Under the pieces are notes generated by a model. It was not told where the DNA came from. It ran no database searches and was given only the letters and a program-made list of their open reading frames with translations. The position numbers and the translations under genes are program-made. 64,000 nucleotides of DNA from Pseudooceanicola sp. (GTDB lineage: Bacteria > Pseudomonadota > Alphaproteobacteria > Rhodobacterales > Rhodobacteraceae), in the NCBI RefSeq assembly GCF_029213205.1, contig NZ_JARGNH010000018.1, positions 1-64,000 on the forward strand. Reading direction: 5' to 3'. Of this stretch, positions 1 to 64,000 are shown one piece after another. Numbering within the stretch: position 1 is the stretch's first letter; each line of letters begins with the position of its first letter.

Positions 1-597
1 CGGCCATCGCGCCCAGTTCGGCTCAGGCATTTGGCGGTGAAAATCAAGAAAATGAAAGAACAAGAAATAGGCCGTGTGCAGCACTGCCAGCCACCACAGA
101 ACATAAGCGCCCTGCTGGGTGTATTTCCACACGGACGTGCCAAGTACCCTTTGGCTGAAATTATTCGACGTACCGGCAAGCACAAAGCCGTAGAGCAGTG
201 CCGCGATCCCAACCACATTGGCCAGCGCAAACCCGTGCTGAAGCATCACGTAGCGTTGCAGCTGGGGGTGATACTCAAAACCGAACAGCCGTGCAAAATC
301 AAGCTCGACCCAGCCGATCAGTATGATGATGGTATGCACCGTCGCCGCCAGAACCGCATAAATACCGAGCTCGCGTCGGTACGGCATGAGCTTCCGTAAA
401 AAGGGCGCAGACGACAAGCGTGCGAGCGGCCCAATCGCCATTGCAGCAACGATGAGCAGCAGTGAAAGATCCCCCAGCGCTCGGTTGTAGCGGTGCATCT
501 CCGACCACTCGGCACGCGAAGCAAGCAGCAGGTATCCCGTCAGCACGGACGTTCCTATGATTAGTACGTGCCGCAGAAGGGCGGGTTTTTTCATCAT
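1..597 (-). CDS. Ferric-reductase-like heme b membrane protein (C-terminus off the left edge)
   Basis: The open frame runs from an ATG at 597 (a second ATG follows directly) through 199 codons to the first base of the window, so the C-terminus is missing. The product has about five hydrophobic segments, near residues 8-26, 42-60, 75-95, 118-138 and 160-180. Histidines sit inside them (TVHTI near 88, LQHGF, LHTAYFLFFHF), as expected for heme-ligating helices of the ferric-reductase-like transmembrane domain (MsrQ/YedZ type). It is the last visible gene of the minus-strand copper operon, 82 bases after the methyltransferase gene. The specific electron acceptor cannot be told; family membership is likely, function is inferred. 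Confidence 0.65.
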   Translation of the reverse strand, partial: MMKKPALLRHVLIIGTSVLTGYLLLASRAEWSEMHRYNRALGDLSLLLIVAAMAIGPLARLSSAPFLRKLMPYRRELGIYAVLAATVHTIIILIGWVELDFARLFGFEYHPQLQRYVMLQHGFALANVVGIAALLYGFVLAGTSNNFSQRVLGTSVWKYTQQGAYVLWWLAVLHTAYFLFFHFLDFHRQMPEPNWARWP

Positions 598-679
598 GGT
601 TTCAGATACCGTATGTTTGCAGTCTTCCAAAGATGTTTTAGGCAGGCAAATAACACATCAGATCGGCTTTCGCTTCCAA

Positions 680-1333
680 TCAGCGTTCAACATTCTGCAG
701 AGTGTTAACGTTTGGTATGAAAGCGGGAACCCGGCTGGCATACCTGTCCCAGCCAGCGCCGAACCGTTCTCGGCTGTCCTTCTCCTCGCCGCGGGCCAGC
801 CGTGCGTACATCCAGACCAGTACCGGAAACATGGCCAGCGTCAGGAGGGTCGGCCATTGCACGAGAAAACCAAGCATGATCAGAACGAACCCCACATATT
901 GAGGATGGCGAATGCGGGCATAGGGGCCTGTCGTCGCAAGCAACCCCTGACGCTGCGCATTCCACAGATGGTGCCATGCCACGGATATGAGCCAGAAGCC
1001 GCCGCCGATAAAGACGAAGCTCAGGAGGTGGAACGGCCCGAAATGTGGGTTCGATTGCCAGCCGAACATCATTTCGGGGAGATGTCCGCTGTCGTGGGCA
1101 AACCAGTCTACCTCCGGCCAGGTCGATTGCAGCCAGCCGGAAAGAAAGAAGATGGTCAACGGGAACCCGTACATCTCGGTGAAGAGAGCTACGACAAAGG
1201 CGCTGAACGCTCCAAAACTGCGCCAGTCGCGTTTTGTCTGGGGCTTGAAGAAACTGAAGGCGAAAATGATGAACACCGCCGAATTGATAAATACTAGCAG
1301 CCAGAGTCCATAGGAAGCACCTGCATCGGTCAT
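680..1333 (-). CDS. Isoprenylcysteine carboxyl methyltransferase (ICMT/PEMT)-family membrane protein
   Basis: This 217-residue integral membrane protein shows the ICMT/PEMT hallmark near its C-terminus: GPYARIRHPQYVGF, followed by a hydrophobic stretch and an acidic-basic tail (EEKDSRERFG). This is the SAM-binding region of that superfamily. The start at 1333 was chosen because its ATG overlaps the TAA stop of the preceding gene (TAATG), which suggests coupled translation; the longer frame upstream lies inside the previous gene. Homologues often sit beside metal P-type ATPases in proteobacteria, but their substrate is generally unknown. I assign the family with good confidence and no precise reaction. 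Confidence 0.75.
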   Translation of the reverse strand: MTDAGASYGLWLLVFINSAVFIIFAFSFFKPQTKRDWRSFGAFSAFVVALFTEMYGFPLTIFFLSGWLQSTWPEVDWFAHDSGHLPEMMFGWQSNPHFGPFHLLSFVFIGGGFWLISVAWHHLWNAQRQGLLATTGPYARIRHPQYVGFVLIMLGFLVQWPTLLTLAMFPVLVWMYARLARGEEKDSRERFGAGWDRYASRVPAFIPNVNTLQNVER

Positions 1334-1602
1334 TACTGGTCGTCTCCCTTTCCGTGCCCGCCGTGGCCTCCATGACCGCCGTGCATGAAGAAGTGCATTC
1401 CGACGCAAAGCAGCAATGGCAGCCAGATCAGCAATCCGCTGCTCAGGATGTGCACCCGGTGCTCGTAACCCAGGAGAAGGACGCCAACTGCCAGCGCAAC
1501 GATCAGATAGATGCCGGCGCGTGATCGCCAGAATGAGGGCGGGCGGTGGGCATGCTCTGATTGACTTTGATTAACATGTGATGGATCAGGTTGATGGGTC
1601 AC
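1333..1602 (-). CDS. Small membrane protein of DUF2933 type with Gly/His-rich tail
   Basis: This 89-residue protein has one or two membrane segments (residues about 28-45 and 53-70) and a C-terminus of repeated GGHGGHGGHG. The His repeats suggest metal binding on one side of the membrane. The start is a GTG at 1602, supported by an AGGAAG ribosome-binding site eight bases upstream; no ATG is suitably placed. The gene lies 15 bases after the copper ATPase gene and overlaps the next start by one base. DUF2933 proteins commonly accompany copper resistance genes; the function is unknown. Confidence 0.7.
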   Translation of the reverse strand: MTHQPDPSHVNQSQSEHAHRPPSFWRSRAGIYLIVALAVGVLLLGYEHRVHILSSGLLIWLPLLLCVGMHFFMHGGHGGHGGHGKGDDQ

Positions 1603-1617
1603 GTTGTGGCTTCCTTT

Positions 1618-3972
1618 CTAGATCTTTGCGCCGCGAAGGCGCAGCGAATTGAGCACCACCGATATCGACGAGGCGCTCATGGCGAAGGCGGCAAACATCG
1701 GGCTGATGAGGATGCCGAAGAACGGAAACAGCACCCCCGCCGCGACAGGCACGCCAGAGGCGTTGTAGATCAGTGCGAAGAACAGGTTCTGCCGGATATT
1801 ACGCATGGTGGCCCGTGCGAGCCGCCGTGCGCGCACGATACCGTCGAGGTTGCCCTTGACCAGCGTGATGCCCGCGCTTTCGATGGCCACATCGGCCCCG
1901 GTGCCCATGGCGATGCCGACATCGGCCTGGGCCAGGGCCGGCGCGTCGTTGACGCCATCGCCGGCCATCGCCACCTTGCGGCCCTGCTGCTGCAATTCCT
2001 TGATGATCCGCGCCTTGTCCTCGGGCAGCACGTCGGCCCGGATCTCGTCAATGCCGAGACGTGCGCCGATCGCCTTGGCCGTGCGCTCGTTGTCACCGGT
2101 GGCCATGATGACGCGGAATCCCAGTGCATGCAGGTCCTTGATGGCGGCGGGCGTGGTCTCCTTCACCGGATCGGCGACAGCGACGAGACCCGCGATCTCG
2201 CCATCCAGCACCACGAACATCACCGTCTCGCCCTCGTCGCGACGGGCATTTGCCTTGGCGGTCAGGTCGCCGGCCTCAAGGCCAAGGTCCCGGATCATCG
2301 CCAGGTTGCCTAATGCGACCGCCTTGCCGCCCACGACGCCCTTCACGCCCTTTCCTGTGACCGCCTCGAAGTCGTCCGCGTCCGCCATATTCACATCGCG
2401 CTCTTCCGCGCCGCGCACGATGGCCTCGGCGAGGGGGTGTTCCGATCCGCGCTCCAGCGATGCGGCGAGACGCAGGACCTCGGCCTCGTCGTGACCGGGT
2501 TGCGGCAGGACGGCGACAAGCTGCGGCTTGCCCATCGTCAACGTGCCGGTCTTGTCGACGATCAAGGTATCGACCTTCTCGAACCGCTCCAGCGCCTCGG
2601 CGTTCTTGATCAGCACCCCGGCCTGGGCCCCCCGCCCCGTTGCCGTCATGATCGACATCGGTGTCGCCAGGCCAAGCGCACAGGGACAGGCGATGATCAA
2701 CACGGCGACAGCCGAGATCAATGCGTAGGACAGCGCCGGGGATGGCCCCCAGACCGCCCACGCGATGAAGGACAGGACCGCGATACCGATCACGGCCGGA
2801 ACGAAATATCCCGCCACCTTGTCGGCATACTTCTGGATCGGTGCGCGCGAGCGTTGCGCGTTCGACACCATCTCGACGATCTGCGCGAGCATCGTGTCGG
2901 ACCCGACACGCGTCGCCTCCATCACCAGAGAACCGGTGCCATTGATCGTCGCGCCGGTCAGCGGGTCGCCCTCGGTCTTCTCCACCGGCACAGGTTCACC
3001 TGAGATCATGCTTTCATCGACCGAGGACCGGCCGTCCAGCACAACGCCATCGACCGGCACCTTGTCACCGGGTCGCACGCGCAGCCGGTCCCCGACCTGT
3101 ACGTCCTCCAGCGGAATCTCCTCTTCGGACCCGTCGTCTCGGATGACCCTCGCGGTCTTGGCCGCCATGTCGAGAAGCGCGCGGATCGCCTTGCCGGTGC
3201 CTTCACGGGCGCGCAATTCCATCACCTGGCCAAGCAGCACGAGCGTCACGATCACCGCCGCCGCCTCGAAATAGACGCCGACATGACCTTCGGCGTCGCG
3301 AAATCCGTCCGGGAATATGCCGGGTGCCAGAACGGCGACGACGCTGAAGAGCCAGGCCGCGATTACCCCCATACCGATGAGGGAGAACATGTTGAGATTC
3401 ATCGTCCGGAACGAATTCCAGCCCCGAACCAGAAACGGCCAGCCGCACCAAAGAACCACCGGGGTCCCGAAAACCAACTCGATCCAGAGGGTTGCGCGCT
3501 CGCCGAAAATCTCGCGCACTCCCGGAAAGCCGAGATAGGGACCCATGGTGAGGATCAGAAGCGGAATGGTCAGTACCGTGCCAACCCAGAAACGCCGGGT
3601 GAAATCCACCAGTTCGGGGTTCGGGCCGTCGTCCATCGGGACCCCGGACTCAAGCTCCAACCCCATTCCGCAGATCGGGCAGGAGCCGTGCTCGACCTGG
3701 CGAACCTGCGGGTGCATCGGACAGGTGTAGACAGCGCCGTCATAGCCCTCCGGGACGGTATCATATCTGCCGTCCGCCGGGGCGGCACCAGCGTGATGGT
3801 CATGACCGTGGTGATCATGCCCGGCATGGTTGTCGAGCTCCGCCTCGGGCACAAGATGCATCCCGCATTTCGGGCAATCGCCCGGACCGTTCTGCCGTAG
3901 CTCAGGGTGCATCGGGCAGACGTAAATGTTGGATTCGGTTTCATGTGCAGCATGGCTTACTTGGTCGTTCAT
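1618..3972 (-). CDS. copA: Copper-translocating P1B-type ATPase with two N-terminal CPMHP metal-binding domains
   Basis: This 784-residue pump is expected to export Cu(I) from the cytoplasm. Instead of CxxC HMA domains it starts with two YHS-like heavy-metal-binding domains (CPMHPELR near residue 19 and CPMHPQVR near 84), with a His-rich linker ([11 protein letters not shown]) between them. The usual P-type elements follow: the transmembrane CPC motif (about residue 429), the phosphorylation site DKTGTLT (about 473), the HP motif, GDGVNDAP, and the YN and MSxSS motifs in the last helices that mark Cu(I) transporters. Its ATG overlaps the stop of the PRPP-synthetase gene (ATGA). It can also be transcribed from a CueR-type promoter inside that upstream gene. 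Confidence 0.93.
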
Positions 3973-4916
3973 TCGGTTGTCCTCTCGGCGGGATTCGGGT
4001 CCAGCCTAATTGTTCCAGCAACTGGAAGGTCAAGGGCTGTCACGACCGAAAGGATCGCTTCGGCCAATAGACCGGCAATTCCGATCGCATTCGTTGGATG
4101 GGGTATGGTGTCGGTGGTGATGATTCTTGCCGCACCAGCCGACAGAATGGCGTCCTGAGCGCCGTGCGCAAAGACCGCATGGATAGCCAGGCAGACAGGC
4201 GCGGCGGTTCCAGCCGCAAGCAATCTTTCGACGGCGCGTGCCATCGTGACGCCGGAAGATGCGATGTCGTCGAGGATCACTGGCGTGCCTTCGCGCAGCG
4301 CCGCGCTTTCCGGCACACTGACATCGACACTTCGGTCACCAGATCTCACCTTGCGCAAGACCTCATAGGGCCGTCCCGCCAGCCGGGCCACCTCGGCGAC
4401 CCATTGCTGGCTTTCGCTGTCAGGGCCCAGAAGAACGGCGTCTGGCAGGTTCGTGCTGATCCAGGTCGCAAGCAGCGGGGCGGATACGGCGCGAATGGCA
4501 GGCATCGGGAAGACATCCTGCAGCCGGGCGATGCGGTGCAGATGCGGATCGACACTCACCAGCCAATCGAAGCTTTCCCCCAGGAATTGCGCAAAGAGCG
4601 GCGCGCTGACCGCCTGCCCGCGCTCGAAGCGGCGGTCCTGCCGCATGTAGCCAAGATAAGGCGCGATCAATCCGACGCGACGCGCGCCCATCTCGCGCGC
4701 CGTCGCCGCGGCGAAGCGCAAGGGCAGGGCTAGGCGGTCGGGATCGCGCAAAGTCGCCAGAAATGCCACATCGGCCCCGTCCAGATCGCCGGGCAGCGAA
4801 ATCAGGCTTTCGCCATCGGGGAAGTGGTGCCAGTCGAGAGTGAGCAGGTCCGCCCCAAGCGCGGGTGCCAGGTCTTCGGCAAGCGGCCTCATCTCGGGAA
4901 ACGCGACAAGGATCAT
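3969..4916 (-). CDS. Ribose-phosphate pyrophosphokinase (PRPP synthetase) homologue
   Basis: This 315-residue protein matches the Prs family in length and layout. The ATP-binding loop reads [11 protein letters not shown], the ribose-phosphate site has DPHLHRI, and the PRPP loop is DDIASSGVT rather than the usual DDMIDTGGT-type sequence. Prs makes PRPP from ribose 5-phosphate and ATP. The gene overlaps both neighbours by four bases (ATGA), in an operon with an AMP phosphorylase homologue and an RNase-like MBL protein, which suggests nucleotide salvage rather than housekeeping synthesis. Its last twenty or so codons double as a CueR-type promoter for the copper ATPase, so the C-terminal tail may be shaped by that element. 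Confidence 0.8.
4003..4033 (-). promoter_or_regulatory. CueR-type promoter for copA inside the PRPP-synthetase gene
   Basis: On the minus strand TTGACC (-35, 4033-4028) is followed by exactly 19 bases and then TAGGCT (-10, 4008-4003). The long spacer holds the perfect dyad TTCCAG-TTG-CTGGAA. A 19-bp spacer with this dyad is the signature of MerR-family copper promoters such as E. coli copA. It ends about 30 bases before the copA ATG. The whole element is also translated as the last codons of the upstream gene. Confidence 0.8.
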
Positions 4917-6421
4917 GACACTGCCTCGGACAGCGTGAGCACGCCGGTCTGGGACTCGGCATAGGCCAGGGCATAGGCCAGTTCGCCTGGTGTCTCGGCA
5001 TGAAGCTCATAAAGCGGCTGGCCCTTGTCCACCCAATCCCCGATCCGCACCAGAAGGCGGATGCCTGCGCTCTTCTGACGCGGGGCACCGGCCAGTTTGG
5101 CGATGCGGGCAATCCGGCGGTTGTCCACGGCCGTCAGTTCGCCCGCATGCGGGGCAAGTATCTCGATGCGTTGCGCGGCGGTGTCGGGTTCGTGGAAACC
5201 GCCCTGTGCCGCGCAAATTGCCATGAACTTTGCCTCCGCTGCACCACTATCGAGAAGCGCCTGCGCGCGGTCCCGCCCCCGCCCAGCAACGGCGTGCGGT
5301 GCGAGGTCCAGAAGATGCCCGGCCAGATCCAGCGCCCGCGCACGCAGGTCGCCAGGTGCATCCGGCGCGCGCCGCAAAACCGCGAGCACGTCGTGCGCCT
5401 CCAGCGCCGGGCCCATGCCACGTCCCACCGGGGCCACGCCATCGCTGATATGTAGCGCCAGGTTCAGACCCAACGCCTTGCCCACCGAAGACAGCCGTAT
5501 CCCGAGAGCCTCCGCCGCTCCGGCAGACCGCACCTTGGCCGTTGGTCCGACCGGCATGTCGATCAGAACATGGGTGGCACCGGCGGCCGCCTTTTTCGAC
5601 AGTACGCTCGCTACGAGTTGACCGGTGGAGTCGAAATCGAGGGGGCGTTCGACACGGATAAAATGATCGTCGGCAGGACTGAGGGCGAGCCCGCCACCCC
5701 AGACGAGGCAACCGCCCTCGGCTTCGACCACCCGGCGCAGCGCGGCGGCGTCAAGCGCGACGGGCGCCATTACCTCCATGGTGTCGGCGGTTCCGGCAGG
5801 CGATGTGATCGCACGGCTCGACGTCTTGGGGATCAGATGCCCCGCCGCCGCGACGATGGCGACGACGATGGGTGTCGTGCGGTTGCCCGGCAATCCGCCG
5901 ACGCAATGCTTATCGAGGACAGTGTGCTGCCCCCAGTCGAGCGTCTGCCCTGCTTCCTTCATGGCGCGGGTCAGCGCCACGGTTTCGGCCTCGTTCAGCC
6001 TGTCGCCGGCGCAGGCGGTCACGAAGGCGGCAAGGTCGAGGTCCGATAACCGGCTGTCGAGCGTGTCGTGCACGATCGTCGCGAACCCGGCCCGGTCCAG
6101 CCTCTCGCCATAGGCTTTCGCCCGGATCATAGACGCCGAAGCGGGCGGTTCAGGGTGCGAGAAAACGGCTTCGTCTCCAATCTCAGCGCCAAGCGCGGCC
6201 CACGCGGAAACGGACAATGCCGCCTGGTCCACGGCAAGCCATGCTCCGCGGCCGACGACATTCAGGGTCGCGATGATCCAGCGGTCCTTCAGGTCGATCC
6301 GTATGCGTGTCTGGGCAGCAAACCCCTCGGAACGGCAAACGTGACAGTCTTCATGCATGTAGACGACCGGCTGCCGGTAGGTGTCGATGCGGGAAGAGAC
6401 CAGGGCAAGCGTTTCGGTCAT
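4913..6421 (-). CDS. AMP/thymidine phosphorylase family enzyme (long, archaeal type)
   Basis: At 502 residues it is the long form of the thymidine phosphorylase family, like archaeal AMP phosphorylase, rather than the ~440-residue DeoA. The phosphate-binding region reads DKHCVGGLPGNRTTP, followed by PKTSSRAITSPAGTADTMEV, as in the NMP phosphorylases. Those enzymes cleave a nucleoside monophosphate with phosphate to give base and ribose 1,5-bisphosphate. The N-terminal ~90 residues form the extra domain of the long forms. It overlaps the MBL gene and the PRPP-synthetase gene by four bases each. I infer NMP phosphorolysis; nucleoside phosphorolysis remains possible. Confidence 0.82.
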   Translation of the reverse strand: MTETLALVSSRIDTYRQPVVYMHEDCHVCRSEGFAAQTRIRIDLKDRWIIATLNVVGRGAWLAVDQAALSVSAWAALGAEIGDEAVFSHPEPPASASMIRAKAYGERLDRAGFATIVHDTLDSRLSDLDLAAFVTACAGDRLNEAETVALTRAMKEAGQTLDWGQHTVLDKHCVGGLPGNRTTPIVVAIVAAAGHLIPKTSSRAITSPAGTADTMEVMAPVALDAAALRRVVEAEGGCLVWGGGLALSPADDHFIRVERPLDFDSTGQLVASVLSKKAAAGATHVLIDMPVGPTAKVRSAGAAEALGIRLSSVGKALGLNLALHISDGVAPVGRGMGPALEAHDVLAVLRRAPDAPGDLRARALDLAGHLLDLAPHAVAGRGRDRAQALLDSGAAEAKFMAICAAQGGFHEPDTAAQRIEILAPHAGELTAVDNRRIARIAKLAGAPRQKSAGIRLLVRIGDWVDKGQPLYELHAETPGELAYALAYAESQTGVLTLSEAVS

Positions 6422-7800
6422 CGCGGCCTGTCCAGGTAGACGGATTCGAGATGTTCGGGCACGCGCGCGGATCGCCCTAGCTCGTGTTCGACGCGGAATC
6501 GCAGGGTATCGGCGGCGACAGGTTCCCCATGGGTGAGATAGGTCATCTCGGGGGCGGGACCGGCGGACATCCAGCGCAGGATCTCATCGGCATCGGCATG
6601 TCCGGAAAAGGACTGGAGCTGAACCACTTCGGCCTCGATCGGGAACTCCCGTCCGAACATGCGCAATGTCCGCGCGCCTCCGGCCAGCGCCGCGCCGCGC
6701 GTGCCACCGGCCTGGAAACCGGAGAGCAAGATCGCGTTCCGCCGATCGCCGCCGAAGCTGGCCAGATGGTGCAGGATACGCCCGCCGGTCAGCATTCCGC
6801 TGGCGGAGACGATGATCATCGGGCCCTGGCGCGTGTTCAGCTCCTTGGATTGCTCGACCGTGTTTACCCTCTTGGCGATCTCGAACATCGCAATGCAGTC
6901 TTCGCGGCTGACGTGGTGCTCGGCGTGATGACGGTGATAGATCTCGGTCGCATTCACCGCCATCGGGCTGTTGAGGAACACCGGGACATAGGGAATATCG
7001 CCGCGCTCCATCAATCTCGCAATGTGCAGCATCAGCCCCTGCGCCCGTCCGACGGCAAAGGACGGGATCAGCACCGTGCCGCCGCGGGCAAAGGTGCGTT
7101 TGAGGATCGGAGCCAGTTCGGCTTCTGGGTCCACGTCGGAATGGGACCGGTTGCCATAGGTGGACTCGCAGACCAGAACATCTGCTCCGCCGAATGGCTG
7201 GGGCGGTCGCATCAGCGGATCGGGATCATGGCCCAGATCGCCGCTGAAATGGACAACCCTGCCGCCGACCTCAAGCCGGATCTGCGCCGCCCCGAGCAGA
7301 TGCCCCGCCGGAATGAAACGGGCCGCGATGCCGTCGCCTAAATCTATTCGCCGGTCGAAGGGGTGAAGATCAAAGCGGTCCAGCGCGGCCTTTGCATCCT
7401 TGAGCGTATAGAGCGGTTTTGGCTTCTTGTGTTTGGAATATCCCTTCCGCGCGGCAAAGCGCGCCTCTTCTTCCTGGATATGGCCGCTGTCGGGCAGAAT
7501 AAGCCCGCACAGATCTGCCGTTGCCTCTGTGCAAAGAACCCGCCCGCGAAACCCCGCCCGGATTAGTGCCGGCAGATATCCCGAATGGTCCAGATGGGCA
7601 TGGGTGAGCAGCACAGTGTCGATGGTGTTGACGCGCACAGGGAACGGTTTGCGATTGCGCGCACGCAACTGCTTGAAGCCCTGGAACAGGCCGCAATCGA
7701 TCAGGATGCGCCGCCCCATGGCTTCGATCAGATAGCGCGATCCTGTCACCGTCCCGGCGGCGCCGAGAAAGCGCAGTTTCGGACGTTCGGTCGGAATCAT
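6418..7800 (-). CDS. MBL-fold / beta-CASP exonuclease-like protein (RNA specificity domain)
   Basis: This 460-residue protein carries the metallo-beta-lactamase metal site HAHLDHSG (about residue 60) and the further metal ligands spaced as in beta-CASP nucleases. The C-terminal section (SGFQAGGTRG, then SFSGHADADEI) is typical of the RNA-metabolising subgroup related to CPSF-73 and RNase J. The start at 7800 has a GAGGAG ribosome-binding site, and its ATG overlaps the stop of the preceding gene. Likely role: hydrolysis of RNA to nucleotides in the cytoplasm, which would feed the downstream NMP phosphorylase. RNA as substrate is inferred from the family. Confidence 0.82.
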   Translation of the reverse strand: MIPTERPKLRFLGAAGTVTGSRYLIEAMGRRILIDCGLFQGFKQLRARNRKPFPVRVNTIDTVLLTHAHLDHSGYLPALIRAGFRGRVLCTEATADLCGLILPDSGHIQEEEARFAARKGYSKHKKPKPLYTLKDAKAALDRFDLHPFDRRIDLGDGIAARFIPAGHLLGAAQIRLEVGGRVVHFSGDLGHDPDPLMRPPQPFGGADVLVCESTYGNRSHSDVDPEAELAPILKRTFARGGTVLIPSFAVGRAQGLMLHIARLMERGDIPYVPVFLNSPMAVNATEIYHRHHAEHHVSREDCIAMFEIAKRVNTVEQSKELNTRQGPMIIVSASGMLTGGRILHHLASFGGDRRNAILLSGFQAGGTRGAALAGGARTLRMFGREFPIEAEVVQLQSFSGHADADEILRWMSAGPAPEMTYLTHGEPVAADTLRFRVEHELGRSARVPEHLESVYLDRPR

Positions 7801-8162
7801 GTTGCTGCTCCTCTTGCCGCGATGGCGTTGTAAAGGCCGCCGAAGATCAGCGCGGCGTACCAACCGTAGAGGAAGCTCTCGACCAGCCCGATGATGAAGC
7901 CCACCGGGGTCAGCCAGACGAAACCGGGCAGCAGACCGGACCAGGTTTCATACATTGCATAGCTGGGAAAGATCAGATCGAAGGCGATGCACACAAGGTA
8001 GGTCAGCGCCAGAAACAGGCTCAGCGCCCAGCCCAGAGGCATGATCGGCAGATGCCCACGCCCTGCCCCGGCATTCCCGCCCATGACGCAAGCCCCGCAC
8101 GTCATGCGCAGGGCCAGGAAAAGGATCACAGCGACTGCGGTGAAGTAGAGGATGGGCATCAT
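7797..8162 (-). CDS. DUF5676-like small membrane protein
   Basis: The 121-residue product has three predicted membrane segments. The second half (GWALSLFLALTYLVC, then GLLPGFVWLTP and GLVESFLYGWYAAL) resembles the DUF5676 family of short membrane proteins found beside copper genes. A short N-terminal segment contains a CGAC pair. Two ATGs lie in tandem at 8162 and 8159 behind an AAAGGAG ribosome-binding site. The gene overlaps the MBL gene start by four bases. No function is known; family assignment is from memory of sequence resemblance. Confidence 0.65.
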   Translation of the reverse strand: MMPILYFTAVAVILFLALRMTCGACVMGGNAGAGRGHLPIMPLGWALSLFLALTYLVCIAFDLIFPSYAMYETWSGLLPGFVWLTPVGFIIGLVESFLYGWYAALIFGGLYNAIAARGAAT

Positions 8163-8230
8163 GGCTTGCTCCTTTCTTGTCGTGGATCAGCACGGAGCGC
8201 GAACACTCCCGCCGGACGGCATCGGTTCAA

Positions 8231-8260
8231 GATGGGCGCGACTGGCGCACGACGCCCATC
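8231..8260. repeat. Inverted repeat between the Cys-rich peptide gene and the DUF5676 gene
   Basis: GATGGGCG at 8231-8238 pairs with CGCCCATC at 8253-8260 across a 14-base loop. It lies in the 113-base gap after the Cys-rich peptide gene on the minus strand. There is no U-tract, so it could be a processing or attenuation hairpin rather than a full terminator. Confidence 0.4.
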
Positions 8261-8275
8261 CTGCGTGGGATCGCC

Positions 8276-8443
8276 TCAGTTCTGGCCGCAGCAGCAGCCG
8301 GATTTGGCCGGTTTTGCCTTTGCGGGTTCCGCGACTTGCGGTTCGACATTTGCTTTCGGCTGCGCGTCGGTCTTGCCACCGCAACATCCGCCCTGTTTTT
8401 GCTGTGCTGTGTCTTGCGTCTGAGAAGTTGATCGGTCGTCCAT
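8276..8443 (-). CDS. Cys-rich 55-residue peptide, candidate metal-binding protein
   Basis: This short frame starts at an ATG at 8443 behind a near-ideal ribosome-binding site (AAAGGAGGT). The peptide has two cysteine clusters, CCGG near residue 20 and CCCG near residue 50, joined by a Lys/Pro/Ala-rich linker. The layout suggests a small soluble metal-binding or metal-buffering peptide. It is the first gene after an ECF-type promoter and heads the operon that leads to the copper ATPase. I do not recognise a named family. Confidence 0.75.
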   Translation of the reverse strand: MDDRSTSQTQDTAQQKQGGCCGGKTDAQPKANVEPQVAEPAKAKPAKSGCCCGQN

Positions 8444-8475
8444 CTGGACCTCCTTTTGTTTGGTTTCGTTCTATA

Positions 8476-8501
8476 GACGCGCCCCGACCGGAAGCATTAC
8501 A
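8476..8501 (-). promoter_or_regulatory. ECF-type promoter TGTAATG-N15-CGTC for the 8.4-0 kb operon
   Basis: On the minus strand TGTAATG (8501-8495) is followed by 15 bases and CGTC (8479-8476), then TATAG. Transcription would begin near 8468, about 25 bases before the Cys-rich peptide ATG. The same pattern with identical spacing occurs at four other promoters in the window. Confidence 0.72.
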
Positions 8502-8627
8502 GAAATTGGCAACCTGTCGGTCTTCGTTAGTACAGGAGCAAGTGTATCGCTCTGCCGTAGGAAGGCGTCGATATTGCAGACAGAGTTACTGCATCCCGGC
8601 AGGCTGTCGGCTGACCGGTGCCATAGG

Positions 8628-9791
8628 TTACAGCAGCCGCCGCGCGGCCCATCCGATCACCTCGAAACCTCGCGCGCGCCAGCTGCGGGAATGCCAAGCC
8701 CGAAGAGTGACTTCGCGGGCATCCGAAAGATCTTGCAGATATTGGGCCTGCAACTGCCCTGCCAGCACGCGGTCATGTGCGACCAGAACCAGCTCCTGAT
8801 TGACGAACAGGCTTCGGTAGTCGAGGTTAGCTGACCCGATGATCGACCAGCCTGTATCGACGACCGACGTCTTGGCATGCAATGGACGGGGCAGATACTC
8901 GTAGACCCTCACGCCCGCCGAGAGAAGCTGCGCATATGCCGCCCGCGTCGCCCAGCCAGCGACCATAGGATCGCTCGTGCGAGGCACCAGCAGACGGACG
9001 TCCACGCCGCGACGCGCGGCATCCTGCAGCGCCCGGTCGACCACGGTGCCCGGACCGAAATAGGGCGACGTCAGATAAACGCAGGTCTGTGCCATCCCGA
9101 TCAGTCCCGCGTGCAGACAGGCAAGCCTCTTTTGACACTTGCGCGAATAGCTCGGCACCAGCAGTCCTTCGCTTGCGTCGGCCTCTTCGGGAATGGCGTT
9201 TGCCGGAAGCGGGCGGGCGTCCTGCCAGAGCCGGTCGAAGTGGCTTTCGGCAAGCGTCGCCAACGGCGCCGGGACACGCACATGTGTATCGCGCTGGCGA
9301 GTCTCGCCGTGAAGCCGACGCGAGTTCAACCGGCGGATGTTGAAACCGCCCAGGAACGCTTCCCGGCCATCCACAATGAGAAGCTTGCGGTGGTTGCGTT
9401 GGAAATATCGCAGCGGGTGTCGGAGATCAAAGGGACGAAACCAGCGAAACCGCACGCCGCTGCGTTCCAGTTCCCGCCGAAACTTGTCGAAATTCCGCTG
9501 GCCGGCACCGAAAGCGTCGAGATGCAACCGCACGTCAAGCCCGGTTCGCGCTTTGGCTGCGAGCAAGGCGACAAAACGCGCCCCGACTTCGTCGGCGGCA
9601 AAGATGTAGGATTCCATCCAGATCGTTTCGGTCGCGCCCTCTATCGCCGCGAGCATCGCATCGAAAAGAGCATCTCCCTCGACGAACAGCTGGAAAGCGC
9701 CCCGCCCTTCGCCCAGATTTGGCACACAGATCGCTTGCCGGGCCTGCCGTATGGTCACGGGAATTTGACGAGGTGCGTGCGAGTTGCTCAT
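8628..9791 (-). CDS. Phospholipase D-family cardiolipin synthase-like protein
   Basis: This 387-residue protein contains two HKD phosphodiesterase motifs: HRKLLIVDG followed by GGFN (about residues 134-148) and HAKTSVVD followed by GSANLD (about 304-322). Two HKD half-sites in one chain with this spacing are typical of ClsB-type cardiolipin synthases, which join two phosphatidyl groups at the inner membrane. There is no long N-terminal membrane anchor, again as in ClsB. It is the last gene of the operon that begins at 15.4 kb, which also codes for other lipid-related proteins. Another PLD-type phosphodiester reaction is possible. Confidence 0.82.
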   Translation of the reverse strand: MSNSHAPRQIPVTIRQARQAICVPNLGEGRGAFQLFVEGDALFDAMLAAIEGATETIWMESYIFAADEVGARFVALLAAKARTGLDVRLHLDAFGAGQRNFDKFRRELERSGVRFRWFRPFDLRHPLRYFQRNHRKLLIVDGREAFLGGFNIRRLNSRRLHGETRQRDTHVRVPAPLATLAESHFDRLWQDARPLPANAIPEEADASEGLLVPSYSRKCQKRLACLHAGLIGMAQTCVYLTSPYFGPGTVVDRALQDAARRGVDVRLLVPRTSDPMVAGWATRAAYAQLLSAGVRVYEYLPRPLHAKTSVVDTGWSIIGSANLDYRSLFVNQELVLVAHDRVLAGQLQAQYLQDLSDAREVTLRAWHSRSWRARGFEVIGWAARRLL

Positions 9792-9886
9792 AATCGCGGC
9801 TTACCGCCCCACCGGTCCAGTCGCAACATCGTCGGCACGACGTCGGCGCTATGCTTGGAACGCGAATTCGCAAGGAAGCACATCCG

Positions 9887-10878
9887 TCAGGTGTCCGCTA
9901 CTTCATGCGCGCCGTGCTGGCACCAGACACAATCGCAGTTGTTGTGGCTGCAACTGCGATCCTGCAAAGGGTTGCGATAGCGAAATCGGGCGAGCGGCAG
10001 CAGCAGGCGCTTAGGCAATGACAGCCGGTAGGCCTGGCCCAAGGAGTCGTCCGTGTCGTTTGATCCCAGCTTTCCGACCAGGTAGTCGATCCCGCGAGGC
10101 CCGCGTGTTCGCCGATCACCGGGTTTCTGCCCTGCATCGCGGTGCGCGGCAATCGGACATTCCCGAAACCCCCGAAGCCTCTCGGTCTTTGCATTTGCAG
10201 CCCGGCGTGACGTTCGAAATATGCCACCGTCGCGGCTAGATATTTTGCCTGATCGCGAAAGCCCGAGAACATGCAACTGGCCACCGTGCCGCGCCCCTGA
10301 CGCACGAGCAGATAGGCGTAGCCCTTCGGGGCAATCTCCGCCCCGAACGCCAGCCACGTGCCATCGGCCATGGTCGTGTCAAAGACGTAGCCCACGGCGA
10401 TGATATCGGCCCGCCGCGGCCCGCCTGCCAGGATCATATTGCCGGCGGTTCTCTTCACGCGATCATTGAATCGCACCTCTACCCCCGCCGTACGCGCCTG
10501 ATCCAGCAAGGCCCTGTCGAGCGTTCCCGCTGCATTGCCGCGTCGCAACAGGTAGAACAGGGGTTTCGATCCATGCACCCGGTGCGCTGTGGCGCGGCTG
10601 TCAAAGACGACGCCTTCCGTCACGCCAAGATGATCGAAATCCGCGGCGCCCCCTGCCTCCGCCAACTCGCCCAGAACGTTCCCGGCGGCGGTCCAGTTTT
10701 CAAGGCCTTGAAAGTCGTCGTGGAACCGATGGCCGACATCTTCGTGCCATTCTCGCACCACGACCCGACGATTGGCCTTGGCCAAAACGATTGCACAGAC
10801 CAGACCTGCGGGACCGGCCCCGACGATTTCAATCGTTTTGTCTTCAGGGTCGGCGGCACCTGGCGTTAGCGCCATCAT
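9887..10878 (-). pseudogene. FAD-dependent oxidoreductase, frameshifted near the C-terminus
   Basis: The N-terminus has a Rossmann FAD-binding motif (EIVGAGPAGL) and the body resembles FAD-dependent oxidoreductases of the geranylgeranyl-reductase type. After GEHAG (near 10098) the frame turns into an implausible Cys/Thr-rich sequence. The -1 frame continues sensibly to 9887 with LPKRLLLPLARFRY and a Cys-rich end (NNCDCVWCQHG). The stretch that normally follows GEHAG, an FQDxxxGFG-type segment, is missing, so an internal deletion with loss of frame is likely. The start at 10878 (ATG ATG) has a GAGGAGGG ribosome-binding site. Without the frameshift repaired the protein ends at 9898. Confidence 0.6.
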
Positions 10879-10938
10879 ACGAACCCTCCTCGATGCGATC
10901 GACGTCCTGACAGGCCGGGTTTATCTGCGCAATGTGAG

Positions 10939-11634
10939 TCAGATCCCGTAAGCCCAGGCCGGCAGTCGTCCCATATGGACCTCAACCATCCTGACACCGG
11001 GCACGTTTTCGACGGCAACCCGGATCGCATTCTCCTCGAAATCGCTGTCGGCGACACCCCAGACGGCGACATTCCCCTTGTCCACCGTGTAGTTGATGAG
11101 GTTGACCGCTGCACCGGGCACTTCTTTCAGAGCCTCTTCAATCTTCGCACGCAGCACGCGGTCGTCCTCCGACGGCTCCGGCAGCGCCCCATCCTGAAGC
11201 GCCGACAAGGCGTGGAGCAGGTTCGCACGGCTGACGATGCCGACCACTTTGTCGGATCTCACCACCGGCACGCGCTTGATCCGGTGCTTTTCCAGAAGAC
11301 GCGCGATTTCCGCGACATTCGTATCCTCTTCTACCGAAACCACATCCCTTGTCATCACGTCTTCGACCCGGTGGCTTTTGAGCTTCACGAAATCCTGTGC
11401 GGATTCGCTTGCCCCGCCAAGCACCTCGAGCCACCATGACCGGCGTGGTCCGTCTGTTTCGCGGACACGCCGCATGAGGTCGCCTTCGCTGACAAGTCCC
11501 TTGAGGTCGCCTTCGGCGTCAACGACGGGCAGCGCGCTGATATTGTGGTCGAGCATCAAGCGTACCGCGTCCTCGATTTGTCCCTCCAGCGGGACCGAGA
11601 TCACCGATGTTGTCATGATATCCCTGGCTTGCAT
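10939..11634 (-). CDS. CBS-domain pair protein with C-terminal BON domain
   Basis: This 231-residue cytoplasmic protein has two CBS motifs (residues about 1-60 and 88-145), each ending in the usual GLVSEGDL or GIVSRANL type segment. They are followed by a BON-like domain (about 155-225) ending in GRLPAWAYGI. CBS pairs usually bind adenosine nucleotides, and BON domains bind phospholipid surfaces. The combination suggests an energy- or stress-sensing factor acting near the membrane. It lies 39 bases downstream of the Rieske gene in the same direction. Confidence 0.85.
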   Translation of the reverse strand: MQARDIMTTSVISVPLEGQIEDAVRLMLDHNISALPVVDAEGDLKGLVSEGDLMRRVRETDGPRRSWWLEVLGGASESAQDFVKLKSHRVEDVMTRDVVSVEEDTNVAEIARLLEKHRIKRVPVVRSDKVVGIVSRANLLHALSALQDGALPEPSEDDRVLRAKIEEALKEVPGAAVNLINYTVDKGNVAVWGVADSDFEENAIRVAVENVPGVRMVEVHMGRLPAWAYGI

Positions 11635-11673
11635 GTCATAGTCTCCTTCTTGAATTTTGGCTGGTTCAGCACG

Positions 11674-12276
11674 TCAGGTGCCGATAACGAGTTGCAGGTC
11701 GTCGCCCAGATTATAGGGCGGGATGTCGAGGTTGCGTGGGGCCGGCCCCTTCCGGATCCGGCCCGAGGTATCGTAATGCGATCCGTGGCACGGGCAGAAC
11801 CAACCGCCGAATTCGCCCACCGCCGACCCATCCTGGCCCAAGGGGATACAGCCGAGATGGGTACAGACACCGATAACGACCAGCCATTCGCCATCCTCGC
11901 CCGCCACGCGGTTTTCATCCAGTGCTGGCTCTTCGCCACTTGCGTTCGGATTCTCGCCCGCTTCGTCAACCGGATCGGGAAGTTGGTCGAGATCGACGGC
12001 TCGTGCAGCCTCGATTGCGGCTGGTGACCTGCGCCAGACGAAGACCGGGCGCCCCTGCCACTTCACCGTAATGCGTTGGCCCGGTTCGACACCGGCAAGA
12101 TCGACCCTGACCGTGCCGGATGCGGTCACATCCGCAGAGGGGTTCATCGAATTGATCAACGGCCAGACCGCCGCGCCTGCGGCAATCGCGCCGGTTGAGG
12201 CCGTTGCATAATACAGGAAATCGCGGCGCTCTGTTGTGGGTAATTGATTGGTTTCGTCAATGGTCTGGCGCATCAT
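11674..12276 (-). CDS. Rieske [2Fe-2S] protein (ubiquinol-cytochrome c reductase type), without partner genes
   Basis: This 200-residue protein has the two cluster-binding boxes CTHLGC and CPCHGS and an N-terminal twin-arginine-like anchor ([14 protein letters not shown]). It is therefore expected to be membrane-anchored with the Fe-S domain in the periplasm. In the bc1 complex it passes electrons from ubiquinol to cytochrome c1, but no cytochrome b or c1 gene is nearby. It carries an acidic insertion (about residues 95-118). Its ATG overlaps the fabI stop by four bases. It may replace or modify the chromosomal Rieske subunit; that is inference. Confidence 0.85.
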
Positions 12277-13115
12277 GATTCCTCCGATTTGACGTTCATT
12301 TTGGCTGCGGCGACAGGGCTTTCGACGTGAACACCCGCATCGACATGCAGCACCTCGCCCGTGATGCCGCCGGTATAGTCGCTGGCGAACAGCAGGGCGG
12401 CGCGGCCCACCTCGTCGGCCGTGACGTTGCGCCGCAATGGGGCAACTCGCGCGGTCGCGTCCAGAAGACCCGCAAAGTCGGTCAACCCGGACGCCGCGCG
12501 GGTCATCACGGGTCCCGCCGAAATGGCGTTGACGCGGATGTTCGATGGCCCGAGTTCGTGGGCCAGATAGCGCACCGTGGCCTCAAGCGCCGCCTTCACC
12601 GGCCCCATCACGTTGTAATTCTCCACCACACGTTCGCCGCCGAGATAACTGAGCGTGATGAGGCTGCCGCTGCCTCTCATCAGGGGCTCAGCCAGATGCG
12701 CCATGCGGATCAGCGAATGGACGGACACATGCATCGCTTGGGAAAACCCTGCAGCCGAACAGTCAGTCAGGCGGCCATGAAGGTCGCCGGGCGGCACGCT
12801 GCCCACGGCATGAAGGATGAAATCCAATTTTCCCCAGCGGTCCGTGATGGCGTCGAAGACAGCGTCGAGTTCGTGCGGCGCATTCACGTCACAGGGCAGC
12901 AGGATCGGCGCTTCGAGACGTGCAGCTAATGGCACCACATGAGGTTTGGTGCGCTCATCGACATAGGTGATGGCGAGCTCGGCACCCGCTTGACGGAAAT
13001 GCAGGGCAGCAGGCCACGCCAGACTGCGATCATTGGCGATGCCGACAACCAGACCTTTCCGGCCGGACAGATCAAGCAGTTCCGCAGGATCGCAGCATTC
13101 GGCGAAGTCAGGCAT
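12273..13115 (-). CDS. fabI: Enoyl-[acyl-carrier-protein] reductase, FabI type
   Basis: The 280-residue product is an SDR-fold enoyl-ACP reductase: [17 protein letters not shown] at the N-terminus (the FabI nucleotide-binding variant), the catalytic Tyr-x6-Lys in [12 protein letters not shown], and the FabI-like [15 protein letters not shown]. FabI performs the last reduction in each fatty-acid elongation cycle with NADH. The start at 13115 overlaps the stop of the 59-residue peptide gene by eight bases; the longer upstream frame is inside other genes. Its place next to a DUF3141 gene is a combination seen in other alphaproteobacteria. It may act on a special acyl chain or as a stress-time extra copy. 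Confidence 0.88.
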
Positions 13116-13287
13116 CTTTGGACGTTGCCTCGGTATCGGCGGAAGCTTCGGTCTTCTTGTCGTGCGCACCATGACGCTTGGTCGACTTGCTATGTTCGTG
13201 TCCGCCATGTCCGTGCCCGAAAAGGTGCATTGCGGCCATTCCGCCGAAGACGAGAACCAAAACCCAGTTTTCAAAAAGCCATTCCAT
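13108..13287 (-). CDS. 59-residue single-span membrane peptide with His-rich tail
   Basis: The frame starts at ATG 13287 behind GGAG and ends by overlapping fabI. A hydrophobic span (residues about 4-23, WLFENWVLVLVFGGMAAM) is followed by a His-rich run, FGHGHGGHEH, and a charged tail. It resembles the DUF2933-type small proteins in layout. It lies six bases after the DUF3141 gene. A role in metal binding at the membrane is plausible but unproven. Confidence 0.75.
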   Translation of the reverse strand: MEWLFENWVLVLVFGGMAAMHLFGHGHGGHEHSKSTKRHGAHDKKTEASADTEATSKDA

Positions 13288-13293
13288 ATTCGT

Positions 13294-15063
13294 TCACTCC
13301 ATTTTTGATGAGTCGGACGGTTTTTCCGCCTGTGTGGTTGCTGCGGCGAACGGGAAATTGCCGAACATCGCGCCAAAGACATGGGTGATCCAGGCATCGC
13401 GTCCCTTGCGCCATGCGCCTATACCCTCGCCGGTGCGCGCCGACAGCGCACGCTCAGCGACGATCGCGGGGTGGTCGTCCGGCAATGGTGAGCGCGTCTC
13501 GCGCAGCGTTTCGGCGGTGGACTTGATCAGGGCCATCCACGGGTTCACCTGTTCGGAGAACATCGTTCTGGTCCAGCGCATGGGGTGCAGCGCACGGAGC
13601 GCCTCGGCGCTGGCCGGGGTCGTCGCGGCGCGGATCCAAGGACTGACGAAAGTCGAATAGACCGCCTCGTTGATCCGCGATATCTGCGCCACTTGTTTCA
13701 AGGCCGCATCGTCCGATGCAATGCCCAGATCATCGACCTCGCGCGGCTCGAATCGCACCTCAAAATCGCCGGTCTCGCAGTCCGGGTCACCCGACGGGTT
13801 GTCGATCACCATCTCGTAGAGACCCGGGGAAAGGGCCTCGACATCGTCCAGGCTTTCCAGAATCGCACGATGCTGGAGCCGCGCGACAGAGCCGGAGACG
13901 AAGATGCCCAGATGCCCGACACGCGGATGCGTCATATAGACGATGCGCTGCCCGGCTGCCTTGAGCGCATCGGTATCGGGATAAAGCTTGCCAATCCACC
14001 CCATTGCCTGTTCGGGCGGCGTGATGTTGTCACCGTCCGAGGCGAAGATGATCAGCGGATTGCTGATGCGCTTAAGATCGACGGTGCAATGCGCATCCAG
14101 CTGCATCTCGCCCTGTTCCAGCCGGTTGCCGATGAACAGGTTCTGCGTGATGCCGAGGATTTCCTCGCGGCTGAGCGTGTAGTATCCATTCCACCAGCGT
14201 TCGAACTCAAGGAACCGCTCGCGTTCGGTGTCGGCATGGGCAAAGAGGTTCGCGTATTTGTCCCAGATCGCCTTTTCGGGTTGCAAGGTCTCAAAATTCT
14301 GTGCCAGCCAGGCACCGTCGAACCGCCCGTCCCCCAGATCGGAGATCATATGGGCGGCCCATGCCCCGCCCGACAGTGCGCCCATCATCCGCATCGGGCT
14401 GCTTGCCGCCTCGCCCGACCAGTAGCTGAGCGGTGAGCCGTTCAGTACAATCGGACCGGTCAGACCGTCGCAATCCGCCGCCAGCAGCGTGGCCGCCCAA
14501 CCGGCCTGGCAATTGCCGTAGAGCACGGGGGCTGTGTCCGGGTGACGGCGAGCGACCTCGGAGACGAAGTCGCGCAAGGCATAATGCACATCCGACAGCG
14601 TCTGACCTGGCATGGGCTCGGGGTAGAAGATCACGAAATAGACCGGATGGCCCTCGTGCATCGCCATGCCGACCTCGCTGTCGCGCTTGAAGCCGCCGAT
14701 ACCGGGCCCGTGCCCGGCGCGCGGATCAATGACGATCACGGGCGGCTTGGCCTCGTCCACGCAATCGTCCCAGCAATCGTCGCCGACCCGCGTGATCCTG
14801 AGCAGCGCGTAGTTGGCCGACCGCTCAAAGGTGCGTGCGTCCAGCAGCAGTTCGTAATCGAAATCCAGAAGCGGCGGCATGCCCTGCCGCTCATGCGCGA
14901 TCATATTGTCGGCGCGTTCACGCAGCGTGTCGAGAAGCAGCACCCAGCGTTCAAAGACGTCTTGGACGTAAGGCACGTTACTAGCGGTCGTTGCGTTACC
15001 GGAAGCGGGTGCAAGAAATTGTTCCGGGGTCACTGTCGCAAGGCGCAGGCTCTTATTCATCAT
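13294..15063 (-). CDS. DUF3141 alpha/beta-hydrolase, PHA-synthase-like
   Basis: This 589-residue protein has a PHA-synthase-style lipase box, GNCQAGW (about residue 185), in which the nucleophile is Cys as in PhaC enzymes. A downstream Asp in FASDGDN and a His in PRVGHLG complete a possible catalytic triad. The family (DUF3141) has no established reaction. It is often found beside fabI and phosphotransacetylase/acetate kinase genes, which suggests acyl-chain or hydroxyacid metabolism. Start ATG ATG at 15063 overlaps the upstream gene by 11 bases. It is part of the operon driven from 15.43 kb. Confidence 0.82.
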   Translation of the reverse strand: MMNKSLRLATVTPEQFLAPASGNATTASNVPYVQDVFERWVLLLDTLRERADNMIAHERQGMPPLLDFDYELLLDARTFERSANYALLRITRVGDDCWDDCVDEAKPPVIVIDPRAGHGPGIGGFKRDSEVGMAMHEGHPVYFVIFYPEPMPGQTLSDVHYALRDFVSEVARRHPDTAPVLYGNCQAGWAATLLAADCDGLTGPIVLNGSPLSYWSGEAASSPMRMMGALSGGAWAAHMISDLGDGRFDGAWLAQNFETLQPEKAIWDKYANLFAHADTERERFLEFERWWNGYYTLSREEILGITQNLFIGNRLEQGEMQLDAHCTVDLKRISNPLIIFASDGDNITPPEQAMGWIGKLYPDTDALKAAGQRIVYMTHPRVGHLGIFVSGSVARLQHRAILESLDDVEALSPGLYEMVIDNPSGDPDCETGDFEVRFEPREVDDLGIASDDAALKQVAQISRINEAVYSTFVSPWIRAATTPASAEALRALHPMRWTRTMFSEQVNPWMALIKSTAETLRETRSPLPDDHPAIVAERALSARTGEGIGAWRKGRDAWITHVFGAMFGNFPFAAATTQAEKPSDSSKME

Positions 15064-15385
15064 CAGCTTCCTTTTGATTGGTGGTGTCTATGGAGGGTCG
15101 TCCAGCGAGCATCCCACGCACGAAATCCTTCGCCAAATCCTCGCGCAGACCGGAAAGGAGATAGGTCGCATCGCGAGACGCAATACCCAGCGCGCGTGCC
15201 GCAAGCGTCGGGGGTTGTTTCATCACTTCCACACGGTTGAACAACGCGCGTGCCATCGGGGCATCTGCGTATGCGGAGGTCTCAGCGCATGCGCAGGTCA
15301 TCCGGGAAAAAAAGACGCGAGGATCAGCATCGGATGATGGTTGACGGGGTACCCCCGCGTTCCGATCCGGCGTCTTCCGTGGCAT
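15053..15385 (-). CDS. Hypothetical 110-residue protein heading the DUF3141 operon
   Basis: The ATG at 15385 is preceded by GCAGGAG at good spacing and lies about 40 bases after an ECF-type promoter, so the full frame is likely used; a shorter form from 15256 is possible. The N-terminal third is polar with a CAC pair. The rest contains LAARALGIASRDATYLLSGL and ends in a charged tail. No membrane segment and no family were recognised. Its stop overlaps the DUF3141 start, which implies coupled translation. Confidence 0.6.
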   Translation of the reverse strand: MPRKTPDRNAGVPRQPSSDADPRVFFSRMTCACAETSAYADAPMARALFNRVEVMKQPPTLAARALGIASRDATYLLSGLREDLAKDFVRGMLAGRPSIDTTNQKEADDE

Positions 15386-15433
15386 GATTAGGCTACTCCT
15401 GCGGTTGAGCCTTTGGGCACAGTCACAGAAGAA

Positions 15434-15459
15434 GACGTTGGATCATGGAAATCGTTACA
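15434..15459 (-). promoter_or_regulatory. ECF-type promoter TGTAACG-N15-CGTC for the DUF3141-fabI operon
   Basis: On the minus strand TGTAACG (15459-15453), 15 bases, then CGTC (15437-15434). It sits between the stop of the ECF sigma gene and the first gene of the operon, giving a leader of about 40 bases with a clear ribosome-binding site. Confidence 0.75.
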
Positions 15460-15477
15460 GAGCTGACGGCGCGGCGA

Positions 15478-16104
15478 TCAGGATATTTGTCCGTCTTCTT
15501 CGCAGTCAGTCTGGTGTGTGTCATTCTCGCAGCCCTCGGGCGGACAATAACAATCGTCGCGGTCCTCTTGGCAGCACTTGCCGCAATGCGTCGTCAGCGC
15601 CTCGCGCAAAGCAGTGCGTGCCCGGTGTAGCCGGACACCAAGTGCGTTGCGGTTAAGCTGCAGATCGGCTGCCACGCTTTCGCGATCCTCTTCGCCGAAA
15701 TCGATGCGCCGGATCAGTTCGGCATCCGCCGGGCGCAGTTCGGAAATCAGCCCGCCATGGCAGGTGCACAGCCGTGCCATCTGTGAGGGCGCATCGGCAA
15801 TCCATTCCTCTGGTTCGCGCGCCGCCGCCGCCGCCAGCCGGCTACGCCGGGTCCCTTTGCGGTAGTGATCGTTCAAAGTGGACCGCAGGATTGTGTAGAG
15901 CCACGCATCCATTCGTTCGACCTCTCGGAGCTGATCCTTGCGTGACAGCACGCGGATGCAGAAGTCTTGCAGGACATCCTCTGCATCTGCGCGGTTGCCA
16001 AGCCGTTTGACCAGAAATCCCATAAACGCTCCGCGCCCGTCCAACAGGGCGCGTTCCGGCGAAGCGTCGGGCACATCGGGCTTGCCACTGTCTTGCGATG
16101 CCAT
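15478..16104 (-). CDS. ECF sigma factor with CxC linker and Cys-rich C-terminus (CorE-like)
   Basis: This 208-residue sigma factor has region 2 (GNRADAEDVLQDFCIRVL, then RMDAWLYTILRSTLNDHYRK) and region 4 (ADLQLNRNALGVRLHRARTALR). Two cysteine features stand out: LCTC in the linker between regions 2 and 4, and a C-terminal cluster HCGKCCQEDRDDCYCPP with further Cys. CorE-type (ECF44) sigma factors, which lack an anti-sigma factor and sense copper through such cysteines, have the same layout. No anti-sigma gene is adjacent. A weaker copy of the shared ECF promoter precedes it. Metal sensing is inferred from architecture. Confidence 0.85.
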   Translation of the reverse strand: MASQDSGKPDVPDASPERALLDGRGAFMGFLVKRLGNRADAEDVLQDFCIRVLSRKDQLREVERMDAWLYTILRSTLNDHYRKGTRRSRLAAAAAREPEEWIADAPSQMARLCTCHGGLISELRPADAELIRRIDFGEEDRESVAADLQLNRNALGVRLHRARTALREALTTHCGKCCQEDRDDCYCPPEGCENDTHQTDCEEDGQIS

Positions 16105-16171
16105 GATGTCTCTGCCCTTTCCAAGAGGTTTGCGAAGGTGCGATCAGCGCTGATTCGAGCATTGTCTCTCT

Positions 16172-16197
16172 AACGTACAATGCGCGCAGTCATTCTA
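16172..16197 (-). promoter_or_regulatory. Weaker ECF-type promoter before the sigma gene
   Basis: TAGAATG (16197-16191), 15 bases, then CGTT (16175-16172) followed by AGA on the minus strand. It keeps AATG and the exact spacing of the consensus but differs in the first bases and the last base. If used, it would make the sigma factor autoregulated. Confidence 0.45.
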
Positions 16198-16324
16198 AGA
16201 ACAATTTGCCCCTCCGCGCGTCACTCTGAATAAGCAACACACATTCGTATCGAAGCAAACAGGCTTTCGACGAAGACAATAGCCAAAACGACCGTTTGAA
16301 AACAGGTTAACAGGTTGTTCTGTA

Positions 16325-17215
16325 TTATCGACCTTGAGACCGCCGTGCTCCCTTAAAGTTGACGAACACGATCCCCAAAATGACCAGCGCAATACCGGAA
16401 AATTGAATCCCGGACAGGCGTTCCCCGAAAAACAAGGCACCAATTGAAAGACCGAAGATCGGAACAAGAAAGCTGAACACAATCGCCCGGTTCAGTTCAA
16501 CTGCCTCCAGCACGGAAAACCAGAGCCAATACACCAGCGCTGAGCCGAACAGGGCCAGCCCCAAAAGCGATGCCGTGAAGACCGCGTTCCATTGAATGGC
16601 GTTTTGATCTTCCTGCGCGAGGGCTGCCAACCCAAGTGGCACGCTGCCGATGAGCAACTGTAGCCCCATTGCGAAAAGCCCGTCCACTGTGCCAGCGATG
16701 GACTTGATCGCCACGTTGCTGATGGTCACCCCAACCGCGGCCAATACGATATAGGCGAAGCCGATGGCCGACCCCTCTTGCCCTCCATCAAGCAATTGCG
16801 GCAGCGCGATCACGAGGATTCCCATGAATCCGATCAGTAGACCGACCCAACCGACCTTCGGCAGCCTTTCGCCAAGCCATGCAACACCCAGTATTGCGGC
16901 CAGCAGCGGCTGCGCGTTCGCGATGACCGTGGCGAGGCCCGGAGACACGAATTCTGCTGCATGAAACATGCCCAGAAATCCCAAACTTGTCGCACCAATC
17001 CCGACGATCCCCAAGGTCAACCACGTGCGCCAACCGCGCGGGAATGGTCTACGCAAAATCATGGCCAGCCCCACTAGAGTTGCTCCGGCCAGAACTGCGC
17101 GCATTGTCGCAAAAGTCAGATGCGGCGAGTATTGCAGCCCTGCCGTGATCAAAGGAAAGCACGCCGCCCACAGGAACATGGCCAAAACGATTTTGGTTAT
17201 GACAGTCGGCGACAT
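16325..17215 (-). CDS. DMT/EamA-family transporter
   Basis: This 296-residue protein has about ten membrane helices arranged as two EamA repeats (residues about 5-140 and 150-288), the standard form of drug/metabolite transporters. These proteins export or take up small metabolites; the substrate cannot be told. The start at 17215 is preceded by GGAAAGGAAA. It lies between two ECF sigma genes, divergent from the second, and shares no obvious ECF promoter with them. Confidence 0.85.
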   Translation of the reverse strand: MSPTVITKIVLAMFLWAACFPLITAGLQYSPHLTFATMRAVLAGATLVGLAMILRRPFPRGWRTWLTLGIVGIGATSLGFLGMFHAAEFVSPGLATVIANAQPLLAAILGVAWLGERLPKVGWVGLLIGFMGILVIALPQLLDGGQEGSAIGFAYIVLAAVGVTISNVAIKSIAGTVDGLFAMGLQLLIGSVPLGLAALAQEDQNAIQWNAVFTASLLGLALFGSALVYWLWFSVLEAVELNRAIVFSFLVPIFGLSIGALFFGERLSGIQFSGIALVILGIVFVNFKGARRSQGR

Positions 17216-17425
17216 CGAGATTTCCTTTCCAAGTCAGAAGTGGCAGGAATTGGAGAAATTTTCCGATGTGCCAACTCAGGGGCGAAGTAAGAAGACGCTG
17301 CGGCAGCCGAAACCTTACGCATTCCTGAGCATACGCGTGTTGGACCTGGTTCCAAAGGACCGCGCCTGTGCATACCCAACAGCAAAACCACCAACAATCA
17401 GGTCACCCGAAGCACCCGGAAAAAG

Positions 17426-17451
17426 TGTAACGTTCTCGATGGTTCGGCGTC
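17426..17451 (+). promoter_or_regulatory. ECF-type promoter TGTAACG-N15-CGTC before the second sigma gene
   Basis: TGTAACG (17426-17432), 15 bases, CGTC (17448-17451) then ATA. The sigma gene ATG lies 20 bases beyond, so the leader is short and includes AGAGGTG. This supports autoregulation by one of the sigma factors. Confidence 0.75.
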
Positions 17452-17471
17452 ATACTTTTCAGAGGTGTAAC

Positions 17472-18140
17472 ATGAATCACGACCCGAATGATCGGTTATC
17501 CACAGCAGATCAGCCAAACACAGCCGCCAAGGATGCGGACATCGCTGTCCGTCGCTCGCTGTTGGAAGGTCGGCAGCATATCCTGAATTTCCTGCGTCGG
17601 CGGCTGGGAGATCCGGAGGCAGCCGAGGATGTCCTGCAAACGTTCATGCTGCGAGCCATTGACCGCTCCGAGCAACTTCGCGATGTGCGCGCCGTTCGTG
17701 GCTGGCTCGGCAAGATTCTGGCGTCGTCCATCGCCGACTACGGTCGCAAGGTTTCGCGAAGGCGCCAAAGGGAGGTGGTCATGGCCCCAACCGACCTGGA
17801 CAGCGTCCAAAACGGGTTCGACGAAGAACTCGACGAGGCGATATGCAATTGTCTGTACAAGCTGTTGCCGACGCTCAGACCGGAATATGCCGATGTCATC
17901 TGGCGCGTCGATCTTCAGGAGCAGCCGCGCGAGGCTGTCGCCAAAGACCTTGGCATCACCTTGAACAACCTCACGGTCCGCCTTCACCGGGGTCGGCAGG
18001 CGTTGAAGACAAGGTTGGAACAGATGTGCCTGACCTGCCCGGTTCATGGCTTTCTCGATTGCGATTGCGACGCAGCGGAAAAGGCCCGCGCTCGTTTTCA
18101 AGCGATGAAGGACGACGCCGGAGCGAAAACGACGGACTGA
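17472..18140 (+). CDS. ECF sigma factor with CxC linker and Cys-rich C-terminus (CorE-like)
   Basis: The 222-residue protein has sigma region 2 (GDPEAAEDVLQTFMLRAI, then RAVRGWLGKILASSIADYGRK) and region 4 (DLGITLNNLTVRLHRGRQALK). It shares with the other two sigma factors of the window a CNC pair before region 4 and a C-terminal cluster, CLTCPVHGFLDCDC. The start at 17472 follows AGAGGTG and sits just after the ECF promoter; the much longer open frame upstream covers the divergent transporter gene and is not real. No anti-sigma gene is adjacent. Confidence 0.85.
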   Translation: MNHDPNDRLSTADQPNTAAKDADIAVRRSLLEGRQHILNFLRRRLGDPEAAEDVLQTFMLRAIDRSEQLRDVRAVRGWLGKILASSIADYGRKVSRRRQREVVMAPTDLDSVQNGFDEELDEAICNCLYKLLPTLRPEYADVIWRVDLQEQPREAVAKDLGITLNNLTVRLHRGRQALKTRLEQMCLTCPVHGFLDCDCDAAEKARARFQAMKDDAGAKTTD

Positions 18141-18292
18141 GCCCCGATGCGCTGGCCCTCGCTCACCGGCGTGTCTGCAATTCACGGATCGCGTTCTATG
18201 GTCCGCAAGCGAGGACACGCCGATCAGTTTTCCAAGGGTTCTGCCTGCGGACGCCTGTGCACCGCGGGCACCGTGTCGGCAGGGCGCTGCGC

Positions 18293-18318
18293 TGTAATGA
18301 ACCGTGTTGTCTTTCGTC
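18293..18318 (+). promoter_or_regulatory. ECF-type promoter TGTAATG-N15-CGTC before the cyclopropane synthase
   Basis: TGTAATG (18293-18299), 15 bases, CGTC (18315-18318). Transcription would begin near 18325, about 58 bases before the synthase ATG. The spacing is identical to the four other exact copies. Confidence 0.75.
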
Positions 18319-18382
18319 TGTTTAATCAGAAAGCGGCGGTTGACGCCACCTGCCGACAAAAAACAAGACGGAGCAAGCGATC

Positions 18383-19723
18383 ATGTCCAATTGCGAAACC
18401 TCTCCCGACGAACGCTTTGAACAAGAAGGTAGCCGGATTGAAACCGGACGTCTCGCACCGGGACGGGCGGCCATGTGGTTGCTCGCCGAATCGCTGCGAC
18501 GCCTCGTTCAAAACGGACGCCTCACCATCTACGATCCCTGCGGCCAGACGTGGCATTTCGGCCCCGGCGGCGAACCCGCCGTTTCCGTCCGTTTGACCGA
18601 AAAGGTGCTGCCTGTGCAACTTCTGGTGAACCCCAGCATTGCGCTTGGCGAGGCTTATATGGACGGGACGCTGCGCATTGAAACTGGCAGCCTGCGCGAC
18701 CTCCTCTCGATCTGCATGACCGACATAGATACTATCGACGCATTGCCTGGCAGACGATTGACCCGCTGGCTGGACGCATTCCTGAGCCGCAGGCTGCATC
18801 ATAATCCGATCAGCCGGTCTCACGCGAACGTGGCGCATCACTACGACATCTCGACCGAACTCTACGACCTTTTTCTCGATGCGGATCGACAATACTCCTG
18901 CGCCTACTTCCCGACCGGGACCGAAACGTTGGACGAGGCCCAGGCCTTCAAGAAAAAGCACATCGCAGCAAAGCTGTTGATGCGACCCGGTCTGGAGGTT
19001 CTCGACATCGGCTCGGGCTGGGGCGGGCTGGCGATGGAGCTTGCTGAGCAACACGAGGCGCGCGTGACCGGGCTCAGCCTCTCGGCCGAACAGATTGCCG
19101 CTGCCCGCGAACGTGCCCAGCAAACCGGCCTGTTTGATCGGGTGGCCTTCGAACGGCGCGATTACCGCGAAGAGCACGGGCTATACGATCGCGTCTTGTC
19201 CGTAGGTATGTTCGAGCATGTTGGCCGCACCGGCTTTGATGCCTTTTTCGGCACTCTGCAGCGGGTTCTGAAGCCTGATGGTGTTGCGCTGCTACATGCG
19301 ATCGGCAGGATGGCGCCCAAAGGCGGGAGCGATCCATGGATCCGAAAATACATCTTCCCAGGTGGCTATCTGCCCACGCTGTCCGAAACCATCGCGGCAG
19401 CAGAGCGTGCGGGAATGTGGGTCACGGATGTGGAGGTCCTGCGGTTGCATTATGCCGAGACTCTGCGCCACTGGTCCGAACGATTTGCCCAGGAACGCGA
19501 AACAGCGCGCATGCTTTACGACGAGCGGTTCTGCCGTATGTGGGAATTCTATCTGGCTGTCTGCGAAATGGCGTTCCGGAATGGGCGGTTGATGGTCTTC
19601 CAGATCCAGCTTGCCAAGCGCCGTGATGCGGTTCCGCTGACCCGTGACTATATCGCCAAGGTCAAGGCAGGCGAATCCGCCTGGGATATTTCGACCGGCA
19701 CAGAATTCACGAGAGCGGGATGA
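18383..19723 (+). CDS. cfa: Cyclopropane-fatty-acyl-phospholipid synthase family protein
   Basis: This 446-residue enzyme has an N-terminal lipid-binding part and a C-terminal SAM methyltransferase. The SAM motif is LDIGSGWGGLAMELA (about residue 210), followed by MFEHVG and GGYLPTL as in cyclopropane synthases; HYDISTELYDLFLD is the typical substrate-site segment. It adds a methylene bridge to unsaturated acyl chains in membrane phospholipids and so stiffens the membrane under stress. Its stop overlaps the GAPDH start (ATGA). It has its own ECF-type promoter. Confidence 0.88.
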   Translation: MSNCETSPDERFEQEGSRIETGRLAPGRAAMWLLAESLRRLVQNGRLTIYDPCGQTWHFGPGGEPAVSVRLTEKVLPVQLLVNPSIALGEAYMDGTLRIETGSLRDLLSICMTDIDTIDALPGRRLTRWLDAFLSRRLHHNPISRSHANVAHHYDISTELYDLFLDADRQYSCAYFPTGTETLDEAQAFKKKHIAAKLLMRPGLEVLDIGSGWGGLAMELAEQHEARVTGLSLSAEQIAAARERAQQTGLFDRVAFERRDYREEHGLYDRVLSVGMFEHVGRTGFDAFFGTLQRVLKPDGVALLHAIGRMAPKGGSDPWIRKYIFPGGYLPTLSETIAAAERAGMWVTDVEVLRLHYAETLRHWSERFAQERETARMLYDERFCRMWEFYLAVCEMAFRNGRLMVFQIQLAKRRDAVPLTRDYIAKVKAGESAWDISTGTEFTRAG

Positions 19724-20763
19724 CTGACATGAGACCTATCAGAGTTGCCGTAAACGGATACGGCGTGATCGGCAAACGTGTGGCAGACGCAGTGGTCGCA
19801 CAAGAGGACATGGACCTCGTTGGCGTGGCGGATGTCACCTCCGACTGGCGCGCCCGCATGGCGCGCGCGAAGGGTTTCGCGCTTTATGCCGCCGACCCGG
19901 ATCGCACCCCGGCCATGCGAGAGGCCGGCCTTGACGTGGCCGGAGGGCTCGACGACCTGCTTGCTACCGCAGACATCGTGGTGGACAGCACGCCCAAGAA
20001 AGTGGCTGTGCGCAATGTGGAAACCTATCGCGAAAGAGGCATCCGGTTCATCGTTCATGGCGGCGAAAAACACGAGGTGACCGGCCATTCCTTTGTTGCC
20101 GAAGCGAACTATGCAAGCGCGCTTGGCCGCGACAGCACCCGCGTGGTGTCCTGCAACACGACGTCGATCGTCCGCACCCTCACAGCGCTGAACGTTGCAG
20201 GGCTTCTTGGCTCAGCGCGCGGAACGCTCCTGCGGCGCGCCACCGACCCGTGGGAAAGCCATCTGGGTGGAATCATGAACACGGTTGTGCCCGAACCCGA
20301 TATTCCCAGCCATCAGGGCCCGGATGCACAAAGCGTCGATCCCGATCTCGACGTGATCACGATGGCCGTGAAGGTGCCGCAGACCCTTGCCCATCTGCAT
20401 TATTGGTCGGTCAGGATGCCGCGCAAGGCGTCCAAAGACGAGGTACTGGAAGCGTTCCGCGCCTCCTCCCGCATCGCGTTGATCCGGATGGCGGACGGGC
20501 TGGGCGCACTTAACGCGGTCAAGGAGATGATGGCCGATTTCGGGCGTCCCAACGACAGCCTCTATGAGGTGGCTCTGTGGGAGGACATGCTCAAGGTCGA
20601 GGGCGACGAATTGTTCTATGCCTACATGGTCGACAACCAGGCCATCGTGATCCCCGAAACCATCGACGCGATCCGTGCCCTGACGGAAGCCGAGCGAGAC
20701 GGATCGGCGTCGATTGCGCGTACGAACGCGGCGCTTGGGGTCGGGACATTTGCGGCGACCTGA
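19720..20763 (+). CDS. Type II (archaeal-type) glyceraldehyde-3-phosphate dehydrogenase
   Basis: The 347-residue protein starts with a Rossmann motif (VAVNGYGVIGKRVADAV) and has the catalytic Cys in VVSCNTTSIVRTL, the form found in archaeal GAPDH rather than bacterial GapA. It oxidises glyceraldehyde 3-phosphate with phosphate and NAD(P). Archaeal-type GAPDH is uncommon in bacteria. Here it is translationally coupled to a lipid-modifying enzyme and shares its ECF promoter. A stress-resistant bypass of the normal, thiol-sensitive enzyme is one possible role, though it too uses a catalytic Cys. Confidence 0.88.
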   Translation: MTDMRPIRVAVNGYGVIGKRVADAVVAQEDMDLVGVADVTSDWRARMARAKGFALYAADPDRTPAMREAGLDVAGGLDDLLATADIVVDSTPKKVAVRNVETYRERGIRFIVHGGEKHEVTGHSFVAEANYASALGRDSTRVVSCNTTSIVRTLTALNVAGLLGSARGTLLRRATDPWESHLGGIMNTVVPEPDIPSHQGPDAQSVDPDLDVITMAVKVPQTLAHLHYWSVRMPRKASKDEVLEAFRASSRIALIRMADGLGALNAVKEMMADFGRPNDSLYEVALWEDMLKVEGDELFYAYMVDNQAIVIPETIDAIRALTEAERDGSASIARTNAALGVGTFAAT

Positions 20764-20809
20764 CAGCCCCCTAGCAACAGGTTCCAAACCCATACGGGCA
20801 GAGACCCGA

Positions 20810-21580
20810 TCAGCCCGCCGACATGCCCCCGTCGATGGGATACTGCGCTCCCGTGATGAAGGCGGACTCGTCGGAGGCGAGGAACAGGACCAGATTGGCG
20901 ATTTCTATGCTTTCACCATAGCGACCCAGCGGAATCGTGCCGGCAAGCTGTTGCTTCACTTCGTCGCCGTGGCCGGGATTGAACCCTTCCTCCAGCGACC
21001 GCATCATCCGCGTGTTGACCGGCGAGGGATGCACCGAGTTGACACGCACGTTGTGGCCTGCGACCTCTATCGCGGCGGCGCGCGTCAAACCGACAACGGC
21101 ATGTTTCGACGTGATATAGGGCGCGACGTTCGGGCTGCCCTTGAGGCCCGCGATCGACGACATGTTGATCACGCTACCCGATTGCTGCCCAGTCATCACG
21201 GGCAAGACATGCTGCAACCCAAGGAACGCGCCGCGCACATTGACCGCCATCACGCGGTCGAAATCCTCGATCTTCTGATCGACCAGCGGCGCGACCATGC
21301 CTTCGACTCCGGCGTTGTTGAAGAACACGTCGATGCGCCCAAACGTCTCGACGGTCTGCGCGACGTATCTTTTGCAATCTTCGACCGATGAGACGTCGCC
21401 GGCGATTGTCAGCAGGTCGTCCGGATTGCCCAGATCCCGCGCAGCATCCGACAGGTCGTCAACGTGGAGGTCCACAAGCGCGACCTTGGCCCCCTCACTC
21501 AAGAAAAGCTGGGCGGTTTCCAGACCGATGCCTGCCGCACCGCCGGTAATCAAAGCGACTTTATCTTCCAGACGTTTCAT
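20810..21580 (-). CDS. SDR-family oxidoreductase
   Basis: This 256-residue classical short-chain dehydrogenase has the cofactor motif TGGAAGIG (about residue 13), NNAG (about 89), a Ser in SSIAG and the catalytic YITSK (about 155). An acidic residue after the second strand (VDLHVDD) points to NAD rather than NADP. It is the last gene of the arginine deiminase operon, 18 bases after the carbamate kinase gene. The substrate is unknown. Confidence 0.82.
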   Translation of the reverse strand: MKRLEDKVALITGGAAGIGLETAQLFLSEGAKVALVDLHVDDLSDAARDLGNPDDLLTIAGDVSSVEDCKRYVAQTVETFGRIDVFFNNAGVEGMVAPLVDQKIEDFDRVMAVNVRGAFLGLQHVLPVMTGQQSGSVINMSSIAGLKGSPNVAPYITSKHAVVGLTRAAAIEVAGHNVRVNSVHPSPVNTRMMRSLEEGFNPGHGDEVKQQLAGTIPLGRYGESIEIANLVLFLASDESAFITGAQYPIDGGMSAG

Positions 21581-21598
21581 GGATCGTCCTCCTTGGTT

Positions 21599-22510
21599 TC
21601 ATGTGTTTGCGATCATCGTCCCTGCGCGATCTTCCAGCATGGCCAGCGCATCTTCCAGCCGACCCACGCAGGCGAAACGGTCGCGATCGGATACGAAAGT
21701 CGCGGCGGCGGCCACCTTCGGCGCCATCGAGCCGTCGGGCAAGTCCAGGCGGACCGCGTCCTCCGGTGACAAATGCCTTATAGCCGATTGCGCGTCGGTT
21801 CCGAAATCGCGGAACACGGCCTCGACGTCAGTCAGCAGCAACAGCGCGTCGGCGTTCAGCTTGTGTGCCAGAAGCGCCGTCGCGTGATCCTTGTCGATCA
21901 CCGCCTCGACCCCGATCAGCGAACCGTCGGCACGCCGGACGACCGGAATGCCGCCGCCGCCTGCGCAGATCAGCGTCACGTCTTGGTCGAGCAGCAGTTC
22001 CAGTACCTTCAGGTCGGGAATGCCACTCGGCATCGGCGACGGCACTACGCGGCGCCAATGCGCGCCATCCGCGGCAATGCTCCACCCCCGCGCCTGCGCG
22101 AGCCGTTCGGCTTCCGCCTTGTCATAGACCGGGCCGATGAACTTGGTGGGTTTGGCGAAGGCCGGGTCCTTGGGATCGACCTCGATCTGGGTCAGCAGGG
22201 TCGCGACCGGGCGGTCATGGCCCAGGGCGTTTTCAAGCGCCTGCTCGATCATGTAACCGATCATGCCATCGGTTTCCGCCCCCAGCACATCCAGCGGGAA
22301 CACTTCATCGGGTTTGTAGGCCGCACCCTGCAATGCAAGCAGGCCGATTTGCGGCCCGTTGCCATGGGTGACGACCAGCCGGTGCCCGGCCTCGATGATC
22401 TGCGCCAATGCTTTGGCCGCCGTGGCCACGTTCGCGCGCTGGTTCTGTGCCGTCAACGGCTCGCCCCGCTGCAACAGCGCATTTCCCCCAAGGGCCGCAA
22501 CAACCAGCAT
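21599..22510 (-). CDS. arcC: Carbamate kinase
   Basis: The 303-residue protein matches carbamate kinase in length and motifs: ALGGNALLQRGEPLTAQNQ at the start and the ATP-site segment VICAGGGGIPVV. It converts carbamoyl phosphate and ADP to carbamate and ATP, the energy-yielding last step of the arginine deiminase pathway. It follows the ornithine carbamoyltransferase gene after three bases, in the standard arcDABC-like order. Confidence 0.92.
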   Translation of the reverse strand: MLVVAALGGNALLQRGEPLTAQNQRANVATAAKALAQIIEAGHRLVVTHGNGPQIGLLALQGAAYKPDEVFPLDVLGAETDGMIGYMIEQALENALGHDRPVATLLTQIEVDPKDPAFAKPTKFIGPVYDKAEAERLAQARGWSIAADGAHWRRVVPSPMPSGIPDLKVLELLLDQDVTLICAGGGGIPVVRRADGSLIGVEAVIDKDHATALLAHKLNADALLLLTDVEAVFRDFGTDAQSAIRHLSPEDAVRLDLPDGSMAPKVAAAATFVSDRDRFACVGRLEDALAMLEDRAGTMIANT

Positions 22511-22513
22511 AGG

Positions 22514-23515
22514 CTAATTGCCCAGAGTGGCGACGAGCACCGCCTTAATCGTGTGCAGCCGGTTCTCGGCCTGATCGAACACGATGGAGGCCGGGCTTTC
22601 AAACACCTCTTCGGTGACTTCCATCGCCGTGATGCCGAATTTCTCTTCGATATCGGCGCCGACTTCGGTCTCGGCATTGTGGAAGGCGGGCAGGCAGTGC
22701 ATGAACTTGGCCCTCGGATTGCCGGTTTTGGCCATCACATCGGAATTCACCTGATAGGGCGTCAGCAGCTCGATCCGTTCCGCCCATTTTTCCTTGGGCT
22801 CACCCATCGACACCCAGACATCGGTATAGACGAAATCGACGTCTTTCATCGCGGCGTCCACATCCTCGGTGATCGTGATCCGCGCGCCGGTCTGCACGGC
22901 GACGTCATCGGCCTCATCGCGGATCGCCTGACCCGGCCACAGGCTTTCGGGCGCGCACAGGCGCACATCCATGCCCATTTTGGCCCCGCCGATCAGCAGG
23001 CTATCGCCCATGTTGTTGCCCGCATCGCCCATGAAGCAATAGGCGATCTCGCGCAGCGGCTTGTCGGAATGTTCCTGCATGGTCAGGAAATCGGCAAGGA
23101 TCTGCGTCGGGTGGAATTCGTCCGTCAGCCCGTTATAGACGGGCACGCCAGCGTATTGCGCCAGCGTCTCGACGATAGGGTGACCAAATCCGCGATATTC
23201 GATCGCGTCATAGACCCGGCCTAACACGCGCGCGGTGTCCTTGACGGTTTCCTTCTTGCCCAGATGCGACCCCGAGGGGCCAAGATAGGTCACATGCGCG
23301 CCCTGATCGTGGGCCGCCACCTCAAAGCCGACGCGGGTGCGGGTGCTGTCCTTTTCAAAGATCAGGGCGATTTCCTTGCCGGTCAGGCGCGGAACTTCGG
23401 TGCCGGCGTATTTCGCCGCCTTCAGGTCGGCGGAGAGTTTCAGCAAGAAGCTGATTTCCTGCGGCGTGAAGTCGCGCAGGGCCAGGAAATGGCGGTTTCT
23501 CAGATTGTAGGACAT
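22514..23515 (-). CDS. arcB: Ornithine carbamoyltransferase (catabolic)
   Basis: This 333-residue enzyme carries the carbamoyl-phosphate site STRTR (in [13 protein letters not shown], about residue 57) and the ornithine-site Cys in HCLPAFHN (about 274). In this operon it runs catabolically, splitting citrulline with phosphate to ornithine and carbamoyl phosphate. The start at 23515 gives the usual family length and typical N-terminus ([11 protein letters not shown]); upstream ATG options are poorly conserved in character. Confidence 0.93.
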
Positions 23516-23538
23516 GGGATTTCCTTGTCGTCGGTGGT

Positions 23539-24768
23539 TCAGATTGCGTCGCGGATCGTCGGGCAACTCATGCAGTGGCTACCCCCCCTGCCCCGGCCCA
23601 GTTCGGCACCGGGGATGGCCAGCACCTCGATCCCGGCCTCCTTCAGCGCGGCGTTGGTGTCGTCGTTGCGGTCATAGCCGATGACGACGCCGGGGCGCAG
23701 CGCCAGCACGTTGTTGCCATCATTCCACTGTTCGCGCGATTGCTCCGCGGCGTCGGCCCCGCCGGTGGGCACTAGATGCAGTTTCTTGTGGCCCAGAATT
23801 TCAGCGGTGATCTCGAATATGTGGCGCGCATCCCGGCGGATATCGAGCGCGGCCTTGCCCTGACCAGGGCGCAGGTCATAGCAGGTGATCGCATCCGCCA
23901 CCTCCTTGAAAGTGGTCACCACATCGCCCCCGCAATGGGTGAAAACGGTGTCCAGATGCATCGCCGCGCGCGAACTGGGCATCTGGCAGGCGATCACCCG
24001 CGTCACGTCGCCACCCTCGAACAGCGCCTCGGCCAGTTGGCCCACCGCCTGCGGGGTCGATCGTTCGCCCATGCCGACCATGACGACACCGTGCCCGATG
24101 GGCATGATGTCGCCGCCTTCCAGCGTGGCCGTCCCGAATTCCCGCGTCGGATCGCCGAACCAGACCCGCACTCGATCCGCGAATGTCGGATAAAACCGGT
24201 AGACTGCTGCCATCAGCAGCGTTTCGGGCCGCCGTGCCGCGAAATGCATCGGGTTCAGGCTCACGCCGCCATAAACCCAGGCTGAATTGTCCCGCGTGAA
24301 AATGAAATTTGGCAGCGGCGGCAGCACAAAACCGTGCGGGCCAAGGTAGCTGCCGAACATGCCGGAGGGCGTGAAGGGCAGATCGTCCACCCGGATGCCG
24401 CCGACCAGCAAACGGGCCAGTTCCGTGCCGGGCAGACCCTCCATCCAGGCACGCAAGTCGTCCCGCATCCCCACGCCGACGTCATTGCGGGTGATGCGGT
24501 GGTCGAGAACCCAGGCGCGCGCGTCGGAAATGTCCAGCGTCTCGCCCAGCAGCGCCATCGCATCCAACACCTCGACCCCTTCGCCGCGCATGATTTCGGC
24601 AAAGACGGCGTGATCCTTGATCGCCTGTTTGACCCAGAACACATCGTCGAACAGCAGGTCTTCGCGGTTGTCCGGTGTCAGACGGCGATGCGCCAGGCCG
24701 GGTGGCGATACGATCACCTGCCGCAATGTGCCGGCTTCGGAATGGACGCCCAATTTCGGTTCAGACAT
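23539..24768 (-). CDS. arcA: Arginine deiminase
   Basis: This 409-residue enzyme ends with the catalytic-Cys segment [10 protein letters not shown] and begins with the arginine deiminase signature [17 protein letters not shown]; it also has [10 protein letters not shown]. It hydrolyses arginine to citrulline and ammonia. The pathway yields ATP without respiration and raises pH. It lies between the transporter and carbamoyltransferase genes in the same direction. Confidence 0.94.
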
Positions 24769-24791
24769 CTGGAATGCCTCCTTCTTTCTAA

Positions 24792-26240
24792 TCAGAGAAT
24801 GGCGGCCAGGCTGATCCCGGCCGAGATGAAGACGACGAGGATCAGCAGCAGGGGCCAGACGAAGACGACCCAGCGGTCGAACGACACGTGTCCGATGGCC
24901 AGACCGCCGATCACAACCGCAGAGGTGGGCGTGATCAGATTCACGAGCCCGCTCGCCGATTGATAGGCCGTCACCACGAGGTCACGGCCGACCCCCGCGA
25001 AATCCCCCAACGGGGCAAGGATCGGCATCGACAGGACGGCCAGGCCGGACGACGACGGCACGAGAAAGCTCATCCCGATCTCGATCCAAAGCATCAGGTT
25101 GATGAACGCGACTTCCGGCAGGCCGCCGAGGGTATCGGCGGCACTGTTCAGGATCGTGTCTGCGATCAGACCCTGCTCCATGATGACGACGATGCCGCGC
25201 GCCAGACCGATCACCAACGCCACCCCCAACAGATCCTTGGCACCATCCACAAAGGACGACGTCAGCTTCTTTTCACCCATCCGCGCAACCAGTCCGACGA
25301 CAATGGCCATCCCAAAGAACAGCGCGCCCATCCGGGCCATCCACCATCCCTGGCTCGAGACACCCCAAATCATTACCGCAAAGGTCGCAAAAAACAGGAT
25401 CAGGACCAGCTTCTGAGTTCCGCTCAGCTTCGGCTCCTCAAACGTTGCATCCGTCTCGTTCAGAAAAAACTGCCGGTCGCTGTCGCGTTGCGCGGCGACG
25501 ACGGACCGAGCCGGGTCGGCTTTGACCTTTGATGCGTAGCGCATCACATAAGCCACGCAAATCGCGAGGCCGCCCAGCAGAAGGGCCAGCCGCAGCGCGA
25601 TACCATCCGTGAACGGGATGCCCGCCGCGTTCGACGCGATTACCGTGGCGAAGGGGTTGATTGTCGATCCCAGCGTGCCGATCCCGGCACCGATCAGGAT
25701 GATCGCCACGCCGGTCACGGAATCGTACCCCGCCGCGATCACCACCGGGATCAGAAGCGCGTAAAAGGCCAGCGTTTCCTCGGCCATGCCATAGGTCGTG
25801 CCGCCCAGGGCAAAGAGTGACATCAGGATCGGGATCATCCAGATCTCGCGCCCCTTCAGCCGCACCATCGCCGTCTGGATGCCGGTGTCGATGGCATTCG
25901 TGGCATTCACCACGCCCAGAAAGCCGCCCAAAAGCAGTACGAACAGCGCCACGTCGATGGCATTTGCGGCATAGCTGTCGGGATCATAAAACCCCGCCAC
26001 CGGTGCCAGCATGACGTCGATGACCCCCTGTGGATTGGGCTCGACCGTTTGATACGTACCCGGTACGGCGATCTCGCGCCCGACCTCTTCGTTCATGGCG
26101 CGGTCATATTGGCCCGCAGGGATAATCCAGGTCAGCGCCGCGACAACAATGATGAGCCCGAACAGGATGGAATAGGCGGTGGGAAACCGCGCCGCCATGC
26201 CCTGCCCGTCCGGTGTCTTGGTTGATGATGTGTCAGACAT
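24792..26240 (-). CDS. YfcC/ArcD2-like basic amino-acid antiporter
   Basis: The 482-residue protein has about 12 membrane helices with the YfcC-family pattern ([19 protein letters not shown] at the start, [21 protein letters not shown] near residue 410). Members next to arcA are thought to exchange arginine for ornithine. It begins 15 bases after the P-type ATPase gene and 23 bases before arcA, so all are probably co-transcribed. The arginine/ornithine role is inferred from context. Confidence 0.82.
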
Positions 26241-26255
26241 CTCAAGTCCCCTTCT

Positions 26256-28622
26256 TCAATGTGATTTCTGCGAGTGTCCAGCGTGAAGCGGCACCTGGCC
26301 TGCCTGCGCATCGCCCTGACCGCCGCCGCTGGCGGACCCACTCTTGCCCGCACCAATACCTTCCAGCCGCGTTCGTTTCAGCAGCAGCGCGTTGACCGCC
26401 ACCAGCGCGGAGCTGCCCGACATGGCAAGTGCTGCCACGGCGGGGCTGATGATCAACGGATAAAACACCCCTGCCGCCATCGGAAAGGCGACCACGTTGT
26501 AAGCCACGGCCCAGAACAGGTTCTGGTGCATCTTGCGCAAGGTGGCGCGCGACAGCTCGATGGCCCCCACGACATCGTAGGGATCGCTTTTCATCAGCAC
26601 GACATCGGCGCTTTCCATCGCCACGTCGGTGCCCGCACCGATGGCAAATCCGACATCGGCCTGGGTCAACGCGGGTGCGTCGTTGACACCGTCCCCGACC
26701 ATGCCGACCTTCTTACCCTGGGCCTGAAGCTCTTTGACCTTCTCGGCCTTTTGGCCCGGAAGAACATCTGCCAGCACAATGTCGATGCCCAGCTCGCCCG
26801 CGATCCGCCTTGCGGTACCTTCGTTGTCGCCGGTCAGCATCGCCACCTTGACGCCGCGTGCGCGCAGCTTGGCCACGGTGGCCTTGGCGCTCGGACGCGG
26901 TGCATCGGCAATAGCAATCAGGCCCAGCATCCGTCCGCCCTGCGCCACATGCACAACCGTGCGGCCCTCGCCCTTCAGGCGCTCGGCCTCCGCCGTCAGG
27001 GTGCCGACGTCGATACCCTCCTCGTCCATAAGGCGCCGATTGCCGACCAGCACGGTCTTGCCTGCGACTTCGGCGCGTGCGCCGCGGCCTTCGAGGTTGA
27101 GAAACTCGGCCATCTGCGGGACGTCGAGGTCCGCCGCGCGTTCGACAATGGCGAGCGCCAGCGGGTGGTCCGAGCCGCGATCGACGGCCGCCGCAGCCCG
27201 CAGCGCGTCGTCCTCCGCGCCGTTTTCGGCGGCAACGACCTCGACCACGCGCGGTTCGCCCATCGTCAACGTGCCGGTCTTGTCGAAGATGATCACGTCA
27301 AGCTTGGTCGCGTCTTCCAGCGCACCGGCATTCTTGAACAGGATACCGTGCTGCGCCCCTAACCCTGTGCCCACCATCACCGCCATCGGCGTAGCAAGCC
27401 CAAGCGCGTCCGGGCAGGCGATGACGAAGACGGTGATAGTCAGCGTCAGCGCGAACAAAAGCGGAGAGCCGATCCACCAGAACCAGACCGCGAAGGTTGC
27501 AAGTCCGATCACGACGGCGATCAGCACCAGCCATTGTGAGGCTTTGTCGGCCAGAAGCTGGGCGGGTGCCTTGGAGTTCTGCGCCTCCTGCACCAGCTTG
27601 ACGATCTGCGCCAGCGCGGTGTCGGCCCCGACCTTGGTGGCGCGGTACCGGAAACTGCCGCTCTTGTTGATGGTGGCGCCGATCACGGTGTCGCCGACGG
27701 CCTTGTTGACCGGCATGGACTCGCCTGTCAGCATGGATTCGTCGACCAGCGACGCGCCTTCGACAACCTCGCCATCTACCGGGATCTTGTTGCCGGGCCG
27801 GATCAGCACGATCTCGCCCTCAAGGACTTCGGAGGTAGGCACCTCGACGTCTTGCCCATCGCGGATAACGGTCGCCATCGGCGGTGCAAGATCGAGCAGT
27901 GCGCGGATTGCAGCAGACGCCCCGGCCCGCGCGCGCATCTCCAGCCAGTGACCCAACAGGATGAACACCAGCAGCACCGCCACCGCCTCGTAGAATTGCA
28001 CGCCCGGAAAGAAGAAGGTAGACCCGACGCTGAACACATAACCGGTGCCAACCGACAGCACGACCAGCACCGCCATGTTCAAGATGCCGTTGCGCAAGGC
28101 GCGCCAGGCGGCGACGAAGAACGGCCAGCTCGGCCAAATTATCGCGGCACTACCCAAGAAGAACAGCCACAGATCCAGTTCCAGACCGAAGGGCGGCGCG
28201 GGTGGCGTGAACAGGCCACCCATTGGCGAATAAGTGAAGATCGGGATGGTGAACAGCAGCGCCACCCAGAAGCGATTGCGCATGTCGCGGACCATGCTGG
28301 CCATGTCCATGCCACCGCCGTGGCCCATCTCGTGCGCCATCGCGTCGTGGCCAGCCGGGGCCTCCGCGCCAGACATTTGATGGTCGGCGTGGCAGACATG
28401 GTTCGGAACCCGCTCCCCGGCGCAGTGGAATCCGCAGGCCTCAACGGTGTTGCGCAGCTCTTCCTCGCCCACTGCCGTCTCATCGTAGTGGACTGTCACG
28501 CTTGCCGATGCCGGGTTCGCTTCGGCGCTGTGCACGCCGCCGAGAGCTGACAAATGGCGTTCGACCGCGAGATGATCGAGTTCATCGAACAGCCCGCGGA
28601 CCTCAAGGGTCAATGACTTCAT
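26256..28622 (-). CDS. Heavy-metal P1B-type ATPase with CPD transmembrane motif
   Basis: This 788-residue pump has an HMA-like N-terminal domain without the CxxC pair, then a His/Met-rich stretch ([26 protein letters not shown]). The transmembrane motif is CPD (about residue 402), in place of the CPC or CPH found in Cu(I) and CopB-type pumps. DKTGTLT, HP and GDGVNDAP are intact, and the last helices carry YN and MSGSS. The start at 28622 follows GGACAGGAG and a leader from the ECF promoter; the longer frame would start inside that promoter. The metal is probably copper but the CPD motif leaves this open. It heads the arginine deiminase operon. Confidence 0.88.
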
Positions 28623-28673
28623 GTTGGCTCCTGTCCACTTTCCTTGCGATCGAGAACGACCGTTTGGTGAATA

Positions 28674-28699
28674 GACGTTGCCGGTCTCCAAACCTTACA
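28674..28699 (-). promoter_or_regulatory. ECF-type promoter TGTAAGG-N15-CGTC before the ATPase-arc operon
   Basis: On the minus strand TGTAAGG (28699-28693), 15 bases, CGTC (28677-28674), then TATT. It would place an operon of six genes, the CPD ATPase, transporter, arcA, arcB, arcC and SDR, under the shared sigma factor. Confidence 0.72.
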
Positions 28700-28978
28700 G
28701 TTCCATCCGAAAGGCATTGATTTGCATGAAAGCCACTGGCGATTCCTCAACTCGGCAATTCGAATACTTTGCCGACGGGGCGCGCCAAGTCTCCGCAGAG
28801 GCCTCGTGCTCAGGGAGGTAATCGCGACTGAGCTGCGCCCGCGACCGTCCCATCGCAATGGGTGGTCAGCGGCGCCGATAGGACTCCCATAATGAGCCGG
28901 TTGCTTTTCAACGCCCAGTTTGTGCCTTAGGTTTGCACTTTGGGCCGTCCCAAAAAAATATGTCGGAGAAAGAATTCC

Positions 28979-29665
28979 ATGTGCTTGTCCGCGCAAGTCA
29001 GCTTTGCCGCCAGCGTTTTTCTTGTTGGCGGCGGCACGGCCATTTCAATTGTGGCGTGGCGGCGAAACAAACGGTATCTTCCGCTTGCCCTGATGCCGCT
29101 TTTTGCCGGACTGCAACAGTTTACCGAGGGTTTTGTCTGGGTCGGCATGAACGGAAACGATCCCCTGACGGTCTTATGGGGAGCTATGGGGTACATTTTT
29201 TTCACCTGGTTCATGTGGCCGATCTGGGTGCCATACTCGGTCTACGTTCTGGAACCGGACGACAGCCCTCGGAAGCGGTTGTTCCGCCTCATGGCGTTGA
29301 TCGGACTGGCCTTCGGTCTATTGCTTTACATCCCGCACGGGCTGAACAGCAGCATGGTCGTGGTCGAGATCAACAACCAGTCGCTGGCCTATGAAAAATC
29401 AATTTGGCTTGATTACATGATGCCACGCTGGCTGACCAATACGATCTATGTGACCCTTATCACCCTGCCGCCAGCGCTGTCGCATTACAAACATGTGCGC
29501 CATTTCGCCCTGACGCTGGTGGCGGTGATCGTGATCGATATCGCCCTTCTGCAGTTTGCCTACATTTCGTTTTTCTGCCTGCTGGCGGGGCTCGCAACGC
29601 TGCATCTGGTGTACATCATTTTGACCAACAAATGCGCCCGTGAATGCCCTGAATTGTTCGCCTGA
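28979..29665 (+). CDS. DUF6629-like membrane protein
   Basis: This 228-residue protein begins MCLSAQVSFAASVFLVGGG, the typical start of DUF6629 proteins, and has seven predicted membrane segments. A conserved-looking FAGLQQFTEGFVW follows in the second helix. Two cysteines near the end (KCARECPE) face one side. The start at 28979 has GGAGAAAG upstream; the longer frame adds a basic tail that does not fit the family. It diverges from the ATPase operon. Function unknown. Confidence 0.7.
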   Translation: MCLSAQVSFAASVFLVGGGTAISIVAWRRNKRYLPLALMPLFAGLQQFTEGFVWVGMNGNDPLTVLWGAMGYIFFTWFMWPIWVPYSVYVLEPDDSPRKRLFRLMALIGLAFGLLLYIPHGLNSSMVVVEINNQSLAYEKSIWLDYMMPRWLTNTIYVTLITLPPALSHYKHVRHFALTLVAVIVIDIALLQFAYISFFCLLAGLATLHLVYIILTNKCARECPELFA

Positions 29666-29711
29666 TTCCGTCGCCTAGCTTTGCTTGTCGCAGTAGGGGA
29701 TCGCTTCGGCG

Positions 29712-30275
29712 CTAGACTGGGCAGTAGCAATCATCGGGATCCTCCAGGCAGCAGGCTCCACAATGGTATTGGATCGCCTCGCGCAGAGCAGCGCGCGCCC
29801 TGTGCAGCCGAACGCCAAGGGCATTGCGGTTCAACCCCATATCGGCGGCCACGATTTTCCGATCCTCTTCACCGAAATCGATCCGCCGGATCAATTTGGC
29901 ATCAACGGTACGAAGCTCGGTAAGCAGCCTGCTCGGACAAGTGCAGGGCCGCGCCATCTGCACCGGCGCATCGGCAACCAACTGATGTGGGTCTCGTGCG
30001 ACAGCTACGGCCAAGCGGCTGCGCCGAGTGGCTTTGCGAAAATGATCGTTCATGGTGGACCGGAGGATCGCGTATAGCCATGCATCCATGCGTTCCACGT
30101 CGCGAAGCTGATCCTTGCGAGTCAGCACCCGAATGCAGAACTCTTGGAAAACGTCCTCGGAATCCGCGCGGTTGCCGAGCCGTTTCGCGAGGAAGCCGAG
30201 AAACGCTTTTCGGCCTTCGACCAGTGCGTTCTCGGTCGCTGTTCCACTGTATTGTTCTTCCACATTGCTGTTCAT
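29712..30275 (-). CDS. ECF sigma factor with CxC linker and Cys-rich C-terminus (CorE-like)
   Basis: The 187-residue protein is a close paralogue of the sigma factor at 15.5 kb: region 2 has GNRADSEDVFQEFCIRVL and RMDAWLYAILRSTMNDHFRK, region 4 has MGLNRNALGVRLHRARAALR. It keeps the linker pair (PCTC) and the C-terminal cluster HCGACCLEDPDDCYC. The start at 30275 follows AAAGGAGG at seven bases. It lies 31 bases behind lgt in the same direction and shows no copy of the TGTAANG-N15-CGTC promoter, unlike the other two. Confidence 0.85.
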   Translation of the reverse strand: MNSNVEEQYSGTATENALVEGRKAFLGFLAKRLGNRADSEDVFQEFCIRVLTRKDQLRDVERMDAWLYAILRSTMNDHFRKATRRSRLAVAVARDPHQLVADAPVQMARPCTCPSRLLTELRTVDAKLIRRIDFGEEDRKIVAADMGLNRNALGVRLHRARAALREAIQYHCGACCLEDPDDCYCPV

Positions 30276-30306
30276 TCGAGTTCCTCCTTTTCTTGGCTCC
30301 ACTTAA

Positions 30307-31230
30307 TCACACGACGGTATTTGGCCTCTGGTCGGCTGCGCTTCCGAAGTGACTGAAGGAGTAAAAAATCAGAGCCAGTCCTGTCACGATCATCGGCGCG
30401 GAAAGCACTTGACCCATCGTCAGCCCCCATTCGCCGAAATGAAGCGCGTGACCGATCGGATTCTTGGCGGTCACGAACTGCATGTCCGGCTGCCGGAACA
30501 GTTCCACGAAGCTTCTGGCAAGGCCGTACCCAGTAAGGAAAACCCCGGTCAGAGCACCGGGAGCCTTCAGCCAGCCGCGGCGCCAGGCGAGATAGAGCAG
30601 GAGTGTTCCGAGCAGCAGCCCTTCCAGAAGCGCCTCGTATAGCTGCGAAGGGTGTCGGGCGCAGAGCCCGGTGATGCCGTCACAGACTTGCGCCGCCTCG
30701 CCCGGAAAGATTATCGCCCAAGGAACGTCCGTAGGCCGCCCCCAAAGCTCGTTGTTGGTGAAATTCGCCAGCCGTCCCAGAAACAGCCCCGGCGGAGTTG
30801 CCAGCGCAAGCAGGTCTGCGGTGCTGAGCAGGGATCTTTTCTGACGAAGACAGAATATCAGCGCCGCAATCCCTACACCCGCAAAACCGCCGTGGAACGA
30901 CATGCCGCCCTGCCACACCTTGAGGATTTCCAGCGGGTTGGCCAGGTAATAGCCGGGCTGATAAAACAGCACGAAACCCAGGCGCCCACCCACGATCACG
31001 CCCAGTATGATCCATGTCAGAAGGTTCTCGATCTGCTCGCGATCAAGTGGCGGACCGGACGGGGGCCAGAGTGCCGGGCGGTTGACGGCGGCCAAACAGA
31101 TGCGCCATCCGATGAGGATTCCGACGATATAGGCCAGCGCGTACCAGCGCAGCGCGAATGTGAAACTGCCGATTTCGGTCGAGAACAGATCGGTTCCGAT
31201 GTCCGGAAATGGTATCGCTGCGGTCAACAT
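30307..31230 (-). CDS. lgt: Prolipoprotein diacylglyceryl transferase
   Basis: The 307-residue membrane enzyme has the Lgt signatures [12 protein letters not shown] (with the catalytic His, about residue 112) and [21 protein letters not shown] (about 152-172). Lgt attaches diacylglycerol to the lipobox Cys of lipoproteins in the inner membrane. A plasmid copy is unusual because the chromosomal gene is essential; it may support metal-related lipoproteins or stress tolerance. It is followed by the third ECF sigma gene. Confidence 0.92.
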
Positions 31231-31326
31231 TGAGGGAGTCCCTGTTCTTTGCTTTGGAACCGAAAACCGAAATTCCCCTGGCGCTCAATCCATGGTGCTA
31301 GTTTCAGAAGATGGTGTGCGTCATGA

Positions 31327-32013
31327 TCAGTCATGGCGTAATCTACATCTTTGCCAGTCCCTGACGCCGATGAAGACGAGCGGGGTCAGGGTCAGAGCGC
31401 CCAGTCCGATTGCAGCCCAGGCAGCACGGGAGGTGTCTCCGCTGACGGCTTCGTTGCCGAAATGCGCGAGTACGAAACTGGCAGGAATAATTCCGGCTAA
31501 CGTGGCCAGTCCGAAGCGCCAGAAATGCAGTCGGCTGAGCCCCGCTGCATAGCTGACGATATCGAACGAAACGAACGGTAACAGCCGACTGATAAAAACC
31601 GTGAATGTCAGCGCGTTCTGAGAGCCAAGCCAGCCAGCATCGACCTTATCGCCAAACCATTGCCGCAATACGTCCCGACCCAAAAACCGGGCGAGAACGA
31701 AGGCTGCAAGAGCGCCGAATTCGGCACCGAGAACGATGTAAACTGTTCCGACGGTGTGGCCGTAGGCCGCGCCTGCAGCCAGTGCGATGGGTGCACTTGG
31801 GATCGGCGTGGCCACGATCGCTATCGTCATCAGTCCGACGACTAAAATTGGCCCCCAGATACCTGCAGCCATGACCCAAGCAGAGATCCTGTCGCCGTTC
31901 AGGCGGGTCAGGGTGTCGGGCAGCGGTCCGAACGCAAGGACCAGCAAGGCCGCCGCGAATGCCAGCGCGATGGCGGTCTTGACGGTTGGTGTGAGCGTAT
32001 TGTTACGGTTCAT
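31327..32013 (-). CDS. TVP38/TMEM64 (DedA-like) membrane protein
   Basis: This 228-residue protein has about five membrane segments and the VTT/SNARE-associated domain pattern (PIPSAPIALAAGAAYGHTVGT, then FISRLLPFVSFDIVSYAAGLS). Family members act in lipid scrambling or membrane homeostasis, and some are linked to metal tolerance. It lies 38 bases after the DUF302 gene in the same direction. Confidence 0.82.
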   Translation of the reverse strand: MNRNNTLTPTVKTAIALAFAAALLVLAFGPLPDTLTRLNGDRISAWVMAAGIWGPILVVGLMTIAIVATPIPSAPIALAAGAAYGHTVGTVYIVLGAEFGALAAFVLARFLGRDVLRQWFGDKVDAGWLGSQNALTFTVFISRLLPFVSFDIVSYAAGLSRLHFWRFGLATLAGIIPASFVLAHFGNEAVSGDTSRAAWAAIGLGALTLTPLVFIGVRDWQRCRLRHD

Positions 32014-32051
32014 CTGCGCCTCATGTCAGGTCAAGGGCATCGAGAGAGACT

Positions 32052-32438
32052 TCAGGCCGCGTCCAAAGCGGCCCGGAGCAAATCGCGGACTTGATCGGCG
32101 ACTTCGTGCAACTCGGCGTTCTCTACCGCTTGCATCGACGCCACAGGGTCAATGGCGCTGATCTCGGTGCCTCCGTCCACCTGGCGCAAAATCACGTTGC
32201 AGGGCAGCATCGCGCCGATGCGCGGCTCGATTTCGATGGCCTTGTGGGCCATGCCCGGATTGCAGGCACCAAGAATGCGATAGGGCGGCATCTCCACACC
32301 CAGTTTCTCGTGCATGGTCGCCTTCACGTCGATCTCGGTCAGCACACCGAAGCCCTTTTCTGCCAATGCGTCGCGAACAAGCATTTCGGCGTCGTCCACC
32401 GCGACATCTTTCAAAACGCGATCATAGGTGTAGGCCAT
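32052..32438 (-). CDS. DUF302 protein
   Basis: The 128-residue product matches DUF302: a GFGVLTEIDVKAT strand near the N-terminus and YRILGACNPGMAHKAIE followed by MLPCNVILRQ. The two conserved Cys could bind a metal or thiol. No signal peptide is seen. The start at 32438 (MAYTYDR) follows GGGAGAAAA. DUF302 genes are frequent in copper and stress loci; function unknown. Confidence 0.85.
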   Translation of the reverse strand: MAYTYDRVLKDVAVDDAEMLVRDALAEKGFGVLTEIDVKATMHEKLGVEMPPYRILGACNPGMAHKAIEIEPRIGAMLPCNVILRQVDGGTEISAIDPVASMQAVENAELHEVADQVRDLLRAALDAA

Positions 32439-32555
32439 TTCGATTTTCTCCCTTTCGGTTTTTCTGTAGTTGCTGGTCATTGCCTGGATTTGGCAAATCC
32501 GGCTGCGGTCTGACGTTGGCGTCAGGATGTCTTGCGGATCCGACGCTTGGGAAGG

Positions 32556-32579
32556 CGGCGCCAGTCAAAACTGGCGCCG
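32556..32579 (-). terminator. Hairpin terminator after the EF-hand gene
   Basis: CGGCGCCAGT (32556-32565) and ACTGGCGCCG (32570-32579) form a perfect 10-bp stem around a four-base loop, seven bases after the stop of the EF-hand gene. No clear U-tract follows. A second small perfect dyad, CTGACG-TTGG-CGTCAG, lies just beyond it near 32510. Confidence 0.6.
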
Positions 32580-32585
32580 AACCTC

Positions 32586-33170
32586 TCAATTGTCGTTCAT
32601 CATCTCTCCGTCGCCCATGACCTGGCCATTGCCGGGCTGACCCTGCGACTGCGCCATGTTCGACCGCATCATCTGCATCCGTTCCATCATTTCGGCAGGC
32701 GCCACCATCTCTTCCGCCGTCACCGCGCCGTCACCGTCGGCATCGAGGTGTTGGAATCGGTCCACCATCATCTCGCGGATCATCGCGCTGTGAAGCGTTT
32801 CGAACTCTGCAATCGAGAGGGAGCCGTCGCCATCGCTGTCATGTTCGGCAAGCTTGGCCTGCAGCTGCGTGCGCATCTCTTCAGGAGTGACCTTGCCGTC
32901 GCCATCAGCGTCCAGCATCTTCGTCATGCCTCCGCCCATCGGGCCCATACCGCCCATCATGCCGCCGCCCATCATGTTGCCATGCATGCGCTGCATCATA
33001 TCCGTCATTCCATCCATGCCCTCCATCATGCCCATCATGCCGGGGGCACCTCCTTGCGCGGCACCGGGTCCGGATTTTCCGCCGTGTCCGTGGTGGGACT
33101 CCGCGAATGCTGCACCGCCAAGGACGGTTGCAGTGAGGGTCATTGCAGCGAGTAGAGTATTGCGTTTCAT
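32586..33170 (-). CDS. Secreted Met-rich EF-hand protein
   Basis: This 194-residue protein has a signal peptide (cleavage after about residue 23, AFAES), then a His/Gly segment and a Met-rich block (residues about 45-80, many MM and GGM). Three canonical EF-hand loops follow: DADGDGKVTPEE, DSDGDGSLSIAE and DADGDGAVTAEE. EF hands bind calcium, while Met clusters favour Cu(I) in the periplasm. It is divergent from a truncated response-regulator gene, which once may have controlled it. Confidence 0.85.
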   Translation of the reverse strand: MKRNTLLAAMTLTATVLGGAAFAESHHGHGGKSGPGAAQGGAPGMMGMMEGMDGMTDMMQRMHGNMMGGGMMGGMGPMGGGMTKMLDADGDGKVTPEEMRTQLQAKLAEHDSDGDGSLSIAEFETLHSAMIREMMVDRFQHLDADGDGAVTAEEMVAPAEMMERMQMMRSNMAQSQGQPGNGQVMGDGEMMNDN

Positions 33171-33341
33171 TTAGGTCACCTCGTGTCAGTGTTGCGATAC
33201 AGAACATATGGCAAATATCTCTCGCTACGGAATGCCGACAACCCAGTCGTTTTGTATCGGCAGGTCACAATCGCGGTGCCTGTTACAATTCGTGACAAAT
33301 ATCTTGGGAAGAACACGCGGCATTCATCTAAAGGAAGGGTC

Positions 33342-33405
33342 ATGAACGAACCGCCACACATTCTTGTCGTCGATGACCACCGCGAAATCCGCGATGCCGT
33401 TGGAA
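33342..33405 (+). pseudogene. 5' remnant of a response-regulator gene cut by an IS element
   Basis: After a good ribosome-binding site (AAAGGAAGGG) the frame begins MNEPPHILVVDDHREIRDAV, the N-terminus of an OmpR-type receiver domain with its DD pair. It stops at the IS end after about 21 codons. No remainder is found on the other side of the element, where a different gene fragment lies. Confidence 0.75.
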
Positions 33406-33420
33406 TGCCCCCACTGAAGT

Positions 33421-33655
33421 TCTCTAATCGCATTGGTCAAGTTCTTTGATTGTTGCCTTAGCGTGCGCCGGGTTCATGGTTCTCTCCGCGGTCGACCTCG
33501 ACGGATCGCCGCATGTTGGCGTCGGATGGTCGGATCGACCTAAGTGGTCCTCGCACTTGCTTCATTTTGCAGTGCATTCAGAGGGACGGTCTGATCCGCG
33601 CCATACGTCCCGGCGGGGACGCGTCCGCTGGCTTAGTCGTGCAACTTATCCCTAA
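33421..33655 (-). other. Non-coding end of the IS1111-type element, candidate bridge-RNA region
   Basis: This 235-base stretch downstream of the transposase has no convincing gene. In the IS1111 subgroup the guide (bridge) RNA is expected in this end. It contains CTAAGTGGTCC at 33540-33550, which repeats exactly the right junction of the element with its target (34791-34801: element end CTAAG plus target TGGTCC). A guide RNA would need such matches to donor and target. The RNA itself is not demonstrated. Confidence 0.35.
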
Positions 33656-34690
33656 TCATGCTGCCGACTGTGTCCAACGGAATGGCGTATCGGTTTTCCA
33701 CATTGCGTGAAGAACCACGGCAAGTTTTCGTGCGACCGCAATGCGCGCCTTTTTGAAGCCGGACACTTTCGCCAATTTCATGCCCCAGATCTTCAGAGGC
33801 GAAGATCGCAGGTTGCGCGTCAGCAAGGTTGTTGCCGCCTCATAGAGGTGCTTTCGGACCATCTTGTCACCCTGCTTCGAGATGCGTCCATTTCTGCTGG
33901 TTTCACCGGATTCGTATCGTCTTGGCGTCAGCCCGAGATATGCGCCCGCACTTGATGACCTTTTGAAGCGTGATGCGTCATCGAATGCCGACACAACCGA
34001 CAGCGCGGTGATGATTCCCACACCGGGTGCGGTCATAAACAGCTGGGCGGTCGGGTTCGCTCTGGCAATCGCCGCAAGCCGTGTGTCCAGAGCCTTGATC
34101 TGATCGCAGACGGACGCTCTGGCGTTCATCAAGGTTTCCGCAATAATCTGCATTTCTGGCGACGCTTCCAATTCACCACAAATAATCTCACGGGCGCGCC
34201 CTGCGAAGCCGCCCACGCGCTTGCCAAACAGAACTCCAAAAGTCCGAAGAAGGCCACGGAGTTCGTTCTCGATCTTGACCCGGATGCGCACCAGCGTCTC
34301 ACGCGCCGTAAGCAACGAACGGACCTGATAGCAGTCATGGCTTTTGATCCGCACTTGTTTGAACCAACCGACGCGCATGATCTGAGCCAAACCGGCCGCG
34401 TCGTTTCGATCCGTTTTTACCGGCCGCATCTTCAAAGCCGCATTGGCGTGGCGCGCATCGATACACAGGACCGGCAGTCCACGTGCTGCCAACGCATTCC
34501 ACAGCCATACAGCAAGAGGGCCTGTCTCAAGGCCAACACGCGACAGGTTAGGTGCTTTGTCTCTCAAAAAGCTTGTAATCGCGTCCGGACACGTCGCGAT
34601 CGTCGTCTCTGCAATAATGGCACCCTCGTCATCAACAACGCAGATGGCCGTCGTCTCCTGCGAGACATCCAGGGCGGCAAAGCATGGCAT
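33656..34690 (-). CDS. IS110-family transposase (IS1111 group)
   Basis: The 344-residue protein has the IS110 layout: an N-terminal DEDD RuvC-like domain starting FAALDVSQETTAICVVDD, with DARHANAALKMRPVKTDRNDAAGLAQIM in the middle, and a C-terminal Tnp_20 domain with APGVGIITALSVVSAF and the Ser-containing SSSAGAYLGLTPRRYES. These recombinases move DNA through a Ser nucleophile and an RNA guide. The start at 34690 is preceded by AAAAGGAG; two upstream in-frame ATGs are less well placed. Confidence 0.9.
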   Translation of the reverse strand: MPCFAALDVSQETTAICVVDDEGAIIAETTIATCPDAITSFLRDKAPNLSRVGLETGPLAVWLWNALAARGLPVLCIDARHANAALKMRPVKTDRNDAAGLAQIMRVGWFKQVRIKSHDCYQVRSLLTARETLVRIRVKIENELRGLLRTFGVLFGKRVGGFAGRAREIICGELEASPEMQIIAETLMNARASVCDQIKALDTRLAAIARANPTAQLFMTAPGVGIITALSVVSAFDDASRFKRSSSAGAYLGLTPRRYESGETSRNGRISKQGDKMVRKHLYEAATTLLTRNLRSSPLKIWGMKLAKVSGFKKARIAVARKLAVVLHAMWKTDTPFRWTQSAA

Positions 34691-34844
34691 GACAGTTCTC
34701 CTTTTCATCTGAGCCTTGGCCAATCGGTTTTCATTTGATCAGTTTGAAGCAGGGGCCCTTGGTCGAAAAGAAGCGCCACCTACGATTACGCTAAGTGGTC
34801 CACCTTTTGGGATAGAAATATCCCGTTTTCAGGAGGACGACGAG

Positions 34845-35123
34845 ATGGCTGGTAAGCGAGAGAAGCCCGAGGATATCGTGCTGAAGCTGCGACAGGTTGA
34901 AGTGCTGCAAGGGCAAGGCAAATCCGTTCAGGAGGCCGTGCGGCAGATCGGTGTGACGGTTCAGACCTACTATCGGTGGCGCAAGGAGTATGGCGGCATG
35001 AGCCGCGATCAACTCAAACGGCTGAAAGAGCTGGAGGCTGAGAATACCCGGCTCAGACGTGCCGTGTCGGATCTGACGCTGGACAAGATGATCTTGGCCG
35101 AGGCTGCACGGGGAAACTTCTAA
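34845..35123 (+). CDS. IS3-family transposase OrfA
   Basis: This 92-residue protein has a helix-turn-helix (QEAVRQIGVTVQTYYRWRKEY) and a leucine-zipper-like coil (LKRLKELEAENTRLRRAVSDL), the usual OrfA make-up. The start at 34845 follows AGGAGGACG. It ends in the region where orfB runs in the -1 frame, so a -1 ribosomal frameshift around GGGGAAAC would make the OrfAB transposase. Confidence 0.9.
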   Translation: MAGKREKPEDIVLKLRQVEVLQGQGKSVQEAVRQIGVTVQTYYRWRKEYGGMSRDQLKRLKELEAENTRLRRAVSDLTLDKMILAEAARGNF

Positions 35124-35155
35124 GCCCTTCTCGCCGCAGGCAGTGCATTGATCAT

Positions 35156-35971
35156 GTGCGGCAAACCCTAAACGTATCGGAGCGCAGGGTTTGCCACACA
35201 TTGGGTCAGCATCGCTCAACGCAGCGCAAGGTGCCCTGTGGTCTGCCGGACGAAGCACGGCTGACCGCGGACATCACCGCGTTGGCCGAAGAGTTCGGCC
35301 GCTATGGGTATCGCATGATCACCGGACTGCTGAACAACAGCGGCTGGCACGTGAACCATAAAAGGGTCGAACGGATCTGGCGGCGGGAAGGGCTTAAAGT
35401 CCCACAAAAGCAGCCTAAGAAAGGTCGGCTTTGGCTGAATGATGGCTCCTGCGTTCGGCTCCGACCCGAGCGTCCGAACCATGTTTGGTCCTATGACTTT
35501 GTCCAGGACCGGACCCACGACGGCCGGGTCTTCCGCACGCTGAATATCATCGATGAGTTCACGAAGGAGGCGCTGGTGATCCGGGTTAAACGCAGGCTCA
35601 ATTCAACGGATGTGGTCGATGCTTTGACGGATCTGTTCATCCTACGCGGTCCGCCGGAATACATAAGGTCGGACAATGGCGCAGAATTTATCGCCAAGAA
35701 GGTGCGTGCCTGGATCGGTGCTGTGGGCGCAAAAACCGCATTCATCACACCCGGCTCACCGTGGGAGAACGGATACTGCGAGAGCTTCAACGCCCGTTTC
35801 CGGGATGAGCTGCTCAACGGCGAAGTCTTCACCACGTTACGCGAGGCCCAGATCCTGATCGAACGCTGGCGGCGTCACTACAATACGGTCAGGCCTCACA
35901 GCGCTCTGGGATACCGGCCACCAGCGCCCAAAAGCAACGTCCCGATAGACCAACGACCGACCATGCACTAA
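35156..35971 (+). CDS. IS3-family transposase OrfB (DDE integrase)
   Basis: The frame encodes the IS3 integrase core: HTH_21 segment (YGYRMITGLLNNSGWHVNHKR), the first Asp in VWSYDFVQDRT, the second in IRSDNGAEF and the Glu after PWENGYCESFN, then the C-terminal RPHSALGYRPP. Reading continues upstream in frame to at least 35123 (SPSRRRQCIDHVRQT), so it is normally made by frameshift from orfA and not from the GTG at 35156. Confidence 0.88.
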   Translation: MRQTLNVSERRVCHTLGQHRSTQRKVPCGLPDEARLTADITALAEEFGRYGYRMITGLLNNSGWHVNHKRVERIWRREGLKVPQKQPKKGRLWLNDGSCVRLRPERPNHVWSYDFVQDRTHDGRVFRTLNIIDEFTKEALVIRVKRRLNSTDVVDALTDLFILRGPPEYIRSDNGAEFIAKKVRAWIGAVGAKTAFITPGSPWENGYCESFNARFRDELLNGEVFTTLREAQILIERWRRHYNTVRPHSALGYRPPAPKSNVPIDQRPTMH

Positions 35972-36000
35972 CATTCAAACTGGACCACCGGATGGGGGCA

Positions 36001-36330
36001 CTCCACTGCCATGGCGCCGATTTGGAAGGACAGCCGGATTGGCGGTCGGCCGGACCAGATGGCGTCCTGCCTGCACCGCCGCATGACGAAACCGGTCATA
36101 CCTGGCATCATCCCGATGGCGTGCTGTTTGACTACACCAAGCTGGGCGGCAAGGCCGCTCTTGCCCTCCAAGGGGTCGAGTTCGAAAGCGGCATGCCCGG
36201 GTTCGGCGACCAGCTGTCGGACGCCGAAATCTGGAACATCATCGCTTACATCCAATCAACGTGGCCGGAACGTCAGCGCGCTATTCAAGCCGAACGAAGT
36301 GCTGACCAGCGACAGCAGGAAGGCAACTGA
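36001..36330 (+). pseudogene. 3' fragment of a cytochrome c gene
   Basis: The frame enters from the IS end in the middle of the heme site: only CHGADLEGQPDWR remains of the expected CxxCH region. The rest (GHTWHHPDGVLFDYTKLGG, then MPGFGDQLSDAEIWNIIAYIQSTWPERQ) is closely related to the intact cytochrome c at 46.6-47.0 kb. The signal peptide, the first heme Cys and any start are lost. It cannot bind heme covalently as encoded. The following 203 bases to copZ hold no gene that I can support. Confidence 0.8.
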
Positions 36331-36533
36331 ACCGCGTCCGAGAAAGGCGCTGAATATCTTTGGGTCGAGGAAAAGTTGGACTGGTTGTCGAGCGAAGGTA
36401 TGGCGCAATCGAGTTACCGCCCATCCACGGACACATCCATTTGGTCGAGTGCGCTTAATCGACTTGGCACGACAGGACGCTGGGTACGTGATCCGGCAAG
36501 TTTTGCACCAGTAATTGCAGTCCCAAGGGTTAT

Positions 36534-36740
36534 TCAGGTCGCGGCTGGCGCCGATACATCGTATCCGGCGTTTTGGATCGCTTCCGACACCGCCCTGACG
36601 CTGAGAAAACTCTCGACCGAAACGGTATGCGTGCTCAAGTCGCACGAAACGGTCGCAGTTGGGTCAATAGACCTAATCGCCTTGTCAATTGTTGCGGTGC
36701 AATGCCCGCAACTCATTCCCGGAACTATGAAGCTGCTCAT
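36534..36740 (-). CDS. copZ: CopZ-like copper chaperone (HMA domain)
   Basis: This 68-residue protein is a single HMA domain with the metal-binding motif GMSCGHC (about residues 8-14) and the HMA ending (AIQNAGYDVS). It would carry Cu(I) in the cytoplasm to the CopA pump transcribed divergently next to it. The start at 36740 follows GAAGGAGA. A CueR-like dyad lies upstream. Confidence 0.88.
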   Translation of the reverse strand: MSSFIVPGMSCGHCTATIDKAIRSIDPTATVSCDLSTHTVSVESFLSVRAVSEAIQNAGYDVSAPAAT

Positions 36741-36770
36741 ATACGTCTCCTTCTCTCTTATCTTCAGGTG

Positions 36771-36795
36771 GGCGCTTCCAGCGGAGGAAGGTCAA
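36771..36795 (-). promoter_or_regulatory. CueR-like operator before copZ
   Basis: On the minus strand TTGACC (36795-36790) is followed by TTCC-TCCGCT-GGAAG. The half-sites match those before copA but the centre is one base shorter and the -10 (near 36765) is weak. The context GCCCTTGACC is the same as in the copA promoter at 4.0 kb. Confidence 0.55.
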
Positions 36796-36820
36796 GGGCA
36801 AAAAAAATACTTTGAAAAGC

Positions 36821-36851
36821 TTGACCTTCCAGTTAGTGGAAGCCCTAGATA
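36821..36851 (+). promoter_or_regulatory. CueR-type promoter before copA
   Basis: TTGACC (36821-36826), a 19-base spacer with TTCCAG-TTAG-TGGAA, then TAGATA (36846-36851). This is a textbook MerR-family copper promoter. The copA ATG is 28 bases further on behind GAAGGAGA. Confidence 0.85.
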
Positions 36852-36878
36852 TCTTACCCAGAGACGAAGGAGACGCTC

Positions 36879-39398
36879 ATGCCAATCACACAAGACCTGC
36901 GGGTCTCTGTCCAGAACATGTCCTGCGCATCATGTGTCGGTCGGGTCGAGCGCGCGCTCTCGGCGCTGCCCGGGGTCGAAGAGGTCAATGTGAACCTTGC
37001 GGCCGAAACTGCGCAGGTCCGAATCGACTCGGAAACCCGGATACCGGAGCTGATCGACGCGCTGGATCGGGCCGGCTATCCCGTCCGGACGCAGACTATT
37101 CGCCTGAACGTCTCGTCCATGTCCTGCGCGTCCTGCGTCGGCCGTGTCGATAAGGCGCTGGCGGCAGTGCCTGGCGTTCTGGAGGTCAACGTCAATCTCG
37201 CCTCCGAGACCGCAACCGTGACTTATGTCGAGGGCGCGATGAAGATCTCCGATCTACTTAAAGCTGCCACAGACGCCGGCTACCCTGCTCAACCGGCGGA
37301 CAGTGTCTTGCCCGAGGAGCACAGCGCCCGCAAGGCAGGCGAAGCGCGTGATCTGGCCCGTAAGACCGCCTTCGCGGCAACATTGGCGCTGCCGGTTTTC
37401 CTGCTCGAGATGGGTGCACACCTGGTGCCGGGGATGCACGAGATGATCGGCCGCACCATCGGTCACCAGACAAGTTGGATGATCCAGTTCGTACTGACGA
37501 CAGTTGTGCTGTTCTGGCCCGGACGCCACTTTTACGCCAAGGGCTTCCCCGCGCTTCTGAAGGGCGCGCCCGACATGAACAGCCTCGTCGCCGTTGGCAC
37601 CGGCGCAGCCTATCTCTATTCTCTTGCCGCGCTCTTTGCGCCTGCGCTACTGCCCGTGGCGTCCCGTGCCGTTTATTTCGAGGCAGCGGCAGTCATCGTC
37701 GTGCTGATCCTTCTGGGCCGCTGGATGGAGGCGCGCGCCAAGGGCCGCACCGGTGCCGCGATCCAGAAGCTTCTTGGCCTTCAGGCCCGCACCGCGCGGG
37801 TTCTGGTGGACGGGGAGCCGCAAGACGTCGCCATCGAACGGATCGGCACCGGCGACATCCTCGTTGTGCGTCCCGGCGAACGCATTGCGGTGGATGGGGA
37901 GGTCACGCAAGGCAGCGCCCATGTCGACGAGAGCATGATCACCGGAGAGCCGGTTCCCGTCTCCAAGTCCGAGGGCGATCCGGTCACCGGCGGCACCGTC
38001 AACGGCACCGGCAGCTTCCAGTTCCGCGCCACACGTGTCGGCGCCGACACGACGCTCGCGCAAATCATTCGCATGGTGGAGCAGGCGCAAGGCGCCAAGT
38101 TGCCGATCCAGGGCCTGGTGGACCGGATCACGCTGTGGTTCGTGCCGGCGGTCATGGCACTGGCCGCGTTGACCGTTCTGGTCTGGCTGCTGGTCGGCCC
38201 CTCGCCCTCCCTGTCCTACGCGCTTGTGGCCGGGGTCTCGGTTCTCATCATAGCCTGCCCCTGCGCCATGGGACTGGCCACGCCGACCTCGATCATGGTC
38301 GGTACTGGGCGCGCAGCCGAGATGGGCGTGCTTTTCCGCAAGGGCGACGCGCTGCAACAACTGACGTCGGTGAATGTTATCGCGCTCGACAAAACCGGCA
38401 CCGTCACCCAAGGGCGCCCCGAACTGACCGATATGGTCCTGGCCGACAGGGTCGACCGGGCCGACATCCTGGCACTGGTGGCGGCGGTCGAGACGCAGTC
38501 CGAGCATCCCATCGCCGAAGCCATCGTGCGCGCGGCCCAGGCCGAGAACGCGGCACGTCACGACGTCGAGAGCTTCGAATCCATCACGGGCTACGGCGTT
38601 CGGGCCAAGGTTGCCGGCCACGAGGTGCTTGTCGGTGCAGATCGCCTGATGGTCCGCGAAGGACTGAGCATCGGGTCGCTGGCCGAGGCGGAGGGCCGCT
38701 TGGCCGTGCTGGGCCGCACGGCATTGTTTGCCGCGGTGGATGGCAGGGTTGCAGCGGTCATCGGCGTGTCCGATCCGGTCAAACCCGCCAGCGCGGCCGC
38801 CATTGGCGCGCTGCACCGCCTCGGGCTGGAGGTCGCTATGATCACCGGCGACAAGCGCGAGACAGCCGATGCCATCGCACGCGAAACCGGCATCGACCAC
38901 GTGATCGCCGGCGTTCTGCCCGATGGAAAGGTGGCCGCACTAAACGAGCTTCGCCAAGGGGGCCGACGGATCGCCTTCGTCGGCGACGGCATTAACGACG
39001 CCCCCGCGCTGGCACATGCGGATGTCGGTATCGCCATCGGCACGGGAACCGATGTGGCCATCGAATCCGCCGATGTGGTGCTGATGTCGGGCGATCTGCG
39101 CGGCGTGGTCAACGCCTTTGAAGTATCAGGCCGCACGATGCGCAACATCCGTCAGAACCTGTTCTGGGCGTTCGGCTACAACGTCGCGCTGATCCCGGTG
39201 GCTGCGGGTGTGCTCTACCCCACGTTCGGCTTGTTGCTCTCGCCAGTCCTGGCTGCCGGAGCCATGGCACTGAGTTCGGTCTTCGTGCTGACCAACGCCC
39301 TTCGGCTACGCAGGGTCCGTCCCATCATGGAAGAAGCCAGAGCGCGCGGTGGTGAAGAGGCCGCTTTACTATCCCCTAACCCTGTCGCCGCTGAATAA
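36879..39398 (+). CDS. copA: Copper-exporting P1B-1 ATPase with two HMA domains
   Basis: This 839-residue Cu(I) exporter has two N-terminal HMA domains, each with NMSCASC or SMSCASC (about residues 13 and 85). It then has the transmembrane CPC motif (about residue 460), DKTGTVT (about 503), the HP site (SEHPIAEA), GDGINDAP, and YN and MALSS in the last helices. All key residues for Cu(I) transport are present. It is driven by a CueR-type promoter and followed after 13 bases by cueR, making a self-contained sensor-pump unit. Confidence 0.95.
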
Positions 39399-39411
39399 GG
39401 AGAACCTGATC

Positions 39412-39834
39412 ATGAATATTGGAGATGTCGCCGCCCTTTCTGGCCTCCCAGCCAAGACGATCCGATACTACGAGGATGTCGGGCTTGTGAAGCCTCTTCG
39501 CAGCACGAACGGCTATCGCACATTCCGTGAAAGCGATGCGCACAAGCTCGCGTTTCTCGGCCGTTCCCGGGCGCTCGGCTTCAGCATTGAAGACTGCCGC
39601 AACCTTCTTGCTCTGTACGAGGACGAAAAACGCGCCAGCGCCGAAGTCAAGGATATCGCCGAGCAGCATCTTGAACGGATCGACGACAAGATTGCGGAGC
39701 TGAAGGAAATGCGCGCGACGCTAGCACATCTAGTGGACGCCTGTGCCGGGGATCACCGCCCGGATTGCCCAATCCTCGCCGATTTGGCAACGAAACACCG
39801 CGGCGAAGAGCAACTCAAGAATACTGCGTTGTAG
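39412..39834 (+). CDS. cueR: CueR-type copper-responsive MerR-family regulator
   Basis: The 140-residue protein has the MerR winged helix (MNIGDVAALSGLPAKTIRYYEDVGLVKP) and a coiled dimer helix. Near the C-terminus two cysteines, in DACAGDHRPDCPI, are spaced as in CueR, where they hold Cu(I). The start at 39412 follows AAGGAG and sits 13 bases after copA. It is the likely regulator of the 19-bp-spacer promoters near 4.0, 36.8 and 49.8 kb. Confidence 0.9.
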   Translation: MNIGDVAALSGLPAKTIRYYEDVGLVKPLRSTNGYRTFRESDAHKLAFLGRSRALGFSIEDCRNLLALYEDEKRASAEVKDIAEQHLERIDDKIAELKEMRATLAHLVDACAGDHRPDCPILADLATKHRGEEQLKNTAL

Positions 39835-39845
39835 GGTGCGAGCGT

Positions 39846-40262
39846 TTGGCTTGGGCGATCCTCTTTGCGATTGTGCTCTTCGGTTTGAGCGGACTTGTGC
39901 ATGTCCGTGCGATGAGTTTCGTCATGACGGCCACCAAACGCACTCCATTCACACAATTAAGCCGCCTCTTATTTGCCCTCTATACACTCGCGACCGCCCA
40001 CATAGGTGAAGCCGGGCTTTACGCACTGGGTTTCAGTTTCGGCGAGTTCTTAGGTATTGGCGGTTTCGCTCAAGACAACGTCGATTCACTCATGGATGTT
40101 TTCTACTTTTCCATCGTCAATTACTCCTCTCTGGGGCTTGGCGATATTTATCCCACGGGTCATTTGCGCTTTCTTGCCGGCATCGAGGCCCTGAATGGCT
40201 TTCTCCTCATCAGCTGCTCGGCCTCTACAATCTTCCTCGTGGTCACGAGAAAGATGGATTAG
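39846..40262 (+). CDS. Small two-helix potassium-channel-like protein
   Basis: This protein of about 138 residues has three to four hydrophobic segments and a pore region YFSIVNYSSLGLGDIYPTG, with GLGD in place of the GYGD selectivity filter, followed by a last helix. This matches the Ion_trans_2 (two-TM channel) family. No good ATG exists: I chose TTG at 39846 because the first helix begins there, but an in-frame ATG at 39765 inside cueR is possible. It runs in the same direction 11 bases after cueR. Ion specificity is unknown. Confidence 0.65.
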   Translation: MAWAILFAIVLFGLSGLVHVRAMSFVMTATKRTPFTQLSRLLFALYTLATAHIGEAGLYALGFSFGEFLGIGGFAQDNVDSLMDVFYFSIVNYSSLGLGDIYPTGHLRFLAGIEALNGFLLISCSASTIFLVVTRKMD

Positions 40263-40295
40263 GAGCGCCACAAAACCTCATCCCAAAAGAGTTGG

Positions 40296-40317
40296 AACCC
40301 TCCATCGCTGGAAGGTT
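40296..40317 (+). promoter_or_regulatory. CueR-like dyad before the DUF305 gene
   Basis: AACCCTCCA-TCG-CTGGAAGGTT forms a nearly perfect dyad of the copper MerR type, and TTGGAA lies at its left edge as a possible -35. The -10 at 19 bases (TGTTGA) is poor, so binding is more certain than promoter strength. The DUF305 start lies about 45 bases further on. Confidence 0.5.
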
Positions 40318-40361
40318 GTTGATGTTCTGAACGGGGATGGAACAAGCGAAAGGAGCACGTC

Positions 40362-41231
40362 ATGTCATATTGGAGATTTGCCGCCATGATCGCGACCTCG
40401 ACGGTCGTGATGTTCGGGCTGATGTATCTCAACACCTATCTTCTGACCCATGTTTTCTGGTCCGAAACCCGAGCCTATATGGCGCTGTTGATGGGTGCGA
40501 CGATGGCGATCATCATGTTGGCGTTCATGCTTTCAATGTATTCGAGCAAGACCGTAAATGCCGCTATTTTCAGCGGTGCCATCGTCGTGTTCGCCGCCTC
40601 GCTCTGGCTCGTACGAAGCCAGGTCACGGTGGGCGATACCAGCTACATGCGCGCGATGATCCCACACCATTCGATCGCGATCATGACATCGAGCCGCGCC
40701 GATATCTCGGATCCGCGCGTGCGCAAGCTCGCGGACGAGATCATCTATGCGCAAGATAAGGAAATCGCGGAGATGCGCTATCTGATCAACGATATCGATG
40801 CATCCGGCGACACATCCGAGACTGCAAGTGTCGAGAGCCCCCGTATTGTGAGCTTGGATCAAGCCCTGTCAACAGCAAACGTCGCAGTGCTCGACCCCGG
40901 CTTCCTGACGAAGGAGGATATCGCGCAGCTTCTGCCGAATGGCGCGGCGTGCACATTCAACTATACAACCGGCAGTCCGGCCTCACTGGCATTGGGTGAG
41001 ATCGATGGCGCAGCCGTCGGGCTCGTCAAGCTGAGCGGCGATCTCGTACGGGTCGAACAGAATGCAGTCGGCGAATTGGGCACAGAAGGCCTGTCGATCC
41101 GCCTTGGCGTTCCCCAAGACGGTGCTGCGCTCGAAACCGCAGGTACCGAACCGGTCGATGCGACTCTGACGATCGAGCTCGATGCCGGTCTGACCGCCGG
41201 ATTCCGGGGATTCTACAGTTGCGGGGCATGA
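40362..41231 (+). CDS. DUF305 protein with N-terminal membrane helices and C-terminal extension
   Basis: The 289-residue protein has three membrane helices (residues about 5-25, 38-58, 66-84), then a short DUF305 ferritin-like part (YMRAMIPHHSIAIMTSSRA, ADEIIYAQDKEIAEM) with the usual HH and Met residues that could bind copper. A further 110-residue domain of unknown type ends in a Cys (FYSCGA). The start at 40362 follows AAAGGAGC. It is one base from the next gene and probably under the CueR-like dyad upstream. Confidence 0.8.
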   Translation: MSYWRFAAMIATSTVVMFGLMYLNTYLLTHVFWSETRAYMALLMGATMAIIMLAFMLSMYSSKTVNAAIFSGAIVVFAASLWLVRSQVTVGDTSYMRAMIPHHSIAIMTSSRADISDPRVRKLADEIIYAQDKEIAEMRYLINDIDASGDTSETASVESPRIVSLDQALSTANVAVLDPGFLTKEDIAQLLPNGAACTFNYTTGSPASLALGEIDGAAVGLVKLSGDLVRVEQNAVGELGTEGLSIRLGVPQDGAALETAGTEPVDATLTIELDAGLTAGFRGFYSCGA

Positions 41232-41232
41232 C

Positions 41233-42006
41233 ATGAAGCACCATTCAAGCACACAAGCGCAGTCGGCGACGCTGTACCGCATGGTCATGCCGGGCCACCT
41301 CTGCCCCTACGGTCTGAAGTCCAAAGACTTGCTGGAGAGGCAAGGGTATGAGGTCGAGGATCACCCTTTGACCACGCGTGAGGAAACCGACGCGTTCATG
41401 GAAGAGCACGGCGTCGAAACCACACCGCAAACCTGGATCGGGGACGAGCGGATCGGCGGATATGACGACCTTCGGGTCCATTTCGGCATCGATGCGCCCG
41501 AAGACGAACGGTCGGACACATCCTACCAGCCGGTGATCGCGATCTTTGCCGTCGCGTTCCTGATGGCGCTCGGTTTGTCGTGGTACAGCTTCGAGACCAT
41601 TTTCACCCTGCGCGGGCTGGAATGGTTCATTTCGATCTCGATGTGCTTTCTGGCGGTACAAAAACTTCAGGATGTCGAGAGCTTCTCGACCATGTTCCTG
41701 AACTACGACCTGCTGGCGCGTCGGTGGGTGCGTTATGGCAAGATCTATCCGTTCGGAGAGGCGTTCGCAGGTATTCTCATGGTCGCCGGGGCGCTGACCT
41801 GGCTTTCGGCACCGGTGGCCTTGTTCATCGGCACTGTTGGCGCGGTATCGGTTTTCAAAGCGGTCTATATCGACAAGCGTGAATTGAAGTGCGCCTGTGT
41901 CGGTGGTGACAGCAATGTTCCGCTTGGCTTTGTCTCGCTCACGGAAAATCTGATGATGATGGTCATGGGGATTTGGATGCCGATCAGAGTCTATCTGATC
42001 GGCTGA
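41233..42006 (+). CDS. Glutaredoxin domain fused to a MauE/DoxX-like membrane domain
   Basis: Residues about 12-85 form a glutaredoxin-like domain with CPYG (HLCPYGLKSKDLL) and TPQTWIGDERIGGYDD. After a linker come four membrane helices (about 97-250) of the MauE/DoxX type, with a KCACVGGDS segment between the last two. Such fusions probably move reducing equivalents or manage disulfides at the membrane. It follows the DUF305 gene after a single base. Function is inferred from domains only. Confidence 0.8.
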   Translation: MKHHSSTQAQSATLYRMVMPGHLCPYGLKSKDLLERQGYEVEDHPLTTREETDAFMEEHGVETTPQTWIGDERIGGYDDLRVHFGIDAPEDERSDTSYQPVIAIFAVAFLMALGLSWYSFETIFTLRGLEWFISISMCFLAVQKLQDVESFSTMFLNYDLLARRWVRYGKIYPFGEAFAGILMVAGALTWLSAPVALFIGTVGAVSVFKAVYIDKRELKCACVGGDSNVPLGFVSLTENLMMMVMGIWMPIRVYLIG

Positions 42007-42093
42007 AAGGCGGATGCCGTTTTCACATCCCTCAGACTCGTTCTCCCGGCAGGTGCGCAGATCAGGCATCACTGCAAAAAAAGGTCAAGCTGA

Positions 42094-43201
42094 ATGGACC
42101 AGATAATCGAAGCATTCACGACCGGGGCGGCATGCTCTGGAAGGCGCTCTGGGCGCTGATCTTCGGGTATATCATCTCCGCAGGCATCCAGATTTTCGTG
42201 ACACGGGATCAGATGGCGCGTGTTCTTGGCGATCGCGGCGCCAGGAAGGCAGGCATTGTCGGCTTCTTTGGTTTTGTGTCGTCGTCCTGTTCCTTCGCGG
42301 CTCTTGCCGCGTCGCGTTCGATTCTGGTGAAGGGTGCGCATCCGGTCAATTCGATCGCCTTCCTGATTTCATCGACAAATCTGGTGATCGAGCTTGGAAT
42401 CGTCCTTCTGGTCCTGCTGGGCTGGAAATTCATGGTGGCGAATTTCCTGCTCGGCGTCCTGATGACGATCTACGCCTATGCCCTCACCCTGATATGGTTT
42501 CCAAGGGCGCTTGTCGAAAGCGCAAAAGAGCATGCGGCGAAGGCTCAGTCCGACGAGGGTATGGACATGGACCAGACCATGGGGGGATCGTTCCGCGACA
42601 GGCTGCTGTCGCGCGAACGATGGGACCGGATCGCCCGCGCTTTCTTCATGGAATGGAAGATGGTCTGGAAGGAGATCCTCTTCGGCTTCACGGTCGCGGG
42701 TTTCATTTCCGTCTTTGTGCGCAGAGCTTCTGGAACGCGGTCTTCCTGGTCGGAGATGGCGGTGCGCAGGACGCGCCGGGCTTCCTGATCGTTCTAGAGA
42801 ACGCGCTGGTGGCACCGATCGTGGCCTTCTTCACCTTCATCGGGTCGATGGGCAATGGCCCTCTGGCCGCGATGCTCTAGTCGCGTGAGGCGTCGTTCGG
42901 AGGCGTGATCGCCTTTCTCGGCGCCGATCTTGTTGCTGCCACGGTGATCTGGGTGCACGCAAAATATTACGGCTGGCAGTATGCGCTCTATCTTTCAGGC
43001 TTGCTGTACCTGTGCATGGTCGCTGCGGGAATTACGGTGCATTACCTGTTCGCTCTCGTAGGGATGATCCCGACCGAGCGGCCGTCGCTTCAGGAAATGG
43101 TCCGGTTCAGCATCGACTACACGTTCTTTCTCAACCTGATCTTTCTCGTCATCGGGGCAATACTGATCTGGCTTCACCTCAAAAATGCAAAGGAAAATTA
43201 A
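42094..43201 (+). pseudogene. YraQ/DUF318-type permease with two frameshifts and one nonsense codon
   Basis: Reading starts MDQIIEAFTTGAA at 42094, but a missing base near 42130 is needed to continue as LWKALWALIFGYIISAG. A second frame change near 42720 joins GFISVFV to QSFWNAVFLVGDG. The third frame then meets TAG at 42878-42880, where the flanking sequence (GPLAAML-stop-SREASFGGVIAFLGADLVA) points to a lost Trp. With all three repaired the protein is a complete permease with SSSCSFAAL and SSTNLVIELG signatures. Permeases of this family export metals, arsenicals or unknown substrates. Confidence 0.82.
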
Positions 43202-43938
43202 CCGATTGAGGCCAGGAATGGAAACGTTCCCAGAAGCCAGTAGGCAAACCGGGACAATTGGCCGGTCATGATGGCAACGCCCATGATGATCATTGCGACG
43301 CCTGCACCCTTGTAGAGCCAGCGACCGGCCTTGCCGATCTGTCTGACCCGCGCGGCGATGGCGTCGGTGAACAGCGCGGCCAGCAGAAACGGCACGCCCA
43401 GCCCAGCGGAATAGATCGACAGTAGCCAGATTCCGTCCGACATGCCGCCGGAGGTCGAACTGAGTGTCAGGATCGCGCCAAGGATCGGTCCGATGCAGGG
43501 GGTCCAACCAAAGGCGAAGGCCAAACCCAGGACGTAGGCTCCAAGCGGGCGACCCCCCGGAATGTCGAGTGTGAAGCGGGTGTCACGCGAGAACGCTTCC
43601 AGACGGAAGACACCAAGCATAACCAGTCCGAACAGGATGATGATCGCCCCGCCCAGATAGTTGAGTTCAGTGCGCCAGGTCAGAAGCAGCGATCCGAGCG
43701 CGCTAGCCCCGGCCCCCAACGCGACAAAGATCGTGGAAAATCCCAAAACGAAACAGGCGCTTAGCCCAAGTGCGTTGGCGCGCGCCCGCAGGCCGACCGA
43801 TCGCTCCGTTCGCAAATCCGGCTGGCCAGCAATATAGGAGACATAGCCCGGCACCAGCGGCAGGACGCAGGGAGACAGGAACGAGATGGCTCCGGCCAGA
43901 AACGCCGCGAAGATGCCGATGCCGGAAATATCCATCAT
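43198..43938 (-). CDS. ccdA: CcdA-type cytochrome c biogenesis / thiol-reduction membrane protein
   Basis: The 246-residue protein has six membrane helices with the CcdA Cys residues in LSPCVLPLVPGY (about residue 23) and FGWTPCIGPILGA. It passes electrons from cytoplasmic thioredoxin to periplasmic thioredoxin-like proteins, here most likely the two TlpA/CcmG-type proteins upstream. The start at 43938 overlaps the previous stop (ATGATG). It is the last gene of the long minus-strand copper and cytochrome cluster. Confidence 0.9.
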   Translation of the reverse strand: MMDISGIGIFAAFLAGAISFLSPCVLPLVPGYVSYIAGQPDLRTERSVGLRARANALGLSACFVLGFSTIFVALGAGASALGSLLLTWRTELNYLGGAIIILFGLVMLGVFRLEAFSRDTRFTLDIPGGRPLGAYVLGLAFAFGWTPCIGPILGAILTLSSTSGGMSDGIWLLSIYSAGLGVPFLLAALFTDAIAARVRQIGKAGRWLYKGAGVAMIIMGVAIMTGQLSRFAYWLLGTFPFLASIG

Positions 43939-44426
43939 GTGTTTCCATGTCCGCTGAAGGGCCGTGATGCCCACCAGAAGGCAATCAGCGGGATTACGAT
44001 CCATTGCAGTACCGGAGACAGCCCTGCATCAATGACGGGAATGATCGGCATCAGGTCTGAATAGGCCCAAGCCGCGCGGATCACGATGTTAAGCCATTCG
44101 CTGAACAGCGTATATCCCAAACCGAACACCACCGTCAGGACGGTCACCGAGCCTCGTGTCGGAGCCACGAAGGGCCAGCCACGTCCGGTCAGCATCAAGG
44201 CAAGCATCAGCGCGCTCATGGCAATCAGGATGTCGCCACCCGTGCAATGAACCGCAGCGAAGACGATCTCACCCCAGGTGCCCTCGTTCCAGATCGTGTA
44301 GAGCGGCATGTGGGCGAACTCCCAGATCAGATTAGCCGGGATGATCACCGAAAAATACCGACGGAGTGCTGTCAGGGAAATTCTATCCGGCGCGGACTGC
44401 ATGACGCCAATCGCGATATCGCTCAT
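43935..44426 (-). CDS. Hypothetical membrane protein between sco and ccdA
   Basis: This 163-residue protein has about four to five membrane segments and contains PANLIWEFAHMPLYTIWNEGTW, then FAAVHCTGGDILIAMSAL. Both neighbours overlap it by four bases, so it is probably translated with Sco and CcdA. I recognise no named family. A role in copper handling or cytochrome assembly is suggested only by position. Confidence 0.75.
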   Translation of the reverse strand: MSDIAIGVMQSAPDRISLTALRRYFSVIIPANLIWEFAHMPLYTIWNEGTWGEIVFAAVHCTGGDILIAMSALMLALMLTGRGWPFVAPTRGSVTVLTVVFGLGYTLFSEWLNIVIRAAWAYSDLMPIIPVIDAGLSPVLQWIVIPLIAFWWASRPFSGHGNT

Positions 44427-45130
44427 TGAAACGCCCCCGTCAGCCGATCCCACCAACCGCGTTCGAGGCGTCGGTGCTGGGCATTGTTGATCAACTCGCT
44501 GACATAGAGGATCAGATTCACATTCTTGAATTCCATGCCATGGAATTTTGCGGCGAACCGCCCCCCGATATCCACGACATGGGTGACCGCACCGTGCATC
44601 ATCATGTCGCTGTCGGCAGTCATGGTGAACTCGAGCCCATAGTCCCGCGCCAGAATGCGCGTCGCGTCGTCGCTCTGATCGGGCCGTTTGGTCAGAATGA
44701 CCCAGTTGCTCGGATCGAGCCCATGCCGGTCCGCGTAGTCGCGCAGAACGTCCGGCGTGTCATTCACGGGATCGGCCGTGATCGAGATGAATTGCACCAG
44801 ATCGCTCATCGGCCCGTCGTTGATCGAAGCCTGGACCGCCGCGATCTTTTCCGCATGGAGCGGGCAGATATCCTGGCAGTTGGCGTAGATGAAATGCAAG
44901 ATGACGACCCTTTCGCTGAAATCCGCCAAGCGCACAGGATTGCCCTCCGCATCCTGCAACTCAAAATCCGGGGCCTGTGCTGCGTCGATGGCCTGGAAGT
45001 ATGGCTCCATCTCGAACATCCGCGCATCCAGATTTTCACCCGGATGATCGGCGGAGGCCGGAAAGGAGATCGTGGCCGCAAGTGTCGCCAAGGCGGCGCG
45101 CCGGGTCAGACAGACAATCAACTGCATCAC
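44423..45130 (-). CDS. SCO1/SenC-family copper chaperone
   Basis: The 235-residue protein has an N-terminal signal or anchor, a thioredoxin fold, and the copper site CQDICPLH (CxxxC, about residues 86-90) with a distal His in the VTHVVD region. Sco proteins deliver copper to the CuA site of cytochrome oxidase or act as thiol reductases in the periplasm. It overlaps both neighbours by four bases. Confidence 0.88.
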   Translation of the reverse strand: MMQLIVCLTRRAALATLAATISFPASADHPGENLDARMFEMEPYFQAIDAAQAPDFELQDAEGNPVRLADFSERVVILHFIYANCQDICPLHAEKIAAVQASINDGPMSDLVQFISITADPVNDTPDVLRDYADRHGLDPSNWVILTKRPDQSDDATRILARDYGLEFTMTADSDMMMHGAVTHVVDIGGRFAAKFHGMEFKNVNLILYVSELINNAQHRRLERGWWDRLTGAFQ

Positions 45131-45417
45131 CTTTCGGATTGATCGGGCATGCCACTACCCGCATCGTTGCATTTCCCGCCGGACCCGCCCTTCATGCACA
45201 GACCAAGCGCGCACATCGCGGCACAGGGTGCCAGCGAAACCAGAACAGGCGCGAGACCGATCGCGGTGAGCCATCCCCAGTTCAGCACCATGCCGCCGCC
45301 CATCACGGTTGCCGCACCGACGAACAGCAATCGTCTGCGCGTCAACCACCGGGGCCAGTTGCCTGCGCTTTCGATGTCGGCGGCACCCGCATCGTTGGAA
45401 GATGATATGTCGGTCAT
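45127..45417 (-). CDS. Hypothetical membrane protein with Cys pair
   Basis: This 96-residue protein has a polar N-terminus and two membrane segments (residues about 28-45 and 48-72) that include CAAMCALGLC, then a short tail with a further Cys. The start at 45417 follows AGAAGGA. It overlaps sco. The clustered Cys suggest metal or redox function; no family recognised. Confidence 0.7.
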   Translation of the reverse strand: MTDISSSNDAGAADIESAGNWPRWLTRRRLLFVGAATVMGGGMVLNWGWLTAIGLAPVLVSLAPCAAMCALGLCMKGGSGGKCNDAGSGMPDQSER

Positions 45418-45441
45418 CCGGAAAATCCTTCTGAAGTTTGA

Positions 45442-45472
45442 GTACTGGTCATTCTGATAACTGGGCGGTCAA
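45442..45472 (-). promoter_or_regulatory. Possible degenerate CueR-type promoter before the sco genes
   Basis: TTGACC (45472-45467), 19 bases, CAGTAC (45447-45442) on the minus strand, in the shared context GCCCTTGACC and with CAGTTA in the spacer. The GGAA half-site is missing, so CueR control is doubtful. Confidence 0.3.
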
Positions 45473-45499
45473 GGGCGGGCGGCGCTCTTTCAGGGGCGC

Positions 45500-46012
45500 T
45501 TATTCGATAAAGCCTCGCAAGAAGGAGACCATCTCGGGATCATCCCATTCGGCCGGGCCGACCAGTCTCCCAAGCTCCCGCCCCTGCGCGTCGATCAGGA
45601 TCGTTGTCGGCAGACCGACGGTGCGCAGCGCGGTCATCGACAGCATGGTCTTGTCGACATACATCTTGAGATTGGTGACACCGATCTCGTCGTAGAAACG
45701 CCGCACGACGGGCGATCCGCCCCGGTCGATGGACAGGGCGACAACCTCGAAACGGTCGCCGCCAAGTTCCGCCTGAAGCGCATCCAGCGTCGGCATTTCC
45801 TCACGGCATGGCACGCACCAGGTTGCCCAAACATTCACGAGGATCACCTTGCCGCGAAAATCCTCCATGTCCCCACGGCTGCCGTCTTCGGTCTCGTATC
45901 GCACATTGATCACCGGCTGCGGCGTGTCGTGCAGTGCGAAGCCTTGCGGCCCGGCAAACGCCGCGCCGACGGACAATGCCCAGACGAGCAGCGCCGTTTT
46001 GAGATATTTCAT
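45500..46012 (-). CDS. Periplasmic TlpA-like thioredoxin-family protein
   Basis: The 170-residue protein has a cleavable signal peptide (ends near AAFAG) and a thioredoxin fold with WCVPC (about residue 68). TlpA-like proteins reduce Cys of Sco, CuA or apocytochromes in the periplasm. The start at 46012 overlaps the previous gene's stop by four bases; the longer upstream frame lies inside that gene. Confidence 0.86.
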   Translation of the reverse strand: MKYLKTALLVWALSVGAAFAGPQGFALHDTPQPVINVRYETEDGSRGDMEDFRGKVILVNVWATWCVPCREEMPTLDALQAELGGDRFEVVALSIDRGGSPVVRRFYDEIGVTNLKMYVDKTMLSMTALRTVGLPTTILIDAQGRELGRLVGPAEWDDPEMVSFLRGFIE

Positions 46013-46605
46013 GGCGTTGGCTCCTTGAAAGATTGGTTTTTCAGATCCCGGACGATCGGCAACAGGGTTTCGAGCAAGATTGCCCGAGTGATCGGTCCGA
46101 CATGGCGGTAGGCGATGGTGCCGTCGGACGTGATGACATAGGTTTCGGGCACGCCGTAAACGCCCCATTCGATGCCAGCACGTCCGTCGATGTCGGCCCC
46201 GATGCGCGCGTAGGGATCGCCCAATTCGTCGAGCCAGGCGCGCGCCTGCTCGGGTGGGTCCTTGTAGTTGATCCCGTAGAGCGGCACCTCACCGGTGGCG
46301 CTCAGCTCCATGAACAGCGGGTGTTCGGCCCGACAGGGCACACACCACGAGGCAAAGACGTTCACCAGCGAGACATGGCCGATCAGGTCCTGCGTCGAAA
46401 GACCTTCCTCGCGGCCGAGCACCGGAGCAAGCGCAAACTCCGGCACAGGTTTGTCGAGAAGCGCCGATGGCAAGTCGTCGCCGCCCCTGAAAAGCCCCCA
46501 GCCGAACAAGACCATGAGGGCAAAAGCTATCAGCGGCACCAGCACAAACCCGGAGATCCTGCGCCGCGGTACGGGGTCGATTTTGCTGACGACCTCTTGC
46601 GTCAT
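46009..46605 (-). CDS. CcmG/DsbE-type thiol:disulfide oxidoreductase
   Basis: This 198-residue protein has an N-terminal membrane anchor (residues about 18-38) and a thioredoxin domain with WCVPC (about 87) and GVYGVPETYVI, as in CcmG/DsbE. It would keep apocytochrome c Cys reduced for heme attachment, drawing electrons from CcdA. It overlaps both the cytochrome c gene and the TlpA-like gene. Confidence 0.88.
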   Translation of the reverse strand: MTQEVVSKIDPVPRRRISGFVLVPLIAFALMVLFGWGLFRGGDDLPSALLDKPVPEFALAPVLGREEGLSTQDLIGHVSLVNVFASWCVPCRAEHPLFMELSATGEVPLYGINYKDPPEQARAWLDELGDPYARIGADIDGRAGIEWGVYGVPETYVITSDGTIAYRHVGPITRAILLETLLPIVRDLKNQSFKEPTP

Positions 46606-47027
46606 GGCTGCACCTGCTCATCCGCAAGGGTACGGCTTTCCTGCGAAGCGCGGATCCGATCGGGCCATGTGCTCTTGATGTAATCGATGATCGCCGTGAT
46701 CTCTTCATCCGTCAGCACCTCCTTGAAACCGGGCATGTCGCTTTCATAGCCATTCCCGACAATCGCCGCCGTTCCGCGCTTCACGATGTCCAAAAGCACG
46801 CGGTCCGTATGGTGCCAAGTATGGCCCGAGGCGTCATGCGGCGGGGCAGGCAACCGGCCGTTCGGCAATCTGGAGCGCCAATCGGGCTGCCCCTCCAGGT
46901 TTGCGCCATGGCAACTGGCGCAATTCTCCTGATAAAGGCGTTCGCCCGCGAGCGAGTCATCCTGCGCCGAAACGGGCAAGACCGTTGCAGCCAGCAAAAG
47001 TGCTGCGAGCCTAATGGTAATTTTCAT
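46602..47027 (-). CDS. Periplasmic monoheme cytochrome c
   Basis: The 141-residue protein has a signal peptide (to about residue 21, VSAQD), a single heme site CASCH (about 36-40) and a likely Met ligand in SDMPGFKEVLTDEEI. The C-terminal helix has IIDYIKSTWPDRI, the usual class I end. It is related to the truncated cytochrome at 36.0 kb. The start at 47027 overlaps a small upstream frame. It may pass electrons between the multicopper oxidase or oxidase systems; inference. Confidence 0.88.
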   Translation of the reverse strand: MKITIRLAALLLAATVLPVSAQDDSLAGERLYQENCASCHGANLEGQPDWRSRLPNGRLPAPPHDASGHTWHHTDRVLLDIVKRGTAAIVGNGYESDMPGFKEVLTDEEITAIIDYIKSTWPDRIRASQESRTLADEQVQP

Positions 47028-47169
47028 GTCGCTTGTGCCTTCTTCTTGCGATCCACATACAAAGGATGAAGAGTGCCACGAGCGATGCCACGACAAGCAG
47101 GACGCAATTCGCCTAGACCAATCCCATCGACAACAAACTGTCGCCACTGTTGGCGCCCTCATTCCGCAT
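47011..47169 (-). pseudogene. Small membrane peptide frame interrupted by TAG
   Basis: From ATG 47169 the frame reads MRNEGANSGDSLLSMGLV, then TAG (47115-47113), then ANCVLLVVASLVALFILC and a basic tail (ARRRHKRHENYH) to 47011. The part after the TAG is a clean membrane helix with a positive end. Replacing TAG by the one-base neighbour TGG gives a 52-residue single-span peptide. It overlaps the cytochrome c start by 17 bases. Chance similarity to a real gene cannot be excluded. Confidence 0.45.
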
Positions 47170-47181
47170 CCCGGCGCATTT

Positions 47182-47325
47182 CTATTTCCCGTTGTCCGAG
47201 CGGATGTATTTGACCAGGGCGATTGCCGCGAGCACCAGCACCGCCACGATGAGTAACCAAACCAGTCCCATCGCGATCATCATGCCGCCACCCATCATTC
47301 CACCATCCATCATCATGCACTTCAT
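47182..47325 (-). CDS. 47-residue Met-rich single-span membrane peptide
   Basis: The peptide starts MKCMMMDGGMMGGGMM, continues with one membrane helix (about residues 18-38) and ends in a charged tail. Met-rich segments of this kind bind Cu(I) on the periplasmic side. AAGGGAAAGC lies upstream of the ATG at 47325. It sits in line between the DUF411 and cytochrome c genes. Confidence 0.7.
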   Translation of the reverse strand: MKCMMMDGGMMGGGMMIAMGLVWLLIVAVLVLAAIALVKYIRSDNGK

Positions 47326-47382
47326 CCTTTGCTTTCCCTTGAAACCGGTCAGGCACGGGATCGCACCAGACCTCGCGATTGA

Positions 47383-47838
47383 TCATTCGACCGCATAGAC
47401 GGTCGGGTTCACATCTTCTTCGACGGTGTAAATCTTGAACGGTTCCTGCTTCGCGCCACCCATACCCGGCGATCCCAACGGCATGCCGGGAAGTGTAAGA
47501 CCGGCAATGTCCGGGCGCTCATCAAGCAACTTGTTGACGACATCGATTGGCACATGACCGCTGACGACGTAGTCTCCCAGAAAGGTCGTATGGCAGCCTT
47601 GGAAACTGTCCGGGATACCTGCATCACGGCTGATCTGAACCAGATCGTGGGTCGGCTTCACCTCGACCGTGAAGCCGTTCTCGCGGAGGTAGTCCGCATA
47701 GCTCTCGCAGCATCCGCATTGCGGGTTCTTGTAGAGCGTGGCCTCTTGCGCTGCGACAGGCGCGGCATTCAGGCTCATGGCGAACACAGCGGCGGCTCCT
47801 GCGGTGCCAAGACTGGCAAGTCCAACTATTTTTTTCAT
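47383..47838 (-). CDS. DUF411 periplasmic metal-binding protein
   Basis: The 151-residue protein has a signal peptide (to about residue 30) and the DUF411 core: YKNPQCGCCESYADYL, DSFQGCHTTFLGDYVVSGHVP and LTLPGMPLGSPGMGG. The Cys, His and Met residues are those thought to bind copper. The start at 47838 follows GAAAGAACC; the longer frame runs into the oxidase gene. It follows the multicopper oxidase gene by 40 bases. Confidence 0.88.
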   Translation of the reverse strand: MKKIVGLASLGTAGAAAVFAMSLNAAPVAAQEATLYKNPQCGCCESYADYLRENGFTVEVKPTHDLVQISRDAGIPDSFQGCHTTFLGDYVVSGHVPIDVVNKLLDERPDIAGLTLPGMPLGSPGMGGAKQEPFKIYTVEEDVNPTVYAVE

Positions 47839-47878
47839 CGGTTCTTTCCTTTCGTGGTCATTGATACGTGAGATTGTT

Positions 47879-49318
47879 TCAGGTTTTGGTCGCGCCGGGA
47901 TCGACACGTATGACGCCCATCATGCCGGCCGCCTGGTGCTCCAGGATGTGACAATGGAACATCCAGTCTCCCGGATTGTCCGCCACGAAGGCGATCTCGA
48001 CCCGTTCCTCCGGTGCCATCAGGACGGTGTCCTGCCATTCGCGATGCCGTGTCGGTTGCCCGTTCCGTGTGATCACACGGAACGAATGTCCATGAAGATG
48101 CATCGGGTGATGCCACGCGGTGCGATTGTCCATCTGCAGCACATGCGACGTGCCCTGCGGCAGGACCAGCAATGGATCCATCATGTGCCCCGTTGCTGCT
48201 TTGCCGTTGATGAACCACATGTTGCCTTCGCGCATCTGCTCCATCATGGACCCCATGCCGCCGCCCATCATCATCTGCCCCATCATGCCGCCATTAAAGA
48301 TGATCTGATGCCGCGTGGCAGCTTGCATATCGGGTTCGGCCAGCGGGTTGGGTGGCAGTTCCATCGACCAGTCCGGGACCGCGTCCCGTAACCGATCCGG
48401 CCCGTAGGCGAGATCGACCAAACGGTATTCCAGATCCCTGTAGAAGACATCGGTGATGGTCAGGCTCTCTCCGGGCTTGCCGGTCATATCAATCACCAGA
48501 TCGACACGCATGGCCGGACCGACCACCACGATGTCATCGTCTGGTACATGAGGTGACACGGGTTGACCGTCCAGAGCGACGACGACCGGCGCAAGCCCCC
48601 CGAAATCCAGCCCGAATATCCGGGCATTGGCTGCGTTGACCAACCTCAGGCGGATGCGTTCTCCGGATCGCACGGCGATACGGTCAGGGATCTGGCCGTT
48701 GATCGTCACGGAATTGCCGATACGACCGCCGTGCATCGCGTCGTGCCGGCTTCCGAAATCTGTCGCAATCTGTCCGTCGCCGGTCATCCGCCAGTCATCG
48801 AGCATCCAGGTCAAATCGCGATCCACGCGGATCGGGTTTGCTTCCTCGACGATCAGCGGCCCGTAAAGCCCGCGCCCGACCTGTTCCGAACTGCGCTGGT
48901 GCGGGTGATACCAGAATGTACCTGCGTCCAGCGCATCGAATTCGTAGAGAAACTCGCCACCGACCGGGATCGGGTCCTGTGTCAGGAACGGCACACCGTC
49001 CATCGCATTGGGTGTGCGAATGCCATGCCAGTGGACCGTCGTCCCTTCATTTAGCCCGTTCCGGGCCAGAACCCGAATTCGGTCTCCCTGCCGCACCCGG
49101 ATCTCGGGGCCGGGGAGGGATCCGTTGTAGCTCCAGACGTCGGTAGGGCCGTAGGGTGCCGGTCGCAGGGCGGCTTGTCCGGCCGCAGCGCGTAGCAAGA
49201 ATGGGTCCTCTGTCGGACCTGCCATCGCTACTCGTGCCGGTGACAGAGTGGATATGGCCGTGAAAGCGGCACCGGTGCGCAGCACGTGCCGTCGTGAAAT
49301 CAGTCTGTTGAGGGTCAT
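47879..49318 (-). CDS. Periplasmic multicopper oxidase (CueO/CopA type)
   Basis: The 479-residue protein has a twin-arginine signal (SRRHVLRTGAAFTA) and all four copper-binding boxes: HWHG (about residue 94), FWYHPHQ, HPMHLHGHSF and HCHILEHQAAGMM near the end. A Met-rich loop (MMGQMMMGGGMGSMMEQM, about 330) is typical of cuprous oxidases, which turn Cu(I) into less toxic Cu(II). It belongs to the operon started by the CueR-type promoter at 49.8 kb. Confidence 0.93.
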   Translation of the reverse strand: MTLNRLISRRHVLRTGAAFTAISTLSPARVAMAGPTEDPFLLRAAAGQAALRPAPYGPTDVWSYNGSLPGPEIRVRQGDRIRVLARNGLNEGTTVHWHGIRTPNAMDGVPFLTQDPIPVGGEFLYEFDALDAGTFWYHPHQRSSEQVGRGLYGPLIVEEANPIRVDRDLTWMLDDWRMTGDGQIATDFGSRHDAMHGGRIGNSVTINGQIPDRIAVRSGERIRLRLVNAANARIFGLDFGGLAPVVVALDGQPVSPHVPDDDIVVVGPAMRVDLVIDMTGKPGESLTITDVFYRDLEYRLVDLAYGPDRLRDAVPDWSMELPPNPLAEPDMQAATRHQIIFNGGMMGQMMMGGGMGSMMEQMREGNMWFINGKAATGHMMDPLLVLPQGTSHVLQMDNRTAWHHPMHLHGHSFRVITRNGQPTRHREWQDTVLMAPEERVEIAFVADNPGDWMFHCHILEHQAAGMMGVIRVDPGATKT

Positions 49319-49408
49319 TACTTCTGCCTTGATCTGAAAGGGTCGCACTCAGCCAGCTTCGGCCAAGGCAACGGTCAGGCCCCGCAACAAGCGAGGCCGC
49401 TATCAGGT

Positions 49409-49762
49409 TCAGACAGGCAGCTTGGGAGGAAATGGATCAAGGGAGGGAACCGCGCCAATCGGGATCACAGGTCCCGCGACCGGGATGACAACACCGAAGG
49501 CCATCTCAAGCGTCATCGCTGACGTACGAGCTACGATACCGGCCGTAGTTCCCGCGCCACAAGGGACTGTACACCCACCCTCGCAGGTTATCCCGTCAGC
49601 AAATCCGATCGGATCGCATCCGCCGCAATGGTCGTCCCCGCTTTCAGCGCCCACCATCTGAGCCATTGCTGCCTCAGCCGCATTCGCTGCCGATACATCC
49701 GGCGCAACCACGGCACCGAAGCTCAATGCAAGAATCAAAATGAGGCGGAAAACGCAGATCAT
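49409..49762 (-). CDS. Small secreted Cys-rich protein heading the multicopper oxidase operon
   Basis: This 117-residue product has an N-terminal signal (to about residue 25) and a compact Cys cluster DDHCGGCDPIGFADGITCEGGCTVPCG. Proteins with such clusters are frequent at the head of copper operons. The start at 49762 is chosen because an in-frame ATG at 49777 would lie inside the CueR-type promoter; AAGGA precedes 49762. If the promoter start site is as predicted, the message is nearly leaderless. No family name. Confidence 0.65.
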   Translation of the reverse strand: MICVFRLILILALSFGAVVAPDVSAANAAEAAMAQMVGAESGDDHCGGCDPIGFADGITCEGGCTVPCGAGTTAGIVARTSAMTLEMAFGVVIPVAGPVIPIGAVPSLDPFPPKLPV

Positions 49763-49768
49763 GCGATC

Positions 49769-49799
49769 CTTATGCAAGCTTCCAGTAGGGGGAGGTCAA
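49769..49799 (-). promoter_or_regulatory. CueR-type promoter of the multicopper oxidase operon
   Basis: TTGACC (49799-49794), a 19-base spacer with TCCCCCTACTGGAAG, then CATAAG (49774-49769) on the minus strand. It is very close to the E. coli copA promoter pattern. The dyad centre is one base shorter than at the two copA promoters. Confidence 0.72.
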
Positions 49800-49932
49800 G
49801 AAGTATCCCGTAACATAGGCGTGACATTGCCACGCGGGTACTCACTGATTGGCCAAAAGATGCCCGAGGTTGGTTTCGGGGGAAAATCTGAGGCGAGACT
49901 GCGGACTCATCCAAGGTCTGTTTCGGAGCCAG

Positions 49933-49966
49933 GCAACCACCCGCATCTTTTCATGCGGGTGGCTGC
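49933..49966 (-). terminator. Hairpin after the anchor-protein gene
   Basis: GCAACCACCCGCAT and ATGCGGGTGGCTGC form a 14-bp stem with one mismatch around a six-base loop. It lies just beyond the stop of the minus-strand anchor-protein gene. No U-tract follows. Confidence 0.6.
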
Positions 49967-49973
49967 CCTTGTG

Positions 49974-50597
49974 TCAACTTGCGTCTTTGAATTCGGTGTA
50001 TTCGCCGCGCACCTGGACAGTCACGGTTGCGGGCTGGCTGTCCCGATTCCGCCAGAACCATCCGTGTTCGCCGTCGAATGCCGCGATGATCTCGCCCTCG
50101 TCGCCCGTCGAACCGCGGCCCTTTTCATAGGTCACCGAATTGCCGCCGCCGTGGCCGTGCATGTCAAAATTCACCCGACCGCCATCGACCAGCATTCGGT
50201 ATTCCACCGTCTGGCCCTCTTCCATGACCAGCTTCCACTCGGCACTGTCGCCGGGTGCAAGCGTAAAGGTGGTTTCGTCACGCCAGATTTCGGCCTCCTG
50301 TGCATATGCCGTGCCGACAAAAAGTCCAAAGATATCGTTCATAAGGCTCGACTGCTCTTCGGCTTCGATCTCCAACAGCCTGTCGGCTTCGGCCTCCTCC
50401 GCAAGCTGGGCTTTGATCTCACCCATCTCGCTCAGCCCGAGAACCCCGCCGATCCCGGTCGGGTCGATGTTGTATTCGGCAGGCAGCACGACGGTCACAA
50501 GGATCGCAACGGCGCTGGCCGCCGCAATGGCAGTGGAACGGATAAGCTGCGCGGAGCTGGGAAGCTCATCAAGGCTCGGTTTTTTTGCGTTAAACAT
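49974..50597 (-). CDS. Transmembrane anchor protein of the HupE-linked metal locus
   Basis: This 207-residue protein has a single N-terminal membrane helix (about residues 20-40), a Glu/Ala-rich linker and a periplasmic beta-rich domain (LAPGDSAEWKLVMEEGQTVEYRMLVDGGRVNFDMHGHGGG). Its ending (WFWRNRDSQPATVTVQVRGEY) resembles proteins annotated as transmembrane anchor proteins beside HupE genes. It follows the HupE gene after 17 bases. A role in metal uptake is inferred from the neighbour. Confidence 0.75.
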   Translation of the reverse strand: MFNAKKPSLDELPSSAQLIRSTAIAAASAVAILVTVVLPAEYNIDPTGIGGVLGLSEMGEIKAQLAEEAEADRLLEIEAEEQSSLMNDIFGLFVGTAYAQEAEIWRDETTFTLAPGDSAEWKLVMEEGQTVEYRMLVDGGRVNFDMHGHGGGNSVTYEKGRGSTGDEGEIIAAFDGEHGWFWRNRDSQPATVTVQVRGEYTEFKDAS

Positions 50598-50614
50598 TTT
50601 GGTCTCCTAAATTC

Positions 50615-51343
50615 TCAGGTGGCTACGAAGTAGCCGGTGATTTGCAGGTCCATGAGGATGAATCCCATGGACATCATGACGACGTTGGCGGTGTAGGCTT
50701 GGCGGAAGAAGCTTGGGGATTTCCGCCAGAAGCCCATGACGATGAGGATCACGGCAAGCGCCATGATCTGGCCAAGCTCGACGCCCACGTTGAACGCCAG
50801 AAGATTGGCCAGTAGGCCCTCTGACGCGATCTCGTAGTCTAGGATCTTCGTGGCCAGGCCCGTGCCGTGGAAGAAGCCGAAGATCAGCGTTGCGGCCTTG
50901 GTGTTCGGCTGGAACCCAAACCAGCGCTGATAAGCCCCGAGATTGTCGAGCGCCTTGTAGACGACCGAAAGGCCGATGATCGCGTCGATGATGTAGGCGT
51001 TGATGCCCCAGCCGAACCAGACACCGGCCAGCATCGTGGTCGAGTGCCCGAGGGCGAAGAGGCTGACATAGATGCCTACATCCTTCATCTTGTAGAGGAA
51101 GAAGACGACGCCGAGCAGGAACAGGATGTGATCGTATCCCGTGACCATGTGTTTGGCGCCGAGATACATGAAGGGGATGATGTTCACCCCCCAGATTTCC
51201 TGGATATAGCCTGCGTCACCTTCTGTGACGGCATGGGCAAGAGCGTTTTCCGCACCCAGGACGAGCGCCGAAAGGGCAATGAAGGACAGGATCACGATCC
51301 GGCGTATGCCGGGATCGGTCCAGCCCTGGTGGACTGTATTCAT
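50615..51343 (-). CDS. HupE/UreJ-family nickel/cobalt transporter-like protein
   Basis: The 242-residue protein has a signal-like N-terminus (ALAHAVTEGD) and about six helices with the HupE/UreJ motif HMVTGYDHILFLLGVVFFLY (about residues 65-85). GHSTTMLAG and FFHGTGLA follow, which carry further His. HupE-type proteins move nickel or cobalt. It is in a minus-strand group with the His-rich protein and the anchor protein. Confidence 0.85.
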   Translation of the reverse strand: MNTVHQGWTDPGIRRIVILSFIALSALVLGAENALAHAVTEGDAGYIQEIWGVNIIPFMYLGAKHMVTGYDHILFLLGVVFFLYKMKDVGIYVSLFALGHSTTMLAGVWFGWGINAYIIDAIIGLSVVYKALDNLGAYQRWFGFQPNTKAATLIFGFFHGTGLATKILDYEIASEGLLANLLAFNVGVELGQIMALAVILIVMGFWRKSPSFFRQAYTANVVMMSMGFILMDLQITGYFVAT

Positions 51344-51403
51344 GGATTGAACTCCGCATATGTGTTGATGATCGAATGCAGCGCGCTGTTGGCACGCAGT
51401 CGA

Positions 51404-51760
51404 TCAGACGCGCGGAGGTCTTTCGATTTGGTATGTCTGCAAGGGGTTCGACGTGGCCGAACTCAACGGCCATGCGGCTCTATAAATATCGAGCGGGTGC
51501 GGCGATCGGTCGGGGCCAGGCACGACCGCCTGACTGTGATCGTGATCGATGCTGTCATGGCTATGTCCATGCATGGCCCAGGCGAGGTCTTCTTCCAGTC
51601 CATGCGAATGACCGTGCTCAGCAACCATTTCTGCGTGCTCTTGAAGGACGCCGATGACTGAGGGTGCGTGCGAGGTTGCGGGCACCACAGACCAGAGGAG
51701 TACGGCCAAACATAAGAGTGTCGCAAACGCGGCGTTTACAACTGTCCTCAAGGTATCCAT
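51404..51760 (-). CDS. Secreted His-rich protein of the nickel/cobalt locus
   Basis: The 118-residue product has a signal peptide (MDTLRTVVNAAFATLLCLAVLL) and a region with many His (EHGHSHGLEEDLAWAMHGHS, then DSIDHDHSQ). The start at 51760 gives a proper signal peptide; the longer frame adds 16 polar residues. The His clusters suggest nickel, cobalt or zinc binding in the periplasm. It diverges from the CsoR/RcnR-type regulator gene. Confidence 0.7.
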   Translation of the reverse strand: MDTLRTVVNAAFATLLCLAVLLWSVVPATSHAPSVIGVLQEHAEMVAEHGHSHGLEEDLAWAMHGHSHDSIDHDHSQAVVPGPDRSPHPLDIYRAAWPLSSATSNPLQTYQIERPPRV

Positions 51761-51814
51761 AGGATCTGCCCGTCTGCCCGTCTCTAGCGTGGTGCGTCGT
51801 GGCACCATCTTGTT

Positions 51815-51835
51815 CTATCCTCCCGGGGGGGATAG
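51815..51835. promoter_or_regulatory. G-tract inverted repeat, probable operator of the CsoR/RcnR-type repressor
   Basis: CTATCCTCCC and GGGGGGATAG are near-perfect inverted halves. Sites of the CsoR/RcnR/FrmR family have just this form, a G/C tract flanked by AT-rich arms. It lies ten bases before the repressor ATG and between the two divergent transcription units. Confidence 0.65.
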
Positions 51836-51844
51836 AAATACTTT

Positions 51845-52105
51845 ATGACAAAACATCCAGTCCATGCAACCCATCCCGCCCTTGTCGCCCGGCTGAAACG
51901 CGCTGACGGCCATTTGCGCGCCGTGATCGAAATGATCGAGGCGGGCAAACCCTGTCTGGAGATTGCTCAGCAGATGCAAGCGGTCGAAAAGGCCGTGACG
52001 AACGCCAAGCGTGCGCTGATCCATGATCACATGGACCATTGTATCGACGTTGAAAGTTCTGAAACTGATCGCGCCGAGTTGCGGGCGATCGCCCGATATC
52101 TCTGA
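51845..52105 (+). CDS. CsoR/RcnR-family metal-sensing repressor
   Basis: This 86-residue all-helical regulator has the DUF156 pattern: HPALVARLKRADGHLRAVIEMIEAGKPC (His and Cys ligands) and ALIHDHMDHCI. The N-terminal HPVHATH gives extra His, as in nickel/cobalt sensors of the RcnR type. No Shine-Dalgarno sequence is evident before the ATG. It is eight bases before the MFS exporter gene, which it should control through the upstream inverted repeat. Confidence 0.85.
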   Translation: MTKHPVHATHPALVARLKRADGHLRAVIEMIEAGKPCLEIAQQMQAVEKAVTNAKRALIHDHMDHCIDVESSETDRAELRAIARYL

Positions 52106-52113
52106 GGCTGACC

Positions 52114-53433
52114 ATGCTCGATATTCTCTCCGACCGCACTTATCGGCACCTGTTTCTGGCACAGGTCGTAGCCCTTCTGGGTACCGGACTCGCCACAGTC
52201 GCACTCGGCCTGCTCGCCTTTGATCTTTCGGGCGACGGGGCGGCGCTGGTCCTCGGCACAGTCTTCACCATCAAGATGGTTGCTTATGTGGGCATCGCGC
52301 CCATTGCAGGGGCTTTCGCAGACCGCGTGCCGCGCCGCGCGCTTCTGGTGACGCTCGATCTGGTGCGTGCCGGTGTCGCGCTCGCACTGCCCTTCGTGAC
52401 CGAGGTCTGGCAGGTCTACGTCCTGATCTTCCTTCTTCAATCGGCTTCCGCCGCCTTCACGCCGACCTTTCAGGCGACGATCCCGGACGTTCTGCCCGAA
52501 GAGGCGCGCTATACCCGCGCGCTGTCGCTGTCGCGGCTGGCCTACGATCTGGAAAACATCGTCAGCCCGACGCTGGCGGCCCTTCTGCTCGCGGTGATGT
52601 CCTACAATTCGCTTTTCCTCGGCACGGTCCTCGGTTTCGCCGCATCGGCCCTTCTGGTTGTTTCGGTCGTGCTGCCCAGTCCCCGCCCATCCGAGCCGCG
52701 CGGTGTCTATGACCGCACTACGCGCGGCATCCGCATCTATCTGGCCACGCCCCGCTTGCGCGGGCTCTTGGCATTGAACCTCGCGGCGGCGGCGGCAGGT
52801 GCGATGGTGCTGGTCAATACCGTCGTTCTTGTGCGCGGCTCGCTCGGCCTTTCGGAAAGTGCTCTGGCCTGGACGATGTTCGCCTTCGGCGCAGGGTCGA
52901 TGATCGCCGCGCTGGTCCTGCCGCGTGTTCTCGATGTGTTGCCGGACCGGCCCGTGATGTTCGGCGGAGCCACGCTGATGGTGGCTCCTCTGGTCGGTCT
53001 GGCGTTGACGGTCCTTGGAGCGGGCCTTGGCTGGTCCATCCTTCTGACAGCCTGGTTGCTGGTGGGGCTCGGATATTCCGCTGTCCTCACCCCTTCCGGC
53101 CGACTGCTGCGCCGTTCCGCCCACGCCGGGGACCGCCCGGCACTCTTCGCGGCGCAATTCGCGCTGTCCCACGCCTGCTGGCTTGTGACCTATCCGCTGT
53201 CGGGATGGCTGCTGACAGTCTATGGTGTCGTTCCCGCACTGATCGGACTGGCCCTCATCGCCGCCTTCGGAATGCTCGCAGCGCTGAAACTCTGGCCGTC
53301 CGGCGATCCCGTTGAGCTTGAGCACACCCACGATAATTTGCCACTCGACCATCCCCACCTAAGGGGACATCGCAGGCACAGCCATGCCTTGATCATTGAC
53401 GAGAGCCATCCTCGCTGGGCCACGCATTTATAA
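52114..53433 (+). CDS. MFS efflux transporter with His-rich C-terminus (NreB-like, nickel/cobalt)
   Basis: The 439-residue protein has 12 membrane helices and MFS loops (GAFADRVPRRALLV). Its C-terminus contains many His (LEHTHDNLPLDHPHLRGHRRHSH), a feature of nickel exporters such as NreB. It is translated just after the CsoR/RcnR-type repressor. Cobalt or zinc are possible alternatives to nickel. Confidence 0.82.
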   Translation: MLDILSDRTYRHLFLAQVVALLGTGLATVALGLLAFDLSGDGAALVLGTVFTIKMVAYVGIAPIAGAFADRVPRRALLVTLDLVRAGVALALPFVTEVWQVYVLIFLLQSASAAFTPTFQATIPDVLPEEARYTRALSLSRLAYDLENIVSPTLAALLLAVMSYNSLFLGTVLGFAASALLVVSVVLPSPRPSEPRGVYDRTTRGIRIYLATPRLRGLLALNLAAAAAGAMVLVNTVVLVRGSLGLSESALAWTMFAFGAGSMIAALVLPRVLDVLPDRPVMFGGATLMVAPLVGLALTVLGAGLGWSILLTAWLLVGLGYSAVLTPSGRLLRRSAHAGDRPALFAAQFALSHACWLVTYPLSGWLLTVYGVVPALIGLALIAAFGMLAALKLWPSGDPVELEHTHDNLPLDHPHLRGHRRHSHALIIDESHPRWATHL

Positions 53434-53579
53434 GCCGCAGCAAGAGACGAAGACTGGACACGGGCGGTTCGTTTTCATCCATGCGGACATTCGTGCTTCG
53501 AGCAAAATTCATCAAAGTGGGCTCGATGCGCGAATTGTCTGCAAGTTTGGCGGACAGAAGCGTTGACTCTAACATAAAC

Positions 53580-53595
53580 TGTCGGCCCCCCGACA
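53580..53595. terminator. Short hairpin between convergent genes
   Basis: TGTCGG-CCCC-CCGACA forms a six-base-pair stem between the end of the MFS gene and the end of the DUF1612-like gene. It could serve either direction. The rest of this 173-base gap shows nothing else. Confidence 0.4.
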
Positions 53596-53606
53596 AAGAG
53601 CACGGC

Positions 53607-54674
53607 TTAAGTTGCGACCCTCCACATCCGATACCGCCCCTGCCCCGTCATCTCGTGGATCAGACCACGCGCTTCCATCCAAGCAAGGTTGCGCTGGATG
53701 GCAGCCCGGCTGGCGCCGATCAGGGCCTCGGCCATCGGAGCGGACACGAGCGGCCATTCGGTAAGTACCGCGCACAAGGCCGGGGGCGTGCGGCCGGAAA
53801 GCGGGCTCATCTCGGCTTCCGCCCTCGCCGACCATGCCTCGATATCATCGAGGTGACGCATTGCGGTCAGGCATGCGGTCTCCATCCCGTCAAGCCAACG
53901 AGACAGACGGTCAGCGGGTGGGCCACCGGAGCGCAATCCTCCTGCCCCGCCCATGGCCAAAGGCGCGAAGAGCGCCCCCTTGCCCTCACTGGCCACGATC
54001 CGTGCGGCTGTGACCGCCGCTTCCATCCGGTCGCCGTGCTGCCCGAGGCCCGCGAGACTCCAGAGATGGAAGCCCATGCAAGCGCGCGTGACTGGGTGAA
54101 GATCGGCGGCTTGCGCCATAAGATCGAGCCAACCGCCCGCGCGTTCCGCGAACGGTTCGGCTTCAACGCCGAGGTTCTCGGGGTCGCGGCGGTCGAGGAA
54201 GGCGGACAGGTCCACTTCCGGTCCAAGGCCGCCTGTAAGACGCCGCACTGCCCATCCGACACGCGCGAGCGCCGCGGTGTCGTCCTGCACGCCGGACAAG
54301 CGCATGGATTTCCAGAGCGCCAGCCGATCCGGGCCAATTCGGTCGCCTACAAACCAGCTGAGGTCTGCCGCCTCCATCAGCGCGAGCCTGTGCCGCCAAC
54401 CTTTCGGGCCACGGCGCAGCCGGTCGTCCAGCGCGCCGATCCGGCCAGCCACACGGGCGAGACGCGCGGCATTGCCCGCCTCTGCCTTCCGCCAATCGTC
54501 GAGGACTGCGGTTTCACGAAGCTCTGCCCTAGGTCCGGGCGGCAGATAATCTGGCTCCTCGTCCATCGGACCGGGCAGGAACCACAGGTCGTCCTCAGAC
54601 GTCTCTTCAAGCCCCTCCGCATTCACAAGAGGATCGTAAAAAATATCATACTGCATAGATACTTGAGTCTTCAT
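53607..54674 (-). CDS. DUF1612/helix-turn-helix plasmid protein
   Basis: This protein of about 355 residues resembles the RHE_PE00001/DUF1612-type proteins of alphaproteobacterial plasmids. It has an N-terminal acidic part, a central helical domain (LARVGWAVRRLTGGLGPEVDL) and a C-terminal winged helix (ALIGASRAAIQRNLAWMEARGLIHEMTG). DNA binding is likely. An upstream start at 54692 would fall inside a palindromic operator, so I prefer 54674; neither has a clear ribosome-binding site. Its function in plasmid biology is unknown. Confidence 0.7.
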   Translation of the reverse strand: MKTQVSMQYDIFYDPLVNAEGLEETSEDDLWFLPGPMDEEPDYLPPGPRAELRETAVLDDWRKAEAGNAARLARVAGRIGALDDRLRRGPKGWRHRLALMEAADLSWFVGDRIGPDRLALWKSMRLSGVQDDTAALARVGWAVRRLTGGLGPEVDLSAFLDRRDPENLGVEAEPFAERAGGWLDLMAQAADLHPVTRACMGFHLWSLAGLGQHGDRMEAAVTAARIVASEGKGALFAPLAMGGAGGLRSGGPPADRLSRWLDGMETACLTAMRHLDDIEAWSARAEAEMSPLSGRTPPALCAVLTEWPLVSAPMAEALIGASRAAIQRNLAWMEARGLIHEMTGQGRYRMWRVAT

Positions 54675-54676
54675 GT

Positions 54677-54700
54677 ATGCAAAATACCGCACTTTTGCAT
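54677..54700. promoter_or_regulatory. Palindromic operator-like site before the DUF1612-like gene
   Basis: ATGCAAAA (54677-54684) and TTTTGCAT (54693-54700) are perfect inverted halves separated by eight bases. The site adjoins the start of the HTH protein gene and may be its autoregulatory operator. Beyond it, to 54900, no gene is seen; the res site of the resolvase may lie there. Confidence 0.5.
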
Positions 54701-54900
54701 TTTACCAAAGTGTTTTGTCAGAGTGCGCCTGCACACCTTATATAGCACGGGCGCGCGATGGTCTGCGAGAGCTCGCTGATCGCGCTCAGCGTATGGAAAC
54801 CAAGGGTTCTCTGCTGAGCAGCGCCACAGTGCACGCCCTTGCATTCGTTTTCAAACGGTCGTTTATTGGCGCTATATGAAACTGCAAAAGGCCTGTTTTG

Positions 54901-55785
54901 ATGCCATTGATAGGCTACGCGCGCGTTTCAACCGAGGATCAAACCCCCCTGCCCCAGTCGCAGGCCCTGAAATCTGCGGGTTGCGCCGAGATCCATGAAG
55001 AACAGGCCTCGGGCGGAAATCGTGCGCGGCCGGTCCTTGCGCGCGTGTTGGAGCGCGTGGCCAAGGGCGACACGCTGGTTGTCGTGCGCATTGATCGTCT
55101 GGCGCGATCGCTGTCGCATCTCTTGGAGGTGATCGAGCAGCTTGAGGCGAAGGGCGTGTTCTTTCGCTCCATTCAAGACCCGATCGACACTGCCTCGCCG
55201 CAGGGCAAGTTCACGCTGCAGGTTCTGGGGGCCGCGGCCGAGTTTGAACGTGCCTTGATCCGGGAACGCACGAAGGCCGGCTTGGCGAGCGCAAAGACCA
55301 AAGGACGCGTGGGCGGCAATCCGGGCCTGCGCGCGCGAGACCCTGCCGCACAGCGCAAGGTGCGGCTGGCGCGGCAGGACGGATATATGGAACGACTAAA
55401 CGAGACCGCGCAAGACTGGGTACCGCATGTACGCCGGCTGCGCCCTGATATGGCTTGGGAGGATGTGCTGCGCATCATCAACGGCCCCTTGCCCGAGGCG
55501 CGGCGTTGGACGCAAAGCCGCCTGTTGCGCGCCGTGAACGCCTATGTCCGCGACGGTTTTCTGCCGACGACGGTCGTCGGTCGGGCAAATCGCCGCGACA
55601 CGGACGATCGCCTGCCCGCCATTGTCGCAGGCATCAAGGGCGCCAAACCCGACATGACCCTACAGGCCATCTGTGATCGGCTGGAGACTATGCGTGAGCG
55701 GACACCGCGCGGAAGGTCCAAGTGGCAGCCGTCATCGGTGAAAATGCTTCTGGAGCGCGCTGAGAAACTTGGGTTGCTTGACTGA
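54901..55785 (+). CDS. Serine recombinase (resolvase/invertase family)
   Basis: The 294-residue protein starts with the catalytic-Ser segment IGYARVSTEDQ (Ser near residue 10). It then has VVVRIDRLARSLSHLLEVIEQLEAKGV and FERALIRERTKAGL, all typical of the resolvase N-terminal domain. A longer than usual C-terminal region follows. It probably resolves plasmid multimers or moves DNA. The ATG at 54901 is preferred to the TTG just before it. It lies directly upstream of repABC. Confidence 0.88.
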   Translation: MPLIGYARVSTEDQTPLPQSQALKSAGCAEIHEEQASGGNRARPVLARVLERVAKGDTLVVVRIDRLARSLSHLLEVIEQLEAKGVFFRSIQDPIDTASPQGKFTLQVLGAAAEFERALIRERTKAGLASAKTKGRVGGNPGLRARDPAAQRKVRLARQDGYMERLNETAQDWVPHVRRLRPDMAWEDVLRIINGPLPEARRWTQSRLLRAVNAYVRDGFLPTTVVGRANRRDTDDRLPAIVAGIKGAKPDMTLQAICDRLETMRERTPRGRSKWQPSSVKMLLERAEKLGLLD

Positions 55786-55928
55786 ATTGAGTAGTGCCTG
55801 CGCTTGTGCCTGTGTGATTGAACCACACCATATCTAGAAAGAGCTTGCACGAATCTGATAGCTCGGGCAATAGTCTCGATAAATAACGCGCGGTCACATA
55901 AAAAACGCGCCCACGAATCGAGGCAGAG

Positions 55929-57122
55929 ATGAGCGAAGCTGAGCAGGACCTGGACATTGCCATCGGGCATTACGCAGAGCTTCTCGCGTCAAACCTTCAT
56001 GCGCAACGTGCGGCCCACTTCCCTCCCGACGCCAAGAAAGTCATGCGCAGCCTGACTAGCGGCGAGGCGGCAGAGTTGCTTGGCGTCGATCATACCTACC
56101 TTCGCAAGCTTCATCGAGAAGGAAAGATCGCTGACGTCGAAACCACCGCGGGCAGCCACCGTCGGTATACACTCGATGATATCTGGGAGATCCGCCACGC
56201 CCTAGAGGCAAACGCGAAGAAGCCTGGGACCTACGTGCCGGGGCGGCGTGCCGGTGACGAGCTTCAGATTGTCTCCGTTGTGAACTTCAAAGGCGGCAGC
56301 GGGAAAACGACAACATCAGCTCACCTTGCGCAGCGCTTGGCTCTCAAGGGATATCGTGTCCTTGCGATCGATCTGGACCCCCAAGCATCCTTTTCCGCGC
56401 TGCATGGCATCCAGCCTGAGCTGGACCTGATGGAGGGTGGAACGCTGTATGACGCAGTTCGCTATGATGAACCGGTCCCGATCTCTGAAGTAATCCGTAA
56501 AACCTACATCCGAGGCCTCGACCTTATCCCCGGGAACCTAGAGCTCATGGAATTCGAACATGAGACGCCGGCTGCCATCCAGCGAGGCGGCGCCCGCGCG
56601 TTCTTTGCCCGTGTGCGTGATGCGCTCGATAGTGTTGAAGCAGACTATGACGTCGTCGTCATCGACTGTCCGCCGCAGCTTGGCTTCCTGACCATGTCTG
56701 CCTTGTCGGCGTCATCCGGGGTGCTTGTCACCGTTCACCCACAGATGCTTGATCTCATGTCTATGTCGCAGTTTTTGCGCATGACCGCTGATCTGCTTGG
56801 CGTCATCCGGGACGCCGGCGCAAACCTTCGCTTTGACTGGCTGCGTTTCCTGCCAACCCGCTACAAGGTGGGCGACGCACCGCAAACTGAGGTCATTGCC
56901 TTCATCCGGGGCCTTTTCGGCAGGTCCGTTCTGACCAATCACATGGTCGAATCGACTGCGATTTCGGATGCGGGGCTCACAAAGCAGACGCTCTATGAGG
57001 CCGACAAGAAGGAATTCACGCGCCAGACTTTCGATCGCGCGATCGATTCCATGAACGGCGTCAACGACGAGATCGCTGCGATCATTCAGAACACGTGGGG
57101 ACGCAATGGCAAGAAAGCCTAA
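55929..57122 (+). CDS. repA: RepA partition ATPase (ParA type) of a repABC operon
   Basis: The 397-residue protein has an N-terminal helix-turn-helix (TSGEAAELLGVDHTYLRKL) and the deviant Walker A FKGGSGKTTTSAHL (about residues 118-130), with the ATPase strands ALDLDPQ-like IDLDPQASFS and VVIDCPPQLG. RepA moves the plasmid with RepB and represses the operon. The 143 bases upstream hold no gene and should contain the promoter. Its end overlaps repB by 17 bases. Confidence 0.92.
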   Translation: MSEAEQDLDIAIGHYAELLASNLHAQRAAHFPPDAKKVMRSLTSGEAAELLGVDHTYLRKLHREGKIADVETTAGSHRRYTLDDIWEIRHALEANAKKPGTYVPGRRAGDELQIVSVVNFKGGSGKTTTSAHLAQRLALKGYRVLAIDLDPQASFSALHGIQPELDLMEGGTLYDAVRYDEPVPISEVIRKTYIRGLDLIPGNLELMEFEHETPAAIQRGGARAFFARVRDALDSVEADYDVVVIDCPPQLGFLTMSALSASSGVLVTVHPQMLDLMSMSQFLRMTADLLGVIRDAGANLRFDWLRFLPTRYKVGDAPQTEVIAFIRGLFGRSVLTNHMVESTAISDAGLTKQTLYEADKKEFTRQTFDRAIDSMNGVNDEIAAIIQNTWGRNGKKA

Positions 57123-58038
57123 ACTTGGTCTGCCCTTGCAGACCCTGCGCAACGCGCCCGACGCTCTTGAGGGGCGCAGGCTCCGAGGTGGTGTTTTCGA
57201 AATCGACCCCGGTCATATCGAGACTGCAGGTCGGTTAGATGACCGACTTCAGATCGAGATCGAGGGTCTGAGGGCATCGATTTTCAAGAACGGCCAACGT
57301 GTTCCGATTCTAGTGCGCCCACTTGAGAGTGATCGCTACAGCCTGATCTATGGCCGCCGTCGCCTTGAGGCTTGCAGAGAACTTGGGATCAAGGTCCGCG
57401 CAATTGTCACGGAAATGGAGGGTGATCAGGCGCTTCGCGATCAGTTGCTGGAAAACCAGGAGCGGCGAGATCTGAGCTTTATCGAACGCGCGCTCGTAGC
57501 CGCTGCCTTGCTTGATGGAGACCACTTGGGCGAGTCAGAGCGCACCAACAAGGGCGTTGCCGAGGTTCTCAATCTGACCGAGGCTGGGGTTTCGCAGTTG
57601 TTAAGCGTTGTCCGCACCGTAGGAGAAGATCTTGTCCTGGCCATCGGTGCGGCACCTGGGATCGGCCGACCCCGATGGGAGGAACTCAAGAAGTGTATTG
57701 GGGCTGCAGATGTGGACCACGAGCGACTCGCAGCCTTGGCCAATGAAACCAAGTCAATCCATTCGGGTGGAATAGATGAGAAGTCCGACCGGGCATTTTT
57801 GGCAGTCCTTTCTGCGGCAGGGAAGACCGAGCACTCCACTTCCTCGATTCGCTCGCGCAGCCAGCCTGAAATGATCATTCCGGGGGTCGGTGCTGCAACC
57901 GTCACGACCGGACGCCGTGGCAAGCAACTCAAGCTCGAGTTGAAGTCCGAGGATACTGAATTTGTCAGCTGGCTTGAGGGCAACGCCCCGCAGCTGCTTA
58001 CCGAGCTTCATGAGCGCTGGAAGCGCTCAGAAGACTGA
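57106..58038 (+). CDS. repB: RepB centromere-binding partition protein
   Basis: The 310-residue protein has a ParB-like N-terminal domain (LRASIFKNGQRVPILVRP, YGRRRLEACRELG, then QLLENQERRDLSFIERA) and a KorB/ParB helix-turn-helix (VAEVLNLTEAGVSQLLSV). RepB binds parS sites and loads RepA. It starts within the end of repA, which ensures linked synthesis. Confidence 0.92.
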   Translation: MARKPKLGLPLQTLRNAPDALEGRRLRGGVFEIDPGHIETAGRLDDRLQIEIEGLRASIFKNGQRVPILVRPLESDRYSLIYGRRRLEACRELGIKVRAIVTEMEGDQALRDQLLENQERRDLSFIERALVAAALLDGDHLGESERTNKGVAEVLNLTEAGVSQLLSVVRTVGEDLVLAIGAAPGIGRPRWEELKKCIGAADVDHERLAALANETKSIHSGGIDEKSDRAFLAVLSAAGKTEHSTSSIRSRSQPEMIIPGVGAATVTTGRRGKQLKLELKSEDTEFVSWLEGNAPQLLTELHERWKRSED

Positions 58039-58082
58039 GGAAGAGCAACCAACAAAAAGGAGGCACGATACAGGCAAGAATG

Positions 58083-58167
58083 AAAAAGGCCCCGAGAAGC
58101 TAGCTTCACGAGACCTTAATTAGGTTTCGAACGGGACCAGCCCGCTACAAAACTTCAGTTTTCGCAC
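58083..58167 (-). ncRNA. Counter-transcribed RNA (incA) of repABC
   Basis: An antisense transcript of about 85 bases is predicted between repB and repC. It would start near 58167 and end at a strong intrinsic terminator (58083-58116): the stem contains GAAG-CTAG-CTTC and is followed by a run of U (CCTTTTTC on the minus strand). repABC plasmids carry a small antisense RNA exactly here, which limits RepC synthesis and causes incompatibility. Confidence 0.78.
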
Positions 58168-58172
58168 CTCTG

Positions 58173-58201
58173 AATGTAGCGATCTGGCCCCTCTCCCGCA
58201 A
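58173..58201 (-). promoter_or_regulatory. Promoter of the counter-transcribed RNA
   Basis: On the minus strand TTGCGG (58201-58196), a 17-base spacer and TACATT (58178-58173) form a good sigma70-type promoter pointing away from repC. Confidence 0.7.
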
Positions 58202-58251
58202 GCGCAAAGCGATTCGCGGGCCACTCAAATTTTGCCTTCGTGAATATTTTC

Positions 58252-59466
58252 ATGGAGTACACACCAATTTCGCCGTTTATGCGGCCGATATCGCACGCCC
58301 ATCTGCGCGTGATCGAGCGGCCCGAGGCATCTGTTCCAGGCAAGCCCGTCAACAAGTGGGAGCTCCTCCGCGAGTTGTCCAAGGCGCAGGCAGCCTTTGG
58401 GGTTTCCGAGCGCGATCTGACCGTTCTTCAGGGACTTCTCAGCTTCTTTCCGGACGATGCGCTTGGCGGGAACACCGAAATGGTCGTCTTCCCATCCAAC
58501 AAGGCGATCTGCGAGCGGCTGAACGGCATGCCTTGCTCGACGATGCGCCGTCACCTCGCCCGGTTGGTCGACGCAGGCTTGCTCATGCGGCGCGATAGCC
58601 CCAACGGGAAGCGGTATGTGCGCAAGCGTGGCGAAGATCGCGTGGCTTTCGGCTTTGATCTCTCCCCGCTCTATTGCCGGGCAGAGGAGATTGCACGGGC
58701 CGCAGAGGCTGTGCGTGAGGCTGAGGACCGTGTGCGGCGACTGAGGGAGGTGGTGAGCCTCATGCGTCGCGACCTAGCCGCTCTGGCGGAGTTCGGCGAG
58801 GAGATCCAGCCCGGGCTTGGCCTATGGGACCAGCTCAGCGATACGGCCGCCCTCACAGCCCGCGCTCTTCGCCGCAAGCTTTCGCTTGAGGATCTGTCGG
58901 CATTCCGGACTGAACTGGAGACCCTCCTTGACCAGGCACGTAATGTCATTGACGGCCCTGAAACAGAAGAAATGAACACCAATGATGCCCATTTTGAGCG
59001 TCACCATCATAATTCAAATAAAGAATCTATAGATCTTGAACCTGCCTTAGAAAAAGGCGAGGCGACGGCGGGCAGCGCGCTTGATGTTGATACGGGTGAG
59101 CCTGTGGCTGACGTTGAAGAGCCTGACACTAGGCGGGTGCCGAAAATCCCACTTCACCTGGTGATTGCCAGCTGTCCCTCGCTCAAGACTTTCTATCAGG
59201 GCGACGTTCGACATTGGCACCAGCTTTTCGACGCGGCTTGTCATATACGGCCGGCCATGGGGATCAGTGTTTCCGCTTGGGAAGAAGCGCAGCGCTGTAT
59301 GGGACCAGAGCAAGCCTCGATCGTCGTCGTGGCCATGCTGGAACGTTTTTCCGACATCAGATCACCGGGTGGATACTTGCGGGCGCTGACGTCCAAGGCT
59401 GCGGCTGGCGAGTTTTCCTGCGGGCCGATGGTCATGGCGCTGACCGGACGGCGAAGTGCGGCTTAA
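58252..59466 (+). CDS. repC: RepC replication initiator
   Basis: The roughly 404-residue protein matches RepC of repABC plasmids: PVNKWELLRELSKAQAAFGVSERDLTVLQGLLSFFP near the N-terminus, a winged helix (NKAICERLNGMPCSTMRRHLARLVDAGLL) and a C-terminal domain (IVVAMLERFSDIRSPGGYLRALTSKAAAGEF). The replication origin of such plasmids lies within repC itself. The ATG at 58252 is used here; GTG at 58240 is also possible. Its expression is expected to be limited by the antisense RNA upstream. Confidence 0.92.
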   Translation: MEYTPISPFMRPISHAHLRVIERPEASVPGKPVNKWELLRELSKAQAAFGVSERDLTVLQGLLSFFPDDALGGNTEMVVFPSNKAICERLNGMPCSTMRRHLARLVDAGLLMRRDSPNGKRYVRKRGEDRVAFGFDLSPLYCRAEEIARAAEAVREAEDRVRRLREVVSLMRRDLAALAEFGEEIQPGLGLWDQLSDTAALTARALRRKLSLEDLSAFRTELETLLDQARNVIDGPETEEMNTNDAHFERHHHNSNKESIDLEPALEKGEATAGSALDVDTGEPVADVEEPDTRRVPKIPLHLVIASCPSLKTFYQGDVRHWHQLFDAACHIRPAMGISVSAWEEAQRCMGPEQASIVVVAMLERFSDIRSPGGYLRALTSKAAAGEFSCGPMVMALTGRRSAA

Positions 59467-59477
59467 CAGCTGTTAAG
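59462..59477. promoter_or_regulatory. Perfect 16-bp palindrome, candidate parS (copy 1)
   Basis: CTTAACAGCTGTTAAG overlaps the repC stop codon. An identical palindrome lies 47 bp away centre to centre. The pattern fits centromere sites of repABC plasmids (palindromes with a GC core). Confidence 0.68.
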
Positions 59478-59507
59478 TTTCGACGTCGTCGGTGCTCAGT
59501 TGGCCTG

Positions 59508-59525
59508 ACTTAACAGCTGTTAAGT
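59508..59525. promoter_or_regulatory. Perfect 18-bp palindrome, candidate parS (copy 2)
   Basis: ACTTAACAGCTGTTAAGT repeats the palindrome at the repC end and extends it by one pair. It lies 110 bases before the ParB-like gene and might also act as that gene's operator. Confidence 0.68.
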
Positions 59526-59635
59526 CGCCTCTTGGCAACCATCCGATTATCGAGAGGGAAAGGAGTGTTGGTTTGAGGGTGACGGGAAGTGAGATCGGGA
59601 GAGTGGCTTCCGGCGCCCGTCGTGGAGAAGATCTG

Positions 59636-61813
59636 ATGACCAAAGCTGTCCGGAAAATCACGCTGTCCCCGTCCCGGGATATCCCTTTCGACAAGCTGGT
59701 GTTGAGCCAGTCCAATGTGCGGCGCATCAAGGCTGGCGTGTCCGTCGAGGAACTCGCCGAAGACATCGCCCGCCGAGGTCTGTTGCAGAGCCTGAGCGTG
59801 CGGCCCGTCTTGGCTGACGATGGTACGGAGACCGGCAAGTTTGAGATCCCGGCGGGAGGCCGCCGGTTCCAAGCTTTGTTCTTGCTGGTGAAGCAAAAGC
59901 GGTTGGCAAAGACCACGCCCATTCCCTGCATCGTGCGGGATGCTGCGTCCGCGATCTTGCCCGAGGACGATTCCCTTGCAGAAAACATGCAGCGCGTCGC
60001 TCTGCACCCGCTCGACCAGTTCCGCGCGTTTGTCGCGCTACGGGACAAGGGTCAGAGCGATGCAGAGATTGCCGCCGCCTTCTTCGTGACGCCGCAGATC
60101 GTGAAGCAGCGCCTCAAACTTGCCTCCGTCGCCCCTGCCCTGCTTGAGATCTATGCCGAGGATGGCATGACGCTGGAGCAGCTCATGGCCTTCACCGTGA
60201 ACCCCGATCACGCGCGTCAGGTTCAGGTCTGGGATGTGATCCATTCATCCTGGAACAAGGAGCCATTCCAAATCCGGCGCATGCTGACAGAGACCTCGGT
60301 CCGGGCGTCCGACCGGCGTGCGGTCTTTGTGGGCGGTGAGGCCTATGAAGCGGCGGGTGGCACGATGCTGCATGACCTCTTCCAGGGCGATGACGGTGGC
60401 TGGCTCGAGGACCCTGCCCTGCTCGATCGGCTGGTGACGGAAAAACTCCAGGCCGAGGCTGAGACGGTTGCGGTTGAGGGCTGGAAGTGGATCGAGGTCG
60501 CGCTTGACCTGCCCTACGGCTACAGCCACGGCCTTCGGTCTCTATCAGGTGATCCGGCACCGATGACGGATGACGAAGGCGCGGCCCATGCCAAGCTGCT
60601 CGCCGAGTATCGGGCGCTGGAAGAGGAATACGCGGGTCAGGATGAATTGCCTGACGAGATCGATGCGCGTCTTGGCGTGTTAGAGGTCGCCATGGAAAAA
60701 CTTGAGGCTAGGCCATTGATATTCGACGCGGAGGAGATCGGGCGGGCAGGGGCGTTCGTCACGCTCGACCGCTACGGCGCGCTGGCAGTCTATCGCGGGT
60801 ATGTGCGTCCAGAGGATGAGCCCGTTGAGGAGACCGCGGTCCAGGACGGTACTGATCCTGCGGTTGCGGGGCAGGGGGCTGATCGTGATCTCACCGATGA
60901 CCATGCCAGTGCCGCTTATGGCGGAACCGTCATCATGTCGGGTGGCCAGCAGATTGGCGCAGACCTGCCGGAGGATGAGGATGACGGAGCGCTGAAGCCC
61001 CTGCCCGAGCGGTTGGTCATGGAGTTGACGGCCCACCGGACGCTGGCGCTGCGTGAAGCGATCGGGCGCTCGCCGGATGTCGCGCTGACGCTGCTGCTTC
61101 TGAAGCTGGTGACGGACACCTTCCGCACCTCCTCTGCTTCGGGCAGCTGTCTCGAGGCATCCGTGCGTCAGGTCTACATGTCGGCGCAGGCGCCGGATCT
61201 GAAGGACAGCGTGGTGGCAAAGCTGGTCGACGAGCGTCACGCGGAATGGGAAGCCGATCTGCCGCTTGGCGATGATGCGGCACTCTGGGACTATCTGACG
61301 ATCCTCGACCAGGGCAGTCGGCTGGCCCTGCTGGCGCATTGCCTCAGCTTCGGCGTCAACGCGCTGCATGAGAAGGTGAACCCTTACGGGGCAGGCATCT
61401 CCGCTGGGGGTCTGACCCGGCGTATGGCGCATGCCGATCTCGTGGCGCGTGCCACAGGTCTCGACATGTTCGAGGCGGGCTGGGAGCCGACGGTGGACAC
61501 CTATCTCAACCGCGTGCCCAAGGCGCGCATCCTTGAGGCCGTGCGCGAGGCGAAAGGGGAGGGGACTGCCCAACTCCTCGATCACCTGAAGAAGAGCGAG
61601 ATGGCCAGTGAGGCCGAGCGCTTGCTGAAGGGCAGCGGCTGGTTGCCCGAGGTCCTGCGCCGGAACGATCTCGTGGCGCTACACGGTGAGGACTGTGCCG
61701 AAGGGCTGGGGGCGGATGCCGAAGTGGCTGACAGTGTCAGTGAAGCTGACCTTCCTGCATTCCTGACGGATGACCTGCCTGCTGAAAGCGCGTCGATGCT
61801 GGCCGCGGAATAA
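59636..61813 (+). CDS. Large ParB/RepB/Spo0J-family plasmid protein
   Basis: This 725-residue protein has a ParB N-terminal nuclease-like domain (VRRIKAGVSVEELAEDIARRGLLQSLSVRPV, GGRRFQALFLL, SLAENMQRVALHPLDQFRAF) and an HTH (SDAEIAAAFFVTPQIVKQRLKLA). A long helical C-terminal region follows, with an acidic segment around residues 405-470. It is more than twice the length of RepB and is distinct from it. The ATG at 59636 follows GGAGAAG; the longer frame would start between the two palindromes. Such proteins are frequent on alphaproteobacterial plasmids; the role is unproven. Confidence 0.82.
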   Translation: MTKAVRKITLSPSRDIPFDKLVLSQSNVRRIKAGVSVEELAEDIARRGLLQSLSVRPVLADDGTETGKFEIPAGGRRFQALFLLVKQKRLAKTTPIPCIVRDAASAILPEDDSLAENMQRVALHPLDQFRAFVALRDKGQSDAEIAAAFFVTPQIVKQRLKLASVAPALLEIYAEDGMTLEQLMAFTVNPDHARQVQVWDVIHSSWNKEPFQIRRMLTETSVRASDRRAVFVGGEAYEAAGGTMLHDLFQGDDGGWLEDPALLDRLVTEKLQAEAETVAVEGWKWIEVALDLPYGYSHGLRSLSGDPAPMTDDEGAAHAKLLAEYRALEEEYAGQDELPDEIDARLGVLEVAMEKLEARPLIFDAEEIGRAGAFVTLDRYGALAVYRGYVRPEDEPVEETAVQDGTDPAVAGQGADRDLTDDHASAAYGGTVIMSGGQQIGADLPEDEDDGALKPLPERLVMELTAHRTLALREAIGRSPDVALTLLLLKLVTDTFRTSSASGSCLEASVRQVYMSAQAPDLKDSVVAKLVDERHAEWEADLPLGDDAALWDYLTILDQGSRLALLAHCLSFGVNALHEKVNPYGAGISAGGLTRRMAHADLVARATGLDMFEAGWEPTVDTYLNRVPKARILEAVREAKGEGTAQLLDHLKKSEMASEAERLLKGSGWLPEVLRRNDLVALHGEDCAEGLGADAEVADSVSEADLPAFLTDDLPAESASMLAAE

Positions 61814-61825
61814 CGTGATCCACTG

Positions 61826-61846
61826 GGGGGCGGAGATTCCGCCCCC
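61826..61846 (+). terminator. Hairpin terminator after the ParB-like gene
   Basis: GGGGGCGG (61826-61833) pairs with CCGCCCCC (61839-61846) around a five-base loop, 12 bases after the stop codon. The tail is A-rich rather than U-rich. Confidence 0.6.
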
Positions 61847-61912
61847 AATCACCCTATAGTGTAACAATATCAATAAGATGAGTGCGATTACTCGCATTCG
61901 GAATGAGGAATC

Positions 61913-62386
61913 ATGTCTGCAACAACCATCATCGACACTGCCCCCCTCGGGGCGCTCATTCGCTACACCGATGGCAGCCCCAAGCCGCCGGCACGCTTCA
62001 CGAAGAAGCTGGCGGCCTGGGAACGTTCGAACGGCGTCGGCCGTCTTGTGAAGAAGGAGCCACCCCGACCTTACCCGACCTGGACGGCACCCGCGTCGTT
62101 CACGCTGCATGAGGGTAACTTCTCCTCGGAGGGGGTGATCCTCGTGACCATCATGCGTAGCCATTCGGCTGACAGCGCCCTGGTCTTCGAGGTGGCCGAG
62201 GAGCCGAAGCCCGGGCAGGTGCGCGTGCTCCTCGACTTCAGCGGCAACACCGAGCTGCTGCATCTGGCGGAATCTGTCACTGCGGCCGAGCTTTGGATCG
62301 CCAAGGAAGGATACCGCAATGCGCGACTTGAAATCGTTGGCGATGAAGAGGGCGAAAGGGCAGGGGGCGCGGACCTGGCCGCCTGA
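61913..62386 (+). CDS. Hypothetical plasmid protein
   Basis: The 157-residue protein is soluble. An N-terminal segment (LGALIRYTDGSPKPPARFTKKLAAWERSNGVGRLVKK) is followed by a beta-rich middle and an acidic end. The codon use and GC-rich third positions match its neighbours, and GAGGAATC precedes the ATG. It follows the ParB-like gene with a terminator between them. I do not recognise a family. Confidence 0.7.
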   Translation: MSATTIIDTAPLGALIRYTDGSPKPPARFTKKLAAWERSNGVGRLVKKEPPRPYPTWTAPASFTLHEGNFSSEGVILVTIMRSHSADSALVFEVAEEPKPGQVRVLLDFSGNTELLHLAESVTAAELWIAKEGYRNARLEIVGDEEGERAGGADLAA

Positions 62387-62400
62387 GCCCAACTGAAACC

Positions 62401-62428
62401 GAGGGGCCCGCCAAAGTTCGGGCCTCTC
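62401..62428 (+). terminator. Hairpin terminator after the hypothetical gene
   Basis: GAGGGGCCCG and CGGGCCTCTC form a 10-bp stem (one G-U pair) around an eight-base loop, 15 bases after the stop codon. Confidence 0.6.
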
Positions 62429-62772
62429 ATCCATCACAACCCTGTCCTTTGAGTTCGCGGGGCACCAAAGGATCCATCCCCAAAGAAGAAGTCTTCAACC
62501 AAGAGCGTGGCCGGGAGGCTGGCGGCGTTCCAAGCATCAGCGGGACAACCGGCTCCTGATGTTGGGGGACCATCCCCCGCTCGCCATTCCCTTCCTTGGC
62601 CCGAATCCCGTCTTCGAGATCAACCCGCGAGGGGTCGGACTACGGGCAAGCCCGTGCCGCCGGATGGATTCGGGCAAGCCGAACGCACCCGGTGATGTCA
62701 GCCAGTATTCGGGCCTGCGGGGTCCTGTCGCGCGGGGGATGCTCCCCCGCCTCCAAGACAGGAGCCAAACAG
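62429..62772. other. Gene-poor stretch with GC-rich hairpins
   Basis: No gene with convincing features is seen in these 344 bases. Two GC-rich hairpins occur: GGGGGA-CCA-TCCCCC near 62564 and GCGGGGGA-TGC-TCCCCCGC near 62735. The end of the stretch contains the AGGAG ribosome-binding site of the next small gene. Confidence 0.5.
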
Positions 62773-62937
62773 ATGTCCCGCTAAGATGCACACGCCTTCG
62801 CCGCCTCCCTCGCCGCCACACTCATGGTCTCAATCGTCGTCTTCCAGGCCGGGGATGGAACCTATGGCGCCATCCCCGCCGATGAAATCGACGGGGATGA
62901 AGTTCAGGTGCTGGTTGAGATTGACCCGTGGGCTTAG
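62773..62937 (+). pseudogene. Small gene with an in-frame TAA at codon 4
   Basis: A well-placed AGGAG is followed by ATG TCC CGC TAA. The same frame then continues cleanly as DAHAFAASLAATLMVSIVVF, GDGTYGAIPADEIDGDE and VQVLVEIDPWA to a TAG at 62935. It reads as a natural 54-residue protein in which one codon (perhaps AAA, CAA or GAA) became TAA. An internal ATG at 62824 could still give a shorter product. No family recognised. Confidence 0.5.
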
Positions 62938-62945
62938 GCCCACGG
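62926..62945 (+). terminator. Hairpin overlapping the end of the small gene
   Basis: CCGTGGGC-TTAG-GCCCACGG is a perfect 8-bp stem with the stop codon in its loop. A second stem, GGAGGCG/CGCCTCC, follows about 20 bases later. Confidence 0.5.
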
Positions 62946-63711
62946 TTAGCTCGGTAGGCTCACGCGGAGGCGCAGACGCGCCTCCTGCTGCGTTGTCGCG
63001 CCGGTGAGGAACTGCGCACGGGTGATGGCGCAGCGCCAAAAGGCCTGGAGCCGCAGAGGCGCCAGTCACAGCGCGACCGCCACAACGTCAGGGTGATCGA
63101 CGTGGTCGGCCCACAGGAGACATTCACCTGAGGTCGCCACGCCGCATTGCAGCTTTCGCATTCCTGCCGTTCGTGAATCGTGCAGCATTTCGGCTGGCGA
63201 GCGTCGGCAGAGCGGGACTTTTCAAACTTTAGCTACATTTGCATCAATACCCAATTAAGCGAACCGTTCAACAAACCGTCGCTATTGGAACGGGCTCAAA
63301 ATTGTGGTCCGACACCACCCCTTCCTAGCTAAAGCCATTTTTTTTGGATTGAGGATTGATACGGATGAAGCTTGATGCAGACTATTATTTGTGTGCAGTC
63401 GAACATATCACTACTTGTGCTGACACTGATAAGTCCGTCCGGGGACAGCAGGGGAATCGCGTTTGGGTCTGCCTCGTCACATAGAGGTCGAAAATCTTCG
63501 AAACCTGACCACGAACGCAGCGAGAGAGCCCACAAGTTCACGATCCGTTCGCCCTCTTCACGCTCAAGTTTCCAAACGCGATAGCCCTGGGGACAGGGGA
63601 AGTGTGCTCAAGACCTAATTTGTGCAACCATGCCCCCTTACGCTCATAAATAAATTTGCACGGGGAGAAAATAGGATTGAAGAATGTAACTGATGTGCAG
63701 ATGTTCAAGCA
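62946..63711. other. Largely non-coding stretch near the right end
   Basis: I find no supported gene in these 766 bases. Around 62957-63130 a plus frame without a start codon (ending VRVIDVVGPQETFT) has coding-like composition and may be a gene remnant. From about 63180 the sequence becomes clearly more AT-rich than the rest of the window, which may mark recently acquired DNA or a control region for the gene at 63.7 kb. Confidence 0.4.
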
Positions 63712-64000
63712 ATGAAACAAGCGCCTTATCCCATCAAACTCACCGAACTCGAAGAAGCGTTCAGATCGGCATGGACCGGCATTAATTCAACACCGTATAT
63801 CGTGGACGCCCCGATTTCACGGCAGATAAGAGAGATTGCAGAGCAAACTGCTGCACAGGTGCCTCTGGCCAACCTTTTCAGGCATTGTCCGACCCTAGCG
63901 GTATGGGCCGTCCTGACCCCTCTGGCCCGGAATTATGGCGGCGGAAGCATTGATGTGTATTCCCATATCAGCGCGTTCCTGAAGGAATCCTTTTCAGAAA
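63712..64000 (+). CDS. N-terminal part of an unrecognised protein (runs off the right edge)
   Basis: From ATG 63712 an uninterrupted frame of 96 codons reaches the window end. It begins MKQAPYPIKLTELEEAFRSA and later has LANLFRHCPTLAVWAVLTPLARNYGGG. No ribosome-binding site of note and no family signature are visible. Its base composition is lower in GC than that of the plasmid backbone, which suggests a separate origin. Confidence 0.55.
   Translation, partial: MKQAPYPIKLTELEEAFRSAWTGINSTPYIVDAPISRQIREIAEQTAAQVPLANLFRHCPTLAVWAVLTPLARNYGGGSIDVYSHISAFLKESFSE

Follow-up and report, generated by a model that had tools for sequence, protein, structure and literature searches.

The motif TGTAANG-N15-CGTC, mostly in the form TGTAAYG-N15-CGTCTW, recurs in the window (the whole 64-kb stretch of DNA analysed), is conserved upstream of orthologous genes and is tied to the CorE-like family of ECF sigma factors. 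With a probability of about 0.88, we read it as the −35/−10 promoter for RNA polymerase carrying a CorE-like ECF sigma, with metal-switched sigma1 and sigma3 acting on five operons and sigma2 amplifying their output (Table 1). According to this proposal, expression of sigma1 and its paralogue sigma3 would depend on other promoters, and metal binding to their tail and linker cysteines would, on the model of CorE, switch them on. The active sigmas would then transcribe, from predicted start sites, the operons for a Cys-rich peptide and a copper-type ATPase; for a sigma4-only companion ("mini") with DUF3141, FabI, and Rieske proteins; for cfa-GAPDH; for an HMA ATPase and the arginine deiminase pathway; and for sigma2. 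The last, which is also of the CorE-like family, would probably amplify the response.

Table 1. Features of the window; limits of operons 1, 2, and 5 are predicted from gene spacing
Feature	Position	Strand	Basis
Putative promoter copy 1	8476..8501	-	exact motif; 11/11 orthologous upstreams exact
Putative promoter copy 2	15434..15459	-	exact motif; 21/23 orthologous upstreams
Putative promoter copy 3, heads sigma2 gene	17426..17451	+	exact motif; 11/14 orthologous upstreams
Putative promoter copy 4, heads cfa-like and type II GAPDH genes	18293..18318	+	exact motif; 12/14 orthologous upstreams
Putative promoter copy 5, heads operon 5	28674..28699	-	exact motif; 4/4 orthologous upstreams
Possible weak sixth copy, CGTAAGG-N15-CGTC, before EamA transporter gene	17294..17319	-	one mismatch
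Sigma1, CorE-like ECF sigma; linker CTC, tail CGKCCQEDRDDCYC	15478..16104	-	Pfam Sigma70_r2 and Cys motifs
Sigma2, CorE-like ECF sigma; linker CNC, tail CLTCPVHGFLDCDC	17472..18140	+	Pfam Sigma70_r2 and r4_2 (enclosing frame), Cys motifs
Sigma3, CorE-like ECF sigma; linker CTC, tail CGACCLEDPDDCYC	29712..30302	-	Pfam Sigma70_r2 and Cys motifs
55-aa Cys-rich peptide (GGCCGG ... SGCCCGQN), first gene behind copy 1	8276..8443	-	
Operon 1 remainder: DUF5676, beta-CASP MBL protein, thymidine/AMP phosphorylase-like, PRPP synthetase-like, HMBD P-type ATPase with CPC (copA-like)	1618..8162	-	
Mini: CXC linker and sigma4-like fold, first gene behind copy 2	15053..15385	-	profile match to sigma4
Operon 2 remainder: DUF3141, short ORF, FabI, Rieske, CBS-BON, FAD, PLD-like proteins	8628..15063	-	
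cfa-like (cyclopropane fatty acid synthase-like) and type II GAPDH genes, overlapping	18383..20763	+	GAPDH type from relative's annotation
Operon 5: HMA P-type ATPase with CPD motif, DcuC/YfcC carrier, arginine deiminase, OTC, carbamate kinase, SDR	20810..28622	-	

Motif copies in the window

A search of both strands retrieved five exact copies, agreeing in coordinates and strand with those listed in an earlier sequence-only reading of this DNA. That reading had put the chance expectation at about 0.1 copies, and 100 dinucleotide shuffles of the window gave a mean of 0.07 and a maximum of 1. Each copy lies just before a gene on the proper strand, as had been claimed, ending 20, 32, 48, 51, or 64 nt before the start codon, and together the copies head about 23 genes. 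The sequence features of an ECF-type promoter, namely −35 and −10 boxes at a fixed spacing that point toward the gene, are present; the stricter TGTAAYG-N15-CGTCTW fits two of the five. No matches came from scanning the window against Rfam or for tRNAs.

Across the organism's own assembly (3.69 Mb, 60 contigs), eight exact copies were found, five of them in the window. The other three (on C11, C34, and C56) were rejected as promoters and counted as chance, since they lie inside open frames of 246–576 codons and a reversed control pattern is about as frequent (seven copies vs eight real). Allowing one mismatch adds a single window site, before the EamA transporter gene, at a stringency where 2.48 are expected; among 16 eamA orthologue upstreams, one carries the exact motif and eight a one-mismatch version, and we keep this site in part, as a possible weak sixth copy. 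A weaker copy proposed at 16172–16197 did not survive scrutiny. It reads TAGAATG-N15-CGTT, with three mismatches, and was rejected as a sixth promoter because none of 28 sigma1 upstreams has the exact motif, their best matches showing 3–5 mismatches. The 16172–16197 sequence is identical in the near-identical loci L017 and L097.

Conservation upstream of orthologous genes

The sequence-only reading had suggested scanning orthologues, and the scan found the motif conserved: in upstream regions picked by gene orthology and not by motif, the exact motif occurs in 59 of 66 for the five headed gene families. It points toward the gene in 59/66 and away in 1/66. Other upstreams have it rarely (DUF3141 0/21, eamA 1/16, DUF5676 1/11), and separate exact copies were absent upstream of copA, DUF3141, CBS, PLD, lgt, and SDR orthologues, the copA row taking in unrelated ATPases. 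Among the three window sigmas, only sigma2 stands behind the motif; autoregulation of sigma1 and sigma3 through it was rejected, with exact motifs in 0/28 and 0/27 upstreams, overlapping sets of largely the same genes.

Twelve plasmid records matched the region. Seven were analysed. Of the others, H2 (Roseovarius mucosus) spans the region like H1, and in four the match is confined to the DUF3141 gene. The seven hold 30 motif copies vs four of the reversed control. Records with a single sigma retain the motif (sigma1 in W05 and W06, a sigma3-like gene in W07), these sigma counts covering the plasmid records themselves, host chromosomes aside. In 45 loci around sigma homologues, overlapping loci included, a spacing of 15 gave 77 hits and seven other spacings four together. 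A T follows CGTC in 33 of 38 nonredundant sites, at a position outside the search pattern. Bacillus promoters of the SigX/SigW/SigM type (TGWAAC ... CGWC) have the same general ECF look; the present motif differs in its mostly YG after TGTAA, its fixed N15, and an unrelated sigma group.

A position 20–64 nt before start codons would equally suit an operator, with TGTAANG and CGTC as half-sites for a repressor or activator. We give that reading a very small chance, as the motif is not palindromic, runs gene-ward in 59/66 upstreams and away in one, and keeps a rigid 15-base spacing, and a sigma70-type scan of positions 1–20000 gave no promoter-like hit at any of the four copies in that range. 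A functionless dispersed repeat, or chance combined with shared ancestry, deserves practically no credence: plasmid modules are shared by descent and could pass on identical sites, but the spacers vary among the five copies and, in 24 orthologue pairs, only 199/360 spacer bases are identical, while the motif is kept in 59/66 orthologues picked regardless of it. The box identity of 240/240 in these pairs follows from how the pairs were selected and is not evidence.

Three CorE-like sigma factors

Pfam Sigma70_r2 matches sigma1, sigma2, and sigma3, and Sigma70_r4_2 was reached for sigma2 only. The general ECF model TIGR02937 scores above its own cutoff in all three; alignments to SigZ-type ECF models cover most of each protein, at scores below the models' own cutoffs. 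Over 174 residues, sigma3 shares 74% identity with sigma1. A CXC linker and a C-x2-C-x7-C-x-C tail, the tail spacing taken from PMC3107203, are present in 15/15 aligned sigmas (the window's three plus 12 of 13 sigmas from the seven plasmid records). On these sequence marks, the three are assigned to the CorE-like group (former ECF44, now within ECF238). No classical anti-sigma gene was seen in the annotated neighborhood of sigma1–3, but the linked mini could fill this role.

In PMC3107203, CorE from Myxococcus xanthus is described as an ECF sigma whose C-terminal Cys-rich domain holds four invariant Cys (C-x2-C-x7-C-x-C) and which regulates P-type ATPase and multicopper oxidase genes; its promoter was drawn from four genes, and Cys189 is its main copper-activation residue. 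The window sigmas resemble it in the Cys-rich tail, and the motif in the AAC of the −35 box with a conserved G 16–18 nt further (17 here). Unlike CorE, several sigmas share one motif, metabolic operons belong to the regulon, a sigma4-only companion is linked, and Cys189 has no counterpart: an ungapped spacing comparison places Cys at 1, 4, (5), 12, and 14, and none at 9. Copper is therefore only a plausible inducer. Among 21 such sigmas listed in PMC3107203 in 2011 are genes from Roseovarius TM1035, Roseovarius 217, and Roseobacter litoralis that are most likely orthologues of sigma1–3; the available part of the paper gives no promoter or regulon for them.

CorE2, the Cd/Zn-dependent sigma of M. 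xanthus, likewise has a CXC linker and Cys-rich tail, a likeness at the level of the features described in PMC8999054. By 2021, experimental work on CorE-like sigmas had been confined to CorE and CorE2 from a single species, according to the review PMC8103513. A marine survey of "CorE homologs" (PMC10141476) used the general model TIGR02937, so its counts do not bear on the CorE-like group. A literature search, mostly over open-access papers, gave no described promoter or partner of this group beyond CorE.

Co-occurrence of motif and sigma across genomes

A draw of 394 genomes from the host's family contained 16 with a strong sigma match and 378 without. At least two stringent copies (TGTAAYG-N15-CGTCTW) were present in 15/16 vs 0/378 (Fisher 3e-26), where the pattern had been refined on loci including genomes of the draw and shared plasmid modules are not independent observations. 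The exception, G121, has the sigma and lacks a stringent copy; there, CT follows the motif. Of 80 loci, 17 have cysteines in both linker and tail; the motif was found in 16 of the 17 (34 hits), compared with 4/63 other loci. The cysteine marks occur with no copy in 20 kb at L027 and in its 3.6 kb at L125. A copy stands beside a sigma match that fails the cysteine pattern in L033 and L034 (Caulobacteraceae, 37%); no Pfam match was obtained for the small protein encoded after the copy in L034. The motif is also found without such a sigma in L042 and L050, where it looks like chance, and some sigma-adjacent copies (L162; L166, 13964) are not followed by a convincing gene.

Outside the family, all four genomes with a strong sigma match hold at least one copy, vs 0/3 with weak matches. 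Seven of nine out-of-family copies lie within 5 kb of a sigma, and the other two 27 kb and 1 Mb away. Three Planctomycetota loci with the cysteine marks (L029, L031, and L032; sigmas 36–38% identical) have one copy each, with 0.005–0.016 expected, 20–63 nt before a P-type ATPase gene with HMA or HMBD/YHS domains.

These distributions bear on whether the motif belongs to another chromosomal ECF sigma, such as the general stress factor EcfG, with the CorE-like genes merely cotraveling. The host genome does hold further sigma70-family genes (10 Sigma70_r2 matches, three inside the window), and AAC and CGT elements are common to many ECF promoters. Such an origin is nevertheless highly unlikely, as copy number tracks the CorE-like sigma per genome (15/16 vs 0/378) and into Planctomycetota, which are not known to have EcfG; the EcfG consensus, GGAAC...CGTT, also differs from the motif.

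The sequence-only reading had proposed a shared ECF promoter and one stress regulon carried on the plasmid. The shared promoter and regulon are upheld by fixed spacing, orientation, start-codon distance, orthologous upstreams, and co-occurrence with one ECF family. Confinement to the plasmid is not: the module lies on contigs of 3.0–3.3 Mb in G049, G093, and G373 and is thus not plasmid-borne alone. With the motif holding from Rhodobacterales to Planctomycetota, regulons of CorE-like sigmas become readable from sequence. Recurrent targets are Cys-rich peptides, heavy-metal ATPases, DUF5676 proteins, and cyclopropane synthase and, in three genomes, a probable copper nitrite reductase.

A sigma4-only companion

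The presence of a sigma4-only companion next to these sigmas is a new observation. The mini gene lies directly 3′ of 29 of 40 distinct sigmas not of the type of the sigma2 gene. Its product (~110 aa) has no sigma2 domain and no Cys tail, and the basic residues that would contact DNA in the recognition helix are replaced. A profile of 29 mini proteins matched sigma4 with an hhalign probability of 94.6% (E 7e-8; controls 0.1–0.3%), vs 0.3% for the sigma2-domain part. Only wide profiles are decisive, narrower ones giving 22–48% and single comparisons being weak. Pfam Sigma70_r4_2 was matched in 1/12 mini proteins (E 0.17), and Foldseek matches to an AF2 model were at the top mostly sigma4-bearing chains, none significant (best E 0.45). 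By region 4 homology, mini is predicted to be a sigma4-like fold; it lacks the sigma2 domain that a functional sigma uses for core binding and −10 melting.

Placing a sigma part or sigma-like part on a separate protein recalls the split sigma SigO-RsoA of Bacillus subtilis and the sigma-like domain of PhyR (PMC8103513). Unlike these, mini stands beside a complete sigma and is without the recognition-helix basic residues. Mini is possibly a feedback partner of the sigma. We tentatively suggest, at somewhat less than even odds, that CorE-like sigmas have a dedicated partner, a sigma remnant (CXC linker and a sigma4 no longer able to read DNA) under the promoter of their own targets that would take metal from, or block, the active sigma and so end the response. 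If true, CorE-like sigmas, described as without a linked anti-sigma factor, do have a partner. Further along operon 2, the short ORF is annotated in the relative L009.

A probable promoter motif and associated genes

The window contains five exact copies of TGTAANG-N15-CGTC, against 0.07 expected from shuffles, all at the positions and on the strands proposed in the sequence-only reading. Between the end of each copy and a start codon lie 20-64 nt, and together the copies head some 23 genes when operon limits are taken from close spacing and strand. The whole assembly contains eight copies (the reversed pattern, seven), and the three outside the window lie within long open frames. Within the window, sigma1 and the sigma3-lgt-VTT genes carry no motif at their head. 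A weaker sixth site had also been claimed; it has three mismatches and, in the alignment of sigma1 upstream regions, is common to near-identical relatives only.

Features of the window and of related loci
Feature	Location	Strand	Description
Copy 1	8476-8501	-	55-aa Cys-rich peptide, DUF5676, beta-CASP MBL, thymidine/AMP phosphorylase-like, PRPP synthetase-like, HMBD P-type ATPase with CPC
Copy 2	15434-15459	-	110-aa protein, DUF3141, short ORF, FabI, Rieske, CBS-BON, FAD, PLD proteins
Copy 3	17426-17451	+	sigma2
Copy 4	18293-18318	+	cyclopropane synthase-like gene (cfa), GAPDH
Copy 5	28674-28699	-	HMA P-type ATPase, YfcC/DcuC carrier, arginine deiminase, OTC, carbamate kinase, SDR
HMA P-type ATPase	26256-28622		membrane metal site CPD, not CPC
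Mini gene	15053-15385	-	110-aa protein, sigma4 only
One-mismatch site	17294-17319		before EamA gene
Nucleotide genes	3969-7863		MBL/beta-CASP, AMP/thymidine phosphorylase-like and PRPP synthetase-like genes, consecutive
Second metal set	36879-39398, 40362-41231, 47879-49348		P-type ATPase with two HMA domains, DUF305 protein, multicopper oxidase
Planctomycetota ATPase	L029, L032		YHS/HMBD, behind motif
Planctomycetota ATPase	L031		HMA, behind motif
TTGAT-N4-GTCAA box	L013, L020, L021, L022, L099, L101, L102		upstream of sigma1
Likely copper nitrite reductase	L106, L107, L126 2780-3946		behind motif, beside sigma and mini gene
Second sigma2-less protein	L142, motif copy at 3981	-	related; sigma4 and full Cys tail kept
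Sigma4-only frame	L165, 12497-12980 on reverse strand	-	E 2e-6 to sigma4 profile
Sigma3 fragment	L012, 208-442 on reverse strand	-	sigma4 and tail (E 2e-33)
Motif copy	L127, 1463-1488	-	before patatin-like protein (by eye)

The consecutive nucleotide genes suggest breakdown of RNA to PRPP as a component of the response. The right half of the window holds a second metal set, which lacks an exact motif copy and is thus probably under other control.

Conservation in relatives

Twelve plasmid records matched the region, and the seven fetched (Roseovarius, Sulfitobacter, Roseobacter, Paracoccus) contain 30 motif copies versus 4 of a reversed control. Upstream regions were then picked through gene orthology without regard to the motif, dropping identical and retaining near-identical ones. 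The motif proved conserved before orthologous genes: it is exact in 59 of 66 regions over the five headed families (peptide, 11/11; 110-aa gene, 21/23; sigma2, 11/14; cfa, 12/14; HMA ATPase, 4/4), five of the seven misses differ by one mismatch, and 1 of the 66 holds a copy facing away from its gene. No exact motif was found upstream of the control genes sigma1 (0/28), sigma3 (0/27, mostly the same sigma genes as the sigma1 set), DUF3141 (0/21), CBS (0/10), SDR (0/11), PLD (0/4), lgt (0/4), or copA-like (0/30), and one each was found for DUF5676 (1/11) and EamA (1/16). The one-mismatch EamA site of the window, distinct from the weaker site of the sequence-only reading, is kept in part. Two preferences emerge at positions that the search pattern left free: of 38 non-redundant sites, 36 have C or T at position 6, and in 33 the CGTC box is followed by T. 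The result is the fuller form TGTAAYG-N15-CGTCTW; two of the five window copies fit it, and the other three deviate at one or two added positions.

Association with CorE-like sigma factors

Sigma1 and sigma3 are 74% identical, and sigma2 is 38% identical to each. The alignment covers 15 sequences, the three window sigmas and 12 of the 13 found in the seven plasmid records. All share a CXC linker and a C-x2-C-x7-C-x-C tail, the two marks of CorE-like sigma factors according to two papers (PMC8999054, PMC3107203). The 2011 CorE paper lists, among 21 such sigmas, two genes in Roseovarius TM1035, three in Roseovarius 217, and one in R. litoralis (PMC3107203). Judged by gene numbers and neighborhood, these are likely orthologues of sigma1-3. 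Membership in the family was thus known before; the present analysis adds the promoter and regulon.

Across 45 loci around sigma homologues, a spacing of 15 yields 77 matches and seven other spacings together four. The motif is absent from the four loci in which a weak sigma match comes without Cys marks, and from L027 and L125, which both carry the marks. A draw of 394 family genomes contains a sigma match in 20 and a strong one (E below 1e-50) in 16. Two or more copies of the fuller form, used as a stringent pattern, are present in 15 of these 16 versus none of the 378 others (a single copy in 16), in counts that include genomes on which the pattern was refined and plasmid modules shared among records. 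More independent are the cases outside the family and in Planctomycetota. A draw of 385 class genomes gave four out-of-family genomes with a strong match, all four with the stringent motif, and three with weak matches, none with it; seven of the nine out-of-family copies lie within 5 kb of a sigma. Eight stretches around out-of-family matches hold 17 matches at spacing 15 and one at other spacings. In a set of 80 loci, the motif occurs in 16 of 17 with Cys marks versus 4 of 63 without, and three Planctomycetota loci with the marks each have a single copy, before a heavy-metal P-type ATPase gene. On these sequence comparisons, CorE-like metal-sensing sigma factors most likely use the motif as their promoter signature. 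The sequence-only reading was right in substance, and the finding goes beyond what it stated. Both the sigma family and the concept of a regulon under it are already known; the motif across phyla, the regulon make-up, and the sigma4-only companion described below appear to be absent from the literature searched.

The two sigma branches appear to share this motif, as it is kept in three plasmid records with a single sigma gene (sigma1 in two, sigma3-like in one; plasmid records only), before cfa, the mini gene, and the HMA ATPase in genome G093 (sigma1-type match only), and as one copy in G485 (single sigma2-like match). Of the window sigmas, sigma2 alone stands behind the motif, which suggests that sigma1 may act through sigma2 in a cascade. 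A set of 15 sigma1 upstream regions includes two from the window itself; 7 of the 15 carry TTGAY-N4-RTCAA some 100 nt ahead of the start (0.0075 expected from base shuffles), which we take to be an FNR/FixK-type box. The window has none; in some relatives, the box suggests that low oxygen may control the amount of sigma1.

A sigma4-only companion

The mini protein comprises CXC followed by a helix-turn-helix resembling sigma4. A profile of 29 mini proteins matched one of 53 linker-sigma4-tail sequences with 94.6% probability (E 7e-8, 64 columns) versus 0.1-0.3% for sigma2 and reversed controls. Narrower comparisons with sigma4 were weak; in the AF2 model, only three helices are predicted with confidence, and the top Foldseek hits, mostly chains that bear sigma4, all fall short of significance. 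Where the sigmas have VRLHRAR, the mini proteins have sequences such as YLLSGLR. Of 40 distinct sigmas without a sigma2-type tail, distant ones such as those of Planctomycetota included, 29 are followed immediately by the mini gene, compared with none of 18 that have such a tail; in 24 of the 29 pairs, the motif stands just after the sigma gene. Being made from a promoter of the sigma it resembles, the mini protein most likely acts in feedback; alternatively, it could be a positive partner or metal carrier.

Other sigma2-less proteins were also seen. One in L142 lies behind a motif copy, and another frame is in L165, from a different family of Alphaproteobacteria. The L012 fragment, without sigma2 or a motif copy, is perhaps a decayed sigma3.

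Possible further targets

The motif stands before a cupredoxin-type protein gene in G072, G223, and G347. For G347 this assignment comes from Pfam Cu-oxidase domains, and the other two proteins resemble that one in sequence; the product looks like a copper nitrite reductase. Cys-rich peptides recur behind the motif in several genomes. It also precedes phasin genes (G485, G627), a cfa-like gene (G535), and a gene resembling cfa by eye (G627). The patatin-like protein gene of L127 is a possible further target, its motif copy lying back to back with that before the HMA ATPase.
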